IMG/VR virus record: IMGVR_UViG_3300035684_000074
Location: 1-48,760 of that record
Direction: 5' to 3' (one strand)
Origin: a virus
DNA length: 48,760 nucleotides
Positions 1 to 48,760 of the stretch are shown piece after piece (the first letter of the stretch is position 1; every line of letters starts with the position of its first letter). The notes under the pieces are model-generated. The model was not told the DNA's origin, searched no databases, and saw only the letters and a program-made list of their open reading frames with translations. The translations under genes and the position numbers were made by a program.

Positions 1-1278
1 GTGCTGATCCTCGCCAACGGCATCTTCGCCGCGGCGGAGCTCGCGCTGCTGTCGGTGCGCAAGACGCGCCTGAGCGAGCTGCTCGAGGAGGGCAACCGGG
101 CCGCCCAGGCGGTGAAGGCGCTGCGCGAAAACCCCGAGCGCTTCCTGGCCACGGTGCAGATCGGCATCACCGTGGTGGGGGCCAGCGCGGCGGCCTTCGG
201 TGGCGCGTCCATCGCCCAGCGGCTGGTGGGTCCGCTCACGGAGCTGGGGTTGGAGGCGGAGACGGCCGAGAGCCTCGCCTTCGCGGGGGTGGTGGGAGGG
301 GTGTCCTATCTGTCGCTCGTGCTGGGCGAGCTGGTGCCCAAGTCCCTGGCCCTGCGCTTCTCCGAGGGTTACGCGCTGTTCATCGCTCGCCCGCTCCTGG
401 GCGTCTCCTGGCTGGTGCAGCCGCTGGTGTGGTTCCTCACCGCCAGCTCCAACCTCATCCTTCGCTTCTTCGGAGACAAGACCAACTTCACCGAGTCGCG
501 CCTGTCCCCGGACGAGCTGCAGCAGTTGGTGGAGGAGGCGGCGAAGTCGGGCTCGTTGGATCCCCGGGCCGGGGAGATCGCCTCGCGGGCCTTCGAGCTG
601 GGCAACATCCCCCTGTCGGCGGTGATGGTGCCCCGCAGCCGCATGGTGGCGCTGCGCCGGCACGCGAGCCCGGAGGAGATCAAACAGGTGCTGCTGGAGC
701 ACGGGCACTCGCGGATGCCGGTGTACGAGGGCTCGCTCGACAACATCGTGGGCTACGTCATCGCGAAGGATCTGCTGGGGGTGGCGTGGGAGGGTCCGCT
801 CATCGTGCTGGAGGACGTGATGCGGCCGGCCTGGTTCGCCTTCGAGTCGATGAGGGCCATCGACGCGCTGAAGGAGTTGCAGCAGCGGCGGATGCAGTTG
901 GCCATCGTGGTGGACGAGCGCGGAGGCGTGGCGGGGCTGGTGACGGTGGAGGACATGGTCGAGGAGCTGGTGGGGGAGATCGCCAGCGAGTCCGAGAAGC
1001 CCGAGGAGCTCCTCCGGCGTGAGAGCCCCACCACGGTGGTGGTGCAGGGCACGGCGGCCCTCCGGGACGTGAACCGGGCGCTGGGGTTGGAGCTGGAGGA
1101 GGGCCAGGGCTGGTCCACGGTGGGAGGGTTGTGCTCGGCGCAGGCGGGGACCATCCCCGGGCCGGGCACGAAGCTGACGCTGGAGGACGGGACGGTGCTG
1201 GAGGTGCTGGACGCCAGCCCCCGCCGGGTGCGCTCGGTGCGCATCCACTTGCGGCCCCCGGAGTCCGCCAAGGTCTGA
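1..1278 (+). CDS. CNNM/CBS-domain membrane protein, HlyC/CorC family (5'-truncated)
   Basis: Inner-membrane protein of the CNNM (DUF21) plus CBS-pair plus CorC_HlyC family, usually linked to divalent-cation (Mg2+/Co2+) homeostasis. The visible 425 residues hold a hydrophobic N-terminal domain (about 1-160, opening with NGIFAAAELALLS), a CBS pair (about 205-325, containing VMVPRSRM and VVDERGGVAGLVT) and a C-terminal CorC_HlyC domain (about 340-418). The family usually has several more hydrophobic residues before this point, so the GTG at base 1 is probably internal and the real start lies outside the window. It ends just before a hairpin that originally terminated the tRNA-Arg gene. It is chromosomal, not phage. 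The family call is firm; the substrate is unknown. Confidence 0.9.
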   Translation: MLILANGIFAAAELALLSVRKTRLSELLEEGNRAAQAVKALRENPERFLATVQIGITVVGASAAAFGGASIAQRLVGPLTELGLEAETAESLAFAGVVGGVSYLSLVLGELVPKSLALRFSEGYALFIARPLLGVSWLVQPLVWFLTASSNLILRFFGDKTNFTESRLSPDELQQLVEEAAKSGSLDPRAGEIASRAFELGNIPLSAVMVPRSRMVALRRHASPEEIKQVLLEHGHSRMPVYEGSLDNIVGYVIAKDLLGVAWEGPLIVLEDVMRPAWFAFESMRAIDALKELQQRRMQLAIVVDERGGVAGLVTVEDMVEELVGEIASESEKPEELLRRESPTTVVVQGTAALRDVNRALGLELEEGQGWSTVGGLCSAQAGTIPGPGTKLTLEDGTVLEVLDASPRRVRSVRIHLRPPESAKV

Positions 1279-1285
1279 AAAACAA

Positions 1286-1317
1286 AGAGGGCCGGGAACC
1301 GAAGTTCCCGACCCTCT
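1286..1317 (-). terminator. Displaced terminator of the tRNA-Arg gene (probably bidirectional)
   Basis: A 14-bp stem with one mismatch and a CGAA loop. Read on the minus strand it is followed by CTTTGTTTTTC, a classic intrinsic terminator. It lies directly downstream of the left copy of the tRNA 3' half, so it must have been the tRNA-Arg terminator before prophage insertion. It can now stop int transcription from the right and, less well, the CorC-type gene from the left. Confidence 0.85.
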
Positions 1318-1321
1318 TATG

Positions 1322-1372
1322 CGCGCGATGCAGGATTCGAACCTGCGGCCTTTGGCTCCGGAGGCCGACGCT
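1322..1372 (-). other. attL: left copy of the tRNA-Arg 3' half
   Basis: Bases 1322-1366 are identical to 38662-38706, the 3' half of the tRNA-Arg(CCG) gene from the anticodon region to the discriminator base. After one mismatch (1367), five more bases match. There is no 5' half here, so this is the att core left on the bacterial side, not a tRNA gene. Confidence 0.93.
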
Positions 1373-1375
1373 TCG

Positions 1376-1462
1376 TTTCCCCTGGCTTCCTCTGGTTTCC
1401 TCTCACGTGCTCTCTCCTCTCAACTGCGTAAGGGGCGCCGCCTCGGCTTTCCCCTGGCTTCC
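1376..1462. repeat. 15-bp direct repeat beside attL
   Basis: TTTCCCCTGGCTTCC occurs at 1376-1390 and again at 1448-1462, with a partial copy (TGGTTTCC) near 1393-1400. The position beside the att core and over the end of int fits arm-type binding sites for integrase or Xis. That role is inference. Confidence 0.5.
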
Positions 1463-2764
1463 CCGCGCTTCCTCGCGGTTCTCTTGCAACTGTCTGATGG
1501 CGCCCTCCGTCGGCACCGGGCCGAAATTCACCCGGTCTGCCATCGAGAGCATGTGCTCGCGCTGCACGAAGCTGTAGCGCTCCTCTGTCACCCGGACGTC
1601 CTCGTGCCCCAGCACCTTCTGGACGAAGCGGATGTCGCCCGTCTGGGCGTATGCCCAGGTGCCGAAGGTGCTGCGCAGGTCCTTGAAGCTGATGTCCAGC
1701 GGCACCGCGGTGGGCCACAGCAAGGCGTGGTCCCTCGCCTGCGACACCCGGGTGTTGCACTTCGGGCACCGCACCCGCGTGCTGTTCGCCCGCCGCTCCA
1801 CGTACCCACACCCCTTGCGCTTGCCCCGGGTGATGCAGCGGTGATCAAACCCCTGCACCAGGCCAGCCCGGGCCAGGGCCGTCTTCATCACCCGGTGGAG
1901 TGCCAGCCACTCGGCCTGCTGCTGGCCCTGGGCGTTGGGGAAGACGAAGGGGCTCCGGGCCTGTCCGGCGAGCTCGCTGAGGACGGGCTGCAGCCACTGC
2001 GGCACGGGGACGGCGCGGGAGCGCTTGCCCTTGGTGGTCTCGCTGTCATGGCTCCTGGCGACGTGGATGGTGCGGCGCGCGACGTCCACGTCCTCCCAGC
2101 GCAGCGCGAGCAGCTCACCCTTGCGCAGCCCGGTGCCCACCGCCACGGTGAAGACGGCCCGGTGCTGGGCGGGCACTGCTGCCAGGAGGCGGGGCACGTC
2201 CTCGAGCTGGAGGAACTTCGGCCGACGCTTCGGGATGGCAACCTTGGGCAGCTCGGCCGCGGGGTTCTCCCCAGTGACGAGCTTCAGCTCCCGAATGAGG
2301 AAGGTGAACGAGCCCTGGACGGCCACCCGGAGGTGCTCGCGCGTCTGGGGGCTCGCGTCCGCGTTGGCCGCCAGCATCCGCTTCACGTCCGCGGGCGTCA
2401 TCGCCCGGCACATGACCTCGCCCAGGTGAGGGAGAATCCGGAGTCGGAAGCGACCCTCCAGGTGCTGCTTGCTGCGGTACTCGGACGGGAGGGACTCCAA
2501 GTACAGGCGGACTCCCTCGCGGTACGGCATGTCCTCCTTCACCTTGGCGTCCAGGCCCAGCCGGACACGCTCGGCCTTGCGCTCCACCTCCACGGCCAGC
2601 CGCTCAGCCTCGGCTTGGGTGGCCGCCGCCGACTTCTTCTGCACCTGGCGCCCGCGGTCGTCCTTGTAGCCCAGGTACCAGACGCCAGTCTGGCCACGGT
2701 ACCGAACGAGGCTCGCACCAGCCTTGGCTGCACGCTGTGAGGGGCGGAAGAAGGCGTAGGCCAC
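1403..2764 (-). CDS. int: Prophage tyrosine integrase with a zinc-ribbon-like insert
   Basis: Site-specific recombinase of 453 residues that integrates the phage at tRNA-Arg. An N-terminal arm/core-binding part (about 1-190) is followed by the catalytic domain. Visible active-site residues are Arg214 (GTGLRKGELLAL), the beta-hairpin Lys (KGKRSRAVP), Arg of FKDLRSTF, His of LGHEDVRVT and Tyr397 (ERYSF). The usual His of the HxxR box is Lys here. About 35 residues with four Cys (CITRGKRKGC, then RCPKC) are inserted before that box and look like a zinc ribbon. I chose the GTG at 2764, 2 nt after the xis stop; an upstream ORF extension only overlaps xis. The stop lies 36 nt from the att core. Confidence 0.93.
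   Translation of the reverse strand: MAYAFFRPSQRAAKAGASLVRYRGQTGVWYLGYKDDRGRQVQKKSAAATQAEAERLAVEVERKAERVRLGLDAKVKEDMPYREGVRLYLESLPSEYRSKQHLEGRFRLRILPHLGEVMCRAMTPADVKRMLAANADASPQTREHLRVAVQGSFTFLIRELKLVTGENPAAELPKVAIPKRRPKFLQLEDVPRLLAAVPAQHRAVFTVAVGTGLRKGELLALRWEDVDVARRTIHVARSHDSETTKGKRSRAVPVPQWLQPVLSELAGQARSPFVFPNAQGQQQAEWLALHRVMKTALARAGLVQGFDHRCITRGKRKGCGYVERRANSTRVRCPKCNTRVSQARDHALLWPTAVPLDISFKDLRSTFGTWAYAQTGDIRFVQKVLGHEDVRVTEERYSFVQREHMLSMADRVNFGPVPTEGAIRQLQENREEARGSQGKAEAAPLTQLRGEST
1482..1500 (+). repeat. 19-bp repeat, left attachment arm
   Basis: TCTTGCAACTGTCTGATGG lies inside the 3' part of int, 115 bp from the att core. The identical 19 bp occurs in the same orientation in the right arm at 38571-38589. 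In the circular phage the two copies would flank attP. Confidence 0.8.
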
Positions 2765-2766
2765 GG

Positions 2767-3117
2767 CTACCGCCCCCCGCCCTGCTGCGCGGCGAGCCAC
2801 GTGGCGAGCGTCTTGGGGTTGAACCGGCGTCGGCCGCCCAGCTTGAAGGACGGAACGACGCCTGAGGCGGCCCACTTGTAGAGCGTCTTCGGAGCCAGCT
2901 TGAGAAACGCGCTCGCCTCGTCCACCGTCCACGTGGCTTCGCTCGCCTCGGCCTCCACCCGCGACTCCGTTTCAGGGGGCTGCTCTCTGGTGTCACAACT
3001 CGGCACGGTCATCAGGCACTCCGCGGCCGCACGAGGAGCTGGGCTCCAGGTGTTCGCCGTCCTCTCTGTGTTGGTGACTCCCCCACTTCCCTCCGCACCC
3101 ACCCCACCCGTGTTCAT
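2767..3117 (-). CDS. xis: Excisionase-like helix-turn-helix protein
   Basis: 116 residues. The C-terminal half (about 62-110) is a MerR/excisionase-type winged helix: WTVDEASAFLKLAPKTLYKW, then a basic GGRRRFNPKTLATWL strand-helix. The first 60 residues look disordered. It lies directly upstream of int, with 2 nt between its stop and the int start, so the two are co-transcribed and coupled. In this family the protein binds and bends att DNA to steer integrase toward excision, and it can also repress transcription. The ATG at 3117 is the first in frame; a later start is possible because the N-terminus is featureless. The HTH call is firm; the excision role comes from position. Confidence 0.8.
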   Translation of the reverse strand: MNTGGVGAEGSGGVTNTERTANTWSPAPRAAAECLMTVPSCDTREQPPETESRVEAEASEATWTVDEASAFLKLAPKTLYKWAASGVVPSFKLGGRRRFNPKTLATWLAAQQGGGR

Positions 3118-3470
3118 TGACTAACAACTCTTGTGCCAACGCCCTTGACCCAAGATGGGGCGGCGCCGTGGATCGTTTCGGAGCACTCCGTCCACGGGCT
3201 GGCTGCCCTGTCTCGGATTGCGGACTGCCGAGAGGGCGGCGTCACGCAGAGCGGTGACGAAACGCGTCAGACGGCCTGTGACGCCGGTCACAGGGGACCC
3301 TGACGCCGAGAGCTGGTGCCCGAGCAACGCGTGCGGCCCTGAGTGCCGAGCGTCTGAGAATGGATTGGGCACCGACCGGTGCGCGGCCCGGGCGCGTCCT
3401 TCTCGGACGTGCCACGCAGGCGCTGCTACTCGGCGGTGCTGTCGGGTGCTGCTGCGTATTTCCCCCATCG
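3118..3470. promoter_or_regulatory. Non-coding control region upstream of xis-int with operator-like inverted repeats
   Basis: No ORF here looks like a real protein. Two inverted repeats stand out. GTCAC/GTGAC lies at 3241-3258. CCTGTGAC-gccg-GTCACAGG at 3275-3294 is a perfect 8+8 palindrome with a 4-bp spacer. Both fit a dimeric repressor site controlling xis-int. I see no clear -35/-10 pair. Confidence 0.45.
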
Positions 3471-3473
3471 CAC

Positions 3474-3523
3474 ACCCCAAAAAACAGACGCCTCAGCACC
3501 AGCTGCGACTGGTGCGAGGCGTC
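3474..3523 (-). terminator. Intrinsic terminator downstream of the kinase-like gene
   Basis: GACGCCTC-a-GCACCAG pairs with CTGGTGC-GAGGCGTC (3487-3523), giving a 15-bp stem with one bulged base. On the minus strand it is followed by TGTTTTTTGGGG. It would end the minus-strand transcript of the gene at 3684-4541. The 160 bp between gene and hairpin hold a 13-bp direct repeat, CCTGAGGCCGACC, at 3523-3535 and 3568-3580. Confidence 0.8.
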
Positions 3524-3683
3524 CTGAGGCCGACCCCCTGGGCAGTGACCATAAGGGCGGGCTTTCCTGAGGCCGACCCACAATAAAGAACGGTCGGCTA
3601 TGTCTTTTGGAGCGTCGCCGGGACCTGTTCGCAGCCAGGTGGTCCAGCAACAGAGAAACCGTAACTAGCGGCAATAGATACGC

Positions 3684-4541
3684 CTACGGCCGGTCAAACG
3701 CAAGAGGCTGGCGCGAGAACGCACTCGGCGCGGTCTGCTGCTTCGCGGCAGGGAGGTAGCAGCCACCCTCGTACTCGTATGCGCTGTCGCCCCTGCAGGG
3801 TGCGTCTTGCTTCAAACGCACCCAACATCCGCCACGGATTTCGATCTCAATGTCTGGATTGCAGGGAGCCCGTTTCTGGTTGCTGAACGGCCTCTTCGGG
3901 AGCGCGCGGGCCAGGACGAAGGGCGCACCCTCGTCCACGCCCGTCAGCACCAAGTCGTCGGCCGCCTCGGCACTGCCACCCCACCCCGCGTCCACGTCAG
4001 CCGGGGCGAACTCGGCGCTGGAGTCGGGAGGACGCTCCAGGCCCGAGACGCTGCCGCACAGGTAGAGGGTGGCCGCCGCAGCCACCGCGGCGAGTCCAGA
4101 GGCAAAAGAGGGACGCCGCCAGCTCCGGGAACGGAGGGGGACGGGGCGCGGCGCGGCCGGAGGAGTCACCAGCGGGCGCGGCAAGGAAGGACGGCGCAGG
4201 TGCGGCAGTGTCTCGGGCCGGTCCACGACTGCGTTGGCGAGCTGCTCGGCGTCTCCCAGCATGACCACGAACTCCTCGGCGACGTCAGCGGGGAGACCGG
4301 CGCCGGGCGCGCTCACCACCTCGAGGGCGAGGAAGGACGGAGACACGGACGAGGTGACGAGCACCCGCCAGTCAGCAAGGGGCTGGTCATCGCCCTGGCG
4401 CTCCGTGCGCTGGAGCACCAGAGCAGGGGCCCCAGTCTGCAGGTTGCGCGCACGGTGGATGCGCCCCAGGCCATCCGTGTGCTTGTACCTCTCCGCGAGT
4501 CGATAAGGCCCGAGTCGATTCCCCCGCTGTGTGTCGGACAT
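3684..4541 (-). CDS. Degenerate Ser/Thr-kinase-derived membrane protein
   Basis: 285 residues. The N-terminus copies the opening of a bacterial Hanks-type kinase: GPYRLAERYKHTDGLGRIHR matches the glycine-rich loop, then RARNLQTGAPALVL, where the ATP-binding Lys is missing. No HRD or DFG motif follows, so it cannot be a normal kinase. A Pro/Arg-rich linker leads to one transmembrane helix (about 146-166, GLAAVAAAATLYLCG). The outer domain ends in a four-Cys module (GGCWVRLKQDAPC, then GGCYLPA), which I recall, without being able to check, from myxobacterial kinases. ATG at 4541 follows GGAGGG. It is divergent from the late-type genes and alone on its transcript, so it may act in the lysogen, for example as a decoy or superinfection factor (inference). 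Confidence 0.6.
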   Translation of the reverse strand: MSDTQRGNRLGPYRLAERYKHTDGLGRIHRARNLQTGAPALVLQRTERQGDDQPLADWRVLVTSSVSPSFLALEVVSAPGAGLPADVAEEFVVMLGDAEQLANAVVDRPETLPHLRRPSLPRPLVTPPAAPRPVPLRSRSWRRPSFASGLAAVAAAATLYLCGSVSGLERPPDSSAEFAPADVDAGWGGSAEAADDLVLTGVDEGAPFVLARALPKRPFSNQKRAPCNPDIEIEIRGGCWVRLKQDAPCRGDSAYEYEGGCYLPAAKQQTAPSAFSRQPLAFDRP

Positions 4542-4641
4542 GGCGCGTGCTTCCCTCCCGCGCCCGGTTGTACCGCACCCGCACCGACGCTGTCTCCTTC
4601 CGGATATTCACCGCACGCGCGCCCGCCTCTTCTCCCTGGGC
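4542..4641. promoter_or_regulatory. Divergent intergenic region
   Basis: About 100 bp between the minus-strand kinase-like gene and the plus-strand gene at 4642. It contains the late-type CCTCTTCTC element for the plus-strand gene and presumably the promoter for the minus-strand gene, which I cannot pick out. Confidence 0.4.
4626..4634 (+). promoter_or_regulatory. CTTCTC late element, copy 1 (leaderless class)
   Basis: CCTCTTCTC, then 7 nt, then the ATG of the gene at 4642. There is no purine-rich ribosome-binding site between them. See the findings for the full set of 12. Confidence 0.65.
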
Positions 4642-4842
4642 ATGAAGCACTTCTTCACGAAGAGGCACCTGGAGTTGGCGGGCGTGAGGGTGGAGGAACC
4701 CCAGGTACCACCGCCCAACCTCCCGCCGCAGTGCTGCGAGAGGGCAGTGGCCACCCGGTGCTTCTGCGAGGCGGGGACGTGGGCATGCCCGGACCACGGC
4801 ACCCGCGGGCAGCCCTGCAACCCCAAGCTCTCTCACGATTAG
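4642..4842 (+). CDS. Small Cys-rich protein of unknown function
   Basis: 66 residues. The start is set by the phage late element ending 7 nt upstream; the longer ORF from 4531 lacks support. The N-terminal half is basic then proline-rich (VPPPNLPPQ). The second half carries seven Cys (QCCERAVATRCFCEAGTWAC, then C near the end) and two His, suggesting a small metal-binding or disulphide-linked fold. It is followed by a strong terminator, so it forms its own transcription unit. I do not recognise the family. Confidence 0.55.
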   Translation: MKHFFTKRHLELAGVRVEEPQVPPPNLPPQCCERAVATRCFCEAGTWACPDHGTRGQPCNPKLSHD

Positions 4843-4863
4843 AGGCCGACTAGCCCCGGCCTC

Positions 4864-4910
4864 CGCGAGCCCCGGAAGGCACTCCCCCCGCCTTCCGGGG
4901 CTCGCGTCTT
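4864..4910 (+). terminator. Strong intrinsic terminator
   Basis: A perfect 17-bp stem (4864-4880 with 4890-4906), a 9-nt C-rich loop, then TCTTTTCG. It lies 22 bp after the small Cys-rich gene and isolates it from the next plus-strand genes. Confidence 0.88.
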
Positions 4911-4961
4911 TTCGCCTCACCCACACAGCCCGTGGCGTCTCGCCACACCTCGGAGGAGCCC

Positions 4962-5429
4962 ATGCCCTGCCCTATCCCGTCGTACCTGCCCACCCCGCCC
5001 ACTCTCACCACCCTCTTGAAGGAACTCGCCGACATCGCCCCGGCCAGGGCCGCCGAGCTCGCGGACATCGTCCAGGAGGTGGAGACGCGCCAACGCCAGG
5101 CCCGCGAGCAACTCGCCGCCGCGGAGTTGGCCCTCTCTCTGGTGAAGCCCGACGGCTCGCGCCGGGCCGCCGAGGAGTGGGGCATGCGCGACACGGACGT
5201 CAACAGCCATCGGCTGGGCCTTCGCCTCATCGGTGTCGATGTGGACGGCGTGCGCAGGCAGCTCGAGCGGGAGCTCTTCCTTGCCCGGTGCACCCATGCG
5301 AGCGGCCGCAAGCCCTGTGCTGCCTGCCAGGGCACCGGGGACGGGGAGTCGCTCGAGGCGGGCACCTGCCTCGTCCCGTCCTCCTGCGACGCCTGCGAGG
5401 GCGCGGGGTACGTCACCCGGCGACCGTGA
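4962..5429 (+). CDS. Coiled-coil protein with two DnaJ-type CxxCxGxG zinc motifs
   Basis: 155 residues. ATG at 4962 follows GGAGGAGCCC, which favours it over the upstream in-frame ATG at 4932. Residues about 15-55 form a heptad-rich helix (LLKELADIAPARAAELADIV and on). Near the C-terminus, CAACQGTGDG and CDACEGAGYV are two halves of a DnaJ-like cysteine-rich zinc finger. Proteins with this knuckle are common in phages but have no single function; a chaperone or nucleic-acid role is possible. It precedes the secreted-protein gene by 64 bp. Unknown function. Confidence 0.6.
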   Translation: MPCPIPSYLPTPPTLTTLLKELADIAPARAAELADIVQEVETRQRQAREQLAAAELALSLVKPDGSRRAAEEWGMRDTDVNSHRLGLRLIGVDVDGVRRQLERELFLARCTHASGRKPCAACQGTGDGESLEAGTCLVPSSCDACEGAGYVTRRP

Positions 5430-5435
5430 GTCACG

Positions 5436-5444
5436 CCCCTTCTG
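5436..5444 (+). promoter_or_regulatory. CTTCTC late element, copy 2 (variant, leader class)
   Basis: CCCCTTCTG, one mismatch, 7 nt after the preceding stop codon. It lies 49 nt before the ATG at 5494, which has its own AGGAGG ribosome-binding site. Confidence 0.45.
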
Positions 5445-5493
5445 GTTTGCACGCCGGCCGCATGCCGCGAGCTGGCGCACCAGGAGGTAGACG

Positions 5494-6345
5494 ATGACGA
5501 AGTACCTGTTGCTCTCCGTGCTGGCCGTGCTCACCATCGCGAGTCCCGCCCGGGCCTCGCTCGGGCCCAACGCCGACCTGCCCGGGTTGGACCCGGCGAC
5601 GTGGGGCCGCATCCACCAGCGGGCGGACCTCATCACGAAGGCGATCGCGAAGGCGTACCCCAACGCGACGCCGCAGGACGTCGCCTGCATCACCGCGTGG
5701 CTCCAGTTCGGCCTCTACCGGCGCGTGCAGGTGCTCGACGCGCTCACGGACGCGCCCACGCTGTTCGTGCACATGTCCGGCGAGGACGGGGCGCACGACA
5801 TGGGCAACGTGAACACCGGCAACAAAGGCAACGTCCCCTACAAGCACCTGGTGACGGACGAGGCCGAGGCGCCTGGCAACGCGACGGACAGGCTGCGCAA
5901 CAACGTCAACGACACCTGCCGGGGCGGTAATGGAGGGGGCGGCTCAGGCCAGAATGCGGTGGATCCGTTCCGCGTTGTGGAGAAGTGGAAGGCCAACAAC
6001 CCCAACTGGGACACCGACGCCGCCTACGGGCCGCAGCTCTTCCCGGAGTACCTTCACCGCGTGCGGACGCTCCGCGGTGCTGTCACCGCCCAGGGCGTAG
6101 CCGAGAAGGTGGCCGCCAAGCACCCGGGGCTCGACCTCCGCGCCATCGGGGAGCGGCTCCTGAAGGGGCAGGCCACCGGACAGGACGTTGAGCAGCTCCG
6201 CGTCGCACTGGAGCTCGCCGGGGCCAGCATCATCCTCAACGCCCGGGGAGTCCTCACTACCGCGCCCGCTCGAGTCGTGCCGTTCTGGGTGGTCCCGCCC
6301 GACAGGCTGAAAGGCTCGGAGCCCAAACCGGGCGAGATGTACTGA
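5494..6345 (+). CDS. Predicted secreted protein, unknown family
   Basis: 283 residues with a clear N-terminal signal peptide (MTKYLLLSVLAVLTIASPARA; cleavage likely after ARA, residue 21). ATG follows AGGAGG. A Gly-rich break (GGNGGGGSG, about residue 150) separates two halves. The N-terminal half contains DVACITAWLQFGLYRR; the C-terminal half is helical and ends hydrophilic. I see no transmembrane helix after the signal, no lipobox and no enzyme motif. A bidirectional hairpin follows. Its place between int and the packaging genes suggests a lysogenic-conversion or envelope-acting product, but this is a guess. Confidence 0.6.
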   Translation: MTKYLLLSVLAVLTIASPARASLGPNADLPGLDPATWGRIHQRADLITKAIAKAYPNATPQDVACITAWLQFGLYRRVQVLDALTDAPTLFVHMSGEDGAHDMGNVNTGNKGNVPYKHLVTDEAEAPGNATDRLRNNVNDTCRGGNGGGGSGQNAVDPFRVVEKWKANNPNWDTDAAYGPQLFPEYLHRVRTLRGAVTAQGVAEKVAAKHPGLDLRAIGERLLKGQATGQDVEQLRVALELAGASIILNARGVLTTAPARVVPFWVVPPDRLKGSEPKPGEMY

Positions 6346-6369
6346 CGCACGCCCGATAGGCGGACATGA

Positions 6370-6410
6370 GAAGGGCCCGGCCTCCATCTCGGAGACCGGG
6401 CCCTTCGTGT
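6370..6410. terminator. Hairpin between convergent genes
   Basis: GAAGGGCCCGG (6370-6380) pairs with CCGGGCCCTTC (6396-6406), extended by CCTC/GGAG inside. The plus-strand tail is GTGTTTC. It lies between the plus-strand secreted-protein gene and the minus-strand holin-like gene. It terminates the plus strand; for the minus strand a U tract is lacking. Confidence 0.7.
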
Positions 6411-6421
6411 TTCAGACGACG

Positions 6422-6652
6422 TCAGGCGCTACTGGCGGCGCAGGCCCGGGGAGGCGAGGCCGAGGATGCCGCCGAGGGCAACGATGCCGGCGCACACCTT
6501 CGCAGCGAGCGTGTGCGGGGGAGCGTCTGGGCGCCGACGGCGGCGAGTCCCACGAGACCCACCAGCCAGGGCACGGCGGCGGGCGGGACCACGGGGGCGC
6601 CGGTGGGGCTGGCGTTGTTGGGCTGTGTGGAGGTGGCGTTCTGCTGGGACAT
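6422..6652 (-). CDS. Holin-like two-helix membrane protein, apparently frameshifted
   Basis: As read, 76 residues. ATG at 6652 follows CAGGAG. After a polar N-terminus comes one transmembrane helix (VPWLVGLVGLAAVGAQTL), then an Arg/Ser/Ala-rich tail that looks out of frame. The -1 frame over the same bases encodes AAKVCAGIVALGGILGLA, a clean second helix, then PGLRRQ and a stop at 6429. The two frames meet at a CCCCC run (CTCCCCCGC). One extra C, or a -1 ribosomal slip, would give a class II-holin-like protein of about 74 residues. It could be a recent mutation, an assembly error or programmed slippage. Paired with the TM/coiled-coil gene upstream on the same strand. Confidence 0.6.
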   Translation of the reverse strand: MSQQNATSTQPNNASPTGAPVVPPAAVPWLVGLVGLAAVGAQTLPRTRSLRRCAPASLPSAASSASPPRACAASSA

Positions 6653-6701
6653 GGGTGCTCCTGGGTTGTGGGCACCGGCGAGCCGGGCCCGGGTGAAAAG
6701 T

Positions 6702-7004
6702 TCAGCGGCTGGCGGTGGGCTTCTCGGTCAGCTTCTCGACGGCGCGGGAGAGGCGGGCGATCTCGCTATTGAGGGCGCGGAGCTGCTCCTCAAGCCGCCC
6801 GGCCTGGATGGCCGCGTTCGACTGGGTGGCGGCGACACGTGAGAGGTCGGCCTCGGCCGCGGTGGCGCGGCGCTCGAGGTGACGGACGTCCGCGCCCAGC
6901 GTGCCCCACTGCACGGCGAGCCCGAGCAGGGTGATGACGATGGGCACGGCCATGGTGAGCCAGGGCGAGGGTTTGGACTCGGCGGGGGTGGTGGGCGTGC
7001 TCAT
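6702..7004 (-). CDS. Short membrane-anchored coiled-coil protein (spanin- or XhlA-like)
   Basis: 100 residues. One N-terminal transmembrane helix (about 15-35, PWLTMAVPIVITLLGLAVQW) is followed by a long coiled coil (DVRHLERRATAAEADLSRVA through ARLSRAVEKLTEK). This layout matches inner-membrane spanins and XhlA-type lysis accessory proteins, and it sits beside the holin-like gene. The ATG at 7004 is fixed by a late element (CCCCTTCTC on the minus strand) ending 7 nt upstream, with no Shine-Dalgarno. Both lysis-type genes run against the surrounding plus-strand late genes. The exact role is inferred from topology. Confidence 0.65.
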   Translation of the reverse strand: MSTPTTPAESKPSPWLTMAVPIVITLLGLAVQWGTLGADVRHLERRATAAEADLSRVAATQSNAAIQAGRLEEQLRALNSEIARLSRAVEKLTEKPTASR

Positions 7005-7011
7005 GCCCGGC

Positions 7012-7020
7012 GAGAAGGGG
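7012..7020 (-). promoter_or_regulatory. CTTCTC late element, copy 3 (leaderless class, minus strand)
   Basis: GAGAAGGGG on the plus strand, so CCCCTTCTC on the minus strand, ending 7 nt before the ATG at 7004. It shows that the element follows gene orientation, not genome orientation. Confidence 0.65.
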
Positions 7021-7344
7021 CGAGGCGCGCGACGGTGCGCTTGTCCTACACGCGAGACATTACCGTGGGAGTGAAACGGCCCAGCATGTCGCACATGTAG
7101 GCGTGGAGGGGACCCCCACCCTCAAAAACCGGACCTGCGGGCCAAATTCGGGATTGCTCGGCGGGTCACAATCACGCGCTCGCGGTTACCCCACGCTGCC
7201 CCACGCGGACCTTCAGTCGAAACTGTCGGACGACCCCCCGAATTTTGGGGTGTAGGGCCCCTACCCCGGCCGTAAGCGCTCGGAATCACGTCCAGCGCCC
7301 CGCCGGGAGGGGTCTTCAACGGCGCAAAACTGGAGCCCTCCACG
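7021..7344. other. Divergent intergenic region without genes
   Basis: About 320 bp between two divergent late elements (7012-7020 minus, 7345-7353 plus). I see no supported ORF. It contains a GC-rich inverted repeat around 7247-7267 (GGGGtgTAGGG with CCCTACCCC) that could be an operator or a terminator. Confidence 0.45.
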
Positions 7345-7353
7345 CCCCTTCTC
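7345..7353 (+). promoter_or_regulatory. CTTCTC late element, copy 4 (leader class)
   Basis: CCCCTTCTC, 38 nt upstream of the ATG at 7392, which has its own GGAGGG site. The flank GTGGGTGTC just after the element recurs in copy 9. Confidence 0.6.
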
Positions 7354-7391
7354 GTGGGTGTCACCTCGCAGTCAGCCCATGGAGGGCACCC

Positions 7392-8564
7392 ATGTCGACC
7401 CAGTCCAGCAGCCCCCCCACCCCCTACACGCCGCCCCCCGAACTCCTGGCCGCCGCCGAGAAGATGCTGTTCGAGGCCTCGCCCGGCGAACTCGCCATCG
7501 CCGACAAGCTGTACGTCGCCTACGGCTCCGTGACGGGCCAGCGCTCGGCCGTCACCGGTGCCGAGCTGCCCGCCTTCGACATCTGCCGTCCGCTCGTCCG
7601 GGCCGGCTGGCTCGCGACCGTCCGCGCCGCCCGGGAGTGCTACAGCGTCACGCCGCAGAGCAAGGCGTTGCGCATCGGCGAGTGCTCCATCGCCGTCGAT
7701 GCCACCGAGGCCGAGGCGGCCATGTCCCGGCTGGAGGCCAGGGCCGAGGCGCTCGTGGCCAACCTGGAGAAGGCCGACGCCCTGCTGAGCAGGGTCGATC
7801 AGGTCCAGGGCCGCACCCCCGTCACCTGCATCCACGGACACATCGACTACTCCGCCGTGGTCGAGCGCCTGGCGCGCCACGGATACGCGACGGGTCCACG
7901 CGGCCCGCAGGGTGGCCTGAGGGTGGACGTGCGGCAGGGCGAGGACCCGGGCCGCTGGGCCGAGGTCGCCGACAGCGTGCTGGTGACTCTCAACAACGGG
8001 GGTCCGGACGCCGTCGCCATGGCCCTGCACCTCATGATGGGAGGCCCGCGTGGTGGCGAGGCCGAGCGTCTGATCGAGGAGGCGGGTCGGCGGGAGACCG
8101 AGCAGCGCAATGGCCCCGGCGGGTTCCTCCTGCGTATCCGTGACCTCCTGTCGCGGCTCTGGTCTGGGGGGCAGGAGGTGACCGAGGAAGCCGAGGAGGA
8201 CCTGTACGACGAGCCCGCCGACGAGGAGCCGGGCCCGGTTGCGTCCATGACGCTGACGGCGTGGACGCCCGAGACCGGGGAGGCGTTGGTCAACTTCGCT
8301 CAGGGCCGCGTGGCCGAGCTGCGGCATGGCCCCGGGGTGCCGCCGGGTGACACCATCAACATCAGCAGCGAGGGTCAGATTGACCGCTTCCTCATGGGCA
8401 TCTCGGAGATCGCCAGCGCCACCCGCGACCTGGCCGAGGCGTCGAAGGCGGTCGACCTCTCTGGCACCGACGTCATCGATCTCATCTACGACGTGACGAA
8501 GGTCCTGCACTCCCGGGTGAAGGCGCTCGCCCCGCCGTCCACCGGGCCCACGGCCAACGCCTGA
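7392..8564 (+). CDS. Phage protein of unknown function preceding the terminase genes
   Basis: 390 residues. ATG at 7392 follows GGAGGGCACCC. Residues 1-20 are Pro/Ser-rich; about 115-145 is a short coiled coil (AMSRLEARAEALVANLEKAD). There is an acidic stretch near 270 (EVTEEAEEDLYDEPADEEPG). No signal, membrane helix or catalytic motif is visible, and I do not recognise the family. It opens the plus-strand packaging/head module and carries a late element, so a virion or packaging role is plausible. The gap to TerS is 47 bp and contains the next late element. Confidence 0.65.
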   Translation: MSTQSSSPPTPYTPPPELLAAAEKMLFEASPGELAIADKLYVAYGSVTGQRSAVTGAELPAFDICRPLVRAGWLATVRAARECYSVTPQSKALRIGECSIAVDATEAEAAMSRLEARAEALVANLEKADALLSRVDQVQGRTPVTCIHGHIDYSAVVERLARHGYATGPRGPQGGLRVDVRQGEDPGRWAEVADSVLVTLNNGGPDAVAMALHLMMGGPRGGEAERLIEEAGRRETEQRNGPGGFLLRIRDLLSRLWSGGQEVTEEAEEDLYDEPADEEPGPVASMTLTAWTPETGEALVNFAQGRVAELRHGPGVPPGDTINISSEGQIDRFLMGISEIASATRDLAEASKAVDLSGTDVIDLIYDVTKVLHSRVKALAPPSTGPTANA

Positions 8565-8596
8565 TGTCCCCGGGGTGGGCGGCGCAGGTCCGCCCG

Positions 8597-8605
8597 CCCC
8601 TTCTC
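8597..8605 (+). promoter_or_regulatory. CTTCTC late element, copy 5 (leaderless class)
   Basis: CCCCTTCTC, then CCTGGC, then the ATG at 8612. No Shine-Dalgarno sequence. Confidence 0.7.
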
Positions 8606-8611
8606 CCTGGC

Positions 8612-9256
8612 ATGGCCCGTCCCAAGGGAATGCCGCCGGAGCTGATGGGCGAGCCCCCAGAGGGGGACGGACCCGACGCGCCCGAGTTGCCCGACCCGCT
8701 GGAGGGCTACCACTTCCGGCCAGGCCGCAGGGGGCCGCGCACGACGCTCACCCGGGAGATGATTCCTGTCATCGCCAAATGGCTTGCGCGCACAGGCGTC
8801 TTGCGCATCGCCGCGGCGAAGGCGGGCGCCTCGGAGGACGCCCTCGGGAAGTGGATCTCCCGGGGGCGCGACGCAGCCGCGCGGCGCAAGAGCAGCCTGT
8901 ACACGGAACTCCTCATCGCGTGCGAGGAGGCGTGGGCCCATCGGTTCGCCCACCTCATCCAGCTCGGCGAGCAGACCGTGGTGGACCGGCACATGAACCC
9001 GCGCTTCGTCACGTGGCTCATGTCCGTCACCGGACCGAAGCACTTCACCGTGCCGCGCGAGCAGGCCGCCCAGGCCCCAGGTGGCGGGCTCGGTCCCGCC
9101 TTCGAACTGGTGACCCCCGAGGCCGCGAAGGCCAGCGTGCTCGGCAAGCTGATGCGCTTCCTCGAGGAGGACGACAAGAGCAGCCCACCGGAGGCGCCGC
9201 CCGCGGCGGAACCTGAGTCCGGCCCGGCCGCTACCGCCTCTGATGGGGGTGGGTGA
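8612..9256 (+). CDS. terS: Terminase small subunit (predicted)
   Basis: 214 residues, directly upstream of TerL with overlapping stop and start (TGATG). After a proline/acidic N-terminus, residues about 45-85 form a helix-turn-helix (MIPVIAKWLARTGVLRIAAA, then SEDALGKWISRG), as in small terminases that recognise pac/cos DNA. A central helical segment may oligomerise, and the C-terminus is Pro/Ala/Glu-rich and disordered. The start is set by the late element 6 nt upstream; the ORF extends to 8564 but that stretch includes the element. Function rests on the HTH and its position. Confidence 0.75.
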   Translation: MARPKGMPPELMGEPPEGDGPDAPELPDPLEGYHFRPGRRGPRTTLTREMIPVIAKWLARTGVLRIAAAKAGASEDALGKWISRGRDAAARRKSSLYTELLIACEEAWAHRFAHLIQLGEQTVVDRHMNPRFVTWLMSVTGPKHFTVPREQAAQAPGGGLGPAFELVTPEAAKASVLGKLMRFLEEDDKSSPPEAPPAAEPESGPAATASDGGG

Positions 9257-10818
9257 TGGTCGCCTCGGCCACCGTGCTGGAGGCTGGGGAGAACCTCCTC
9301 GCCGGGCTCTCTATCATCAGCCCCGAGACCCACGGGCGCTACTCCATCTCCGAGCGGGCGGCGCTGAAGTTCCGCGCGCAGCTCCGCAAGGCGAGGAGGC
9401 TCGCGGCTGGCCTCGCCGCCGCCCCCGACATCGCCGAGCACCTGCGGCTCAGCCAAGCAGAGGTGCTCGCCTGGTACTACGAGCCGACGCTCTGGCGCCG
9501 TCCGGTGCAGACGCCACCCCAGGGCTACTGGCGCACCTGGTTCCTGCTGGGCGGGCGAGGCGCCGGGAAGACGTACGCCGGCAGCGTGGCCGTCATCGAG
9601 GAGGCGATGGCGGACCCCGAGGCCCGCATCCTCATCGTCGGGCCCACCGACAGCGAGATTCGCAAGACGCAGCTCGAGGGCCCCTCCGGCATCCTGGCCC
9701 TGGCTCCGCCGTGGTTCCGCCCCATCCACCGGCGGAGCAAGCGCACCCTCGACTTCCCCAACGGGGCGAAGGCCTTCTACGTCCCCGCGCAGAATCCGGA
9801 CAAGCTGCGCGGCTACAACGTCTCGCTCGTCTGGGCGGATGAGATTGTCGCGTGGAGGAAGTCCCCACTCGACGTCTACAATGAGTGCCGCCGCGTCGCG
9901 CGCATCCAGACGACGCGCATGCGCGAGCTGGGCCTGCCCGCCCGGCTCATCATCACCACCACGCCGGCACCCACCCAGCTCTTCCGGGAGATCCTCTCCG
10001 ACAGGGACGGCCTGGTGCTCTCGCGCTCGAGCACCTTCGACAACGCCGCCAACCTGGACAGCAAATACGTGGCGTACGCGCGCCGCGTGCAGCACACCAC
10101 CGAGGGACGGCGGGAGTTTCTCGGCGAGCTCTTCTTCGCCCTGGACGCCTGCCTCTACCGGCGGGTGAACTGGGATGCACCTGGCGTCCGGGTAGAGAGC
10201 GTGGAGGCCATCCCGGCCCGGGACGGCAAGCCGCTCTTCGACAGGGTGGTGGTGAGCGTCGACCCCGCTACCGGGGAGAAGAAGAACAGCGACCTGCACG
10301 GCATCGTGGTGGTAGGTATCCGCGAGGAGGCGGACGGGCTACTCCACACGTACGTGCTGCAGGACCTGTCGCTCCAGTCCCCGGAGCCCACCGCCTGGGC
10401 TCAAGCCGCGGTGGACGCCGTCCACCGGTGGAAGCACCTCGCACCCTCGCGCAAGTGCTTCATCTTCGCCGAGACGAATACCGGCGGCTCCCTGGTCAAG
10501 AACTGCATCCGCCAGGTGGACGGCAAGGTGAAGGTGAAGGGCATGCGCGCCATGCAGTCCAAGGCCGAGCGCGCGGCCCCGGTGACGGCCCAGTGCGAGG
10601 CGGGACTGGTGCACATGGTGGGCAAGCACCACAAGCTCGAGGAGCAGCTCAGCAAGTTCACCGGGCAGGACGGCGGCCACGGGCGGGATGACCGGGCGGA
10701 CGCCTTCGCCTGGCCGATCTTCGTCTACGTCTGCCCGAAACGGCAGAACGCGGGTGCGGCTGGGCGCGCTGGTGAGCAGCAGGGCCAGGGGGACGGGGAC
10801 GACGAGGACGAGGCGTAG
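9256..10818 (+). CDS. terL: Terminase large subunit, DNA-packaging ATPase/nuclease
   Basis: 520 residues. The ATPase domain shows Walker A GGRGAGKT (about 99-106) and Walker B LVWADE (about 193-198), followed by a TTTPAP motif III. The C-terminal nuclease domain shows VVSVDPATG (about 333-341) and DRADAFAW (about 478), the usual metal-binding Asp residues of the RNase H-like fold. The protein cuts concatemers and drives DNA into the prohead. ATG at 9256 overlaps the TerS stop by one base, so translation is coupled. The C-terminus ends in an acidic tail. All key residues are present, so it should be active. Confidence 0.95.
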   Translation: MVASATVLEAGENLLAGLSIISPETHGRYSISERAALKFRAQLRKARRLAAGLAAAPDIAEHLRLSQAEVLAWYYEPTLWRRPVQTPPQGYWRTWFLLGGRGAGKTYAGSVAVIEEAMADPEARILIVGPTDSEIRKTQLEGPSGILALAPPWFRPIHRRSKRTLDFPNGAKAFYVPAQNPDKLRGYNVSLVWADEIVAWRKSPLDVYNECRRVARIQTTRMRELGLPARLIITTTPAPTQLFREILSDRDGLVLSRSSTFDNAANLDSKYVAYARRVQHTTEGRREFLGELFFALDACLYRRVNWDAPGVRVESVEAIPARDGKPLFDRVVVSVDPATGEKKNSDLHGIVVVGIREEADGLLHTYVLQDLSLQSPEPTAWAQAAVDAVHRWKHLAPSRKCFIFAETNTGGSLVKNCIRQVDGKVKVKGMRAMQSKAERAAPVTAQCEAGLVHMVGKHHKLEEQLSKFTGQDGGHGRDDRADAFAWPIFVYVCPKRQNAGAAGRAGEQQGQGDGDDEDEA

Positions 10819-10824
10819 ACCGCG

Positions 10825-10833
10825 CCCCTTCTC
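10825..10833 (+). promoter_or_regulatory. CTTCTC late element, copy 6 (leaderless class)
   Basis: CCCCTTCTC starts 6 nt after the TerL stop and ends 6 nt before the portal ATG. Confidence 0.7.
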
Positions 10834-10839
10834 AGAGGC

Positions 10840-12207
10840 ATGGCCTCTCTTCGCTCACGCCTCAAGTCTGCCATGTCGGGGCTGCTGCTCGGCCCGTCGA
10901 TCAGCCGCCCCCTCGTGTACCGCGTGCCCGTCCTCCCCTACGCGCCGAGGCAGGGCTCGAGGGCAGTGCTCGCCGCCTACCGCACCAATGCCTGGCTGCG
11001 GGCTGTCGTGGACACCGTCGCCGAGGCAACCGCCACTCCCCGCTGGCGCGTGCTCAAGCCCACGACGACGCAGGGCAAGGCGCTCGCCCATGTCTGCAAG
11101 TCATTGGGCATCAACGAGAGGACGAAGGATGGGCGCCTCGAGCGGCACAAGGCGCTCGCCCGGGGCGTGGAGCGCGGGGACCTCGTCGAGCTCCGCTCGC
11201 ACGAACTGCTCTCCATCCTGGAGAACCCCCACCCCCAGTTCACCGGCCGGGCCCTGAGGAAGCTGCAGCAGGTGCACCTCGACCTCGCTGGAGAGTCATT
11301 CCTCTGGCTCCGTCGTACACCCGATGCGCTGCGGCGCGTGGCTGGCTTCGAGGTGGTTCCCCCCCCGTGTGTCACCCTCACCCCGACGGAGACGGAGAAC
11401 GGCTGCTACTTCATCCACTACAACCTGTTCACCGGGGCCGTCCCAGAGTCCGACGTTGTCTGGCTTCGACACCTGGACCCGGAGAATCCCCACGGCCGGG
11501 GGGTCGGCAAAGGGCTCGCCCTCGGCAACGAGCTGGATACGGCCGAGGCCATCCAGGGCGCGCGGATGGCTACGTTTGCCCGCGGGGGCCTACCGGCTGC
11601 GGTGGTCGGCATCGACGAGGGGACGAACGGAGACGATCGCGCGGAGGAGTTACAGGCCGAATATGAGGAGAAGTTCAACTCCCCCGAGAGCGCGGGGCGC
11701 GTGTGGTTCATCTCCGGCAAGGCCACCCTCGCCCAGATTCAACAGGACTTCCGCGCACTGCAGATGGACGAAACAGAGAAGGGGCTCCGGGACTACGCCC
11801 GGCAAACCTACAACGTCTCGCCCGAGCTCATGGGGGATCTCACCTCCGCCAACCGGAGCACCAGCGAGGAGGCCAAGTACACGCTAGCCGAGTACGCGGT
11901 GCTTCCTCGTCTGGAGTTCAAGCGCACCGAGTACCAGCTCCACCTCGCCACGCGCGTCGATCGCGACGCCATCCTCGACTACGACGACCCGCGGCCGCAC
12001 TCCTGGGAGCGGCGGCACCAGGCGATGACGGCCGCCTACCACGAGTCCGTGTACATGAACGAGGCGCGCGAGCACATGGGGCTCCCGCCTGACCCGGCCC
12101 TGGACGGCGTCCGGTGCAAGCCCATTCCCGGCGCCCAGCCCGTGCAGGACGCGCGTCCATCCGAGCCGCGCAACCCGCCCCCTCCCCGCGGGCCCGCCGC
12201 TGCCTGA
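10840..12207 (+). CDS. Phage portal protein (HK97 family)
   Basis: 455 residues, the usual size. It forms the dodecameric ring at the capsid vertex through which DNA is packaged. Family features include the conserved N-terminal core (RTNAWLRAVVDTVAEATATP), VWLRHLDPENPHGRGVG and the downstream helical region around QQDFRALQMDETEKGLRDYA, then VSPELMGD. The C-terminus is Pro-rich. It lies between TerL and the prohead protease, the canonical HK97 order. ATG at 10840 has a late element instead of a Shine-Dalgarno sequence. Confidence 0.92.
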   Translation: MASLRSRLKSAMSGLLLGPSISRPLVYRVPVLPYAPRQGSRAVLAAYRTNAWLRAVVDTVAEATATPRWRVLKPTTTQGKALAHVCKSLGINERTKDGRLERHKALARGVERGDLVELRSHELLSILENPHPQFTGRALRKLQQVHLDLAGESFLWLRRTPDALRRVAGFEVVPPPCVTLTPTETENGCYFIHYNLFTGAVPESDVVWLRHLDPENPHGRGVGKGLALGNELDTAEAIQGARMATFARGGLPAAVVGIDEGTNGDDRAEELQAEYEEKFNSPESAGRVWFISGKATLAQIQQDFRALQMDETEKGLRDYARQTYNVSPELMGDLTSANRSTSEEAKYTLAEYAVLPRLEFKRTEYQLHLATRVDRDAILDYDDPRPHSWERRHQAMTAAYHESVYMNEAREHMGLPPDPALDGVRCKPIPGAQPVQDARPSEPRNPPPPRGPAAA

Positions 12208-12211
12208 GCCG

Positions 12212-12220
12212 CCCCTTCTC
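12212..12220 (+). promoter_or_regulatory. CTTCTC late element, copy 7 (leaderless class)
   Basis: CCCCTTCTC begins 4 nt after the portal stop and ends 6 nt before the protease ATG; the whole gap is 19 nt. Confidence 0.7.
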
Positions 12221-12226
12221 CTGCGC

Positions 12227-12922
12227 ATGAAGACGGCTCGAATTGCTATCAAACGCGCGGAGTCCCCGCCGTCCCTGGCGGCGGCAGCCGGGCCGGTGTT
12301 CGCGCTGCTCGACCCTCCTGGTGTCTACGACCGCGACGGTGACCGGATGGGCGCGGGCAACCTGCGGCTGCCACCAGGACATAGAGACGTCCCCCTCTAC
12401 TGGGACCACAGCCACCGCGAGGAGAAGGCGGTAGCGCGCATTCCCATCGGCCGGGCCGTCGTCTGGCGCGAGGGAGACCAGTGGTACATGCAGCCGAAGT
12501 GCGACTTGGTGGATGACCTCTCGCGCACCATCGCCGCCAAGGTCGAGGCGGGCACCATCGATGCCTGCTCCATCGGTTACATCACCCTCGCTGCTACGCC
12601 CAACGGCGCCGGCCCCTCGGGCCGAGGCGAGGATGTCATCACAGGCGAGCTCGTGGAGGTTTCTCTAACAGGCATCGGCGCCAAGGCCGGGGCCGTGAGG
12701 GTGAAGCACATGGCGAAGTGGAAGACGATGGAAGAGGCCCAGGCCGGTTTCGAGCAGATGGCGGCGGACCTCGAGGAGTGCAAGGCGATGTTGGCGCAGG
12801 TGCTCGAGCGCCTCCCCAAGCCCACCACCGAGAAGGACGCCCCGCCCCCGGAGGACACGCCCCCCGCCGACGAGGGCCCGGTGTCGAAGTGGTTCCGGGG
12901 ACTGTCGCCCGCGAAGAGGTAG
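12227..12922 (+). CDS. HK97-type prohead maturation protease (S78)
   Basis: 231 residues. It cleaves the capsid scaffold or delta domain inside the prohead. The herpesvirus/HK97 protease fold is supported by His of YWDHSH (about 61), Ser of DACSIGY (about 115) and the following EVSLTGIG strand. The last 60 residues are acidic and Pro-rich and could act as a scaffold or tether; no separate scaffold gene is seen. The gap to the capsid gene is 43 bp and holds the next late element. The catalytic pair is complete. Confidence 0.9.
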   Translation: MKTARIAIKRAESPPSLAAAAGPVFALLDPPGVYDRDGDRMGAGNLRLPPGHRDVPLYWDHSHREEKAVARIPIGRAVVWREGDQWYMQPKCDLVDDLSRTIAAKVEAGTIDACSIGYITLAATPNGAGPSGRGEDVITGELVEVSLTGIGAKAGAVRVKHMAKWKTMEEAQAGFEQMAADLEECKAMLAQVLERLPKPTTEKDAPPPEDTPPADEGPVSKWFRGLSPAKR

Positions 12923-12926
12923 CCCA

Positions 12927-12935
12927 CCCCTTCTC
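12927..12935 (+). promoter_or_regulatory. CTTCTC late element, copy 8 (leader class)
   Basis: CCCCTTCTC, 30 nt before the capsid ATG, which has its own AGGAGA site. A leadered mRNA suits the most highly made virion protein. Confidence 0.65.
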
Positions 12936-12965
12936 GCCTTTGAACACGTTCAGGAGAACACACCC

Positions 12966-14141
12966 ATGCCCATCCCCGCCGAAGTCCTCGCCGAGCTGGA
13001 ACCGCACATGAACGCCCTCGTCACGAAGCGCGTGGAGGAGCAGCTCGCCACGCGCCTCCAGGCTGCCGCCGGTGGCATCGAGCCGGGCCGTGCCCCCGGC
13101 ATCCTCAAGTACAAGGGGATGTTCGACACCGAGCGCCCCGCGCACGCGGCACTCGGCCTGCGCATCAAGCGTGCCTTTCTGGAGTTCGAGGACAAGACGG
13201 GCCGCGACTCGTCGAAGGCCAGGAACAAGGGACTGCGCGAGTTCCTCGACAAGGTGAAGGGCGCGGGTGTGTTCGAGTCCGTCTTCTCCCAGGGCGGCAG
13301 CGTCTTTGCTCGCGAGACGCAGAGCGAGGAGCTCATCGAGGTCCTGCGCAACTCCTCGGTTCTCCTCAACATGGGCTGCCGGGTCGAGTCCGACTATGGC
13401 AGCAAGCTCACCATCGGCGTGATGAACGCGGGTGTGGACGTCACGTGGGAGGGCGAGGACGAGGAGGGCGAGGACTCCGACCTCGACACCGGAGACCTGG
13501 TGCTCGGGGCGTACAAGGCCATTGGCACGCTGCGGATTGGCAACGGGCTCATGCGCAAGGGCTCGCTCCGGTCCGCTGAGCAGCTCGCCGCCGACATGGC
13601 GGCCGCCGTGGGGCTGGCCTTCGATCAGGCTGGGCTCTTCGGCAAGGGGGCCAAGAAGCCCACCGGCATCATCCACACGTCCGGCATCACCTCGAAGGCC
13701 ATCAGTGGCACGACCGTCGAGCACATCATCGCCGACCTGAAGGGGATGGTGGCGGACGTCCTGGCCACCAACATCCCGCTTCAGGGCGCCAATCCGTTCT
13801 TCTTCATGACGGCCACGACGATGATGCACCTGTCCAGCCTGCGCGACTCGTCCGCCTCCGGCACCGGCGGGTGGGTGTTCCCGGGCCTGCAGGACATCCA
13901 GAAGCCCACCATCTTCGGCTACCCCGTGGGCTACACGGAGTCGCTCCAGGGCAAGAAGGTCATCGGTTTCGGCCTGGCGCAGGAGCTCTACTTCGGCAAC
14001 GCCGCCCCCCTGGAGATCGAGATGGGGGAGAACGGCAACGACTTCAAGCGCGACCGAAAGACGTTGCGCGGCGTCCAGGAGGGCGACTGGCAGCCCCGCC
14101 GGCCGAAGGCCTTCAGCATCCGGACAGGCGTCACCTACTAG
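12966..14141 (+). CDS. Major capsid protein, HK97 fold
   Basis: 391 residues, the usual length. The N-terminal 100 or so residues are helical and charged, like the delta/scaffold domain removed by the protease. The rest has typical features: TQSEELIEVLRNSSVL, a loop rich in Asp/Glu (EGEDEEGEDSDLD) near the E-loop, AADMAAAVGLAFDQAGLFG, and the P-domain stretch VFPGLQDIQKPTIFGYPVG. It is preceded by AGGAGA and followed after 33 bp by a decoration-like gene. High confidence from sequence and gene order. Confidence 0.93.
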   Translation: MPIPAEVLAELEPHMNALVTKRVEEQLATRLQAAAGGIEPGRAPGILKYKGMFDTERPAHAALGLRIKRAFLEFEDKTGRDSSKARNKGLREFLDKVKGAGVFESVFSQGGSVFARETQSEELIEVLRNSSVLLNMGCRVESDYGSKLTIGVMNAGVDVTWEGEDEEGEDSDLDTGDLVLGAYKAIGTLRIGNGLMRKGSLRSAEQLAADMAAAVGLAFDQAGLFGKGAKKPTGIIHTSGITSKAISGTTVEHIIADLKGMVADVLATNIPLQGANPFFFMTATTMMHLSSLRDSSASGTGGWVFPGLQDIQKPTIFGYPVGYTESLQGKKVIGFGLAQELYFGNAAPLEIEMGENGNDFKRDRKTLRGVQEGDWQPRRPKAFSIRTGVTY

Positions 14142-14174
14142 TCCGCGCTCCCGCGCGAGGAAGGAATCACAGAC

Positions 14175-14621
14175 ATGTCTCACCCCTCTCTCGTCAACAT
14201 CGGCGCGTACATCCATGCCGCCACCCTCGCTCTTCCCCTGCGAGAGCAGCCCGCCGGTACCCGCTCGGGCGCCGCCCTCCAGGTGGGGGACTTCCGCAGC
14301 GGCGTCCTGGTCGTCTCCCTCGGGGAGGTGAAGGGGGCGCCCACCGCCATCGCGGTCACCTACGAGATCCAGTCGCGCACCAACGACGGCACCACGCCGG
14401 GTACCTGGGAGGACGTCACCAACCCCGACGGTGACGCCTACACCGTGGTGCTCTCGGCCGCCGACAGCATCAAGGAATTGGACGTCAACTTCACACACCT
14501 CGGCGATGAGCACACCGAACTGCGCATTGTGGAGACGGCGGCGTTCACCGGCGGCACCACACCCTCCGTCGTGAGCGGCGCGGTGCTCATCCGCGGCGGC
14601 TCCAACCGGCGCCCCTGCTGA
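14175..14621 (+). CDS. Small virion protein, probably head decoration
   Basis: 148 residues, beta-rich (VLVVSLGEVKGAPTAIAVTY; AYTVVLSAADSIKELDVNFT). ATG at 14175 follows GAGGAAGG. It sits directly after the capsid gene, where HK97-type phages encode decoration or head-stabilising proteins. No known motif identifies it, so the call rests on place, size and predicted strand content. Confidence 0.55.
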   Translation: MSHPSLVNIGAYIHAATLALPLREQPAGTRSGAALQVGDFRSGVLVVSLGEVKGAPTAIAVTYEIQSRTNDGTTPGTWEDVTNPDGDAYTVVLSAADSIKELDVNFTHLGDEHTELRIVETAAFTGGTTPSVVSGAVLIRGGSNRRPC

Positions 14622-14656
14622 GCCCAACCCCCTGTTCTACCCCGGCCGGGGAGGCG

Positions 14657-14665
14657 CCCCTTTTC
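14657..14665 (+). promoter_or_regulatory. CTTCTC late element, copy 9 (variant CCCCTTTTC, leader class)
   Basis: One mismatch. It lies 36 nt before the amidase ATG, which has a GAGG site. The flank GTGGGTGTC matches that of copy 4. Confidence 0.5.
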
Positions 14666-14701
14666 GTGGGTGTCTCCCCGGTTCTCGTTTCGAGGTGCCC
14701 C

Positions 14702-15277
14702 ATGCAGGAGATGTTCGACGTACCCTCCCCAAATTTCTACGGCCGCAGCGGCACACCCGTAGACGTGGTGCTCCTACACCACACCGGCCCCGGATCCGAG
14801 TCCGGCCACCTCTCCTGGTTGCGCAACCCCAAACCGTGCGATGCGACGGGGAAGCGCGTCTCCCGCGTGTCCGCGCACTACCTCGTCGGCACCACCGGGA
14901 AGGTGTGGCGCCTGGTGGATGAGACCAACGCCGCGCTGCACGCTGGACTCGGGCTCCTGCCCTGGGAGAAGGGCGAGACGTACAACTTCAACCTGCGCTC
15001 CATCGGCATCCATGTGGTGAATCCCGGCGACGGGGTGACGCCGTTCACGGAGGCGCAGTATCTCGCGTTGGAGCGGCTCGTGTCGGCCATCGCGCGGCGG
15101 CTGGAGTGGGACTGCGTCACGTTCCTCTATGGATACACCATCAATCTGATTCCCGGCAGGCGCGGGCGGCGTGGCTACATCCTCGGCCACCGCGACATCG
15201 CTCCGGGGCGGAAGACGGGCCCAGCGGACAACTTCAACTGGCAGCGCATCAAGCGGGCGCTCGGGTCGGGAGCGTAG
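14702..15277 (+). CDS. N-acetylmuramoyl-L-alanine amidase, predicted endolysin
   Basis: 191 residues, Amidase_2 (PGRP/T7 lysozyme-like) fold. Zinc-ligand regions are VLLHHTG (about 21-27) and ILGHRDIAPGRKTGPADNF (about 160-178), which carries the second His and the catalytic Lys region. SAHYLVGTTGKVWRLVDET is the conserved middle strand. No signal peptide is visible, so it needs the holin to reach the wall. ATG at 14702 follows GAGGTGCCCC. It lies unusually between head and connector genes, far from the holin-like gene at 6.4-6.7 kb, and has its own late element. It could instead be a virion-associated hydrolase. Confidence 0.88.
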   Translation: MQEMFDVPSPNFYGRSGTPVDVVLLHHTGPGSESGHLSWLRNPKPCDATGKRVSRVSAHYLVGTTGKVWRLVDETNAALHAGLGLLPWEKGETYNFNLRSIGIHVVNPGDGVTPFTEAQYLALERLVSAIARRLEWDCVTFLYGYTINLIPGRRGRRGYILGHRDIAPGRKTGPADNFNWQRIKRALGSGA

Positions 15278-15279
15278 CC

Positions 15280-15963
15280 ATGCCCACCGAGTACGACTTC
15301 ACCACGCTGGCGCGCGCGGCCGCCCGCCTGAAGGTGCCCCCCACGGACGCGCAGCTGCCCGCGCTCATCACCGCGGCGAGCCGGGCCCTGGCCAACTGGC
15401 TGGGCTACGAGGCCCACCTGCGTGAGGAGGTGGAGGAGACGGTGCCGAGCGAAGGCGGGCGGCGGCTCTTCCTGCGCGCTGGCGCGGTGCGGCGGTTGCT
15501 GCGCATCACCGTTTACGGCCAGGAGGTGCCCGCCACCGACTACACCCTCGAGAGCGCCAGGCTCGGACGCATTCTGCGGCGCTCCGGCCGGTGGCCCTTC
15601 ACGGGGGAGTGGACGGAGGGCGTGGCGCCCATGCCCCATACGGCGCACGACACCGGGGACATTGTCGTCACCTACGACGCGGGCTGGAGGACGCCCGGCC
15701 AGGTGGCGCTCGCGCTGGAGGAGGACCCAGCCAGCGCCCTCACCAGTGATCTGCCGGCCGAGTTGGAGGAGGCGCTGCTCGTCACGGTGACAGGCTGGTA
15801 CCGCCGCCTCGGCATGGACCTCGACGTCACCACCAAAAGCCTCGGCGACGCCTCCGTCTCCTGGGGTGGCGACTCGCTCCGCGGCGGCAAACCGTCGCTG
15901 CCTCTCATGGCGGAGCAGCTCGCGGCGCCCCACCGCAAGAGTATCCGGAGGATGACCGCGTGA
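15280..15963 (+). CDS. Head-tail connector protein (gp6/adaptor-like)
   Basis: 227 residues. The N-terminal helical part (FTTLARAAARLKVPPTDAQL, then LITAASRALANWLGY) is typical of HK97 gp6-like adaptors that bind under the portal. A beta insertion and a C-terminal helix follow. The start is 3 nt after the amidase stop, and the end overlaps the next gene by 4 nt (GTGA). Position and fold features support the call. Confidence 0.75.
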   Translation: MPTEYDFTTLARAAARLKVPPTDAQLPALITAASRALANWLGYEAHLREEVEETVPSEGGRRLFLRAGAVRRLLRITVYGQEVPATDYTLESARLGRILRRSGRWPFTGEWTEGVAPMPHTAHDTGDIVVTYDAGWRTPGQVALALEEDPASALTSDLPAELEEALLVTVTGWYRRLGMDLDVTTKSLGDASVSWGGDSLRGGKPSLPLMAEQLAAPHRKSIRRMTA

Positions 15964-16301
15964 GCCTCTACGCCTCCAGCATGATGGAGACCTTCCACCT
16001 GCGTCGCTTCCTCCGCACGGAGGACAACGGCCGCCGGGAGGTGTTCGGCGAGCCCGAGCCGCACCCCTGCCGCTGGCAGCCAGGGGCCCGTCGGATTCAG
16101 ACCGTCGACGGCAAGCAGGCCGTGGCCCAGGGCACCCTCTTCACCACGGCACAGGTGACGCCCGACGAGCTCGGCAAGCTGCGACTCTGGCTCCCCGGGG
16201 AGGACCCCGCCGACTACAAGCGCAGCCGACAGGCGCTGCAGGTGTACGTGCGCAAGGACCTGGAGACGGGCGCCTTTGACCACTCGGAGTTGGTGCTGTG
16301 A
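15960..16301 (+). CDS. Probable head-closure protein
   Basis: 113 residues, GTG start overlapping the previous stop by 4 nt. Small beta-rich protein with CRWQPGARRIQTVDGKQAVA and a QVYVRKDLETGAF strand near the end. The size and place between the adaptor and the tail-terminator-like gene fit a head-closure (stopper) protein. No diagnostic motif is seen. Confidence 0.55.
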   Translation: MSLYASSMMETFHLRRFLRTEDNGRREVFGEPEPHPCRWQPGARRIQTVDGKQAVAQGTLFTTAQVTPDELGKLRLWLPGEDPADYKRSRQALQVYVRKDLETGAFDHSELVL

Positions 16302-16768
16302 GACTCCGGGACGCCGAGGTCGACGTGGCGAAGCTGCTCGAGGCGGCGGGGCTGGGCACCCTCGCGCCCCCCCATCCCACGCTTTTCGCGGGACCCTACC
16401 CCGCCAGCGCACCAGACGCGCTCATCGCCTGCCGCCACTCCGGGGCGGAAAAGCCCGAGAAGTACCTGGCCAACACGGGCTTGGCGTACCACCGCGAGTC
16501 CGTGACGGTGCAGGTGCGCGGCACCCGGGCGCCGGACGGCTACGCCGAGAGCGGGGCCCGGGCGCGCGCGGCCTGGTCCGCCCTCTTCGACGTGCACCCG
16601 GACGAGTACGTGCTGGTGGACCCGGAGGATGGCGGGCCCACCTACCTCGGCGAGGACGAGGAGCAGCGTCCCCGCTGGTCCTTCACCGTGGGACTGGAGT
16701 ACATCTCCACCGCTGCCCCGGACGCGGCGTCGCGCTCCCTGCCGACGCCGCCGGATGAGCCCACCTGA
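16298..16768 (+). CDS. Probable tail terminator / minor capsid protein
   Basis: 156 residues, GTG start with a 4-nt overlap. The pattern of an N-terminal helix (VDVAKLLEAAGLG), then VTVQVRGTRAPDGYAESGAR and a late strand RPRWSFTVGLEYIS is that of small tail-completion proteins, where a peptide of the form VQVxVRG is common. Third member of the connector set. Confidence 0.55.
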   Translation: MRLRDAEVDVAKLLEAAGLGTLAPPHPTLFAGPYPASAPDALIACRHSGAEKPEKYLANTGLAYHRESVTVQVRGTRAPDGYAESGARARAAWSALFDVHPDEYVLVDPEDGGPTYLGEDEEQRPRWSFTVGLEYISTAAPDAASRSLPTPPDEPT

Positions 16769-16777
16769 AACGCGCCA

Positions 16778-16786
16778 CCCCTTCTC
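16778..16786 (+). promoter_or_regulatory. CTTCTC late element, copy 10 (leaderless class)
   Basis: CCCCTTCTC, then GGGTGC, then the ATG at 16793. It starts 9 nt after the previous stop. Confidence 0.7.
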
Positions 16787-16792
16787 GGGTGC

Positions 16793-17233
16793 ATGGCAGG
16801 TCGCGGATACAGAATGAAGAAGGCGGTGGAGGTGGACCTATCCGCCCTCATCCGTCTTCGTTCGCAGGCTGAGAAGGTGCTCAACGACCTCGACAGGCCC
16901 GTGCTCGACGCCGCCCAGCTCGGCCTGGACCAAGCCCAATTCCTCGTCCCCCGTGGGGGCGCACCGGATGACCCACTGAACATCGCCGACACGGCCTTCG
17001 TGAGCATGCCCCACCACAACCTCTCGCGTCGGCTGAGCACCACGGTGACCGCTGGCTACGACCACCCCCAGGCCGGTCCGGCCCATGAGGGCTGGCACTG
17101 GGGCAAGCAGACGAAGACGCCCCCGCCGCACTGGTTGCGCCGCGGCTTCAAGCGCGGGGTGCGGAAGCTGCTCATCAAGGGCGTCAGCGCTCGACTCATG
17201 AAGTCCCTGGCGAAGTACTTCCCGAAGAAGTGA
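16793..17233 (+). CDS. HK97 gp10-like tail-completion protein
   Basis: 146 residues, basic. The VDLSALIRLRSQAEKVLNDL helix and the mid-region TVTAGYDHPQAGPAHEGWHW, followed by a basic C-terminus, resemble HK97 gp10/neck proteins that often carry a YaxxxxxEyG-type motif. The ATG at 16793 is chosen because the late element ends 6 nt before it; an internal ATG at 16814 is possible. It precedes the tail-tube gene by 9 nt. Confidence 0.6.
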   Translation: MAGRGYRMKKAVEVDLSALIRLRSQAEKVLNDLDRPVLDAAQLGLDQAQFLVPRGGAPDDPLNIADTAFVSMPHHNLSRRLSTTVTAGYDHPQAGPAHEGWHWGKQTKTPPPHWLRRGFKRGVRKLLIKGVSARLMKSLAKYFPKK

Positions 17234-17242
17234 GGCCCGTAC

Positions 17243-17671
17243 ATGTCTGGTTATACCGTCGCCCATACCGTCCCCATCCATGTCACCGCCACCGAGGCTG
17301 AGGTGTTGTCGGCCGCCAATAAAGTAGACGCCGCCACCGCCTTCAGCGTTACGGACACGACGGAGTTCGAGGAACTCAAGCACCTCAACTCCGATGGCTA
17401 CACCGAGAACGTGGCGGTGTGGAGCTCGCTCAGCGGCACCATCTCCGGCACGCGCAAGGCGGATAGCGCCACCCAGGCGGTGATGGAGACGGCGCGCAAG
17501 GCCAAGGCGCCCTTCTACATCCACGTCCTCACGAGTCCCACCGCCACCGCCGGCAGCCGCGGTCTGCGCTACACGGTGCTCATCGAGTCGGACGAGAACA
17601 ACTTCGAGGCCGGCACCACCCTGAAGTTCAACTACCCGCTGAAGTTCAGCGGCGCCCCCGTCGCCATCTGA
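17243..17671 (+). CDS. Major tail (tube) protein
   Basis: 142 residues. The beta-rich sequence SGYTVAHTVPIHVTATEAEV, then WSSLSGTISGTRKADSATQA and a C-terminal KFNYPLKFSGAPVAI, fits siphovirus tail-tube subunits. It lies immediately before the tail-assembly chaperone and tape measure genes, which fixes the role well. ATG at 17243 follows GAGG. Confidence 0.8.
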   Translation: MSGYTVAHTVPIHVTATEAEVLSAANKVDAATAFSVTDTTEFEELKHLNSDGYTENVAVWSSLSGTISGTRKADSATQAVMETARKAKAPFYIHVLTSPTATAGSRGLRYTVLIESDENNFEAGTTLKFNYPLKFSGAPVAI

Positions 17672-17704
17672 TTCCTTTCACCCCGCTTCACCCCGGAGAC
17701 ACCT

Positions 17705-18076
17705 ATGTCCGAACACGACGAGTTCAAGCACAGCCTGCTCGAGGCTTCCTGGCGCCTGTACAAGAAGGTCACCGTGCAGGGGGCCCGCGGGTCGGCGGAG
17801 CTGGAGATTCGCATCCCCCCGCCCAACGTCCTCTCTGAGTTGCTGCAGGACGCCAAGAAGCTCAAGGAGGCGAAGGACGCGCCCGAGGCGAAGCACGAGG
17901 AGGCCCAAGACTTCGGGCTGAGGGTCATCGCCGCCACGGTCTGGCGGCCCGGTGCGGTGCGTTCGCTCTTCACCCTCGACGAGGTGAAGCGGTGGCCGTA
18001 CGCCTCCGCCGTCCAGGCGGACTGCCTCGCCGCGGTCAACGCGGGGACGGGGATGGAGGCGGCCAAGGGAAACTGA
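17705..18076 (+). CDS. Tail-assembly chaperone, short form (gpG-like)
   Basis: 123 residues. ATG follows CCGGAG. It begins with an acidic helix and contains RGSAELEIRIPPPNVLSELL. Its last codons lie on the slippery GGGAAAC just before the TGA. In the lambda/HK97 system the short form is made in excess and binds tape measure protein during tail assembly. There is no sequence identity that I can claim; position and the frameshift signal support the role. Confidence 0.82.
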   Translation: MSEHDEFKHSLLEASWRLYKKVTVQGARGSAELEIRIPPPNVLSELLQDAKKLKEAKDAPEAKHEEAQDFGLRVIAATVWRPGAVRSLFTLDEVKRWPYASAVQADCLAAVNAGTGMEAAKGN

Positions 18077-18300
18077 GGAGCGACTCGCGCCTCGCGCTCG
18101 AGGTGAGGGTCGCAAGGCTCATGGGCTGGACGCTCGCCACCGCGCGCGCCCAGCCGTACGAGGACATCCTCCTCCTTGCCGCTGATTTCCTGCTGGAGGC
18201 GGAGGGCGCTTCGCCTCCGCCGGAGGGCCCGCGCGGAGCGCCGCCCCCGGCTCCCGGTCGCACACGGCAAACACACACCACGACGTACACGGCTGCATAG
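17705..18300 (+). CDS. Tail-assembly chaperone, -1 frameshift product (gpGT-like)
   Basis: Ribosomes slipping back one base on GGGAAAC (18067-18073) avoid the TGA at 18074 and continue for 75 more residues to 18300, for about 198 in all. The extension begins LRSDSRLALEVRVARLMGWT, contains YEDILLLAADFLLEA and ends in a Pro/Thr-rich tail. It has no start codon or ribosome-binding site of its own and ends 21 bp before the tape measure start, exactly as expected for the T extension. Confidence 0.85.
18067..18073 (+). promoter_or_regulatory. -1 ribosomal frameshift site GGGAAAC
   Basis: Fits X-XXY-YYZ in the zero frame (G GGA AAC, then TGA). Lambda uses GGGAAAG at the same gene position. Confidence 0.88.
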
Positions 18301-18321
18301 GCCGGGAGAGGAAGGCCGAGC

Positions 18322-21051
18322 ATGAGCAAGAACGGACCGGGCGGACTGAAGGTGGGAGACCTGTACGTCTCCGTCACGGCCAGCATCGGCGAGGCGATCA
18401 AGAACCTCTCGGCCATCGTGGACGCGGTGGAGGAGGCGGCGGACCAGATTGAGGAGAACATGTCCAAGGCGGCCGCCGCCCTGGGGGACTTCTCCGACGG
18501 ATTGCTCACCGTTTCGGCTCTCGCCGCCGCCGCCTTCGCCGTGGCCACCCAGACGTCCGCGCCAGCAAAGAAGGCGCTGGAGGATCTCAAGGGCGCCATG
18601 ATGACGCTCGGCACGGAGGTGGGCACCACCTTCATCCCGCTGGTGCGGGAGATGACGATGTGGGTGAAGACGGCCGTGGCGACGTGGCGCAACCTCACGG
18701 ACGCCCAGAAGGACAGCATCGTCACCTTCGTGAAGTACGCGGCCGTCATCGGCGTGGGTGCGAAGGGCCTCGAGCGTACGCTCATGTTCACGAAGAGCTT
18801 CGCAGAGGGGACCGTGGTTCTCGCGCGCGTGGCCGGGCCCACCGCTCAGGCCGTCAGCAAGGGCTTCACCACCATCTCCACCCATGCCGGACTGGCGCTC
18901 GACAAGGTGGCGGCGCTGGGGAAGAAGCTCGGGGAGTTGGGCAAGTCCGACGTGGGCAAGACGTTCAAAGGCTTCGACGTCGGCAAGGTGGGCGCGGGCT
19001 TCGACAAGGTGGTGTCCTCCATCAAGGCCGCCATCCTCGCCATCCCCGCGGCGCTCGCTCTGGGCGCGGCGAAGTTCAAGGCCCTGGCGCTCGCGGCCGC
19101 CCCCATGTTGGCCACCGTCGGGGCCATCGCCCTAGCAGTTGGTTCGCTCGTAGTACTCGCTGCGGTTCTGCGTGCGGCATGGGACGAGGCGGGTGCCGGC
19201 ATCAAGGCCTGGTTCGAAGGCATCACCGGCGAGGCGGTGGCGCTCGGGAAAACCATCTCCGGCTTCGTCGGGGACATGTTCTCCTCGCTGACGGGCTTTC
19301 TGCGCAAGGGCGTGGAGGCGGCCTTCGAATTCATCGCCGCCCAGGTGCGGTGGATCGCGAAGATGGCCGCGCCCGTCGCCAAGTGGGTGGGGGCCGACAA
19401 GGTGTCGGCCATGTTCGAGGCCATGGCCAACACCTCGGGCAAGAAGATGCTCGAGTACCTGGACCAGGGTGTGACGCAGCTCTGGGACGCCGGGCGCGCC
19501 AAGGCCGAGAGCGCCATGGCCGGCGTGCAGGACATCGCCGACAAGGCGGGCGAGGCCATCAAGAACGGGGCGAAGGCGGGGGCGGACATCCTCACCACCT
19601 CCAAGGCGTCGTTCGACCGAGGCATGGCCCTCCTCAAGAAGGACCTGGGCTTCAGCATCGAGCTGCCGTCCTTCGACCTGCCAGACATTGGGGACCCGAA
19701 CACCGTCCAGGCCACGAAGACGCTGGATGAGGTGAAGAAGGCGACCGAGGACGCGGCCAGCTTCGCCAAGGATGCGCTGGAGTCCGCGCGCGACGTGACG
19801 GGCGGGATGCTGGAGCTGGCGCTGAAGACGAAGGCGCTGATGGAGAAGAGCCAGGAGTGGCTCGCCTCCAACGTGATGGCGCCTCAGTTCGAGCTGCTCT
19901 TCCGCGAGACGCTCACCCCGGCCATCACCGCGATGAAGGACGCGCAGCAGGAGATCGCCGACCGGGCCAAGGCTCTCGCCGAGGCCATGGCCCAGGCCCG
20001 GGACGCCCTCGCCCAGAAGCTGCTGGGGCGACTGGGAGACGCGCCGAGCATCGTCGAGTCCGGCATGCAGGGGGCCGCGGTGGCGGGCCCTCTGGGAGCC
20101 GTCGCGGCCGTCGTGGGGGACCTGCTCACCCGCTCGGAGCAATTCAAGGTAATCGTCGAGATGGTGAACACCGTCATCCAGAAGGTGGCGGACGTGCTCG
20201 GGCGGATGCTGACGCCGCTCATGCCCCTGGTGGGGGCGGTGCTCAACGTCGTGGACGTGGTGGTGTCCGCGCTGGGCCCGGCGCTCACGGCCGTGGGGCA
20301 GGTGCTGGAGCCCCTCGCGCCCATGTTCACGCTGCTGGGGACGATGCTGGCGCCGCTGTTTCAGGTACTGGGCTCGGTGCTCAGCGCGCTGATGAAACCC
20401 ATCACCGCGCTGGTGTCCCACGTCATGCCCGCCCTGTTCGAGGTATTCAAGGTGGTGGGCCTGGTCGTGATGAACGTTGTGCTGGGCATCCGCGAGGCGT
20501 GGAACGCGGTGGTTGGTGGCGTCCAAGCCGTGCTGCGTGGCATCGCCCAGTTCGAGATCTTCGGCGGCCGGCCATTCGAGTTCCTCAACGGCTGGGCGGA
20601 CGGCCTGGCCGGCGCGACGTCGGACACGAGCGGGCTGGCACTGGCCATCCAGAACCTCACCGACATGACGTTCGAGCAGGCCACGGCGGCGGCCCAGCAG
20701 GCAGCGGCCGCCTACCAGGCCGCGAACGCCATGGACCGGATGACGCAGTCCCTCACCAACGCGCCCAGCACCTGGAAATACGCACTGCGCAGCTTCGAAG
20801 CGCAGAGCGCCCGCCCCGGTGGACTGGTGCTGCCCACCTCTCAGCCAGCCAGCACTGGCGGCGGGGCCTCGCCGAGCTCGCCCGCGGCGCCCTCGTCGCC
20901 TGCTCCCTCCGCCCCGCTGGTGAACACCATCAACATCAACGTCCAGAACGAGTACGCGGCCATGTCGGAGCTGGAGCGCCGGTTGGATGAGCGCGCCTGG
21001 CGCTCGCGAGGCTCCCGCGGACGGGGCCCGTACGCACACGAGGTCCCCTGA
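18322..21051 (+). CDS. Tape measure protein
   Basis: 909 residues, long, helical and Ala-rich, with hydrophobic stretches (about 235-285, IPAALALGAAKF through GSLVVLAAVLRAAW; and about 590-730). It sets tail length and helps DNA entry. By the usual rule of about 1.5 Angstrom per residue this suggests a tail near 135 nm (inference). ATG at 18322 follows GAGAGGAAGG. The C-terminus is Ser/Pro/Ala-rich and ends in an ELERRLDER-type helix. Position after the frameshifted chaperone makes the call firm. Confidence 0.92.
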   Translation: MSKNGPGGLKVGDLYVSVTASIGEAIKNLSAIVDAVEEAADQIEENMSKAAAALGDFSDGLLTVSALAAAAFAVATQTSAPAKKALEDLKGAMMTLGTEVGTTFIPLVREMTMWVKTAVATWRNLTDAQKDSIVTFVKYAAVIGVGAKGLERTLMFTKSFAEGTVVLARVAGPTAQAVSKGFTTISTHAGLALDKVAALGKKLGELGKSDVGKTFKGFDVGKVGAGFDKVVSSIKAAILAIPAALALGAAKFKALALAAAPMLATVGAIALAVGSLVVLAAVLRAAWDEAGAGIKAWFEGITGEAVALGKTISGFVGDMFSSLTGFLRKGVEAAFEFIAAQVRWIAKMAAPVAKWVGADKVSAMFEAMANTSGKKMLEYLDQGVTQLWDAGRAKAESAMAGVQDIADKAGEAIKNGAKAGADILTTSKASFDRGMALLKKDLGFSIELPSFDLPDIGDPNTVQATKTLDEVKKATEDAASFAKDALESARDVTGGMLELALKTKALMEKSQEWLASNVMAPQFELLFRETLTPAITAMKDAQQEIADRAKALAEAMAQARDALAQKLLGRLGDAPSIVESGMQGAAVAGPLGAVAAVVGDLLTRSEQFKVIVEMVNTVIQKVADVLGRMLTPLMPLVGAVLNVVDVVVSALGPALTAVGQVLEPLAPMFTLLGTMLAPLFQVLGSVLSALMKPITALVSHVMPALFEVFKVVGLVVMNVVLGIREAWNAVVGGVQAVLRGIAQFEIFGGRPFEFLNGWADGLAGATSDTSGLALAIQNLTDMTFEQATAAAQQAAAAYQAANAMDRMTQSLTNAPSTWKYALRSFEAQSARPGGLVLPTSQPASTGGGASPSSPAAPSSPAPSAPLVNTININVQNEYAAMSELERRLDERAWRSRGSRGRGPYAHEVP

Positions 21052-21052
21052 T

Positions 21053-21889
21053 ATGGCGCTGCTGAAACTCAACGGGGTGGACGTAGAGGCAACAGCTTCC
21101 GAGTGGGAGCCGGTGACGCTCGGGGAGATGACGCGCTCTCTCAACGGGGCGCCGCGCTCCACGGCGAAGGTGAGAAAGAAGAACCTGCGCTACACCTCCT
21201 CGCTCCTCACCCTGCCCCACGCCCAGGCCCTGCGCGGGCTCATCGAGGGCGACGGGCACGTGCTGTCTTTCGAGGACGCGTCCTCTCCCACCGCCTACCT
21301 CTACACCTCCCGGGAGGTGCCGCCACTGGCCGCCGCGGGCGTGTCCCGGGCGGCCTCGGGCGGAGTGCGAACGGACTCCTGTCTCGTCGTCCCTGGGGGC
21401 GTCTATGCAACGTGGGAGCTCGGAGATCTCTCCACCGCCACGTACCTCTTCTGGGTGGAGGCACAGGGTCCAGGCGACGCACAGCCCTACATGGAATGGA
21501 ACCACTTCATTTACAGGAGCGACGGCACCCACTGGCGTAACGGCGTCCTGAACGCTTCGGGCCCGGAGGACACGTTCTATCCGGAAGCGCACCTCCTCGC
21601 AGAGTTCTCCGAGGGCACGCTCACGCTGGGCTTTCAGGGCGGCGTCGAGGGCCTTCGCCGGTATGCCGAGGTGGTGGTACTCCCCTACCTCATCCCCACC
21701 GAGTGGGGCGCGGGCATGTACGCCTTCCATGCCGCACGCGCGTGGCCCCGCCTGCCCGCCGTCCACGCCGTGGATCCGCGCCTACCCCCAGGCGGGCTGC
21801 TCTGCCAGGGGGAGGTGGGCACCTCCAAGGCAATGCACATGCGCAGCTCCGTGGGCGAGGTGTTCGACTTCACCCTCTACGGGACGTGA
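21053..21889 (+). CDS. Distal-tail-like protein
   Basis: 278 residues, starting 1 nt after the tape measure stop. The N-terminus (LLKLNGVDVEATASEWEPVT) is a typical opening of tail-tip proteins that cap the tube. The remainder is beta-rich, with a possible carbohydrate-binding-like insert (VYATWELGDLSTATYLFWVE). It precedes the hub/fibre gene. The distal-tail role is inferred from order. Confidence 0.6.
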   Translation: MALLKLNGVDVEATASEWEPVTLGEMTRSLNGAPRSTAKVRKKNLRYTSSLLTLPHAQALRGLIEGDGHVLSFEDASSPTAYLYTSREVPPLAAAGVSRAASGGVRTDSCLVVPGGVYATWELGDLSTATYLFWVEAQGPGDAQPYMEWNHFIYRSDGTHWRNGVLNASGPEDTFYPEAHLLAEFSEGTLTLGFQGGVEGLRRYAEVVVLPYLIPTEWGAGMYAFHAARAWPRLPAVHAVDPRLPPGGLLCQGEVGTSKAMHMRSSVGEVFDFTLYGT

Positions 21890-21894
21890 GCGCG

Positions 21895-21903
21895 CCTCTT
21901 CTC
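21895..21903 (+). promoter_or_regulatory. CTTCTC late element, copy 11 (leaderless class)
   Basis: CCTCTTCTC, then CCGGGGC, then the ATG at 21911. It begins 5 nt after the previous stop. Confidence 0.65.
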
Positions 21904-21910
21904 CCGGGGC

Positions 21911-24337
21911 ATGCGCCCCCTCTCCGAGCTGCAGCAGCGTCGCCTCAAGAACCCCGCCGGCTACACGGTGCGTGGCCGCGTCCTCGTCCAGGGCCCGAGT
22001 AGCACCTGGGTGGACCTCACCCACTTCCACGAGCGTGACTTTCTCGACGGGGTGGACGTCGACGAGAGCCTCGATAGCCCCGTGGGCCAGGCCACCGTAC
22101 GCGTGGTACGTGAGGTGGACGGGCTCTCGCTGGCCCCGCTGGTGACGTCCTCCCGGGCCAACAACCTGGGCGGAGGCTACGCCCCCCTGCTGGACCCCAA
22201 CCGCCTCTTCCGGGTGGAGGTGGCGCTGGGCCCGCCGCGCGAGCTCGCCACCAACCCCCAGTGGCTGCCCCTCTTCCTCGGGCGCATTGACCGGGTGGAC
22301 TCCGGCAACCCGGACACCATCACCTTTACGGGACGGGACCTGGGCGGCGTGCTGCAGGACGTGTGGACGGCCGAGGAGAAGGTGTACGGCAGCGACGCGG
22401 GCGTGCCGCTGGAGACGGTGTGCAACGCCATCCTCACCGACGCCCAGCTCTCCGACTTCGCCCTCTACACCCCGGTGGCCTCCACCCAGGCGCTGGGCAA
22501 GTACAAGCAGGATTACGAACCCACCATGGACGGGCTCGCGAAGCTGGCGGCCGGCCGTGGCTGGGAGGTGCGTCAGAAGCTGCGGCCAGACACCGGCACA
22601 TGGGGCTTCTGGTTGTGGGGGCCGGACCGGGCGGCCACCGTCCCGGTGTGGACCTACACCGCCAACGACTACCAGTACCTCGGCGAGCTCAGCGTGGGCC
22701 TCGAGGACGTGCGCACCGCGGTGGAGGTGGTGTACCCGGACGCCTCGGACCTGGATGCGGCGGGGCAGCCCAAGAGGAAGACGGTGCGCCGGGAGTCGGC
22801 GGCCGCCCTGGCCCGGTACGGCTACCTCACGAGCGGTGGCACGCGCCTGCACCGCCTCATGAGGGTGACGGAGGGGGCCACCACCAACATCCGCTCCGCC
22901 GCAGAGGCCGGGCGGCTGGCCGACTCGGCCCTCGCCGACCTCTCCACCACGGACATGGGTGCCACGGTGGAGGTGGCCCTGCACCCGGGGCTGGAGCTGG
23001 GGGACCTGGTCGCCCTCGCCCCCAACGGCATCAACTTCTCCGCGGAGCAGCGGCTGGCCGTGCGCCAGGTGACGCACTCCCTCAACTCCACCAGCGGCAG
23101 GACGGTGGTGCGGCTGCTCGGCAAGCCCGCCCTGGGGCCCCGGGTGTGGCTCTCCATGGAGGCGAGGCCCGGCCTCGCGCCGGGCTCCCCCTTCACCGGG
23201 CCCGCCGCGCCCTCGGGCCTCACCGTCACCAACTCGGTGACGGGGGCGGTGCTGCTCTTCACAGCGCCCAACCTCACCTCCGGAGGCCCCGCCGCTGAGG
23301 AGTACGAACTGCACGTGTACGACTCGCCGGGCACAGCCCTGTCCCAGGCCACGAGGCGCTCTGTGAGCAGCTCCACGAGCTTCGACCTGACGGGCCTGAC
23401 AGCGGGCACCACCAAGTACGCCCGGGTGCGCTCGCGCGACAGGCGCGGAAACGTGGGCCCAGCCTCGGACGAGGTGACCCTCGCGCCCAGGTACCTCGCC
23501 CCGGGGATGCTACTGCCCAAGGTGACGTTCGGCACGCTGCCGCTCAACGGTGAACTCGAGGCCCTCACGGACCCCGCCCAGCCCCCGGACACAGTGAGCT
23601 TGCTCGGCGGCACCTGGGGCAGCGACGTTATCACCTCCACCGACTCCTACGCAGGGGCTCGAGCCGTCCTCTTCCCCCCTGGCATGGCCGCGGCCACCCT
23701 CGTTTGGCAACTGTTTACTGTCCGCGAGGGCGAGCAGTGGAGCTTCAGCACCTGGTTCAAGCAGACGGTGGCGGGCGTGCGCTCCGGCACCCTGGGCGTG
23801 AACTGGCTGTCCAGCCTGACTGGGGGGGTAGGCTTTAGCAGCGTCGCCCTGGGTACGGCCAGCACGCCAGCCAACATATGGCAGCGCGGCGTCGTATCCG
23901 TGGCGGCGCCTGTTGGCGCCCGCTACGCCGCAGTGCAGGTGCAGAAGTGGAGCAGCTACGCCGGCGCACTCGCGGTGGACTCGGTGGACGCGCTCCGCCA
24001 GCAAGCCTTCGAGGCGTGGCGGGACGTCACCTTCCAGAACAACTGGCTCCCCTTTACCCAAGCCGTTTACGGCATGGTGCGCTACCGCAGGAATGACGCG
24101 GGAGAGGTGTGGGTAAAGGGCGTGGCGGGCGCGCCCTCGCCAGCTCCAGCCGCCAACAGCACCGTGTTCACCCTGCCCTCCGGCTACCGGCCCGGTGAGC
24201 GCCGACTCTGGAGTACGTCCACGGGCACGGCGCTCGTGGACGTGGAGGTGTGGCCGGACGGCACCGTGCGAGTCCCCTCCATCGCGGCGGGCGGGCGGGT
24301 GCCGCTCGACATGGTGCGCTTCCAGGCCGACTTCTGA
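21911..24337 (+). CDS. Tail-tip hub/fibre protein with a fibronectin type III-like domain
   Basis: 808 residues. The N-terminal 420 look like a baseplate-hub domain (DSPVGQATVRVV; PLFLGRIDRVDSGNPDTITF; ELGDLVALAPNG). About 435-525 is a fibronectin III-like domain (GPAAPSGLTVTNSVTGAVLL, YELHVYDSPG, YARVRSRDRRGNVGPASDEV). The last 280 residues are beta-rich and end with GYRPGERRLWSTSTGTALVD, a pattern common at fibre tips. It is the best candidate for the host-recognition protein. It ends 3 bp from the convergent moron gene, with no visible terminator between. Confidence 0.78.
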   Translation: MRPLSELQQRRLKNPAGYTVRGRVLVQGPSSTWVDLTHFHERDFLDGVDVDESLDSPVGQATVRVVREVDGLSLAPLVTSSRANNLGGGYAPLLDPNRLFRVEVALGPPRELATNPQWLPLFLGRIDRVDSGNPDTITFTGRDLGGVLQDVWTAEEKVYGSDAGVPLETVCNAILTDAQLSDFALYTPVASTQALGKYKQDYEPTMDGLAKLAAGRGWEVRQKLRPDTGTWGFWLWGPDRAATVPVWTYTANDYQYLGELSVGLEDVRTAVEVVYPDASDLDAAGQPKRKTVRRESAAALARYGYLTSGGTRLHRLMRVTEGATTNIRSAAEAGRLADSALADLSTTDMGATVEVALHPGLELGDLVALAPNGINFSAEQRLAVRQVTHSLNSTSGRTVVRLLGKPALGPRVWLSMEARPGLAPGSPFTGPAAPSGLTVTNSVTGAVLLFTAPNLTSGGPAAEEYELHVYDSPGTALSQATRRSVSSSTSFDLTGLTAGTTKYARVRSRDRRGNVGPASDEVTLAPRYLAPGMLLPKVTFGTLPLNGELEALTDPAQPPDTVSLLGGTWGSDVITSTDSYAGARAVLFPPGMAAATLVWQLFTVREGEQWSFSTWFKQTVAGVRSGTLGVNWLSSLTGGVGFSSVALGTASTPANIWQRGVVSVAAPVGARYAAVQVQKWSSYAGALAVDSVDALRQQAFEAWRDVTFQNNWLPFTQAVYGMVRYRRNDAGEVWVKGVAGAPSPAPAANSTVFTLPSGYRPGERRLWSTSTGTALVDVEVWPDGTVRVPSIAAGGRVPLDMVRFQADF

Positions 24338-24340
24338 GGC

Positions 24341-24724
24341 TCAGCGCTGGCAGTCCTGGGTGATGACGGCCACGCCCTCTCCCTCCGAGAGCGTTAGGGT
24401 GCAGAGCTGGTGCGCTGCCGCCGCCACCACCTCGCCCAGATACTCGCGGCGGTGGAGACCCTCGGCCACCACGAGGGCCCCGAGGACGAGGCGCGCGCCG
24501 CGTGGCCCGGCCATGGCCTCGGGCAGCTGCACCACATGCCCCGCCGGCAGCCAATGCGTCTCGTAGAACTCCCCCGAGGCCTCGCGCCCTCCCCCGCTCA
24601 CATAGAACGTGGCCTGTTTGGCGGTGGCGTTGCGAAGGATGACTGAGACGCTCCCGTGTTCAGTTGGCTCCGGACCGCACGCAACCGCGATAACGATCGC
24701 CCCGGATAGACATAATCTGCGCAT
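24341..24724 (-). CDS. Predicted small lipoprotein (moron)
   Basis: 127 residues from the ATG at 24724, chosen because CAGGAG lies 6 nt upstream; an in-frame ATG at 24730 is possible. Signal peptide with lipobox AIVIAVAC, so a lipid-anchored Cys near residue 18. The mature part is beta-rich (SVSVILRNATAKQATFYVSG) with two later Cys. It is transcribed against the tail operon and preceded by a late element, like a moron expressed with the late genes. Superinfection exclusion or an outer-membrane role is possible. I do not recognise the family. Confidence 0.6.
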   Translation of the reverse strand: MRRLCLSGAIVIAVACGPEPTEHGSVSVILRNATAKQATFYVSGGGREASGEFYETHWLPAGHVVQLPEAMAGPRGARLVLGALVVAEGLHRREYLGEVVAAAAHQLCTLTLSEGEGVAVITQDCQR

Positions 24725-24749
24725 ACGCATCTCCTGGCTCACGACACAG

Positions 24750-24758
24750 GAGAAGGGC
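24750..24758 (-). promoter_or_regulatory. CTTCTC late element, copy 12 (minus strand, GCCCTTCTC)
   Basis: Lies between the stop of the membrane moron (24767) and the lipoprotein ATG (24724), 25 nt before that ATG or 19 nt before the ATG at 24730. A CAGGAG site intervenes. Confidence 0.5.
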
Positions 24759-24766
24759 CGGGCCGT

Positions 24767-25888
24767 TTAAATTGGGTCGGCCGTCATACCCAGGAGCGTG
24801 CTGAACCCGGTCAGCACGCCCTCGACCTCGTACACCGAACCCTTTTGCAGCTTGATGACCATGTCCTTCGCGCGCGCCGAGTATGAAATCTGGATGTCCT
24901 GAATTAGGGACGGCGAATTGCTACCGCACTTGAACTGGACCACGTATCCACCGAGCAGACCCGAGCTGACCTCGACGACTTCCAACGGCCACGCGAACCC
25001 GCGCCCATCGTACGACTTCCAGCGCTCCTCTTTTTGGAGGTCCGAAAGCGAGGAGCCTGGTCCAAACAGCTTCGACACCTTCGAGCACGAATCTTTGACA
25101 TATCCCTCACGCCGCTTGGCTGTGGCCTGTCGATCCCGTTCCTTTTCCATGCGCTCAATATGGGTGTCGATTGCCGTAGCAAGCTTGACTGCCGTCTTGT
25201 CGTTCGGCGCTCGCTCCACAAGCGCGTGAGCCTTCTTGCGAGCCGCGTCGGCCGTTGATATCGCGCCAGCGACGTCACCAGACACTGCCTTCGCCTGCGA
25301 GGTCTTGAGGAGTTCACCTGCCTCGCGACGCCAATCATCCAGTTCAATGCTAGCAAGCAATGCAGCAGCCTCCGTTGCCTTGGAGAAGCGCACCTGGGAG
25401 GCCGTCTTCAAGAACGCAATGCCCTTGCCACGGGCGTCGCCCATCAACAATGCGCGCCCGTGGGTGAAGAATGCCGTCCCGCACCGCTCCGCGTGTTCGT
25501 CCGGCACTCCACCGAGAAGACTAACGCGCTCACACAGCGTTAGCACCTCGCCCATCGGCATATCGGAGGATGATGCGGCTAGCGTGGCGATGGCTGCTGC
25601 ACGGTGCTCAGCGCTCGCCTGCTGCACAGTGCGAGTCGTACCAGACGTAGAGGTGTCGGTCTTCCCTGCGGAGCCGAGACCAATAAGCATCATAAAGACA
25701 CAGCCGATGGCCCCTAGTGCAGCGGGGACGCGGAACCGGCGATGTTTCGCGCTCAAGACGGCACAGGCGATCAGGAGCATCGCGCCGACCCCAACCGCTG
25801 GGTAGCCTATTGAGCCAACTGCTGCAATCAGGCCAAGCCCTAGGCAAGAGCCGAACAGGTACGCAACGCCGGTCCACACGACTTTCAT
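24767..25888 (-). CDS. Multi-span membrane protein of foreign base composition (moron)
   Basis: 373 residues. ATG at 25888 follows GGAGGGG. Three hydrophobic helices lie in the first 75 residues (VVWTGVAYLFGSCLGLGLIA; VGVGAMLLIACAVL; LGAIGCVFMMLIGLG). Then comes a soluble helical part with Lys-rich heptads and a C-terminal beta domain (FAWPLEVVEVSSGLLGGYVV; KGSVYEVEGVLTGF) like a small OB-type fold. Codon choice is visibly more AT-rich than the neighbours (many AAG/GAA/ATC with T/A third bases), a sign of recent acquisition. It lies on the opposite strand after the tail genes, a usual moron site. Function unknown; a defence or exclusion role is possible. Confidence 0.6.
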   Translation of the reverse strand: MKVVWTGVAYLFGSCLGLGLIAAVGSIGYPAVGVGAMLLIACAVLSAKHRRFRVPAALGAIGCVFMMLIGLGSAGKTDTSTSGTTRTVQQASAEHRAAAIATLAASSSDMPMGEVLTLCERVSLLGGVPDEHAERCGTAFFTHGRALLMGDARGKGIAFLKTASQVRFSKATEAAALLASIELDDWRREAGELLKTSQAKAVSGDVAGAISTADAARKKAHALVERAPNDKTAVKLATAIDTHIERMEKERDRQATAKRREGYVKDSCSKVSKLFGPGSSLSDLQKEERWKSYDGRGFAWPLEVVEVSSGLLGGYVVQFKCGSNSPSLIQDIQISYSARAKDMVIKLQKGSVYEVEGVLTGFSTLLGMTADPI

Positions 25889-25967
25889 TACCGACCCCTC
25901 CGAAGGACGGGAGGAGCACGTCCCCCCGGACGCGTGACCCTACCCAGCCACGCTCAGAGTCACAAGC

Positions 25968-26252
25968 TCACAAGCGCGCACACGTGGCACAGTCCACCGC
26001 CCAGCGCTTCCCGCCCCCCTGAGCGCCCCTGTCCTCCACGAGCCGGAGGCGGCCCTTCCCGGCCGGCACATGGGCGCCGCAGCGGCACGGCGCCGCGCGC
26101 CCGTTGGGCCGGAACCGCACCTCGCCCTGGACGCACTGGGGCTCGATGTGGGAGGCGCCCTTCTCCGATTCGAAGTCCGCGTACTCACGCTTGCGGATGA
26201 GCCCGCCACAGGCCCGGCAGGGGCCGCTCTTCTCGGTGATGATGGTGGGCAT
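25968..26252 (-). CDS. Small zinc-finger protein, last gene of the early operon
   Basis: 94 residues. CRACGG near residue 12, further Cys at RCGA and CATC, and a basic character suggest a zinc-binding nucleic-acid protein. The phrase RKREYADFESEKGASHIEP resembles zinc-ribbon proteins that bind DNA. It starts 4 nt after the stop of the gene before it, so it is the final cistron of the minus-strand operon. The 79 bp between its stop and the moron start hold nothing I recognise. Confidence 0.55.
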   Translation of the reverse strand: MPTIITEKSGPCRACGGLIRKREYADFESEKGASHIEPQCVQGEVRFRPNGRAAPCRCGAHVPAGKGRLRLVEDRGAQGGGKRWAVDCATCARL

Positions 26253-26256
26253 AGTT

Positions 26257-26667
26257 CTACCCCGCCTGACGCAACAGGGCGTTGAACGCGCCCCGGTTCT
26301 CCACCTCGGCGCAGCGGAAGACGTTGGCTCCCGCGACGGCGTGCATCTGACGGAGTGCCTCGGCGCGCAAGGGATCGGCGGCGTGGCCCGACAGGAAGGC
26401 AGCCGCCAGACGGTGTCCGCGGAGCGGTTCCGGACGCTGGACGGAGGCGATGGCCATCACGGCCCCGCTGGCCCAGCGCAGTTGCCGGTACTGGCGGTGC
26501 CACGTCACTCCATGTGGAACGAGCATCTCGAACAGGGCGCATCCAGTCCAGCCAGCGGCCTTGTCCGACGAGGCGATGAAGCCCAGTCGCACCTTGTCGT
26601 CCACCAACACCATCCCCTGCGCCATGGCCACCACCTCCCTCAGCGTCATCTCTCTCGGCGTCGTCAT
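26257..26667 (-). CDS. Hypothetical early protein
   Basis: 136 residues, ATG overlapping the sigma-like gene stop by 4 nt. An N-terminal helix (TLREVVAMAQGMVLVDDKVR) precedes a compact mixed region with GAVMAIASVQRPEPLRGHR. No motif is recognised. Tight coupling to the sigma-like gene makes it a candidate partner, for example an anti-sigma factor or co-activator (inference). Confidence 0.5.
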   Translation of the reverse strand: MTTPREMTLREVVAMAQGMVLVDDKVRLGFIASSDKAAGWTGCALFEMLVPHGVTWHRQYRQLRWASGAVMAIASVQRPEPLRGHRLAAAFLSGHAADPLRAEALRQMHAVAGANVFRCAEVENRGAFNALLRQAG

Positions 26668-27659
26668 GCGGACCTCCCGTCCATGTATTCACGAAGGGCC
26701 CGCAGCCCGCGCGCGCGCGCGGCGAGCAGCGCCTCCGGGGTGCACTTCAGGCGGCGGGCGAGCTGGGCGTCGGAGAGCGTCTCCCGGGCAAGTCCCATGG
26801 GGACGGCGACGGCCAGGCGCTCGAGGCGCGGCAGCTTCTTGAGGGCAGCCACCGCGGCGAGCTGCTGCGCGCGCTGGCGGCGCTCCTCCTCGCCCTCGTC
26901 GGGCAGCTCCAGGGACTCGCGCTCGCTGGCGCGGGTGGCCCCGAGGGACAGCCCGAGGGTGGTAGCGTGGTCTGCACCCTCCTTCCGCAGAGCGTCCTCG
27001 TACGAGGCCTCCCCGCGGGCCACGCGCTTGCGCGCCCGGGCGGCCAGCTTGCGCCCCCATTGGGTGGGGCCCACGAGCTTCGCCTCCTCGAGCACGTTGC
27101 CCAGGTGCTGGCGGACGGCCTTCATCACGTAGGCGGGGTACAGGGTGCGGCCCGGACCGGCCCAGCCGGGGGTGAAGCGCTTCCACAGCCGCTGGGCGCG
27201 GAGCCGCGCCTCCTGCAGCAAGTCCGCCTTCTCCAAGTGGGTGCGCTCGTGGCGGGTGAAGGCGTGCTTCACCTCGCCCTCGAGGAAGGGGGTGAGCAGG
27301 TGCAGCAGCAGGGCCTCGGCGGCGCGCTGCCGGCGGCCGCCCTCCGCGGCACCACGCACCTCGGCGAGGGCCGTCTCCATGGCCTCGGCGAGCTCCGGGG
27401 TGAGGAGGCTCTCGCGGGCCGAGCGGCGGAAGGGCAGCACCTGCTGCCGGGTGTCCACGCCGGGCACCGTCCGCTGGCGCAGGTGGGGGCGGTGGGCCCG
27501 TGCCTCCCGGCGCACCTCGCGCGTGGGGACGGTGAAGAGGACGAGCTGGACGGGCGCCGCCACCTGGCGCCCCTGCGCACGTGCTCGTCCCCGGCTCCCA
27601 GCAGAGACAGGAGAGGAAGGGACGGGAGCGGGCACCAAGGGGCGGGCTGCACAGGCCAT
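26664..27659 (-). CDS. Sigma-70-like transcription factor
   Basis: 331 residues. A basic N-terminus is followed by a region-2-like segment: AEALLLHLLTPFLEGEVKHA, then HLEKADLLQEARLRAQRLWK matching the DLIQEG signature, and RTLYPAYVMKAVRQHL matching the FSTYAYWWIRQA helix. At the C-terminus, LPRLERLAVAVPMGLARETL then SDAQLARRLKCTPEALLAAR, ARGLRALREYM is a region-4-like helix-turn-helix. The spacing between them fits region 3. The helices are divergent, so it may recognise an unusual promoter. ATG at 27659 follows GGAGGG; a 65-nt gap upstream contains a TTGACG box. It is near the end of the early operon, as expected for a late-gene activator. RNA-polymerase binding is untested. Confidence 0.68.
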   Translation of the reverse strand: MACAARPLVPAPVPSSPVSAGSRGRARAQGRQVAAPVQLVLFTVPTREVRREARAHRPHLRQRTVPGVDTRQQVLPFRRSARESLLTPELAEAMETALAEVRGAAEGGRRQRAAEALLLHLLTPFLEGEVKHAFTRHERTHLEKADLLQEARLRAQRLWKRFTPGWAGPGRTLYPAYVMKAVRQHLGNVLEEAKLVGPTQWGRKLAARARKRVARGEASYEDALRKEGADHATTLGLSLGATRASERESLELPDEGEEERRQRAQQLAAVAALKKLPRLERLAVAVPMGLARETLSDAQLARRLKCTPEALLAARARGLRALREYMDGRSA

Positions 27660-27724
27660 ACATCATCCCTCCCAGTGGAATGGGTTTGCGTCAACAATTC
27701 AGCCAACCGCAAACACCAAGCAAC
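27660..27724 (-). promoter_or_regulatory. Possible internal promoter before the sigma-like gene
   Basis: The only substantial gap in the early operon (65 nt). It contains TTGACG at 27694-27689 (minus strand) and the GGAGGG ribosome-binding site. A matching -10 is not evident. Confidence 0.3.
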
Positions 27725-28156
27725 TCAGAGAGGCGGCCCCGAGGCCAGCTCGCCCCTGCCGTCACCCTGGCAGGACAGGCCGGCCTTGCGCAGCAGGCGC
27801 GCCACGTACGTCGGCGCCAATGACAGGCGCTCGGCAATGACTCGCACGGACAGCTCCGGCTCCGTCCGGTACAGGTGCACCGCCCGGGCGGCCTTCCAGC
27901 GGGCGTACTCTTCGGCCGACATGCCGGCAGGAGGGTGCTCGGGCCCGAGCTCGCGCTCGTCGCTGGTGTCGTAGGTGAACTGGGGCGGGATGCGAGGCAC
28001 CGCCTCCCCGCGATTCAAACGCAGCTTGCGGCGGCGGGCGCATTCGCCGCACTGCCAGGGAATGCGGCCCCTCGGCTTCACGCCCACCACCGTGCCGCAG
28101 GCGCAGGTGATGGAGACGGGGCGAGGCATGTCTTGCATTGAGTTGCATGCCGTCAT
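27725..28156 (-). CDS. Zinc-ribbon / helix-turn-helix DNA-binding protein
   Basis: 143 residues. The N-terminal Cys pairs (CACG at about 18 and CGEC at about 36) form a zinc ribbon. The C-terminus (SVRVIAERLSLAPTYVARLL, RKAGL) is a clear HTH. The linker holds a conserved-looking YDTSDERELGPEHPP. It overlaps the RusA gene by 4 nt and precedes the sigma-like gene, so it may be an early-to-late regulator. A repressor role cannot be excluded, and it is one of few candidates for one in this prophage. Confidence 0.62.
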   Translation of the reverse strand: MTACNSMQDMPRPVSITCACGTVVGVKPRGRIPWQCGECARRRKLRLNRGEAVPRIPPQFTYDTSDERELGPEHPPAGMSAEEYARWKAARAVHLYRTEPELSVRVIAERLSLAPTYVARLLRKAGLSCQGDGRGELASGPPL

Positions 28157-28662
28157 GGCTTCCTCGGTGGGTGGGTGGCTGGGGAAATGCGCAATTGCTT
28201 GCGCTGCTTCAGGAGGCGGTTGCGGTTACGGGTGCGCCGGGCCTTGGCCGAGCGCTCCGCGCGGGCGCGGCGGTGGGCTTCGGCCTCCTCGGCGGTGGCG
28301 AAGGCCTCACCCTCGAGCAGCACCTCCACGCGCGGGTTCTTGCTGTCGTCCAGCCGGTACCCATGGTCCTCGGACACCTGGCCGTCGTCGAGGTAGGCCC
28401 AGTCCTGGAGGGCGTCGAGCAGCACCTTGCGCACGTTGTCCAAGTCCCCCACCCGCCGCGGGCGGAAGGCGTGGAGGGTGAGGCGGACGGGGCCCACCAG
28501 GGGCAGCACCCCGGCGGCCTGGGCGAGCGCGGCGACGGCGGCCTTGTACCGGCGGGCCTCGTCCGAGGGCACCAGGCCCCGGCCCGGGGCGGGCTTCCAG
28601 TACGTGTTGGCGCTGGGCGGGTACGGCAAGGTGAGGCGGATGCTCTTGGGCAGGCAGCTCAT
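28153..28662 (-). CDS. RusA-family Holliday-junction resolvase
   Basis: 169 residues. The family signature is intact: LPYPPSANTYW at the N-terminus, then GDLDNVRKVLLDAL (about 85-98) and YLDDGQVSE (about 104-112), which provide the catalytic Asp residues. The C-terminus is a basic tail (AKARRTRNRNRLLKQRKQL). It resolves branched DNA during phage replication and recombination before packaging. I chose the ATG at 28662, which overlaps the upstream gene stop by 4 nt; the longer ORF start has no support. Confidence 0.9.
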   Translation of the reverse strand: MSCLPKSIRLTLPYPPSANTYWKPAPGRGLVPSDEARRYKAAVAALAQAAGVLPLVGPVRLTLHAFRPRRVGDLDNVRKVLLDALQDWAYLDDGQVSEDHGYRLDDSKNPRVEVLLEGEAFATAEEAEAHRRARAERSAKARRTRNRNRLLKQRKQLRISPATHPPRKP

Positions 28663-29066
28663 GGCGTGGACTCCAGGCAGCAGGGCGGGGGCACAGCCGC
28701 ACCCCGGCAGTTTTCCCAGTACGGCACGTGGTGCTGACAGCGACGCCAGCCGGGGTGTGCCAGCAGCGTCACCCCGCGCACGGGCATGGCGCCGTGCCGA
28801 CCGGCAACGTCCACGTGGCGCCCCCCGCCACAGTCCTCGCACCGCACCCAGAGCACCTCGAAGCCGCCCACGGTGCGCTGCGGCGGCGCCTCCGGCTGGT
28901 GCACCGGCACGGCGACGGGGAGGGGTGCAGTGGGCAGCTCCGCCGACGGGGCCGGGTGCACGGGCGGCCCGTCCTCCCGCGGGGCAGGAGGGGCGAGCGG
29001 CAGGGCTTCCTGCGTGGCCTCACGCGCGCTGGTGGCGGCCGGGCGGCGCTTGCGTCCGGCCGTCAT
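28659..29066 (-). CDS. Small Cys-motif early protein
   Basis: 135 residues from the ATG at 29066 (4-nt overlap with the initiator gene). The first 70 residues are Pro/Ala-rich. The end has VRCEDCGGGRHVDVAGRHGA, then HPGWRRCQHHVPYWENC, giving four Cys and several His for a zinc site. It is fused in transcription between the initiator and RusA. No family is recognised. Confidence 0.5.
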   Translation of the reverse strand: MTAGRKRRPAATSAREATQEALPLAPPAPREDGPPVHPAPSAELPTAPLPVAVPVHQPEAPPQRTVGGFEVLWVRCEDCGGGRHVDVAGRHGAMPVRGVTLLAHPGWRRCQHHVPYWENCRGAAVPPPCCLESTP

Positions 29067-30142
29067 GGGCCACCCTCCCCCGCCGGGCTGGTGAAGCGCA
29101 CCCCGCGCAAGCCCTCGACGGCCCCCATCCTGCCGAGTAGCTCGCCGTAGTGGTCGCCCACCCAGTCCGCGAAGAACCTGTCCCCCGCCTCCAGCACCAG
29201 CTCGCCCTCGCACACCTCCCGCGCGCGCAGCTTCACCAGCCAGCGGAGCGCGTAGTCCTTCCCGTCGGCCCGCAGGGCCTCGAGCATCCGCCGCCAGGCG
29301 CTCGCCGCGGGGGTGTCCTCGGGCAGCTCCGCCAGCGCGGCGGCCCCCTCGGGCGCGGCCACGGGGGCAGGAGGGGCTTGCCCCCCGGGCTCCGGGTCAA
29401 TGCTCCACCGGCCGCCGAGCAGCTTCTCGGCGGGCTCGTACCCGTCCGGAGTGCTGCCGGAGAGCAGCCACTCCAAGTCCACCCGCTGGCGCCGGCGCAG
29501 CTCTCCCCGGCACAGGGGGGAGCGCGGCACCAGGGCGAAGACGCGCCTCCACTCCTCGAGCGGGCGGCGCTCCAGGGCGACGAGGGCGTCCTGCAGCAGC
29601 TTCGCCGAGGTGCGCTCCCACGCGCGGAAGCCGTGTGGGGCGGCCAGCTCGTTCCACGCGGCGCGCAGCGCCTGCACCTCGGGCGGGAGGGGGGCTGGAG
29701 GGCGGGCCCTGTCACGCTGGGCGTCACGCGCGGCCACCGTGACGATCGCCAGCTTTCCCCGTGTCGGCGTGACAGGAGGAGAAGGAGGAAGGGTATGTAT
29801 ATTCTTCTTCTCCTCCTCCTGTGTCACGCTAGCGGTCACGCTGTCACGCTGGGCTGTCACGCTGCGCTTTCGGGCCCTCTCAACTCGTTTTCTCTCTCTG
29901 GCGAGGGCGCGGGTTCGCTCCTCCTGACTCTCCGCTGTCACGCTAGGTGTCACGCTGTCACGCCCTGTCACGCGTGACAGCGTGTGGGCCGGGGCCTCCA
30001 CGGGGCGGGCGGCGGTGAAGAGCGCCACCGCCTCCCGGAAGCCCTCCAGCCGCGCCTCGGCCCGGGCCTGGGCAAGGCGCGCCTGCTCGAGCTCGGCACG
30101 CAGGGCCGCCAACTCCTGGGGCATGCTGCTCGCGCAACTCAT
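29063..30142 (-). CDS. Replication initiator with a DnaA-N-like C-terminal domain
   Basis: 359 residues. An N-terminal coiled coil (MPQELAALRAELEQARLAQA, EARLEGFREAVALF) leads into a Ser/Thr-Val-rich middle encoded by iterons. About 150-200 (VQALRAAWNELAAPHGFRAW) is a short helical domain seen in phage replication proteins. The last 80 residues (WRRMLEALRADGKDYALRWL, ELVLEAGDRFFADWVGDHYG) look like DnaA domain I/N, which recruits helicase. There is no Walker ATPase, so it probably marks the origin and loads host DnaB. ATG at 30142 overlaps the methylase stop by 4 nt. The initiator role is an inference supported by the iterons. Confidence 0.66.
   Translation of the reverse strand: MSCASSMPQELAALRAELEQARLAQARAEARLEGFREAVALFTAARPVEAPAHTLSRVTGRDSVTPSVTAESQEERTRALARERKRVERARKRSVTAQRDSVTASVTQEEEKKNIHTLPPSPPVTPTRGKLAIVTVAARDAQRDRARPPAPLPPEVQALRAAWNELAAPHGFRAWERTSAKLLQDALVALERRPLEEWRRVFALVPRSPLCRGELRRRQRVDLEWLLSGSTPDGYEPAEKLLGGRWSIDPEPGGQAPPAPVAAPEGAAALAELPEDTPAASAWRRMLEALRADGKDYALRWLVKLRAREVCEGELVLEAGDRFFADWVGDHYGELLGRMGAVEGLRGVRFTSPAGEGGP
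29710..29979 (-). repeat. Iteron cluster TGTCACGC inside the initiator gene (candidate replication origin)
   Basis: Direct copies of the (T)GTCACGCT core start near 29710, 29722 (variant), 29822, 29834, 29842, 29855, 29936, 29948, 29956 and 29966. Inverted copies (GCGTGACA) lie at 29767 and 29972. An AT-rich patch (29794-29816, TATGTATATTCTTCTTC) lies beside them and could be the melting site. Confidence 0.72.
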
Positions 30143-31551
30143 GGAGTGGCCCCCGCGAAGCTGAAGAGGTCCGGCTGGCGCTCGGCCAGGCAGTGGGGGG
30201 AAAGCCAGATGCGCTCGCGCTGGGCGTTGGCCTTGTTGCCGGCGCTCGCGGCGTACCCGCCCGGGGCCTTCCAGGCCACGCACCGCCAGGTGGTCGGCAT
30301 GGTGTGCTCACCCTCGTAGCCGCACAGGGCGATGCGCAGCTTGGGGTTGCCCCCGTTGGCCAGGGCCCACTCGCGCACCGCGTGGGCAACATCGAGGTCC
30401 TCTTCCGCGTAGATGCTCGGGTCCCTCCCAGCGGCCGCGCTGTACGGCGGGTCCAGGAAGACGGCCGTGGTGCCAATGGCCTCGGTGACGGAGGGCGTCA
30501 GAACCCGCGTCCAGTCGCCGCAGCAGACGCGGACGTAGCGCAGCCGGGCGGCCAGGGCCTGCATCCACTCGAGGATGGTGCCGCGAGAGCCGCTGGCCGT
30601 CACGCCGCGCCCGGTCGCTCCTCGGCTGCCGGAGATGCTGGGCATCTGCTGCCAGGTGCTCGAGGCCGCGGTGTGCACACCGCGCGCGCCGCCATCCCCG
30701 ATGGAAGGACGCTTCGCCCAGCCGGCCGACAGGGAGAGGTCTCGCACGCGTCCGGCGTGGACACCGTTCATCCCGCCGCCGGCGCTCGCAATGGCTGGCC
30801 GGGGCTCGCCGACGCCTCGCACCTTGCGAGCATTCACCCCGCGCGGAGCGCGCCCAGCGTTCGCCCGGCCCTCCCAATTCACCGCGTTGGCGAGGGACTC
30901 TCCGCGGTACGCGAACTGGTGGACACCCCGGCCCGGCTTGTCGAGGGCGGGGCGCTTCTCGTACTCAGTGGTGTGAATGCCGCACGTCTTCTCGGCGCCG
31001 GCGGCCTCCTGCTCCTCCCAGGCCGGCTGGGCGCACCAGCCAGAGCCAATCCACTGACTGATGCCCCACACCCAGCGCCCGGCCACCTCGGCGTCGAAGT
31101 AGCTTTCATCCTTGCGCAACCGCTCGCGCAGCGCGGCACCCAGGGGCCGCCCCTCGAACTGGCCGGCACGGAGTGCCTCCTGGGCTCGGGCCACGTCTCC
31201 CGTCGCCAGCGCCTGCAGCGCGGCCGCCGACGCCTTGTGCATGCGCGCGAGAGCGTCCTCGCCGTTGACGAGCCAGCGGTGGGTGGCGTGCAGGTCCGCC
31301 TCGTTGACGGGGCTGTCCGCCCAAAAGGCCACCTCGTCCGGCGAGGCCTGGACGGCCCGCCAGAAGTTGGCGAGGTAGCAGTCCTTGTCGTTGACGGTCT
31401 CCACCCGCGGCGGGGTGGGCCGGGCGAGCAGCACCGCGAGGCTGCCCGCGAAGGGCTCCACGTAGTTGGCCACGTCACCGAAGGCCTGCCACACGAGCGG
31501 GGCCGCCCGGGACTTGCCGCCGAACCAGGGGAAGGGGGCGCGCACCGTCAC
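30139..31551 (-). CDS. D12-class DNA adenine N6-methyltransferase
   Basis: 470 residues. It opens with FPWFGGKSRAAPLVW (FxGxK), then YVEPFAGSLAVLL (motif I, AdoMet binding), VNDKD, and the catalytic LDPPYS near residue 360. Between them is an insert of about 130 residues with a repeated peptide: KRPALDKPGRGVH, PRPAIASAGGGMNGVH, KRPSIGDGGARGVH and QMPSISGSRGATGRGV. It probably reads the DNA target. GTG at 31551 overlaps the upstream stop by 4 nt. It could protect phage DNA from host restriction or control methylation-sensitive genes. No partner endonuclease is seen. Confidence 0.9.
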   Translation of the reverse strand: MTVRAPFPWFGGKSRAAPLVWQAFGDVANYVEPFAGSLAVLLARPTPPRVETVNDKDCYLANFWRAVQASPDEVAFWADSPVNEADLHATHRWLVNGEDALARMHKASAAALQALATGDVARAQEALRAGQFEGRPLGAALRERLRKDESYFDAEVAGRWVWGISQWIGSGWCAQPAWEEQEAAGAEKTCGIHTTEYEKRPALDKPGRGVHQFAYRGESLANAVNWEGRANAGRAPRGVNARKVRGVGEPRPAIASAGGGMNGVHAGRVRDLSLSAGWAKRPSIGDGGARGVHTAASSTWQQMPSISGSRGATGRGVTASGSRGTILEWMQALAARLRYVRVCCGDWTRVLTPSVTEAIGTTAVFLDPPYSAAAGRDPSIYAEEDLDVAHAVREWALANGGNPKLRIALCGYEGEHTMPTTWRCVAWKAPGGYAASAGNKANAQRERIWLSPHCLAERQPDLFSFAGATP

Positions 31552-34500
31552 GACGCCACCTCCTGGCGCAGTTCGAAGATGAAGCCGCGCTCGATGAAGT
31601 CCTCGGCCTCGCGCGTCACCGCCTTGTTCTCGACAGCCCACCGCAAGGCCTCGAGGTCATTCGAGACGAGCAGGCCCATCAGTGAGTCGAGCGTGAAAGG
31701 GCCAAACCGAGCCCAGGTGTGAGGCTGCTCGGTGGGGCGGGTGAAGTGGACGGAAGGCTCCGCCTCCTCGCCCTCGCCCTCCCACGCCTCCAGCGTCCAC
31801 CCGCCGGAGAGCGCGTACTTGTGCGGGCCGCTGCCGAAGTTGTCCGGCTCGTACACCTTCAGCCCGGGCACGCGGCCCTCGCGACAGGCCTCGGCGAGCG
31901 GCGCCACGACGGCGTCCGCATTGGCCATCCACCACGTCTCCAACTCCATCTCGGCCGAGAGCGACTCGCCCTCCAGCCTCCCGGCGAGGTGGTGGCTGCG
32001 CCGCAGCGCTGCCACCCCACTCCACCAGGTGGCCGCCTTGCGCTCTTTGGTGGCGTCGTTCACCAGCCACAGGCGGATGATGGAGTGCCCATCGTTGCGC
32101 TTCGGCAGTTCCACGCGCCAGGCGCTCGGCTCGGCAGGGGGCGCGGACTCTGTCTGGGTGGTGGTGAGCTCGGGCGGCGGCGCCACTTTCGCCTTGGAGC
32201 GCACGCGGGCCTTCTTCGCCTTCGCCGGTGCGACCGCAGGCACCTCGGGAGCGGGCCACTTCTCGGCAAGGTGGCCCACCAGGGCGGCGTACAGGCCGGC
32301 CGGGAAGATGGTGTCCAAGGCGGGCGTGCTGTTGTCGCCCACGAGGATGCGAGGGCCGCCCTCGGCCGCCGGGAACCAGTGCAGGTCACGAACGTCCTGA
32401 CCCTCCGGGCCTTTGATATCGAGACGCAGGTACACCTCGTGGAGTCGCCCCGCGGTGATGCTGTCCGGCTTGCCGATGAAGCCGGGGCACACCAGCACGT
32501 ACCAGCCCGGGAAGTGCGCCTCATCGATGGTGGGCCATGGCTGGCTGAAGAGGTCCACTGGGGCGGCGGGCGCTTCAGTCTGGAGGGGCTTCGGTGCCGG
32601 CGTCGCCTCATGGCTGGCGTCCTGGAGCGTCTCAGTCTGCTGCCGGGCGAGCCTCTCTTGCTCCACGCGGTGGTGTCGGTTCGGCCATGCCCGCTCCACG
32701 CCCTTGAGGGTGCAGTGCTCCAGGCACAGCGCCATCGCGAACCCGCCGCCCCCTTCCCACTGGCCTCGCTTGCCCCGGCGATCCTCCCTATCGAAGCTGA
32801 TGAAGGCCCGCGGCCGCTCGCGAGTTCCGCACGCCTCACAGGCCCGGGGGCTGCTCCCTTTCACACGAACGGTGTATGTGCGGACGATCCCGGCGGAAGG
32901 CTTGCCGAGCGCCGGGTGCAGTGCCGTCAGGTCCAGCGCGTGGAATTCCGGGGCGGCCTCGCCGTCCGTGGGCGCCGTCGTGAAGGGGTCATCCAGCTCG
33001 GGCACGTCGCGCTCGGCCTGCACGGCGGGCGCGTCACCATCCTTGCCGTCCTGCTCGTCCGCCTCCGCCTTGCATTTCGGGCAGTAGAAGGCGTTCCCCA
33101 CCGGCTGGAGCTCCGACTTCTTGAAGGTCTTGGTGCACCCGTCGCACTCACACGGGGTGCTCTCCCCCTCACCCTCCGGCTCGGCGGGGATGGCCGCCAC
33201 CCCTGCCTTGGTGAGGACGTAGACGCGGCCCGACTGCCTCAAGAGTCCGCGGCACACCAATGCATCCAGACGCAGCTTCGCGAGCTTCTCCCCCATGCCG
33301 AGCAGCGCCCCCGCGCCCTTCCGGGTGATGGTGTTCTCCCGGACGGCGGCCAGCACCTGACGCTCGTCCAGGGTGAGTCCTTGTCCGTCCTGCTCGTCCG
33401 CCGCCTGTTCATCGGCCGGGACCTGCTCCGCCACAGGGGGCTCGACGGCAGTCGTCTCCTCGCGCGGCGCCGGCCACGTGGCGCCCATGTACTCGGCGAG
33501 GGCGCGCAGCACCTCGCGCGGCACCCAGTTCCAGGCCGGGTCCTTTTCGTACGAGAGGGTGGTGGCCGTCATGCCCAGGTAGCTGAAGACGCAACTGACG
33601 GCCTCGCCGTTCTGGAAGGCCAGGCCGTACCCCGGCACCCACCACAGCGGAGGCGTCTCGGGACGCCACTTCCTGTCCCATATCAGGGTGTACGCCTGCT
33701 CGCCCCCCTCGCCGATGCTCAGCCGGCCCTTGAGGGGCCGCACCTTCCATCCCGGGGCGCCAGGGAGCTCGACGGCCATGGCAATGAAGCTCCTGCACTT
33801 GCACGGGCGGCCCTTCACCTTGCCGCAGCACTTGCCCGTCCCGTCTTTATGGTCCGCCACCGAGTGGCTGCACTCGCAGCACGGGACGCGCGGGGCCGGG
33901 ACGGCGTCCTCCACCTCGGACTCGGGCAGGGCGCTCGCCTGGGCGGCCGAGGCCGTCCGCGCCGACGCCGGGGCCTCCGCGCGCTTCTCCCCCGTCTGCA
34001 CCGGAGTGGACTTGCGGGAGCGGGTGCGGCTCTTCGGCTTGGGCGGCTCCGGAGGGGGCTCCTCGTCCTTCTCGGACGGGGCCTCAACGGCGGGCTGGGC
34101 GGGCGCGGCCGCCTCCACCAGTGGCATGGCGAGCTGCTCGGGCGCCTCGGGACTCTCCCCCGTGGTGGCCGCGCGCATCAGCCGCGCGTGCTGCTGCCGC
34201 ATGGACTCGGCCTTCTTCTCCAGTCCGGCGAGAATCCGCGCCTTGAGGGACTCCAACTCCTTCAGCCCGTCCTCGAGCACCAGCGCCTGGGTGAAGGCCT
34301 CGCTCCGCTGCTGGTGACTCAGCGTGGTAGGGATTGCGGTGGACATCGAAAGCTCCAAGGGCGAGGCGCGCGGCCCCGCGGAAGGTGGTGGGGCCGCCGA
34401 GCTCGCGGCGGCCGGGGTGGCGGTGAGCGCGGAGAGGCGGGCCTTCAGCCACGCCAGGCGCTCGCCCTGGCCGAGTCCCTTCATCGGATCGTCCAGGGTC

Positions 34501-34865
34501 CAGGTGCTGGGCAGGTGCGCGCGGAGGGCGTCCACGTAGGCCGAGTCCGCGTACACCGTGAGGTGGACCGGACGGGTGGGCTCGTCCTCGTCCGTGAGGA
34601 AGCGGATGACCTTGTGCGCCCAGTCCTCGCGCTCCCTGGCGGTGGTGTTGCCGAGGTGCAGGTCATACGGCTCCAGCGCCTCGTCCACGAAGGCAAGGCC
34701 GTACTTCGCGCTGAGAATCCAGACGTTGGCGGCGTGCTCGGCCTCGGCCAGAGCGAGCGCAGCCCGGAAGAGGGGGTCCGTGTAGAGCTCCCGCGCCGGC
34801 GCGGCCCGATCCAGCTTCGACTTCCCACAGCCCACCAGGGCGTACCGGCGGTGGACGGAGGTCAT
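31548..34865 (-). CDS. Large mosaic early protein: DUF6884/YaaA-like head plus zinc ribbons and winged helix
   Basis: 1105 residues. Domain 1 (about 1-130): RRYALVGCGKSKLDRAAPAR, WILSAKYGLAFVDEALEPYD, a DUF6884-like fold. After a Pro-rich linker comes a helical segment (about 175-220). A Cys cluster (CCECSHSV, GKCCGKVKGRPCKC) lies near 345, a winged helix (LTLDERQVLAAVRENTITRK) near 515, a zinc ribbon (CECDGC, FYCPKC) near 595 and another CEACG near 675. The C-terminal 400 residues have no known motif. ATG at 34865 is set by a 4-nt overlap with the ASCH-like gene. An internal ATG at 34344 with GGAG upstream could give a second, shorter product. Function unknown. Confidence 0.6.
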   Translation of the reverse strand: MTSVHRRYALVGCGKSKLDRAAPARELYTDPLFRAALALAEAEHAANVWILSAKYGLAFVDEALEPYDLHLGNTTAREREDWAHKVIRFLTDEDEPTRPVHLTVYADSAYVDALRAHLPSTWTLDDPMKGLGQGERLAWLKARLSALTATPAAASSAAPPPSAGPRASPLELSMSTAIPTTLSHQQRSEAFTQALVLEDGLKELESLKARILAGLEKKAESMRQQHARLMRAATTGESPEAPEQLAMPLVEAAAPAQPAVEAPSEKDEEPPPEPPKPKSRTRSRKSTPVQTGEKRAEAPASARTASAAQASALPESEVEDAVPAPRVPCCECSHSVADHKDGTGKCCGKVKGRPCKCRSFIAMAVELPGAPGWKVRPLKGRLSIGEGGEQAYTLIWDRKWRPETPPLWWVPGYGLAFQNGEAVSCVFSYLGMTATTLSYEKDPAWNWVPREVLRALAEYMGATWPAPREETTAVEPPVAEQVPADEQAADEQDGQGLTLDERQVLAAVRENTITRKGAGALLGMGEKLAKLRLDALVCRGLLRQSGRVYVLTKAGVAAIPAEPEGEGESTPCECDGCTKTFKKSELQPVGNAFYCPKCKAEADEQDGKDGDAPAVQAERDVPELDDPFTTAPTDGEAAPEFHALDLTALHPALGKPSAGIVRTYTVRVKGSSPRACEACGTRERPRAFISFDREDRRGKRGQWEGGGGFAMALCLEHCTLKGVERAWPNRHHRVEQERLARQQTETLQDASHEATPAPKPLQTEAPAAPVDLFSQPWPTIDEAHFPGWYVLVCPGFIGKPDSITAGRLHEVYLRLDIKGPEGQDVRDLHWFPAAEGGPRILVGDNSTPALDTIFPAGLYAALVGHLAEKWPAPEVPAVAPAKAKKARVRSKAKVAPPPELTTTQTESAPPAEPSAWRVELPKRNDGHSIIRLWLVNDATKERKAATWWSGVAALRRSHHLAGRLEGESLSAEMELETWWMANADAVVAPLAEACREGRVPGLKVYEPDNFGSGPHKYALSGGWTLEAWEGEGEEAEPSVHFTRPTEQPHTWARFGPFTLDSLMGLLVSNDLEALRWAVENKAVTREAEDFIERGFIFELRQEVAS

Positions 34866-35572
34866 GGAGAGGCGTCCTCCACCCGGCGGAACTCGACGAC
34901 CCACGCCCAGGGGTTGGCGTCCCAGGAGGCAGGGCCGTTGATGCTGCGCCAGAGGGCCTCGAACGCCCCGCGCGGACCGGCCCGCGACGCGTCGGTGAGC
35001 CCGCCAGGAACGTGGTCCCAGGCGCCGCTGGTTTCCACCACGCCCTCGGCCCGGGCGTCAGCCTGGGTGATGGCCTGGAGGCGCTCGACGCGGACGGCCG
35101 TCACCTCCAGCGTGAGGCGCGAGGCCCACCGGGGCATGTGGATGGAGGGACGCCACGCCGGGCGCCCAACGTCTCCACACTGACATTCGGGGATGAGGTC
35201 ACAGCACGCCTGGGCGAGCGGCCGGTGGGAGTCCGCCGGGTAGTAGAGGTTCTCCATGCGCGCCGCGTCATCGTCCGGCACATCGCAATAGAACGTCTCG
35301 CGCACCCACAGCCGGTCGCCGGGGGCGCCGTACCGGCAGGACACCCACTGGACCCCGTCCTCTCGGCCGCCGAGCCAGTGAGAGAAACGGACGGAGAGGC
35401 CATTGGACGTGGACAGCAGCTTCGCTGCAACGAGGTACCCCTTGAGCCCCTCCCAGTGGTGCGCAGTCGGCTGTGGCGTCACCACGCGCCGGGTCTGCGT
35501 CTTCCGGCCGTCGAGGATGGCCCGGACCATGGACCCGGAGAACAGGATGGGGCGCTCACGAGGCTCAGGCAT
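34862..35572 (-). CDS. ASCH-like phage protein
   Basis: 236 residues. The start motif RPILFSGSMVRAILDGRKTQ, TRR, followed by YGAPGDRLWVRETFYCD and MPRWASRLTLEVTAVRVERL, is the widespread phage ASCH/PUA-like family. The fold binds RNA or nucleotides, but its role in phages is unsettled. It also contains CCDLIPECQC. ATG at 35572 is preferred over the long upstream extension, which is out-of-frame overlap with the next gene. Its end overlaps the 1105-residue gene by 4 nt. Confidence 0.8.
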   Translation of the reverse strand: MPEPRERPILFSGSMVRAILDGRKTQTRRVVTPQPTAHHWEGLKGYLVAAKLLSTSNGLSVRFSHWLGGREDGVQWVSCRYGAPGDRLWVRETFYCDVPDDDAARMENLYYPADSHRPLAQACCDLIPECQCGDVGRPAWRPSIHMPRWASRLTLEVTAVRVERLQAITQADARAEGVVETSGAWDHVPGGLTDASRAGPRGAFEALWRSINGPASWDANPWAWVVEFRRVEDASP

Positions 35573-36920
35573 GGTCCACCTCGGGGAGATCGACGCCGAA
35601 GGCGTGGAGGAAGCGCCGGCAGGCCAGCGCGGGGATGGGTTCGTGGGTGAGCCAGGCCAGCCTGTCGCGCGCGAACTGCAGGAAGGGCTCGGCGGCGCTG
35701 CGCAGCTCCGCCTCGCGCTCGGCCACCCTGCCGTCCGTCCACTGACGGAGCCACTCCCGGTACCGGCTGTCGCTCTCCAGGGCGGGCGAGGCCTTCGGCT
35801 GGCCCGGCACCCCAAGGAACCACGCCTCCACCAGCGCCGCAGCCTCGTAGGCGTTGAAGCTCCGGCCCTGGCCCCCGCAGCGCATGGACGCCACCATGAT
35901 GAGGTTGGCGATCGTCTCCCGGATGGGGGACGCCAGCGTGGTGCCGTTGAGCGCGGCCCGGAGGTTGTCCACGGCGAGGCCGAGCTGGTGCAGCCGCTCC
36001 TCCGTCTGCCCCATGCCGGTGGTGTCGCAGATGCTCACGACGGCGCCCGCGGCCAGGGCCACCGGACGGAGCCCGTCCGCCTCGCGGGTGGCCTCCACCA
36101 GCGCCTGACGCGTCTGCTCGTGGGCGCGGTGCTCCCGGTCCAGAGAGTCGGCCAGGGACTCGACGTCATCAGAGGGCGCCGTGGCGCCGTCGCCGATGAG
36201 GTAGCGGGCGATGCGCACGCCACAGTCCGCAAACGATGTCCCAGATCCTCCAACCTCCGTTCGCTGATGCAGCCAGTCGCAGACGATGGAGCCAAGGTCC
36301 TCACGGTTCCCCGCCCGCTGGCGGATGGCGACGAGGCGGTCGCCCATCTCGTCGTTGCTGCGACAGAGCGCGACACCAACCGCCTTGCGGTCCTTCAGTT
36401 CCTTCTCCAGCGCCTGCACCCGCTCGCGGAGGGCGTCGCGCTCCCGCTCTGCCCCCTCGGCGCGCTGACGCTGCTGGGCCGCGAGTTCCTGAGCCATCCG
36501 GAGCACGTCGGCGGAGAAGGACGTCTCCGCGAGCACCTCGCGAACCTCGGCGACCTTCACCGCCATGCCCCAGGACTCGCAGTACAGGCGCAGAGCCTCG
36601 CCTCGCGCCGTATCCCGCTCGGCCGACAGCGCCACCATGCGGCGCTCCAGTAGGGAGAGAGCATCCTTGCCCTGATTACTGAACCCGTTGAACAGCGGCT
36701 CATCGCGCACCGTGGCGAACACCTCGACCGTACTGGGCGCAGCGACGTCGGTGGGTGCGCCGGACGAGGCCTCGCTCTCCGTCGCGTCCGACCACGCGAT
36801 GCTCTTCCCTCTGTTCGAGTGGCGGTGAGAGCCCTCATGGCCCTTGGTGCGCTTGCACTGCACCTCTGCCTCGTCGTCCACCGCCTCGCACCGCTCGCGC
36901 GTAACGGACTTGGGGCTCAT
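35565..36920 (-). CDS. Hypothetical coiled-coil early protein
   Basis: 451 residues. A short N-terminal Cys/His patch (CEAVDDEAEVQCKRTKGHEG, SHRH) looks like a zinc site of the kind found in small phage proteins. About 135-180 is a strong coiled coil (LAAQQRQRAEGAERERDALR, ERVQALEKELKD). The C-terminal third contains WLRQWTDGRVAEREAELRSA, resembling other phage early proteins. ATG at 36920 overlaps the upstream stop by 4 nt; it overlaps the ASCH-like start by 8 nt. No function is recognised. Confidence 0.55.
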   Translation of the reverse strand: MSPKSVTRERCEAVDDEAEVQCKRTKGHEGSHRHSNRGKSIAWSDATESEASSGAPTDVAAPSTVEVFATVRDEPLFNGFSNQGKDALSLLERRMVALSAERDTARGEALRLYCESWGMAVKVAEVREVLAETSFSADVLRMAQELAAQQRQRAEGAERERDALRERVQALEKELKDRKAVGVALCRSNDEMGDRLVAIRQRAGNREDLGSIVCDWLHQRTEVGGSGTSFADCGVRIARYLIGDGATAPSDDVESLADSLDREHRAHEQTRQALVEATREADGLRPVALAAGAVVSICDTTGMGQTEERLHQLGLAVDNLRAALNGTTLASPIRETIANLIMVASMRCGGQGRSFNAYEAAALVEAWFLGVPGQPKASPALESDSRYREWLRQWTDGRVAEREAELRSAAEPFLQFARDRLAWLTHEPIPALACRRFLHAFGVDLPEVDHA

Positions 36921-37486
36921 GCCGCACCTCCCGCCGGGCCACGTTGCTCCGCTGCCAACTCGGCCTGGATGGCGTCAGCGAGCAGGGGGAGGATGTTGGT
37001 GACGAACCCCACCGCCTGCGGGTCGTGGCTGTGGCAAGCCGCCTCGCCCGCGTCGGAAAGGCTCGTGCCGTCGTGCCAGGTGCGGAAGTCCCACTGAGAG
37101 AGCTCGCCCCCGTCCCGGAGCTTCATGCCGTATTGGCCGGCCGCGACCTCTTCGAAGTGGTTCCACTCCTTCCGGGCCTCCTCCTTGGACAGGTAGCCGC
37201 TTCGACGGGACGAGAGGATCCGGCGCGCGATTCCCTGGAAGGTCTGCACGCCGTCGTAGACACGGCGGCGCCCAAGCTTCTCGGCCATGTAGTCCGGGTG
37301 CTTCGCGAAGTCCTTCTTGAGGAAGAACTCGCGAAAGTCGGTGTGTCCGTGGTGGGTCCACATGTATGCATACCCGCCCCAGTCGGAGAGGGCCGAGAAG
37401 TACCCGTCGGACCCGAGCACCACGATCGCCCAGCCCCGGTTGGGGCCCCTTACGACGTATCGACGGAGAGTGACGGGCGTGCTCAT
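36917..37486 (-). CDS. Hypothetical early protein
   Basis: 189 residues. The N-terminal half is aromatic-rich (GPNRGWAIVVLGSDGYFSAL, WGGYAYMWTHHG) and ends near FREFFLKKDF. The middle contains Lys/Arg-rich helices. The phrases look like a conserved phage domain of unknown function. ATG at 37486 overlaps the previous stop by 4 nt. Confidence 0.55.
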   Translation of the reverse strand: MSTPVTLRRYVVRGPNRGWAIVVLGSDGYFSALSDWGGYAYMWTHHGHTDFREFFLKKDFAKHPDYMAEKLGRRRVYDGVQTFQGIARRILSSRRSGYLSKEEARKEWNHFEEVAAGQYGMKLRDGGELSQWDFRTWHDGTSLSDAGEAACHSHDPQAVGFVTNILPLLADAIQAELAAEQRGPAGGAA

Positions 37487-37920
37487 GCCACACCGCCCTT
37501 CATCCTGCCGTCGCGGATGTACGCGGGGGACTGCGAGCACTCGCCGCCGTGCCCGCCCATGTCCACGTGGCACTCGGGGCACACGGGGGAGGGCTCATGG
37601 CCCAGCGCCAGACGGAGCGCCTGGCGCGCGGCGGTACCAGACGGCGTCCATGCGGTGTGCCCGTCGCTCAGCGCGAAGAGGGCCTCCTCGGCGGCCTCGC
37701 GCAGGTTGTCCCGCTCCAGCTCGAGCGCGGTGGACGCGGGCCGACGGAAGGCGGAGCTCCACGCCAGGAGCAGGGCCGCCACGCTGAAGCCCACGCCCCA
37801 CCGGACGTGCCCTTCCACCGGAGTGCCACCCAGCATCCAAAGAGCGCCCCGGTAGGTGGCGGCGGTGAGCAGCGCGAACAGCGGGCCGGTCGCCAGCCGG
37901 GCCAGGAGAGCCGGGCTCAT
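37483..37920 (-). CDS. Small membrane early protein with a C-terminal Cys motif
   Basis: 145 residues. There are two hydrophobic helices (LARLATGPLFALLTAATYRG; WGVGFSVAALLLAWSSAF), then a cytosolic helix (ELERDNLREAAEEALFALSD) and a CPECHVDMGGHGGEC zinc-like end. ATG at 37920 overlaps the ADP-ribosyltransferase-like stop by 4 nt. Unknown function; it could be a membrane anchor or exclusion factor. Confidence 0.5.
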   Translation of the reverse strand: MSPALLARLATGPLFALLTAATYRGALWMLGGTPVEGHVRWGVGFSVAALLLAWSSAFRRPASTALELERDNLREAAEEALFALSDGHTAWTPSGTAARQALRLALGHEPSPVCPECHVDMGGHGGECSQSPAYIRDGRMKGGVA

Positions 37921-38372
37921 CGCGCACCTCCCGTCCGTCCCTGCCGCTCGCTGCGCTCCCAGATGGCGGTGAGGATGTCGACGACAGTCTCGTCGTCGAG
38001 CTGCACCACCGCGACGATGCGGGCCCGCTCGCACGCCCACGACATGCCCTGCTCGACGACGTCAGGGTCCTGCTCGAGCTGGCCCTCGGGCTGGACGCGG
38101 TACACCCAGCCGCCGTTCGGGTACATGGCGGCGAACACCTCCGCCACCTCGTACTCGGAGGCGAGGTACACCCGGGTGGGCTGGTACCCGGCCCGGCTCG
38201 CCTCCTCGCCCACGTACGCGGAGAGGGTGTTGCGGGTACGGGTGACGGACGGCGGGAGGATGAGGTCCCCCGGATTCAGCCCGGGCGCGCCCCCGTGCCA
38301 GTAGGCGGGCCGTGTACTCGCCGTGTGCTCACCAGCAACAGCGCGAGGCTGCGCCACATGCGAGGGGGTCAT
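37917..38372 (-). CDS. Predicted ADP-ribosyltransferase (Arr-like fold)
   Basis: 151 residues. The motif order of the small Arr/phage ART group is visible: YWHGGAPGLNPGDLILPPSV (about 24-43), VYLASEYEVAEVFAAMYPNG (about 68-87), VYRVQPEGQLEQDPDV and the closing WACERARIVAVV. His of YWHGG and Tyr/Ser of the VYLAS strand match NAD-binding positions. It is the second gene of the early operon, where phages often place host-takeover enzymes, but the target is unknown. ATG at 38372 overlaps the small gene before it by 4 nt. Confidence 0.62.
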   Translation of the reverse strand: MTPSHVAQPRAVAGEHTASTRPAYWHGGAPGLNPGDLILPPSVTRTRNTLSAYVGEEASRAGYQPTRVYLASEYEVAEVFAAMYPNGGWVYRVQPEGQLEQDPDVVEQGMSWACERARIVAVVQLDDETVVDILTAIWERSERQGRTGGAR

Positions 38373-38578
38373 CGCGCACCTCCCCGCGAGGCAACGACGC
38401 CCTGGAGGGCATCGGCGAAGGCCGCCTCAGGAGTGGAGCCGGTGCCGCTGGCGGAGAGGGTGCTACCCCCAGCGCGGGCACGGACGGTCCAGCCGCCCAG
38501 ATCAGGGGCAGAGGTGAGGATGAGGCGGACCGTCGCAGGAACTCCCCGGGCGGGAGGTCGCGTGCGGCCATCTTGCAA
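38369..38578 (-). CDS. Small protein opening the early operon (TTG start)
   Basis: 69 residues. The phrase GGWTVRARAGGSTLSASGTG, STPEAAFADALQGV looks like a real folded small protein. The frame has no ATG or GTG start, so a TTG at 38578 is the best start; the frame is open upstream as far as the tRNA 3' end. It overlaps the ADP-ribosyltransferase-like ATG by 4 nt. In the circular phage it would lie just across attP from int on the same strand. Confidence 0.5.
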   Translation of the reverse strand: MQDGRTRPPARGVPATVRLILTSAPDLGGWTVRARAGGSTLSASGTGSTPEAAFADALQGVVASRGGAR

Positions 38579-38589
38579 CTGTCTGATGG
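38571..38589 (+). repeat. 19-bp repeat, right attachment arm
   Basis: Identical to 1482-1500 and in the same orientation. It is 72 bp from the att core, and the TTG start of the small gene lies inside it. Confidence 0.8.
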
Positions 38590-38610
38590 GGTTGGCGGGC
38601 CGCTGGGCGG

Positions 38611-38652
38611 CCCGGCGAACTCCTCGGGACTTCCCCGAGGAGTTACGCCGGG
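38611..38652 (-). terminator. Phage-supplied hairpin after the rebuilt tRNA-Arg
   Basis: An 18-bp stem (38611-38628 with 38634-38652) with one bulged base and a 5-nt loop. It starts 9 nt after the tRNA 3' end and separates it from the early operon. There is no U tract, so it may terminate only with Rho or act as an attenuator or a processing stem. Confidence 0.6.
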
Positions 38653-38661
38653 TTACCTCAA

Positions 38662-38735
<74 letters not shown>

Positions 38736-38936
38736 ACTCTGCTCCGGCGACAACGGGTGCGTAACTAACTGACTTCCCCCGCCGACGCAAGCACGCTTTC
38801 TTGGAACAGCGCCAGGCGGGGACATCCTCCCCGGAGGAGTCGGCTCCATTGTTGGATACCCACCTGACTGCCTGCTGGGGAGGCGGGAGCGAGCCGCTGG
38901 CCACGAGGAAGAGGCCAGGAGGCGCCAGAGCGGGGT

Positions 38937-40418
38937 ATGCACCGGGAGCTTGGCGAGTGGAGTGCCAGCCCAGACGAAGAGCGGACGATGCACGAGAATG
39001 AGGAGCTTCGAGGTTGGGGGGAGTCCACGACGAGCCGCAGCCTCGTCCACCGGGTGGAAGGCTCGGCACAACTGGCCGAGCTGATGGTGACGGCGGGCGG
39101 GCGCGGGGAGACGGTGGCCTTCCGAGGCGGCGGGCGGAGCTACGGCGACGCGGCCCTGAACACCGGGGGCGCCATCGTCGAGTTGGGCCGGCTCGATCGC
39201 ATCCTGGAGTTCGACAGCACGGAGGGCATCGCGCGGGTGGAGCCCGGCGTCACCATCGCGGCCCTGTGGCGCATGAGCATCGCCCACGGCTTCTGGCCGT
39301 ACGTGGTGCCCGGCACCATGCACGTCACCATCGGTGGCGCGCTGTCGATGAACATCCATGGGAAGAACCAGTACAAGGTCGGCTCGTTTGGCGAGTACGT
39401 CCGCTCCTTCCGCCTGCTGACGCCCGCGGGGGAGGAGCTGCGTTGCAGCCGCACCGAGAACGCCGAGCTCTTCCACGCCGCCATTGGAGGCATGGGGCTG
39501 CTCGGGTGCGTCCTCGAGGTCGAGCTCCAGCTCAAGCGCCTCTCCTCCGGGCGGCTCCTCGTGCACGCGCGCAGCACGAGGGATCTCGGGGAAGCGATGC
39601 AGGCGCTCGACACCGCCCAGGCCGACTCCGACTACATGGTGGGCTGGATTGACTGCTACGCGAGCGGCTCGCGCCTGGGACGAGGGCTCCTGCACCTGGC
39701 GCGGCACGTCCCGGCGCAGGAGAACCCGGATCCCTTCCTCGCCCCCGCCCGGCAGGACGTGCCTGGACGAGCGTTCGGCGTGGTTCCGCTGGGCTGGCTG
39801 TGGCCCGGATTGTGGCTGACGGTGCACGGCCGGGCGATGCGCTGGGTCAACATGGCGAAGTTCTACGCCGGCGTCCGCGAGGCGAGCCGCCCGGCGTACC
39901 TGCAGACCCATGGCGCGTTCCACTTCCTGCTCGACTACGTGCCGGGCTGGAAGCGCGCCCTGCTGCCGGGAGGGCTGCTGCAGTTCCAGCCGTTCGTGCC
40001 CAAGGAGCAGGCCCACGCCGTCTACACGCACATCCTGGAGCGCTGCCAGCGCGAGGGGCTCATCCCCTACCTGGGGGTGCTCAAGCGCCACCGGCCGGCC
40101 CCGTTCTTGATGAGCTACTACGTCGACGGCTACTCGCTGGCGCTCGACTTCTCGGTGACTTCGTCCAACCGGGAGCGCCTGTGGAAGCTCTGCCGGGAGC
40201 TGGCGGACCACGTGCTGGCCCACGGAGGGCGCTTCTATTACGCGAAGGACTCGGTGCTCACGGCGGAGCAGTTCCGGGCCAACCACGCACCGGGAGCCAT
40301 CGAGCAGTTCCTGGCGCTCAAGGCGAGGGTGGACCCGAAGAACGTCCTGCAGACGGACCAGTGGCGGCGGCTGACGATGCCCGGGAAGGACTCGCCCCTG
40401 CTCGCGCGGGCGGGTTGA
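38937..40418 (+). CDS. FAD-linked oxidase, DprE1-like
   Basis: 493 residues, VAO/PCMH fold. It has the FAD-binding loops RGGGRSYGDAALNTGG and VPGTMHVTIGGALSMNIHGK, NQYKVGSFGEYV, which match DprE1 (decaprenyl-phosphoryl-ribose oxidase) more than lactate or sugar oxidases. The C-terminal ALO-like substrate domain ends with KARVDPKNVLQTDQW. It is chromosomal and convergent with tRNA-Leu. ATG at 38937 is the first in frame; 38989 is an alternative. A role in cell-envelope sugar-lipid conversion is plausible, but no DprE2-like reductase is seen here. Confidence 0.85.
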   Translation: MHRELGEWSASPDEERTMHENEELRGWGESTTSRSLVHRVEGSAQLAELMVTAGGRGETVAFRGGGRSYGDAALNTGGAIVELGRLDRILEFDSTEGIARVEPGVTIAALWRMSIAHGFWPYVVPGTMHVTIGGALSMNIHGKNQYKVGSFGEYVRSFRLLTPAGEELRCSRTENAELFHAAIGGMGLLGCVLEVELQLKRLSSGRLLVHARSTRDLGEAMQALDTAQADSDYMVGWIDCYASGSRLGRGLLHLARHVPAQENPDPFLAPARQDVPGRAFGVVPLGWLWPGLWLTVHGRAMRWVNMAKFYAGVREASRPAYLQTHGAFHFLLDYVPGWKRALLPGGLLQFQPFVPKEQAHAVYTHILERCQREGLIPYLGVLKRHRPAPFLMSYYVDGYSLALDFSVTSSNRERLWKLCRELADHVLAHGGRFYYAKDSVLTAEQFRANHAPGAIEQFLALKARVDPKNVLQTDQWRRLTMPGKDSPLLARAG

Positions 40419-40424
40419 GAGGAA

Positions 40425-40510
40425 TGCACGAGCCGGGGATCGAACCCGGACGGCCCCTTCGGGCCAGCGGATTTTAAGTCCGCTGCGTCTGCCAGTTTCG
40501 CCACTCGTGC
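40425..40510 (-). tRNA. tRNA-Leu(TAA)
   Basis: 86 nt. Acceptor stem GCACGAG/CTCGTGC, anticodon loop CTTAAAA (TAA) on a GCGGA/TCCGC stem, long class II variable arm (GGCCCGAAGGGGCC), T loop GTTCGATCC. No CCA is encoded. Confidence 0.95.
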
Positions 40511-40569
40511 GTCAGCAAATTCAACAACTTACGATCCTACGCCCCGCATTGCGCTTCCGCAGCGCCCGT

Positions 40570-40690
40570 GGTACCCACCTGGTACCCACCCCGCGCGGTG
40601 CCCACCCTGAAACCGCGCCTGGTACCCACTTCTGCACCCCTCCGAAGTACCCACTTCAACACCCCTCACAGCCTCCTCGCAGTACCACTT
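40570..40690 (+). repeat. GGTACCCAC direct repeats upstream of the second recombinase
   Basis: GGTACCCACC at 40570 and 40581, GGTGCCCACC at 40597, GGTACCCACT at 40621, AGTACCCACT at 40646 and AGTACCACTT at 40681. The spacing is irregular. They may be accessory binding sites for the recombinase or its regulator. Confidence 0.6.
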
Positions 40691-40714
40691 CCCCACCCCG
40701 TGGAGTAGCAGCAC

Positions 40715-41881
40715 ATGCCCAACTGGACAGGTAGCTGGGCCGGCGGCCGAACGTACCAGACCAAGGATAACCGCACAGTATGGGTGATCCGGAAAATGGT
40801 GAAGGGGCACCGTTACCAGATCGTCCTCGACTCCGAGACCGAGCGCCAGGCCCTCGCGCAGCTGGCCCTCTTCGACCAGGACCCCGCCTCCTACAAGACG
40901 CCGAGCGCCCAGCGCGACGAGGCGCGGCGACAAGCCCAGGAGGACGAGGACAGGTCCCGTCAAGAGGCCGAGGCTCGCCGCCTCCAGGACGAGGCGGACG
41001 CTGTGTACGTCAACGCGGCGTTCGTCGGACGGTTCCTCGAGTTCATCAAGGACCGGACCCCCAAGTACCGGAAGGACACCCGCTACTACCTTTCGGCATG
41101 GGCCGATGCGCTCCAAGGCCGTGACCTGCGCAAGGTGGAACCTCGCGAGGTGCTCAAGCTCCTGAGCCAGTGGAACACGGCCGAGCAGAAGCGGATCGCC
41201 GCCCTGAAGGCGTTCTGCTCCTACCTCATCAAGAAGGGGTTCCTGGACCCCGCCCATGACCCGAGCCGCACCCTGACGGTGCCCGCCAGCAGGCCCGAGA
41301 AGGCCATTCGCGAAAAGGGCTATGCGATAGCCACCATTGAGGCGCTCTACCGAGCCCTTGAGGACCAGGGCTCGCGCGACGTGCTGCTCCTGCACGCGAA
41401 GCTCGGACTCCACGAGTCGGAGGTACAGCGCATCGCTGCGCGCGAGGGCAAGATCAGCTTGGTGCCCGGACACCCGATCATCGCCGGTACGGTGAAGTTC
41501 GTTCACAAGTCGGGCCGGGTTCACACGCTTTCGCTCGACACACAGGCCCTCGCCGCGGCCCAAAGGCTCCAGGCGCACGGAGCACCGACGCCGGATCAGG
41601 TCCGCCACCGGCTCCGCGTGGCCTGCGAGTCCCGAGGTCTGCCGCGCGTCCTGATTGGGGAGCTCCGCCACTCGTTCGTCGCGTGGAGCCTGGAGTCGGG
41701 CGAGGCAGTCACCCTCTCCGGTAAGGGCGTGCCCCTCGCCCTCGTGGCTTCGGTGCTCGGTCACACCTCCACGGTGACGACGAAGAAGTTCTACGACGTG
41801 AGCAAGGTGCCCAGCATGATCAAGCTGCCTCTCAAGCTGGAGCACCCCGACGATCCACAAGCGCTCCAGTCGGCAGCTTGA
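40715..41881 (+). CDS. Tyrosine recombinase-like protein with altered active site
   Basis: 388 residues. After an Arg/Glu-rich linker (about 65-95) come the core-binding domain (about 105-185) and a catalytic-like domain. RHSFVAWSLESG, VPLALVASVLGH and the closing TTKKFYDV (Tyr) match boxes II and III. Box I reads KLGLHESEVQRI, so the catalytic Arg is His, and the HxxR box reads GELRH, so its first His is Gly. Two of six key positions are therefore lost, and activity is doubtful. It lies 204 bp from tRNA-Leu behind GGTACCCAC repeats. It may be a degraded integrase or a DNA-binding relative. Confidence 0.8.
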   Translation: MPNWTGSWAGGRTYQTKDNRTVWVIRKMVKGHRYQIVLDSETERQALAQLALFDQDPASYKTPSAQRDEARRQAQEDEDRSRQEAEARRLQDEADAVYVNAAFVGRFLEFIKDRTPKYRKDTRYYLSAWADALQGRDLRKVEPREVLKLLSQWNTAEQKRIAALKAFCSYLIKKGFLDPAHDPSRTLTVPASRPEKAIREKGYAIATIEALYRALEDQGSRDVLLLHAKLGLHESEVQRIAAREGKISLVPGHPIIAGTVKFVHKSGRVHTLSLDTQALAAAQRLQAHGAPTPDQVRHRLRVACESRGLPRVLIGELRHSFVAWSLESGEAVTLSGKGVPLALVASVLGHTSTVTTKKFYDVSKVPSMIKLPLKLEHPDDPQALQSAA

Positions 41882-41944
41882 GGACACGAATCCCCGCGCC
41901 CTCAAGCTGCCGTGGAGTTGGACCAACGAACGATCCGCGGTTGC

Positions 41945-42511
41945 CTAGATTGACAGCTTGCGGATCTCCTCACCCGGAGCGTGGGTCGGCGGCTCCGCAG
42001 CGCTTGGTGGAGGCGTGCCGCGACTCACCACACCTGCCGCCAGCGTGCTTCCATTGGACCAACCGCCCCCGCCTCCGTTGCCCTTCTTTCGCTTTCCTCT
42101 CTTCGTTGGGACGGCCTCCAGCAACTCCTTGATGCTGGTAAGCGAGATCAGCGTCTCCTTTCCATGCTTCGGAAGTCGCTTGAGCGACCCCTTCAACAAA
42201 AGTTCGTAAATCTTCGACTCTTTACATCTCAGCACCTCCGCAGCAGTTTTGATGGGGACGCCGACGGCATCGCCAAGAACGGAGCGAACCCATATTCGCT
42301 CCACGACCTGCTCCACGGCGCGCTCCACCACGGCGCACACCATCGGCTCAAGAATCCTTCGAATCACTTCGGCAGACGCAACTGACTGCTCAAGACCCTC
42401 ATTGCCAGAGGGAATTGACATCTTGAGCTTCAGCCCGTCATCACCACTCGCAATCTCCGTCGGAAGGGCTCCTGCCCCCGACGGCCTTCTGCATCTGTTT
42501 GAGCTAGACAC
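41945..42511 (-). CDS. Helix-turn-helix protein, excisionase/AlpA-like
   Basis: 188 residues. GTG at 42511 follows GGAG. About 85-140 carries VPIKTAAEVLRCKESKIYEL, LLKGSLKRLPKHGKETLISL, a MerR/excisionase-type winged helix; the flanks are low-complexity. It is convergent with the recombinase gene (63 bp apart), the arrangement of an integrase and its directionality factor. DNA binding is likely; the excision role is inference. Confidence 0.65.
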   Translation of the reverse strand: MSSSNRCRRPSGAGALPTEIASGDDGLKLKMSIPSGNEGLEQSVASAEVIRRILEPMVCAVVERAVEQVVERIWVRSVLGDAVGVPIKTAAEVLRCKESKIYELLLKGSLKRLPKHGKETLISLTSIKELLEAVPTKRGKRKKGNGGGGGWSNGSTLAAGVVSRGTPPPSAAEPPTHAPGEEIRKLSI

Positions 42512-43764
42512 CTGAGATTCTCCATGATGGTTCCCTTACGTTTCACTTCAGGCATTTGTCTCTTCTCGATTCGATTGGGGGCGAGCCGCCTGATGTTGAT
42601 GCTGATCAGACCTGCATCGTCTCGATTGTCCAAACTGCCGGGTCGTGCCAGGGCTGGTGCCAAGAGGTATTTCGGTGTGCGGTACTTGGCGCAAAGCAAC
42701 GTTGGTTCTTTGATTCCCCTCGTGGCACGGCTCGCTTGGTAACGGGGGCTCCTCTCCGCGCGCCTGTAGCATCGACGACGAGGCCTCCTGCACCTGGTTT
42801 CTCGGCAATAACCGACACTTCCGCATCAGCCGAGCCACATGCGAGTTCGTGGGCAGCAGGCGCCGCCTCATTTCACGCGTGAGGCCACGCTCCCGTGCTC
42901 TCTTCCGTCGATGTTTTGCAGAGGCAGCACGTGTCCTCCTCAGTGCCCAGGCAACTCGCGAGTGCTGCGCTCTCCACCGGCAACCACAGCATGAGTGCAC
43001 CGGCTCGTCGCACCGGGCCCGCTGGGCGCGGGCGAGGGGGGCGCTTTCACCCGCCAATCGGCACCGAAGCACAGTCCGCCTCCGGGCCCTTACGGCAGAG
43101 CAGGGCACGACAGAGTAGCAAGCGGGCAGGCACGGATAGAGATTCGTGCCGCGTCGCCGCCTTGCTGTAGTCCTCATGCTATAGCATGATGACGAACGCA
43201 TGTTATAGCATGCGTACTGCACCCCTCCCGAGAGGGGACAGAGTGGTGCCAGAGCATCCTGAACGCACCCGCCCACGGGCTGAACTCGCGTGCATGTGAG
43301 TTGCTGCATGCACAGCGCTTTAGTCCGTTCCGCGTCCGTGCTCAAAGGACAGCCGAGCCCGTGCCTGTCTGTCTTTATGGCAGACGGGCAGGCTGTGTTT
43401 TACGCGCGTTGCTGGTTATTTCACCGTATGCGACTGTGAAACCTCACGTTCCCCGTTCCTCACGGCGGAGCGAGGTACGCACCGCCTATTCCGGGCATCC
43501 CGGAGTCACCCCTGCTAGCAAGAGGACAGCTCGCTGGAACAGCTCAAGTGCCCTCCAGACCCTTGTCCGAGCCGCAGCCGCTCGAGCGCCTGGGAGAACA
43601 ACGCCTGTCCGTCCACCGCCCGCGTTGGCGTCCGCATTTGGGACGAGGGCTTCGGCACTACCGCGTGCCCGGCGCGGGCCGGCATCACCCCGAGCCAGGC
43701 CCAGCCCCGAGCCTTTCTGCCAATGGTTTGGATGCTGTCGTTGTCCTGCCGACGGACCTTCCAC
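42512..43764. other. Gene-poor stretch
   Basis: About 1.25 kb in which I see no convincing gene. The overlapping ORFs have random-looking Arg/Pro/Ser-rich products. Base composition is less GC-rich than the prophage around 42.5-42.7 and 43.1-43.5 kb. It contains the palindrome pair at 43175-43213 and probably decayed mobile DNA. Confidence 0.45.
43175..43213. promoter_or_regulatory. Two near-identical palindromes, operator-like
   Basis: CATGCTATAGCATG at 43175-43188 (perfect) and GCATGTTATAGCATGC at 43198-43213 (one mismatch). Centres are 24 bp apart. This looks like a double operator, but no gene follows closely. Confidence 0.5.
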
Positions 43765-43789
43765 CTACTGCCCACGGTGTGCCGCCGCT

Positions 43790-44302
43790 GTGTCCCGCGT
43801 TATCATCAAGGATGAGCACCTGCGCCTTCGCCAGGCGCTTGAGCACATTGGGGGCGTGCCGTCAGCGCGTGCCTGCGCCAGCTCGTCTAAGAGGCGTGCG
43901 GCGCGGCGATACACGACGCTGTAGCCGTCGCGGCACGCTTTGTGTCCCAGCGCGCACGCCAGGAAGCTCTTGCCCACCCCGGTCGGCCCCGTCAGCAGCA
44001 CGCTCTGCCGCCCCTCCACCCACTTCGAAGTGGCCAGTTCCATCACCTGCGCCTTCGTCAGTCCGCGGGCGTCGCCGTAGTCGATGTCCTCCAGGCACGC
44101 CGGCTGGCGCAGCTTCGCGTGCTGCACGCGTGCGGTGAGCTTCTTGTACTCCCGGTGCATCCACTCCGCGTCCGCCAGCGCCCACCAGGTCCGTTGCAGA
44201 CACGTCCTTGTCAGGGGCCTTCTCCAGCCACCCGCGCAGGTAGTTGGCCATGCCGTACAGTTTCATCGCGTTGAGCTTCTCCAGCGTCTGGTCCACCAGC
44301 AT
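43790..44302 (-). pseudogene. istB: IS21 helper ATPase istB, frameshifted and truncated
   Basis: Starts as MLVDQTLEKLNAMKLYGMAN at 44302, then shifts frame near 44185 into EYKKLTARVQHAKLRQPACL, DIDYGDARGLTKAQ. Walker A GPTGVGKSFLACALG is intact. A second frameshift near 43865 leads to NVLKRLAKAQVLILDD (Walker B), after which homology stops. About a third of the protein is missing, so it cannot support transposition. Confidence 0.85.
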
Positions 44303-44439
44303 CTGTCTTCTCCTCGCGGTCTCTTCGTCGGCTTGCGCGCGCCCTGGTAATAGGGCGCGCGCAGGCCCTCTCCTGTGCTGGTGAGACCGCGTCCCCGCAC
44401 CGGCCAGCGGTGTCCGCGCACAGGCGCGCGGGCACACTC

Positions 44440-45639
44440 CTCAGTGGTAGTAGTTGGCGCCGCGCACGTTCTGGTGCTCGGGCAGCGAGCCCTTCTGCTC
44501 GCGCGCCTCGTCGGCATCCGAGGCGGTGCTGGAGGATGGCAGCCACGGACTTGTAGCTGTAGGCGCGGTGGCGCAGCGCGCGTGCGCACGCCTTCTCCAC
44601 GCGCTGCGTACCGTACTTCTCTTGTCGGCCAGACGGATGATGCCCAGCGCCGAGCGGAAGCCCTGCTGTGGGTGGGGCCGGCGCTTCATCAGCTCCTCCA
44701 CCAACTGCGCGCACGCGGGCCCCACGCTCCGCGCCCACTGCACCACACGCGAGGGCGTCCACTCGGCGTGCTGCCAGTGCGAGGCCGGCATGTGCTCGGC
44801 CTGCGTGATGAAGCGCCCGCGCTGCTGGCTACTCACGTGGCTGGCGACACGTCGGCCCGCGAGAAACACCTCGACGCATGCTTCCGTGTGACGCAGCTCC
44901 ACCTCCTTGCCCACCAGCCCGTAGGGCACGCTGTACCATTGGCCCTCCAGCTCCCCGTGGTTGTCGATGTTGACACGCGCCTTCTGCCAGAAGGCCAGCT
45001 CGTACGGACGGCTCGGCAGTGGCTTGAGCGCCCTTGTCTCCACCTCCTCGAAGAGCTCCCGCCGTGACTTGCCCGGCTTGCGCATGGGCCTCTCGTTGAG
45101 CTTCTCCAACAGCGGCCTCACCGCCTCGCTCACCTCGCACAGCGACGTAAAATGACGGTGGCGCAGCGCCGCCAGAATCCACCGCTCGGCCAGCAGCACG
45201 CCCACTTCCGCCTTGGCATTGTCCCGCAGCCTGCGCGGGCGCGCCGGAAGAATCGAGAAGCCGTAGTGCCGCGCCACGTCCGCGTACGTAGGATTGGTGT
45301 CCGGCGCATAGCGGTGCGCCCTCGTGACTCCCGCCTTGAGATTGTCCGGCACCACCAGTTCCTTGACCCCTCCGAAGTACGCAAAGGCGCGTATGTGGCA
45401 GCCCACCCACGTGGCCATCCGTCGCCGGGAAACAACAGCGCCATGAGCACCGCGTCGTCATCCAACTCCGGCGGCAGCGGCCGCTGCAGCTTCGCTACCC
45501 GTGCTCGCCCCAGGTAGTCGCACACCGTGCCGTTGCCGACATTCAGGCTCGCCGCGATGGCTCGCGTCGACAACCCTGCCTCGAACCTCAACCGGAACAA
45601 CTCTCGCAGCTTGCGCATGGACGGCCTCTCTGCCGCCAT
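44440..45639 (-). pseudogene. istA: IS21 transposase istA, internally deleted and frameshifted
   Basis: ATG at 45639 follows GGAGGTGGAG. The N-terminal HTH (MRKLRELFRLRFEAGLSTRA, IAASLNVGNGTVCDYLGRAR) is followed by LPPELDDDAVLMALLFPGD. Near 45420 it jumps, in another frame, to WVGCHIRAFAYFGGVKELVV, PDNLKAGVTRAHRY. Compared with usual IstA proteins about 130 residues, including the first catalytic Asp region, are missing. The C-terminal part (SRRELFEEVETRALKPLPSR, GQWYSVPYGLV) is intact until a frameshift near 44640. Inactive. Confidence 0.85.
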
Positions 45640-45738
45640 CTCCACCTCCTTGAAGGGAGGCCGGATAGACCAGTTGCTGCCCAGCAACGTTGACGCTCCG
45701 CCCGGCTCCTCAGCAGTCCCTCGCGCCCCAGTCAAGAA

Positions 45739-45849
45739 GGTGCTCGGTATGCCCGGAACAGGTGCTCACCTTGCCCGGAATGCCTGCTCGGCATCCCCGG
45801 AACGGGTGCTCACCTTGGCCCGAAATCAGTGCTCGAGATCGCCCGGTGC
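45739..45849. repeat. Five 22-bp tandem repeats, IS21 terminal sites
   Basis: Units of the form GGTGCTCnnnnTngCCCGGAA start at 45739, 45761, 45783, 45805 and 45828. Transposase-binding repeats near the ends are a feature of IS21 elements. Confidence 0.75.
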
Positions 45850-45856
45850 ACGCAAC

Positions 45857-46080
45857 TCCGTACAACCGGGCAATGGCGAGCACCTCCGCGTTGGCGGATT
45901 CCAGGGTGGAGAACCCCTCGGCCTCGGCCTGGGACATAGCCAGTACTGACCCCTTCCCCACCCTCTTCCTGGGCAGGTAGCGCAGCGTGCTGGCACTGGG
46001 CAGGACGAAGAGCGTGTACCTGTCACCGAGGTAGCGCTGACCATCCTCTGGAGGCTCCCTTTCCACCTTCAGGTGGCCGC
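45857..46080 (-). pseudogene. CHAT-domain protease fragment next to the IS end
   Basis: About 75 residues: RYTLFVLPSASTLRYLPRKR, then GKGSVLAMSQAEAEGFSTLE and ANAEVLAIARLYG. This is the middle of a CHAT (caspase-like) domain, just before the catalytic His region. The reading frame then runs straight into the IS21 terminal repeats, so the IS insertion or its decay removed the rest. No CHAT sequence is seen on the far side of the IS. Confidence 0.6.
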
Positions 46081-47476
46081 AGTCGTGTGGTGGGTGCAGA
46101 AGGAGTCCGGCTCACGAGGTCGTACTTCCGGATAACGAGTCGGGCCCCAGTTCGAGCGCTGCTGTCGAGCGTCCGAGTTGGGGGGGGGTCTCTGTCCTTT
46201 ATCTGGGGCGCCGCTCCCGTGCCGCCGCGCAGTCCTGAATGACGAGCGCAGCAACGAGGCCGCACAGCGCCCGGATCGATTCACTCTCGATTCCCCACGT
46301 CAAGCCAGGAAGGCGCGAAGCGGCCTCGCGAAGCCACAGTTCGCGCCCGCGCTGTGCTGCCTCGTCGCCAGTTGGAGCATGAGCGTCCCTCATCCAGGAG
46401 TCCTCGCCACGCGCCACGTCCGAACAGAAAACTTGGCGCGAGCCCCGTGTGAGACTTGCGCTACACGACCGCTCCATCCACTATTTCGTGGCCCCACTCC
46501 CTGCCTGACATTGCAACTTCGGCAGGAAGCCTCGACGGTACAAGAGGCATCTAAACGTGTGGGAAGTTCCGTCAACACACTCCTCGCTCGCAGTACTCAG
46601 GCGTAACCTTCAGAAGCGGCCAACGCGTCGCTGGCACTGAGGAGTCGTCCTCGCACGGCCTTGTGCCTTTGGAGATTCCCAACAAGCGGCACCGGCCCAA
46701 TCAGCTTTTCTAGTTTCGCAGCGAACGCTGGACACCTCAAAGTGGCACAAGTAGGCGGATTCGCTTGGGAAATGGCGAAATTCGCTCCGACAAAAGCACC
46801 AGGCCTAGCCTTGAGCCCGTCGCATGCGGCGTCTTCGGCAGCCAAAGCAGCTTTGGCTGGACAGCCCAATTGGGCCTAAATTGTCGTATTCGTTGAAGAA
46901 ATGATTGAATTGGTTCCGGCGAAACGCGCCCGGCGTGCCTTGAGCGGCCCCCCAAAAAGGACTGTCCTGCGGGAGTGCCCACCCGCTGGACAGTCAAAAT
47001 ATCGCAAACTGGCGTAATCCATGAGGATTTCGGCCATTTTGCTCCGCCAGAAGGCTAGCTGGCATGACACAATAAACCCCCCTGCCCCCCTATTGCGTCG
47101 CTTGCAGCAGCCTTCTGGCGTTAGGCGTTCATCCTAGCTGCCAAGCAGGCAGACAACCTAGGCCTCACTTCAGGCTGTTTGACCGAGCAACCAGCATTTT
47201 GTAACCACGCTCGCTTGAAGCCGCGCGTGGGTAATTAGGGGGGACGCTATGCGCTATGCAAGCCAACCTCGCCTCCTCTCACCTGCCCCGTCTCACACCC
47301 ATTCGCAACCAGAGCACACCCTTTTCCAATGCCCCTCGGCTTCTGACGAGTCTCCTCCAGGTGCGCGGCAGCTTCTAACCACGCGGCGCCTGGCGCTCTG
47401 CCCATGACACCAAGGGCGCCGCCCACGTCGCCGGGTCGCAGCCGTCAGGGTGGGCCCACCGCGACTCTCTCCTTCC
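46081..47476. other. Gene-poor stretch with small inverted repeats
   Basis: About 1.4 kb without a convincing gene. Hairpins include AGCCAAAGCAGCTTTGGCT near 46840-46860 and GCCCAATTGGGC near 46864. CGCCAGAAGGCT (47045-47056) and AGCCTTCTGGCG (47109-47120) form a 12-bp inverted repeat with a 52-nt spacer. It is locally AT-richer than the flanks. Probably decayed mobile DNA. Confidence 0.4.
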
Positions 47477-48760
47477 ATGCCCAGTCCCCACTGCGCGCCG
47501 CCCGCGCTTGACGCCGAGCAACGCACCCTCCTCAACGCCCTGGCCAAGCTGCGCGTGCTGACGCCCTTCCAGGCCCACTGGCTCGTGCGGGGCTTCCACG
47601 CGGACAACCCCGCCACGGGCAAGGCACTCACGGAGCGCAATACCCGCAAGCGCCTCCAGTGGCTCGCCGAGAACGGCTTCATTCGTAGCGCCCGCGTGCG
47701 CCCGGAGCGCGGCGCCTACTCCGGCCTCTACTACTCGCTGGCCAACCGGGGCCTCCGGGCCATTGGCCTGGAGGGCGACACCAACCACCTCGTGCGTCCC
47801 CAGCCCCTCATGCGGGGCTATCTCCTGCTGCGCAATGAGGTGTACGCGCGGGCCCTCGCCGAGGGCTGGCACCCCATTACCCCGCTCCTCTACCGGGAGG
47901 CAGACGAGCCCAAGCTGTTGGAACTCTTCCACCGCTACGTGAGACACCAGCTCGAGGAGCGCAACCGCCACGGCGACGCGGAGGCGACACGCCACCTCAC
48001 CCACCTCCAGGCATTCCTACCGGAGGCCCTCACCTTCGAGTACCTCCTGCGCAGGAGGGAGGACAGCAGGGACGAGGTTATTATCCTCGTGGTGGATGAC
48101 CCGCGACGCGCCATTGCGCGCGAGAAGCGCCGCAACGCGCGGCAGTCCCCCGGCAAGCAGCCCTGCGCCAAGTGCGGCGCCCCTACGGTGCAGTTTCGCT
48201 CGCCTGAGCGTGTCACCCTGCACTGCACCGACACGCGCAACTGCTGCGCGGAGGTGCAACTCCCGCCCCCCCGGCCCTGCCAACTGGAGGACTTGCCGCC
48301 GCTGCTGCCCGGGGCTCGCGTCCTGCTGCGCGATGCGTACAGCGAATTCGACGTAGCGGCCGGCAAGCTCGCGAGTGCCAGCACACGCCACCTCGAATGG
48401 CGCCGCCACCTTGCCCAGCGGTATGGGGCCGAGTGCGTGGTGGACGAGGCGCTGTTTCCGGACGTGTGGGCCGAGCGTCTCACCCCGCGTGTCCCGAAGA
48501 AGCCCCACGCGCTGGAGTTCCTCCCACCCATTGAGGACGAGGAGCTTGAGGACGAGGGCCCTGAGGACGAGGACGGTGAGTGTCAACGTAGTTGTCGCGA
48601 GAAGCTGACTCAAGCAGTGGCCTTAAACGAAGGCACTGCAGGGGTGGGGTGCGGGGAGGGGTTGAGCCGGCCAGCCCCGCACGGCTCGCCGACGCCGCCC
48701 TTCCCCGCTGGCGCGGGGAATGGCTGGAGCCATTCACCCCGGACCCTGGAGCGGCCTTGA
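47477..48760 (+). CDS. Replication-relaxation-like winged-helix protein
   Basis: 427 residues; the stop is the last codon of the window. N-terminal winged helix (LDAEQRTLLNALAKLRVLTP, FQAHWLV; RLQWLAENGFIRSARVRPER, GAYSGLYYSLANRGLRAIG), as in replication-relaxation proteins of integrative and conjugative elements. About 115-200 is the helical core. A zinc ribbon (PCAKCGAP, then CTDTRNCC) lies near 228-258. The last 65 residues are acidic then low-complexity. ATG at 47477 is chosen because upstream codons are unlike protein. It suggests that the region right of the IS is part of a plasmid-like or integrative element extending beyond the window. Confidence 0.65.
   Translation: MPSPHCAPPALDAEQRTLLNALAKLRVLTPFQAHWLVRGFHADNPATGKALTERNTRKRLQWLAENGFIRSARVRPERGAYSGLYYSLANRGLRAIGLEGDTNHLVRPQPLMRGYLLLRNEVYARALAEGWHPITPLLYREADEPKLLELFHRYVRHQLEERNRHGDAEATRHLTHLQAFLPEALTFEYLLRRREDSRDEVIILVVDDPRRAIAREKRRNARQSPGKQPCAKCGAPTVQFRSPERVTLHCTDTRNCCAEVQLPPPRPCQLEDLPPLLPGARVLLRDAYSEFDVAAGKLASASTRHLEWRRHLAQRYGAECVVDEALFPDVWAERLTPRVPKKPHALEFLPPIEDEELEDEGPEDEDGECQRSCREKLTQAVALNEGTAGVGCGEGLSRPAPHGSPTPPFPAGAGNGWSHSPRTLERP

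Follow-up and report, generated by a model that had tools for sequence, protein, structure and literature searches.

Element copies and genes in the window

The window analysed here, i.e. the complete stretch of 48,760 nucleotides of the viral record IMGVR_UViG_3300035684_000074, carries a short GC-rich element in front of predicted late genes and a block of early and replication genes on the minus strand. A preliminary description had listed twelve copies of the element, and all of them were found at the positions and on the strands given there. The copies fall into two arrangements, one with a gap of only 6 or 7 nt to the start codon (the putatively leaderless class) and one with a longer distance to a start led by a Shine-Dalgarno sequence (SD). 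The features are:

4624 to 4642, plus strand: element CGCCTCTTCTC, gap 7, putatively leaderless class, ATG 4642 of a 66-aa Cys-rich protein (4642-4842)
5434 to 5444, plus strand: element CGCCCCTTCTG, distance 49 nt to ATG 5494, SD-led class
7002 to 7022, minus strand: element CGCCCCTTCTC, gap 7, ATG 7004 of a 100-aa spanin/holin-like gene (6702-7004)
7343 to 7353, plus strand: element CGCCCCTTCTC, distance 38 nt to the gene at 7392, SD-led class
8595 to 8614, plus strand: element CGCCCCTTCTC, gap 6, ATG 8612, terminase small subunit
10823 to 10842, plus strand: element CGCCCCTTCTC, gap 6, ATG 10840, portal
12210 to 12229, plus strand: element CGCCCCTTCTC, gap 6, ATG 12227, head maturation protease
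12925 to 12935, plus strand: element CACCCCTTCTC, distance 30 nt to ATG 12966 of the major head protein, SD-led class
14655 to 14665, plus strand: element CGCCCCTTTTC, distance 36 nt to ATG 14702 of the endolysin, SD-led class
16776 to 16795, plus strand: element CACCCCTTCTC, gap 6, ATG 16793, 146-aa protein at the position of a tail-completion gene
21893 to 21913, plus strand: element CGCCTCTTCTC, gap 7, ATG 21911 of an 808-aa protein whose position suggests a tail hub or fibre
24740 to 24760, minus strand: element CGGCCCTTCTC, gap 7 to GTG 24742 (gene 24341-24742), or an SD-led ATG slightly downstream
26257 to 38372, minus strand: early/replication block with RusA (28153-28842), a DnaA_N-domain protein (29063-30283) and others
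26664 to 27659, minus strand: sigma-70-family factor of 331 aa with regions 2, 3 and 4, the proposed recogniser of the element

Homologues of the genes for the 66-aa and the 808-aa protein occur together with the element in related loci (L139/L053 and L109/L141, respectively), and the gene at 6702-7004 has a weak lysis match in PHROGs. The site at 24750 (minus strand) had been described as SD-led; such an ATG is indeed present a little further on, but a GTG at a gap of 7 nt, i.e. a leaderless start, is an alternative, which makes the site ambiguous. None of the genes in the early block is preceded by the element.

The element is real and its frequency in the window lies far above chance. Searching for CCCCTTCTC with at most one mismatch gave 40 hits compared to 18.5 ± 4.3 in shuffled sequences, and the stricter pattern CCCCTTCTCN{4,5}GCATG gave five hits with none in the reversed control. 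An exact 9-mer was also found at 11776 (minus strand) inside the portal gene; it is absent from the earlier list and does not fit the extended consensus, because the upstream C is missing.

The element among related prophages

A search of viral contigs with the portal protein alone returned no relatives; they were collected by pattern search followed by portal alignment. Scanning all viral contigs for the pattern gave mostly chance matches in unrelated phages, and relatives were only those matches situated before a long ORF, typically just past a stop codon. The search in related myxobacterial prophages suggested in the preliminary description was thereby carried out, and the element was found with conserved gaps in 32 Myxococcaceae loci of one phage family, in which a 10-mer is nearly invariant. 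Hosts of such prophages include Corallococcus carmarthensis CA043D and Myxococcus sp. CA023. The alignment across these loci gives C[G/A]CCCCTTCT-N4/5-GGGC-ATG as the full element. The 9-mer initially proposed does recur, but its last C is not conserved, and the true core is C[GA]CCCCTTCT, which represents the invariant part and is extended downstream to GGGC-ATG-NCC. This core occurs 214 times in the family loci compared to 5 times for the reversed control.

Both distance classes reported for the window hold across the relatives: for 115 of the 177 distinct copies the first ORF start is found 7-8 nt past the 10-mer, and a second, smaller group of starts is centred at 28-43 nt. In total, 141 non-redundant copies precede a start codon by 5-7 nt, most of them by 6-7 nt, and 98 non-redundant copies in the same loci lie approximately 30-60 nt before SD-bearing starts. 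The short-gap class had been said to have no SD, which is also true for the family, since an SD of at least 5 nt was found at none of the 141 starts, compared to 35 of 86 starts of the second class and 93 of 240 other genes. ATG is used at 129 of the short-gap starts and GTG at 12, i.e. the missing SD and the predominance of AUG expected for leaderless mRNAs are both observed. Portals of the relatives, which keep the element as well, aligned over 453-455 aa and share their first methionine, hence the start codons are real. Furthermore, the earlier statement that no -35 consensus is visible was borne out, as no conservation was detected upstream of the 10-mer in the 32 loci of this group, here named clade 1.

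Sigma-family proteins of the prophages and their cousins

The protein encoded at 26664-27659 (minus strand) is a divergent phage member of the sigma-70 family, judging from its sequence similarities and those of its relatives, and is probably the factor that recognises the element. Its gene, which sits close to the 3' end of the early block, was not part of the preliminary description. PDB profile matches to solved sigma factors span regions 2-4 (RpoS 2e-9, RpoH 3e-6), and NCBIfam sigma70 was found in 15 of 16 members. Region 2, responsible for core binding and -10 recognition, is supported by this profile and by Pfam Sigma70_r2, which was detected in 14 of the 16 members with a best value of 3.7e-5, the window copy being below the curated cut-off. 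The helix-turn-helix of region 4 at the C terminus was found in the alignment (A2 columns 330-400), by Foldseek and by Sigma70_r4, the latter detected in 6 of the 16 members with a best value of 2.8e-5 and no hit for the window copy alone. The best Foldseek matches of the predicted structure, which is of moderate quality only (pLDDT 75, pTM 0.46), are sigma-factor chains. A tblastn search of the window protein against 50,697 phage records gave no match, and outside the family it occurs in none of the other genomes of the phylum sample.

Sigma gene and element are found together. Among 96 family genomes, the sigma factor is present in 22 of 23 with at least two elements compared to 1 of 73 others (Fisher p = 2e-19), a co-occurrence that is also expected from common descent in one phage lineage. 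On sigma-bearing contigs, 97 of 100 elements are no more than 30 kb away from the sigma gene. As a point against the pairing, some element-bearing records, which are fragments or draft assemblies, have no detectable sigma (G007, G010, G015, G019, G086). Mx8, the best known myxophage, has neither the element nor a sigma of either clade and hence serves as negative control.

Further evidence comes from cousin prophages, which have homologous late genes and a homologous but diverged sigma factor (hhalign E 2.5e-14), and some of which share a host genome with element-bearing prophages. The clade 1 element occurs there in 0-1 copies per locus, and the same position before the starts is taken by CACSCATTTA or YCCCCATWNA, which end mostly 6-9 nt before the starts (137 copies in clade 2A and 64 in 2B; reversed controls 0). 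Clade 2 additionally has a -35-like TGAGCCAC block upstream. The sigma tree and the element type agree, and even prophages of the same host (G055, G088) differ in their element according to their own sigma.

How the late genes may be switched on

We consider it very probable that the element is the late promoter of the phage-encoded sigma factor, fused to start codons, which would give rise to leaderless late mRNAs. C[GA]CCCCTTCT would form the promoter core, a composite of extended -10 and -10 with no conserved -35. After induction, host core RNA polymerase with the phage sigma would bind the element upstream of the individual late genes or small late operons, and the transcripts would begin with a purine located 6-7 nt past the 9-mer. 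In the majority class this purine would be the A of ATG or the G of GTG, and an mRNA starting with the first base of its start codon has no leader; in the minority class, it would lie approximately 15-45 nt upstream of the SD-led start. Hence, the position of the element directly before the start codons of late genes makes leaderless messages probable, as inferred from the spacing. It also counts against this promoter that its sigma possesses region 4, yet clade 1 lacks a conserved -35, and that CCCC...GGG might form a weak hairpin beside the ATG. Promoters made up of a single element, for which phiEco32 gp36 provides an example, likewise do without a -35, so its absence here is compatible with a promoter.

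A rival reading is a signal in the RNA that guides translation initiation, i.e. an SD substitute, a pyrimidine tract bound by S1 or a phage protein, or a start-site hairpin CCCC...GGGG. The element occupies exactly the SD position where the SD is missing, and the GGGC beside the ATG is able to pair with GCCC. Nevertheless, we regard this explanation as improbable, because the large second class lies approximately 30-60 nt upstream of genes with their own SD. In 32 independent leaders of this class, the pyrimidine-purine (YR) step is most frequent at gaps 6 and 7 (15.1 and 11.2 vs ~7 elsewhere), which are the ATG offsets of the other class, and leaders aligned on that purine have C at +5/+6 with 0.58/0.74, matching ATG-N-CC. 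A purine start after a pyrimidine at constant distance from the element, together with the +5/+6 CC, is predicted by a promoter and not by a translation signal. Moreover, the cousins use other sequences together with a conserved upstream block, as in bipartite sigma promoters. The hairpin was rejected as main explanation: its outer stem position is G or A whereas the partner is always C, so that pairing is not supported by covariation.

It is even less probable that the element is an operator for another late regulator of the Ogr/C type, with a host sigma transcribing from nearby, although a small DNA-binding activator commonly controls the late genes of temperate phages. Only 6-7 nt, within the region covered by polymerase, separate the element from the inferred start, so a host -10 would not fit between them; furthermore, a sigma-family protein is present whose clades track the element type. 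The Cys-rich 66-aa protein (4642-4842) was a conceivable candidate for such an Ogr-like activator, but it has no family match and its own gene carries the element.

Still less credible is a promoter of an alternative host sigma, e.g. a sigma-32-like one, with phage sigma and element merely co-inherited. The sigma-32 (RpoH) -10 consensus CCCCATNT (PMC6687850) resembles CCCCTTCT as well as CCCCATWNA, and RpoH is among the PDB profile matches; in contrast to sigma-32, clade 1 has no visible -35, the genes concerned are not a heat-shock regulon and RpoS scores above RpoH. That the motif might be equally common before host genes, which the preliminary description had named as an argument against its reading, was not found: genomes of 9-12 Mb have 0-14 copies each, almost all in prophages, several stray copies sit at portal or lysis remnants, and the reversed control gave 0 in the first nine genomes. 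Hosts without these prophages are essentially free of the element, which is thus essentially confined to prophages and not a host signal, and the divergence of prophages within one host likewise argues against a host sigma. A T7-like phage RNA polymerase was not suggested for those window genes that were scanned with Pfam and PHROGs. Altogether, the -10-like reading with leaderless transcripts, already put forward in the preliminary description, is the best supported one; the three tests in its favour, which do not depend on the earlier reasoning, are the YR/CC geometry, the co-occurrence and co-localisation with sigma and the element exchange in the cousins.

Short conserved start-associated sequences are found before many start codons in cluster K mycobacteriophages. 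These contain a Shine-Dalgarno sequence, unlike the element described here, which shares with them the repeated position just before phage starts. Both sigma factors encoded by phages and leaderless phage mRNAs are already known. The phage-encoded late sigma factors phiEco32 gp36 and 7-11 gp47 belong to the former; phiEco32 late promoters consist of a single short element, tAATGTAtA, with starts 6-8 nt downstream, and related phages have diverged sigmas and different promoters (PMC8948821). The likeness is one of working principle only, namely a phage sigma that programs the host core polymerase. In contrast to this coliphage with an AT-rich element, whose promoters that paper does not describe as fused to start codons and whose gp36 has no region 4 homology, the temperate myxobacterial phages have a GC-rich element, a start codon at the predicted +1 and a sigma with region 4. 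In the Thermus phage phiYS40, most middle and late mRNAs are leaderless (PMC3594737), and middle/late promoters of P23-45 belong to the extended -10 class and suffer less when the sigma4/-35 contact is lost (PMC7403470). In P23-45, the target of the phage factors is the host sigma-A holoenzyme, whereas here the phage would bring its own sigma and host genes lack such an element. In the literature, we found no account of leaderless transcription or of transcription by a late sigma in Myxococcus phages, no late-gene switch described for these myxobacterial prophages and no phage sigma whose promoters are fused with the start codons throughout the late module.

For this prophage group, it appears somewhat likely that leaderless mRNAs are the standard for late genes, that the prophages use their own sigmas and that at least three mutually exclusive sigma/promoter pairs exist, with the elements:

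CRCCCCTTCT
CACSCATTTA with TGAGCCAC
YCCCCATWNA with CGGAAA

Such mutual exclusion would insulate co-resident prophages from each other's late switch. Natural sigma clades with different cognate elements would make sigma-promoter co-evolution directly testable, and the elements are candidate orthogonal GC-rich promoters for myxobacteria. Moreover, the element may be used to find and annotate such prophages and their true start codons, and the system may allow leaderless translation to be studied in bacteria other than Actinobacteria and Thermus.

The element in the window and in related prophages

All twelve CCCCTTCTC-type sites that the preliminary description had placed at late-gene starts were confirmed in the window. 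The 9-mer with at most one mismatch occurs there 40 times, compared to 18.5 ± 4.3 times in shuffled sequences, and CCCCTTCTCN{4,5}GCATG five times, with none in the reversed control. The plus strand of this virus record carries the terminase, portal, protease, head and endolysin genes, and the minus strand an early block including RusA and a DnaA_N-domain protein. Further features of the window are:

4642-4842: small Cys-rich protein (66 aa), left end of the late region
4962-5429: small Cys-rich protein (155 aa), left end of the late region, weak DnaJ CXXCXGXG match
6366-6405: inverted repeat GAAGGGCCCGG...CCGGGCCCTTC, 3' of gene 5494-6345, likely a terminator
31548-34904: large DUF6884 protein, early block
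34862-35815: PHROG 874 homologue, early block
37917-38372: weak Arr-ms (rifampin ADP-ribosyltransferase) match, early block
44441-45418, minus strand: protein with a Mu-type transposase C-terminal domain, located close to the right end and perhaps not part of the prophage

A pattern scan of IMG/VR returned mostly chance matches, plus one coherent group in which the pattern immediately precedes genes for portal, protease, terminase, tail completion, hub and lysis, usually right after a stop codon. The portal alignment A1 added 36 loci, found in genomes of Myxococcus, Corallococcus and their relatives; one is titled Comamonas, and its genome belongs to the same family sample. The short gap to the start codon, described for part of the window sites, recurred in these relatives: after removal of near-copies, the distance from the 9-mer to a start codon is 5-7 nt, mostly 6-7, in 141 copies (leaderless class), besides which there are 98 others. 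Start codons were assigned by a home-made gene caller and cross-checked on conserved N termini. In the profile, a nearly invariant C[GA]CCCCTTCT is followed by N4/5, GGGC, ATG, N and CC; no conserved block was found further upstream, in line with the missing -35 consensus noted before.

Promoter or translation signal

In a second class, the element lies about 30-60 nt upstream of genes with their own Shine-Dalgarno (SD) sequence. An SD of at least 4 nt precedes 74 of 86 second-class genes versus 22 of 141 leaderless-class genes, and one of at least 5 nt 35/86 versus 0/141. If the element is a promoter, a start site is expected 6-7 nt downstream in the second class, too. When second-class leaders were collapsed to 32 independent clusters, the pyrimidine-purine step peaked at exactly 6 and 7 nt among 24 positions (15.1 and 11.2 of 32, against a typical value of 7). 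Aligned on that purine, the leaders show C at +5 and +6 in 58% and 74%, respectively, the CC that also follows ATG-N at leaderless starts. Neither this CC nor the peak is explained by a translation signal. The second class thereby decides between the two readings in favour of a promoter, with both features at the distance expected of one.

SD-led leaders (window 7345-7392 and 14657-14702, many relatives) often contain a stem (e.g. CTGGGG...CCCCAG) whose 3' base directly adjoins the SD and which may protect or regulate the mRNA.

A phage sigma factor as candidate recogniser

The proposed recogniser of the element is encoded in the window:

26664-27659, minus strand: sigma-70-family protein, encoded towards the 3' end of the early block; Pfam Sigma70_r2 is matched weakly (E 0.007)

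Among sister records, 15 of 21 carry a homologue, and the profile detects one in 16 of 22. The sigma profile A2 matches the solved sigma factors RpoS (2e-9), RpoH (3e-6) and SigA, and signatures of regions 2, 3 and 4 are discernible in its alignment. An AlphaFold model (pLDDT 75) retrieved sigma factors from the PDB with Foldseek at E down to 6e-5, with low global TM. Tblastn against 50,697 phage records gave no match, and a 195-genome phylum sample none beyond the same 23 genomes of the family scan. Several matches (L164, L162, G060/G027) are reported with in-frame stops, which may be real truncations or alignment overrun.

The extended pattern occurs in 35 of the 96 genomes of the family. 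The sigma is present in 22 of the 23 genomes that have at least two elements (one a partial match only), and among the other 73, which have at most one element, a fragment of it was found in 1 (Fisher p 2e-19). On contigs with the sigma gene, 97 of 100 elements are no more than 30 kb away from it. The absence of the sigma from G007, G010, G015, G019 and G086 is plausibly due to draft assemblies and virus fragments. Taken alone, such co-occurrence could reflect shared ancestry. The count in host genomes, suggested earlier as a check, gave 0-14 copies of the extended pattern per genome in nine hosts of 9-12 Mb, clustered on prophage contigs, with none in reversed controls. Among the stray copies read, four fall within host coding sequence, and several are located where a portal or lysis gene begins in a prophage remnant.

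Cousin prophages and the proposed mechanism

The portal searches also revealed cousin prophages, whose late genes are homologous and some of which share a host with the window-type prophages (G055, G088). C[GA]CCCCTTCT was looked for in these cousins and was not found. Every cousin read carries a diverged sigma homologous to that of the window-type prophages, clade 1 (hhalign E 2.5e-14), and other elements upstream of its genes:

Clade 2A: TGAGCCAC-(spacer)-CGGAA-(spacer)-CACSCATTTA; 137 copies, none in reversed controls, none in clade 1
Clade 2B: RGCCA-(spacer)-CGGAAAGCG-YCCCCATWNA; 64 copies, none in reversed controls, two in clade 1
L284-L324, L272-L276 and L154: cousin loci in which these two conserved start-proximal elements, CACSCATTTA and YCCCCATWNA, each preceded by GCCAC/CGGAA, were noticed together with a sigma-like gene of their own

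Thresholds and patterns for the cousin clades were picked after inspection of the sequences; reversed controls and cross-clade counts guard against this post hoc choice. ORF starts again cluster 6-9 nt past the core. In the sigma tree, clade 1, clade 2 and 2B form well-supported separate groups, and the element type tracks them. Two loci with 2A-type late genes and a diverged sigma have lost the 2A core:

L273, minus strand, reverse-complement position 11678: core at one late gene is CACAACATCTA, not CACGCATTTA
L300, plus strand, 11339: core at one late gene is CACAACATCTA, not CACGCATTTA

That this change accompanies the diverged sigma is suggestive only, because it concerns two genomes and few sites.

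Single-element promoters read by a phage sigma, with a start 6-8 nt downstream, are known from phiEco32 (PMC8948821), and leaderless late mRNAs from Thermus phages (PMC3594737; see also PMC7403470). In sequence, the element resembles the sigma-32 -10 CCCCATNT (PMC6687850). In the literature, we found no report combining a phage sigma and single-element promoter with leaderless late mRNAs. For the window-type prophages, we infer binding of the sigma to the element, the start sites, the timing and leaderless translation: the early genes, including the sigma, would be expressed first, and the phage sigma together with core polymerase would then initiate at the element, mostly on the start codon itself, which would yield leaderless late mRNAs.
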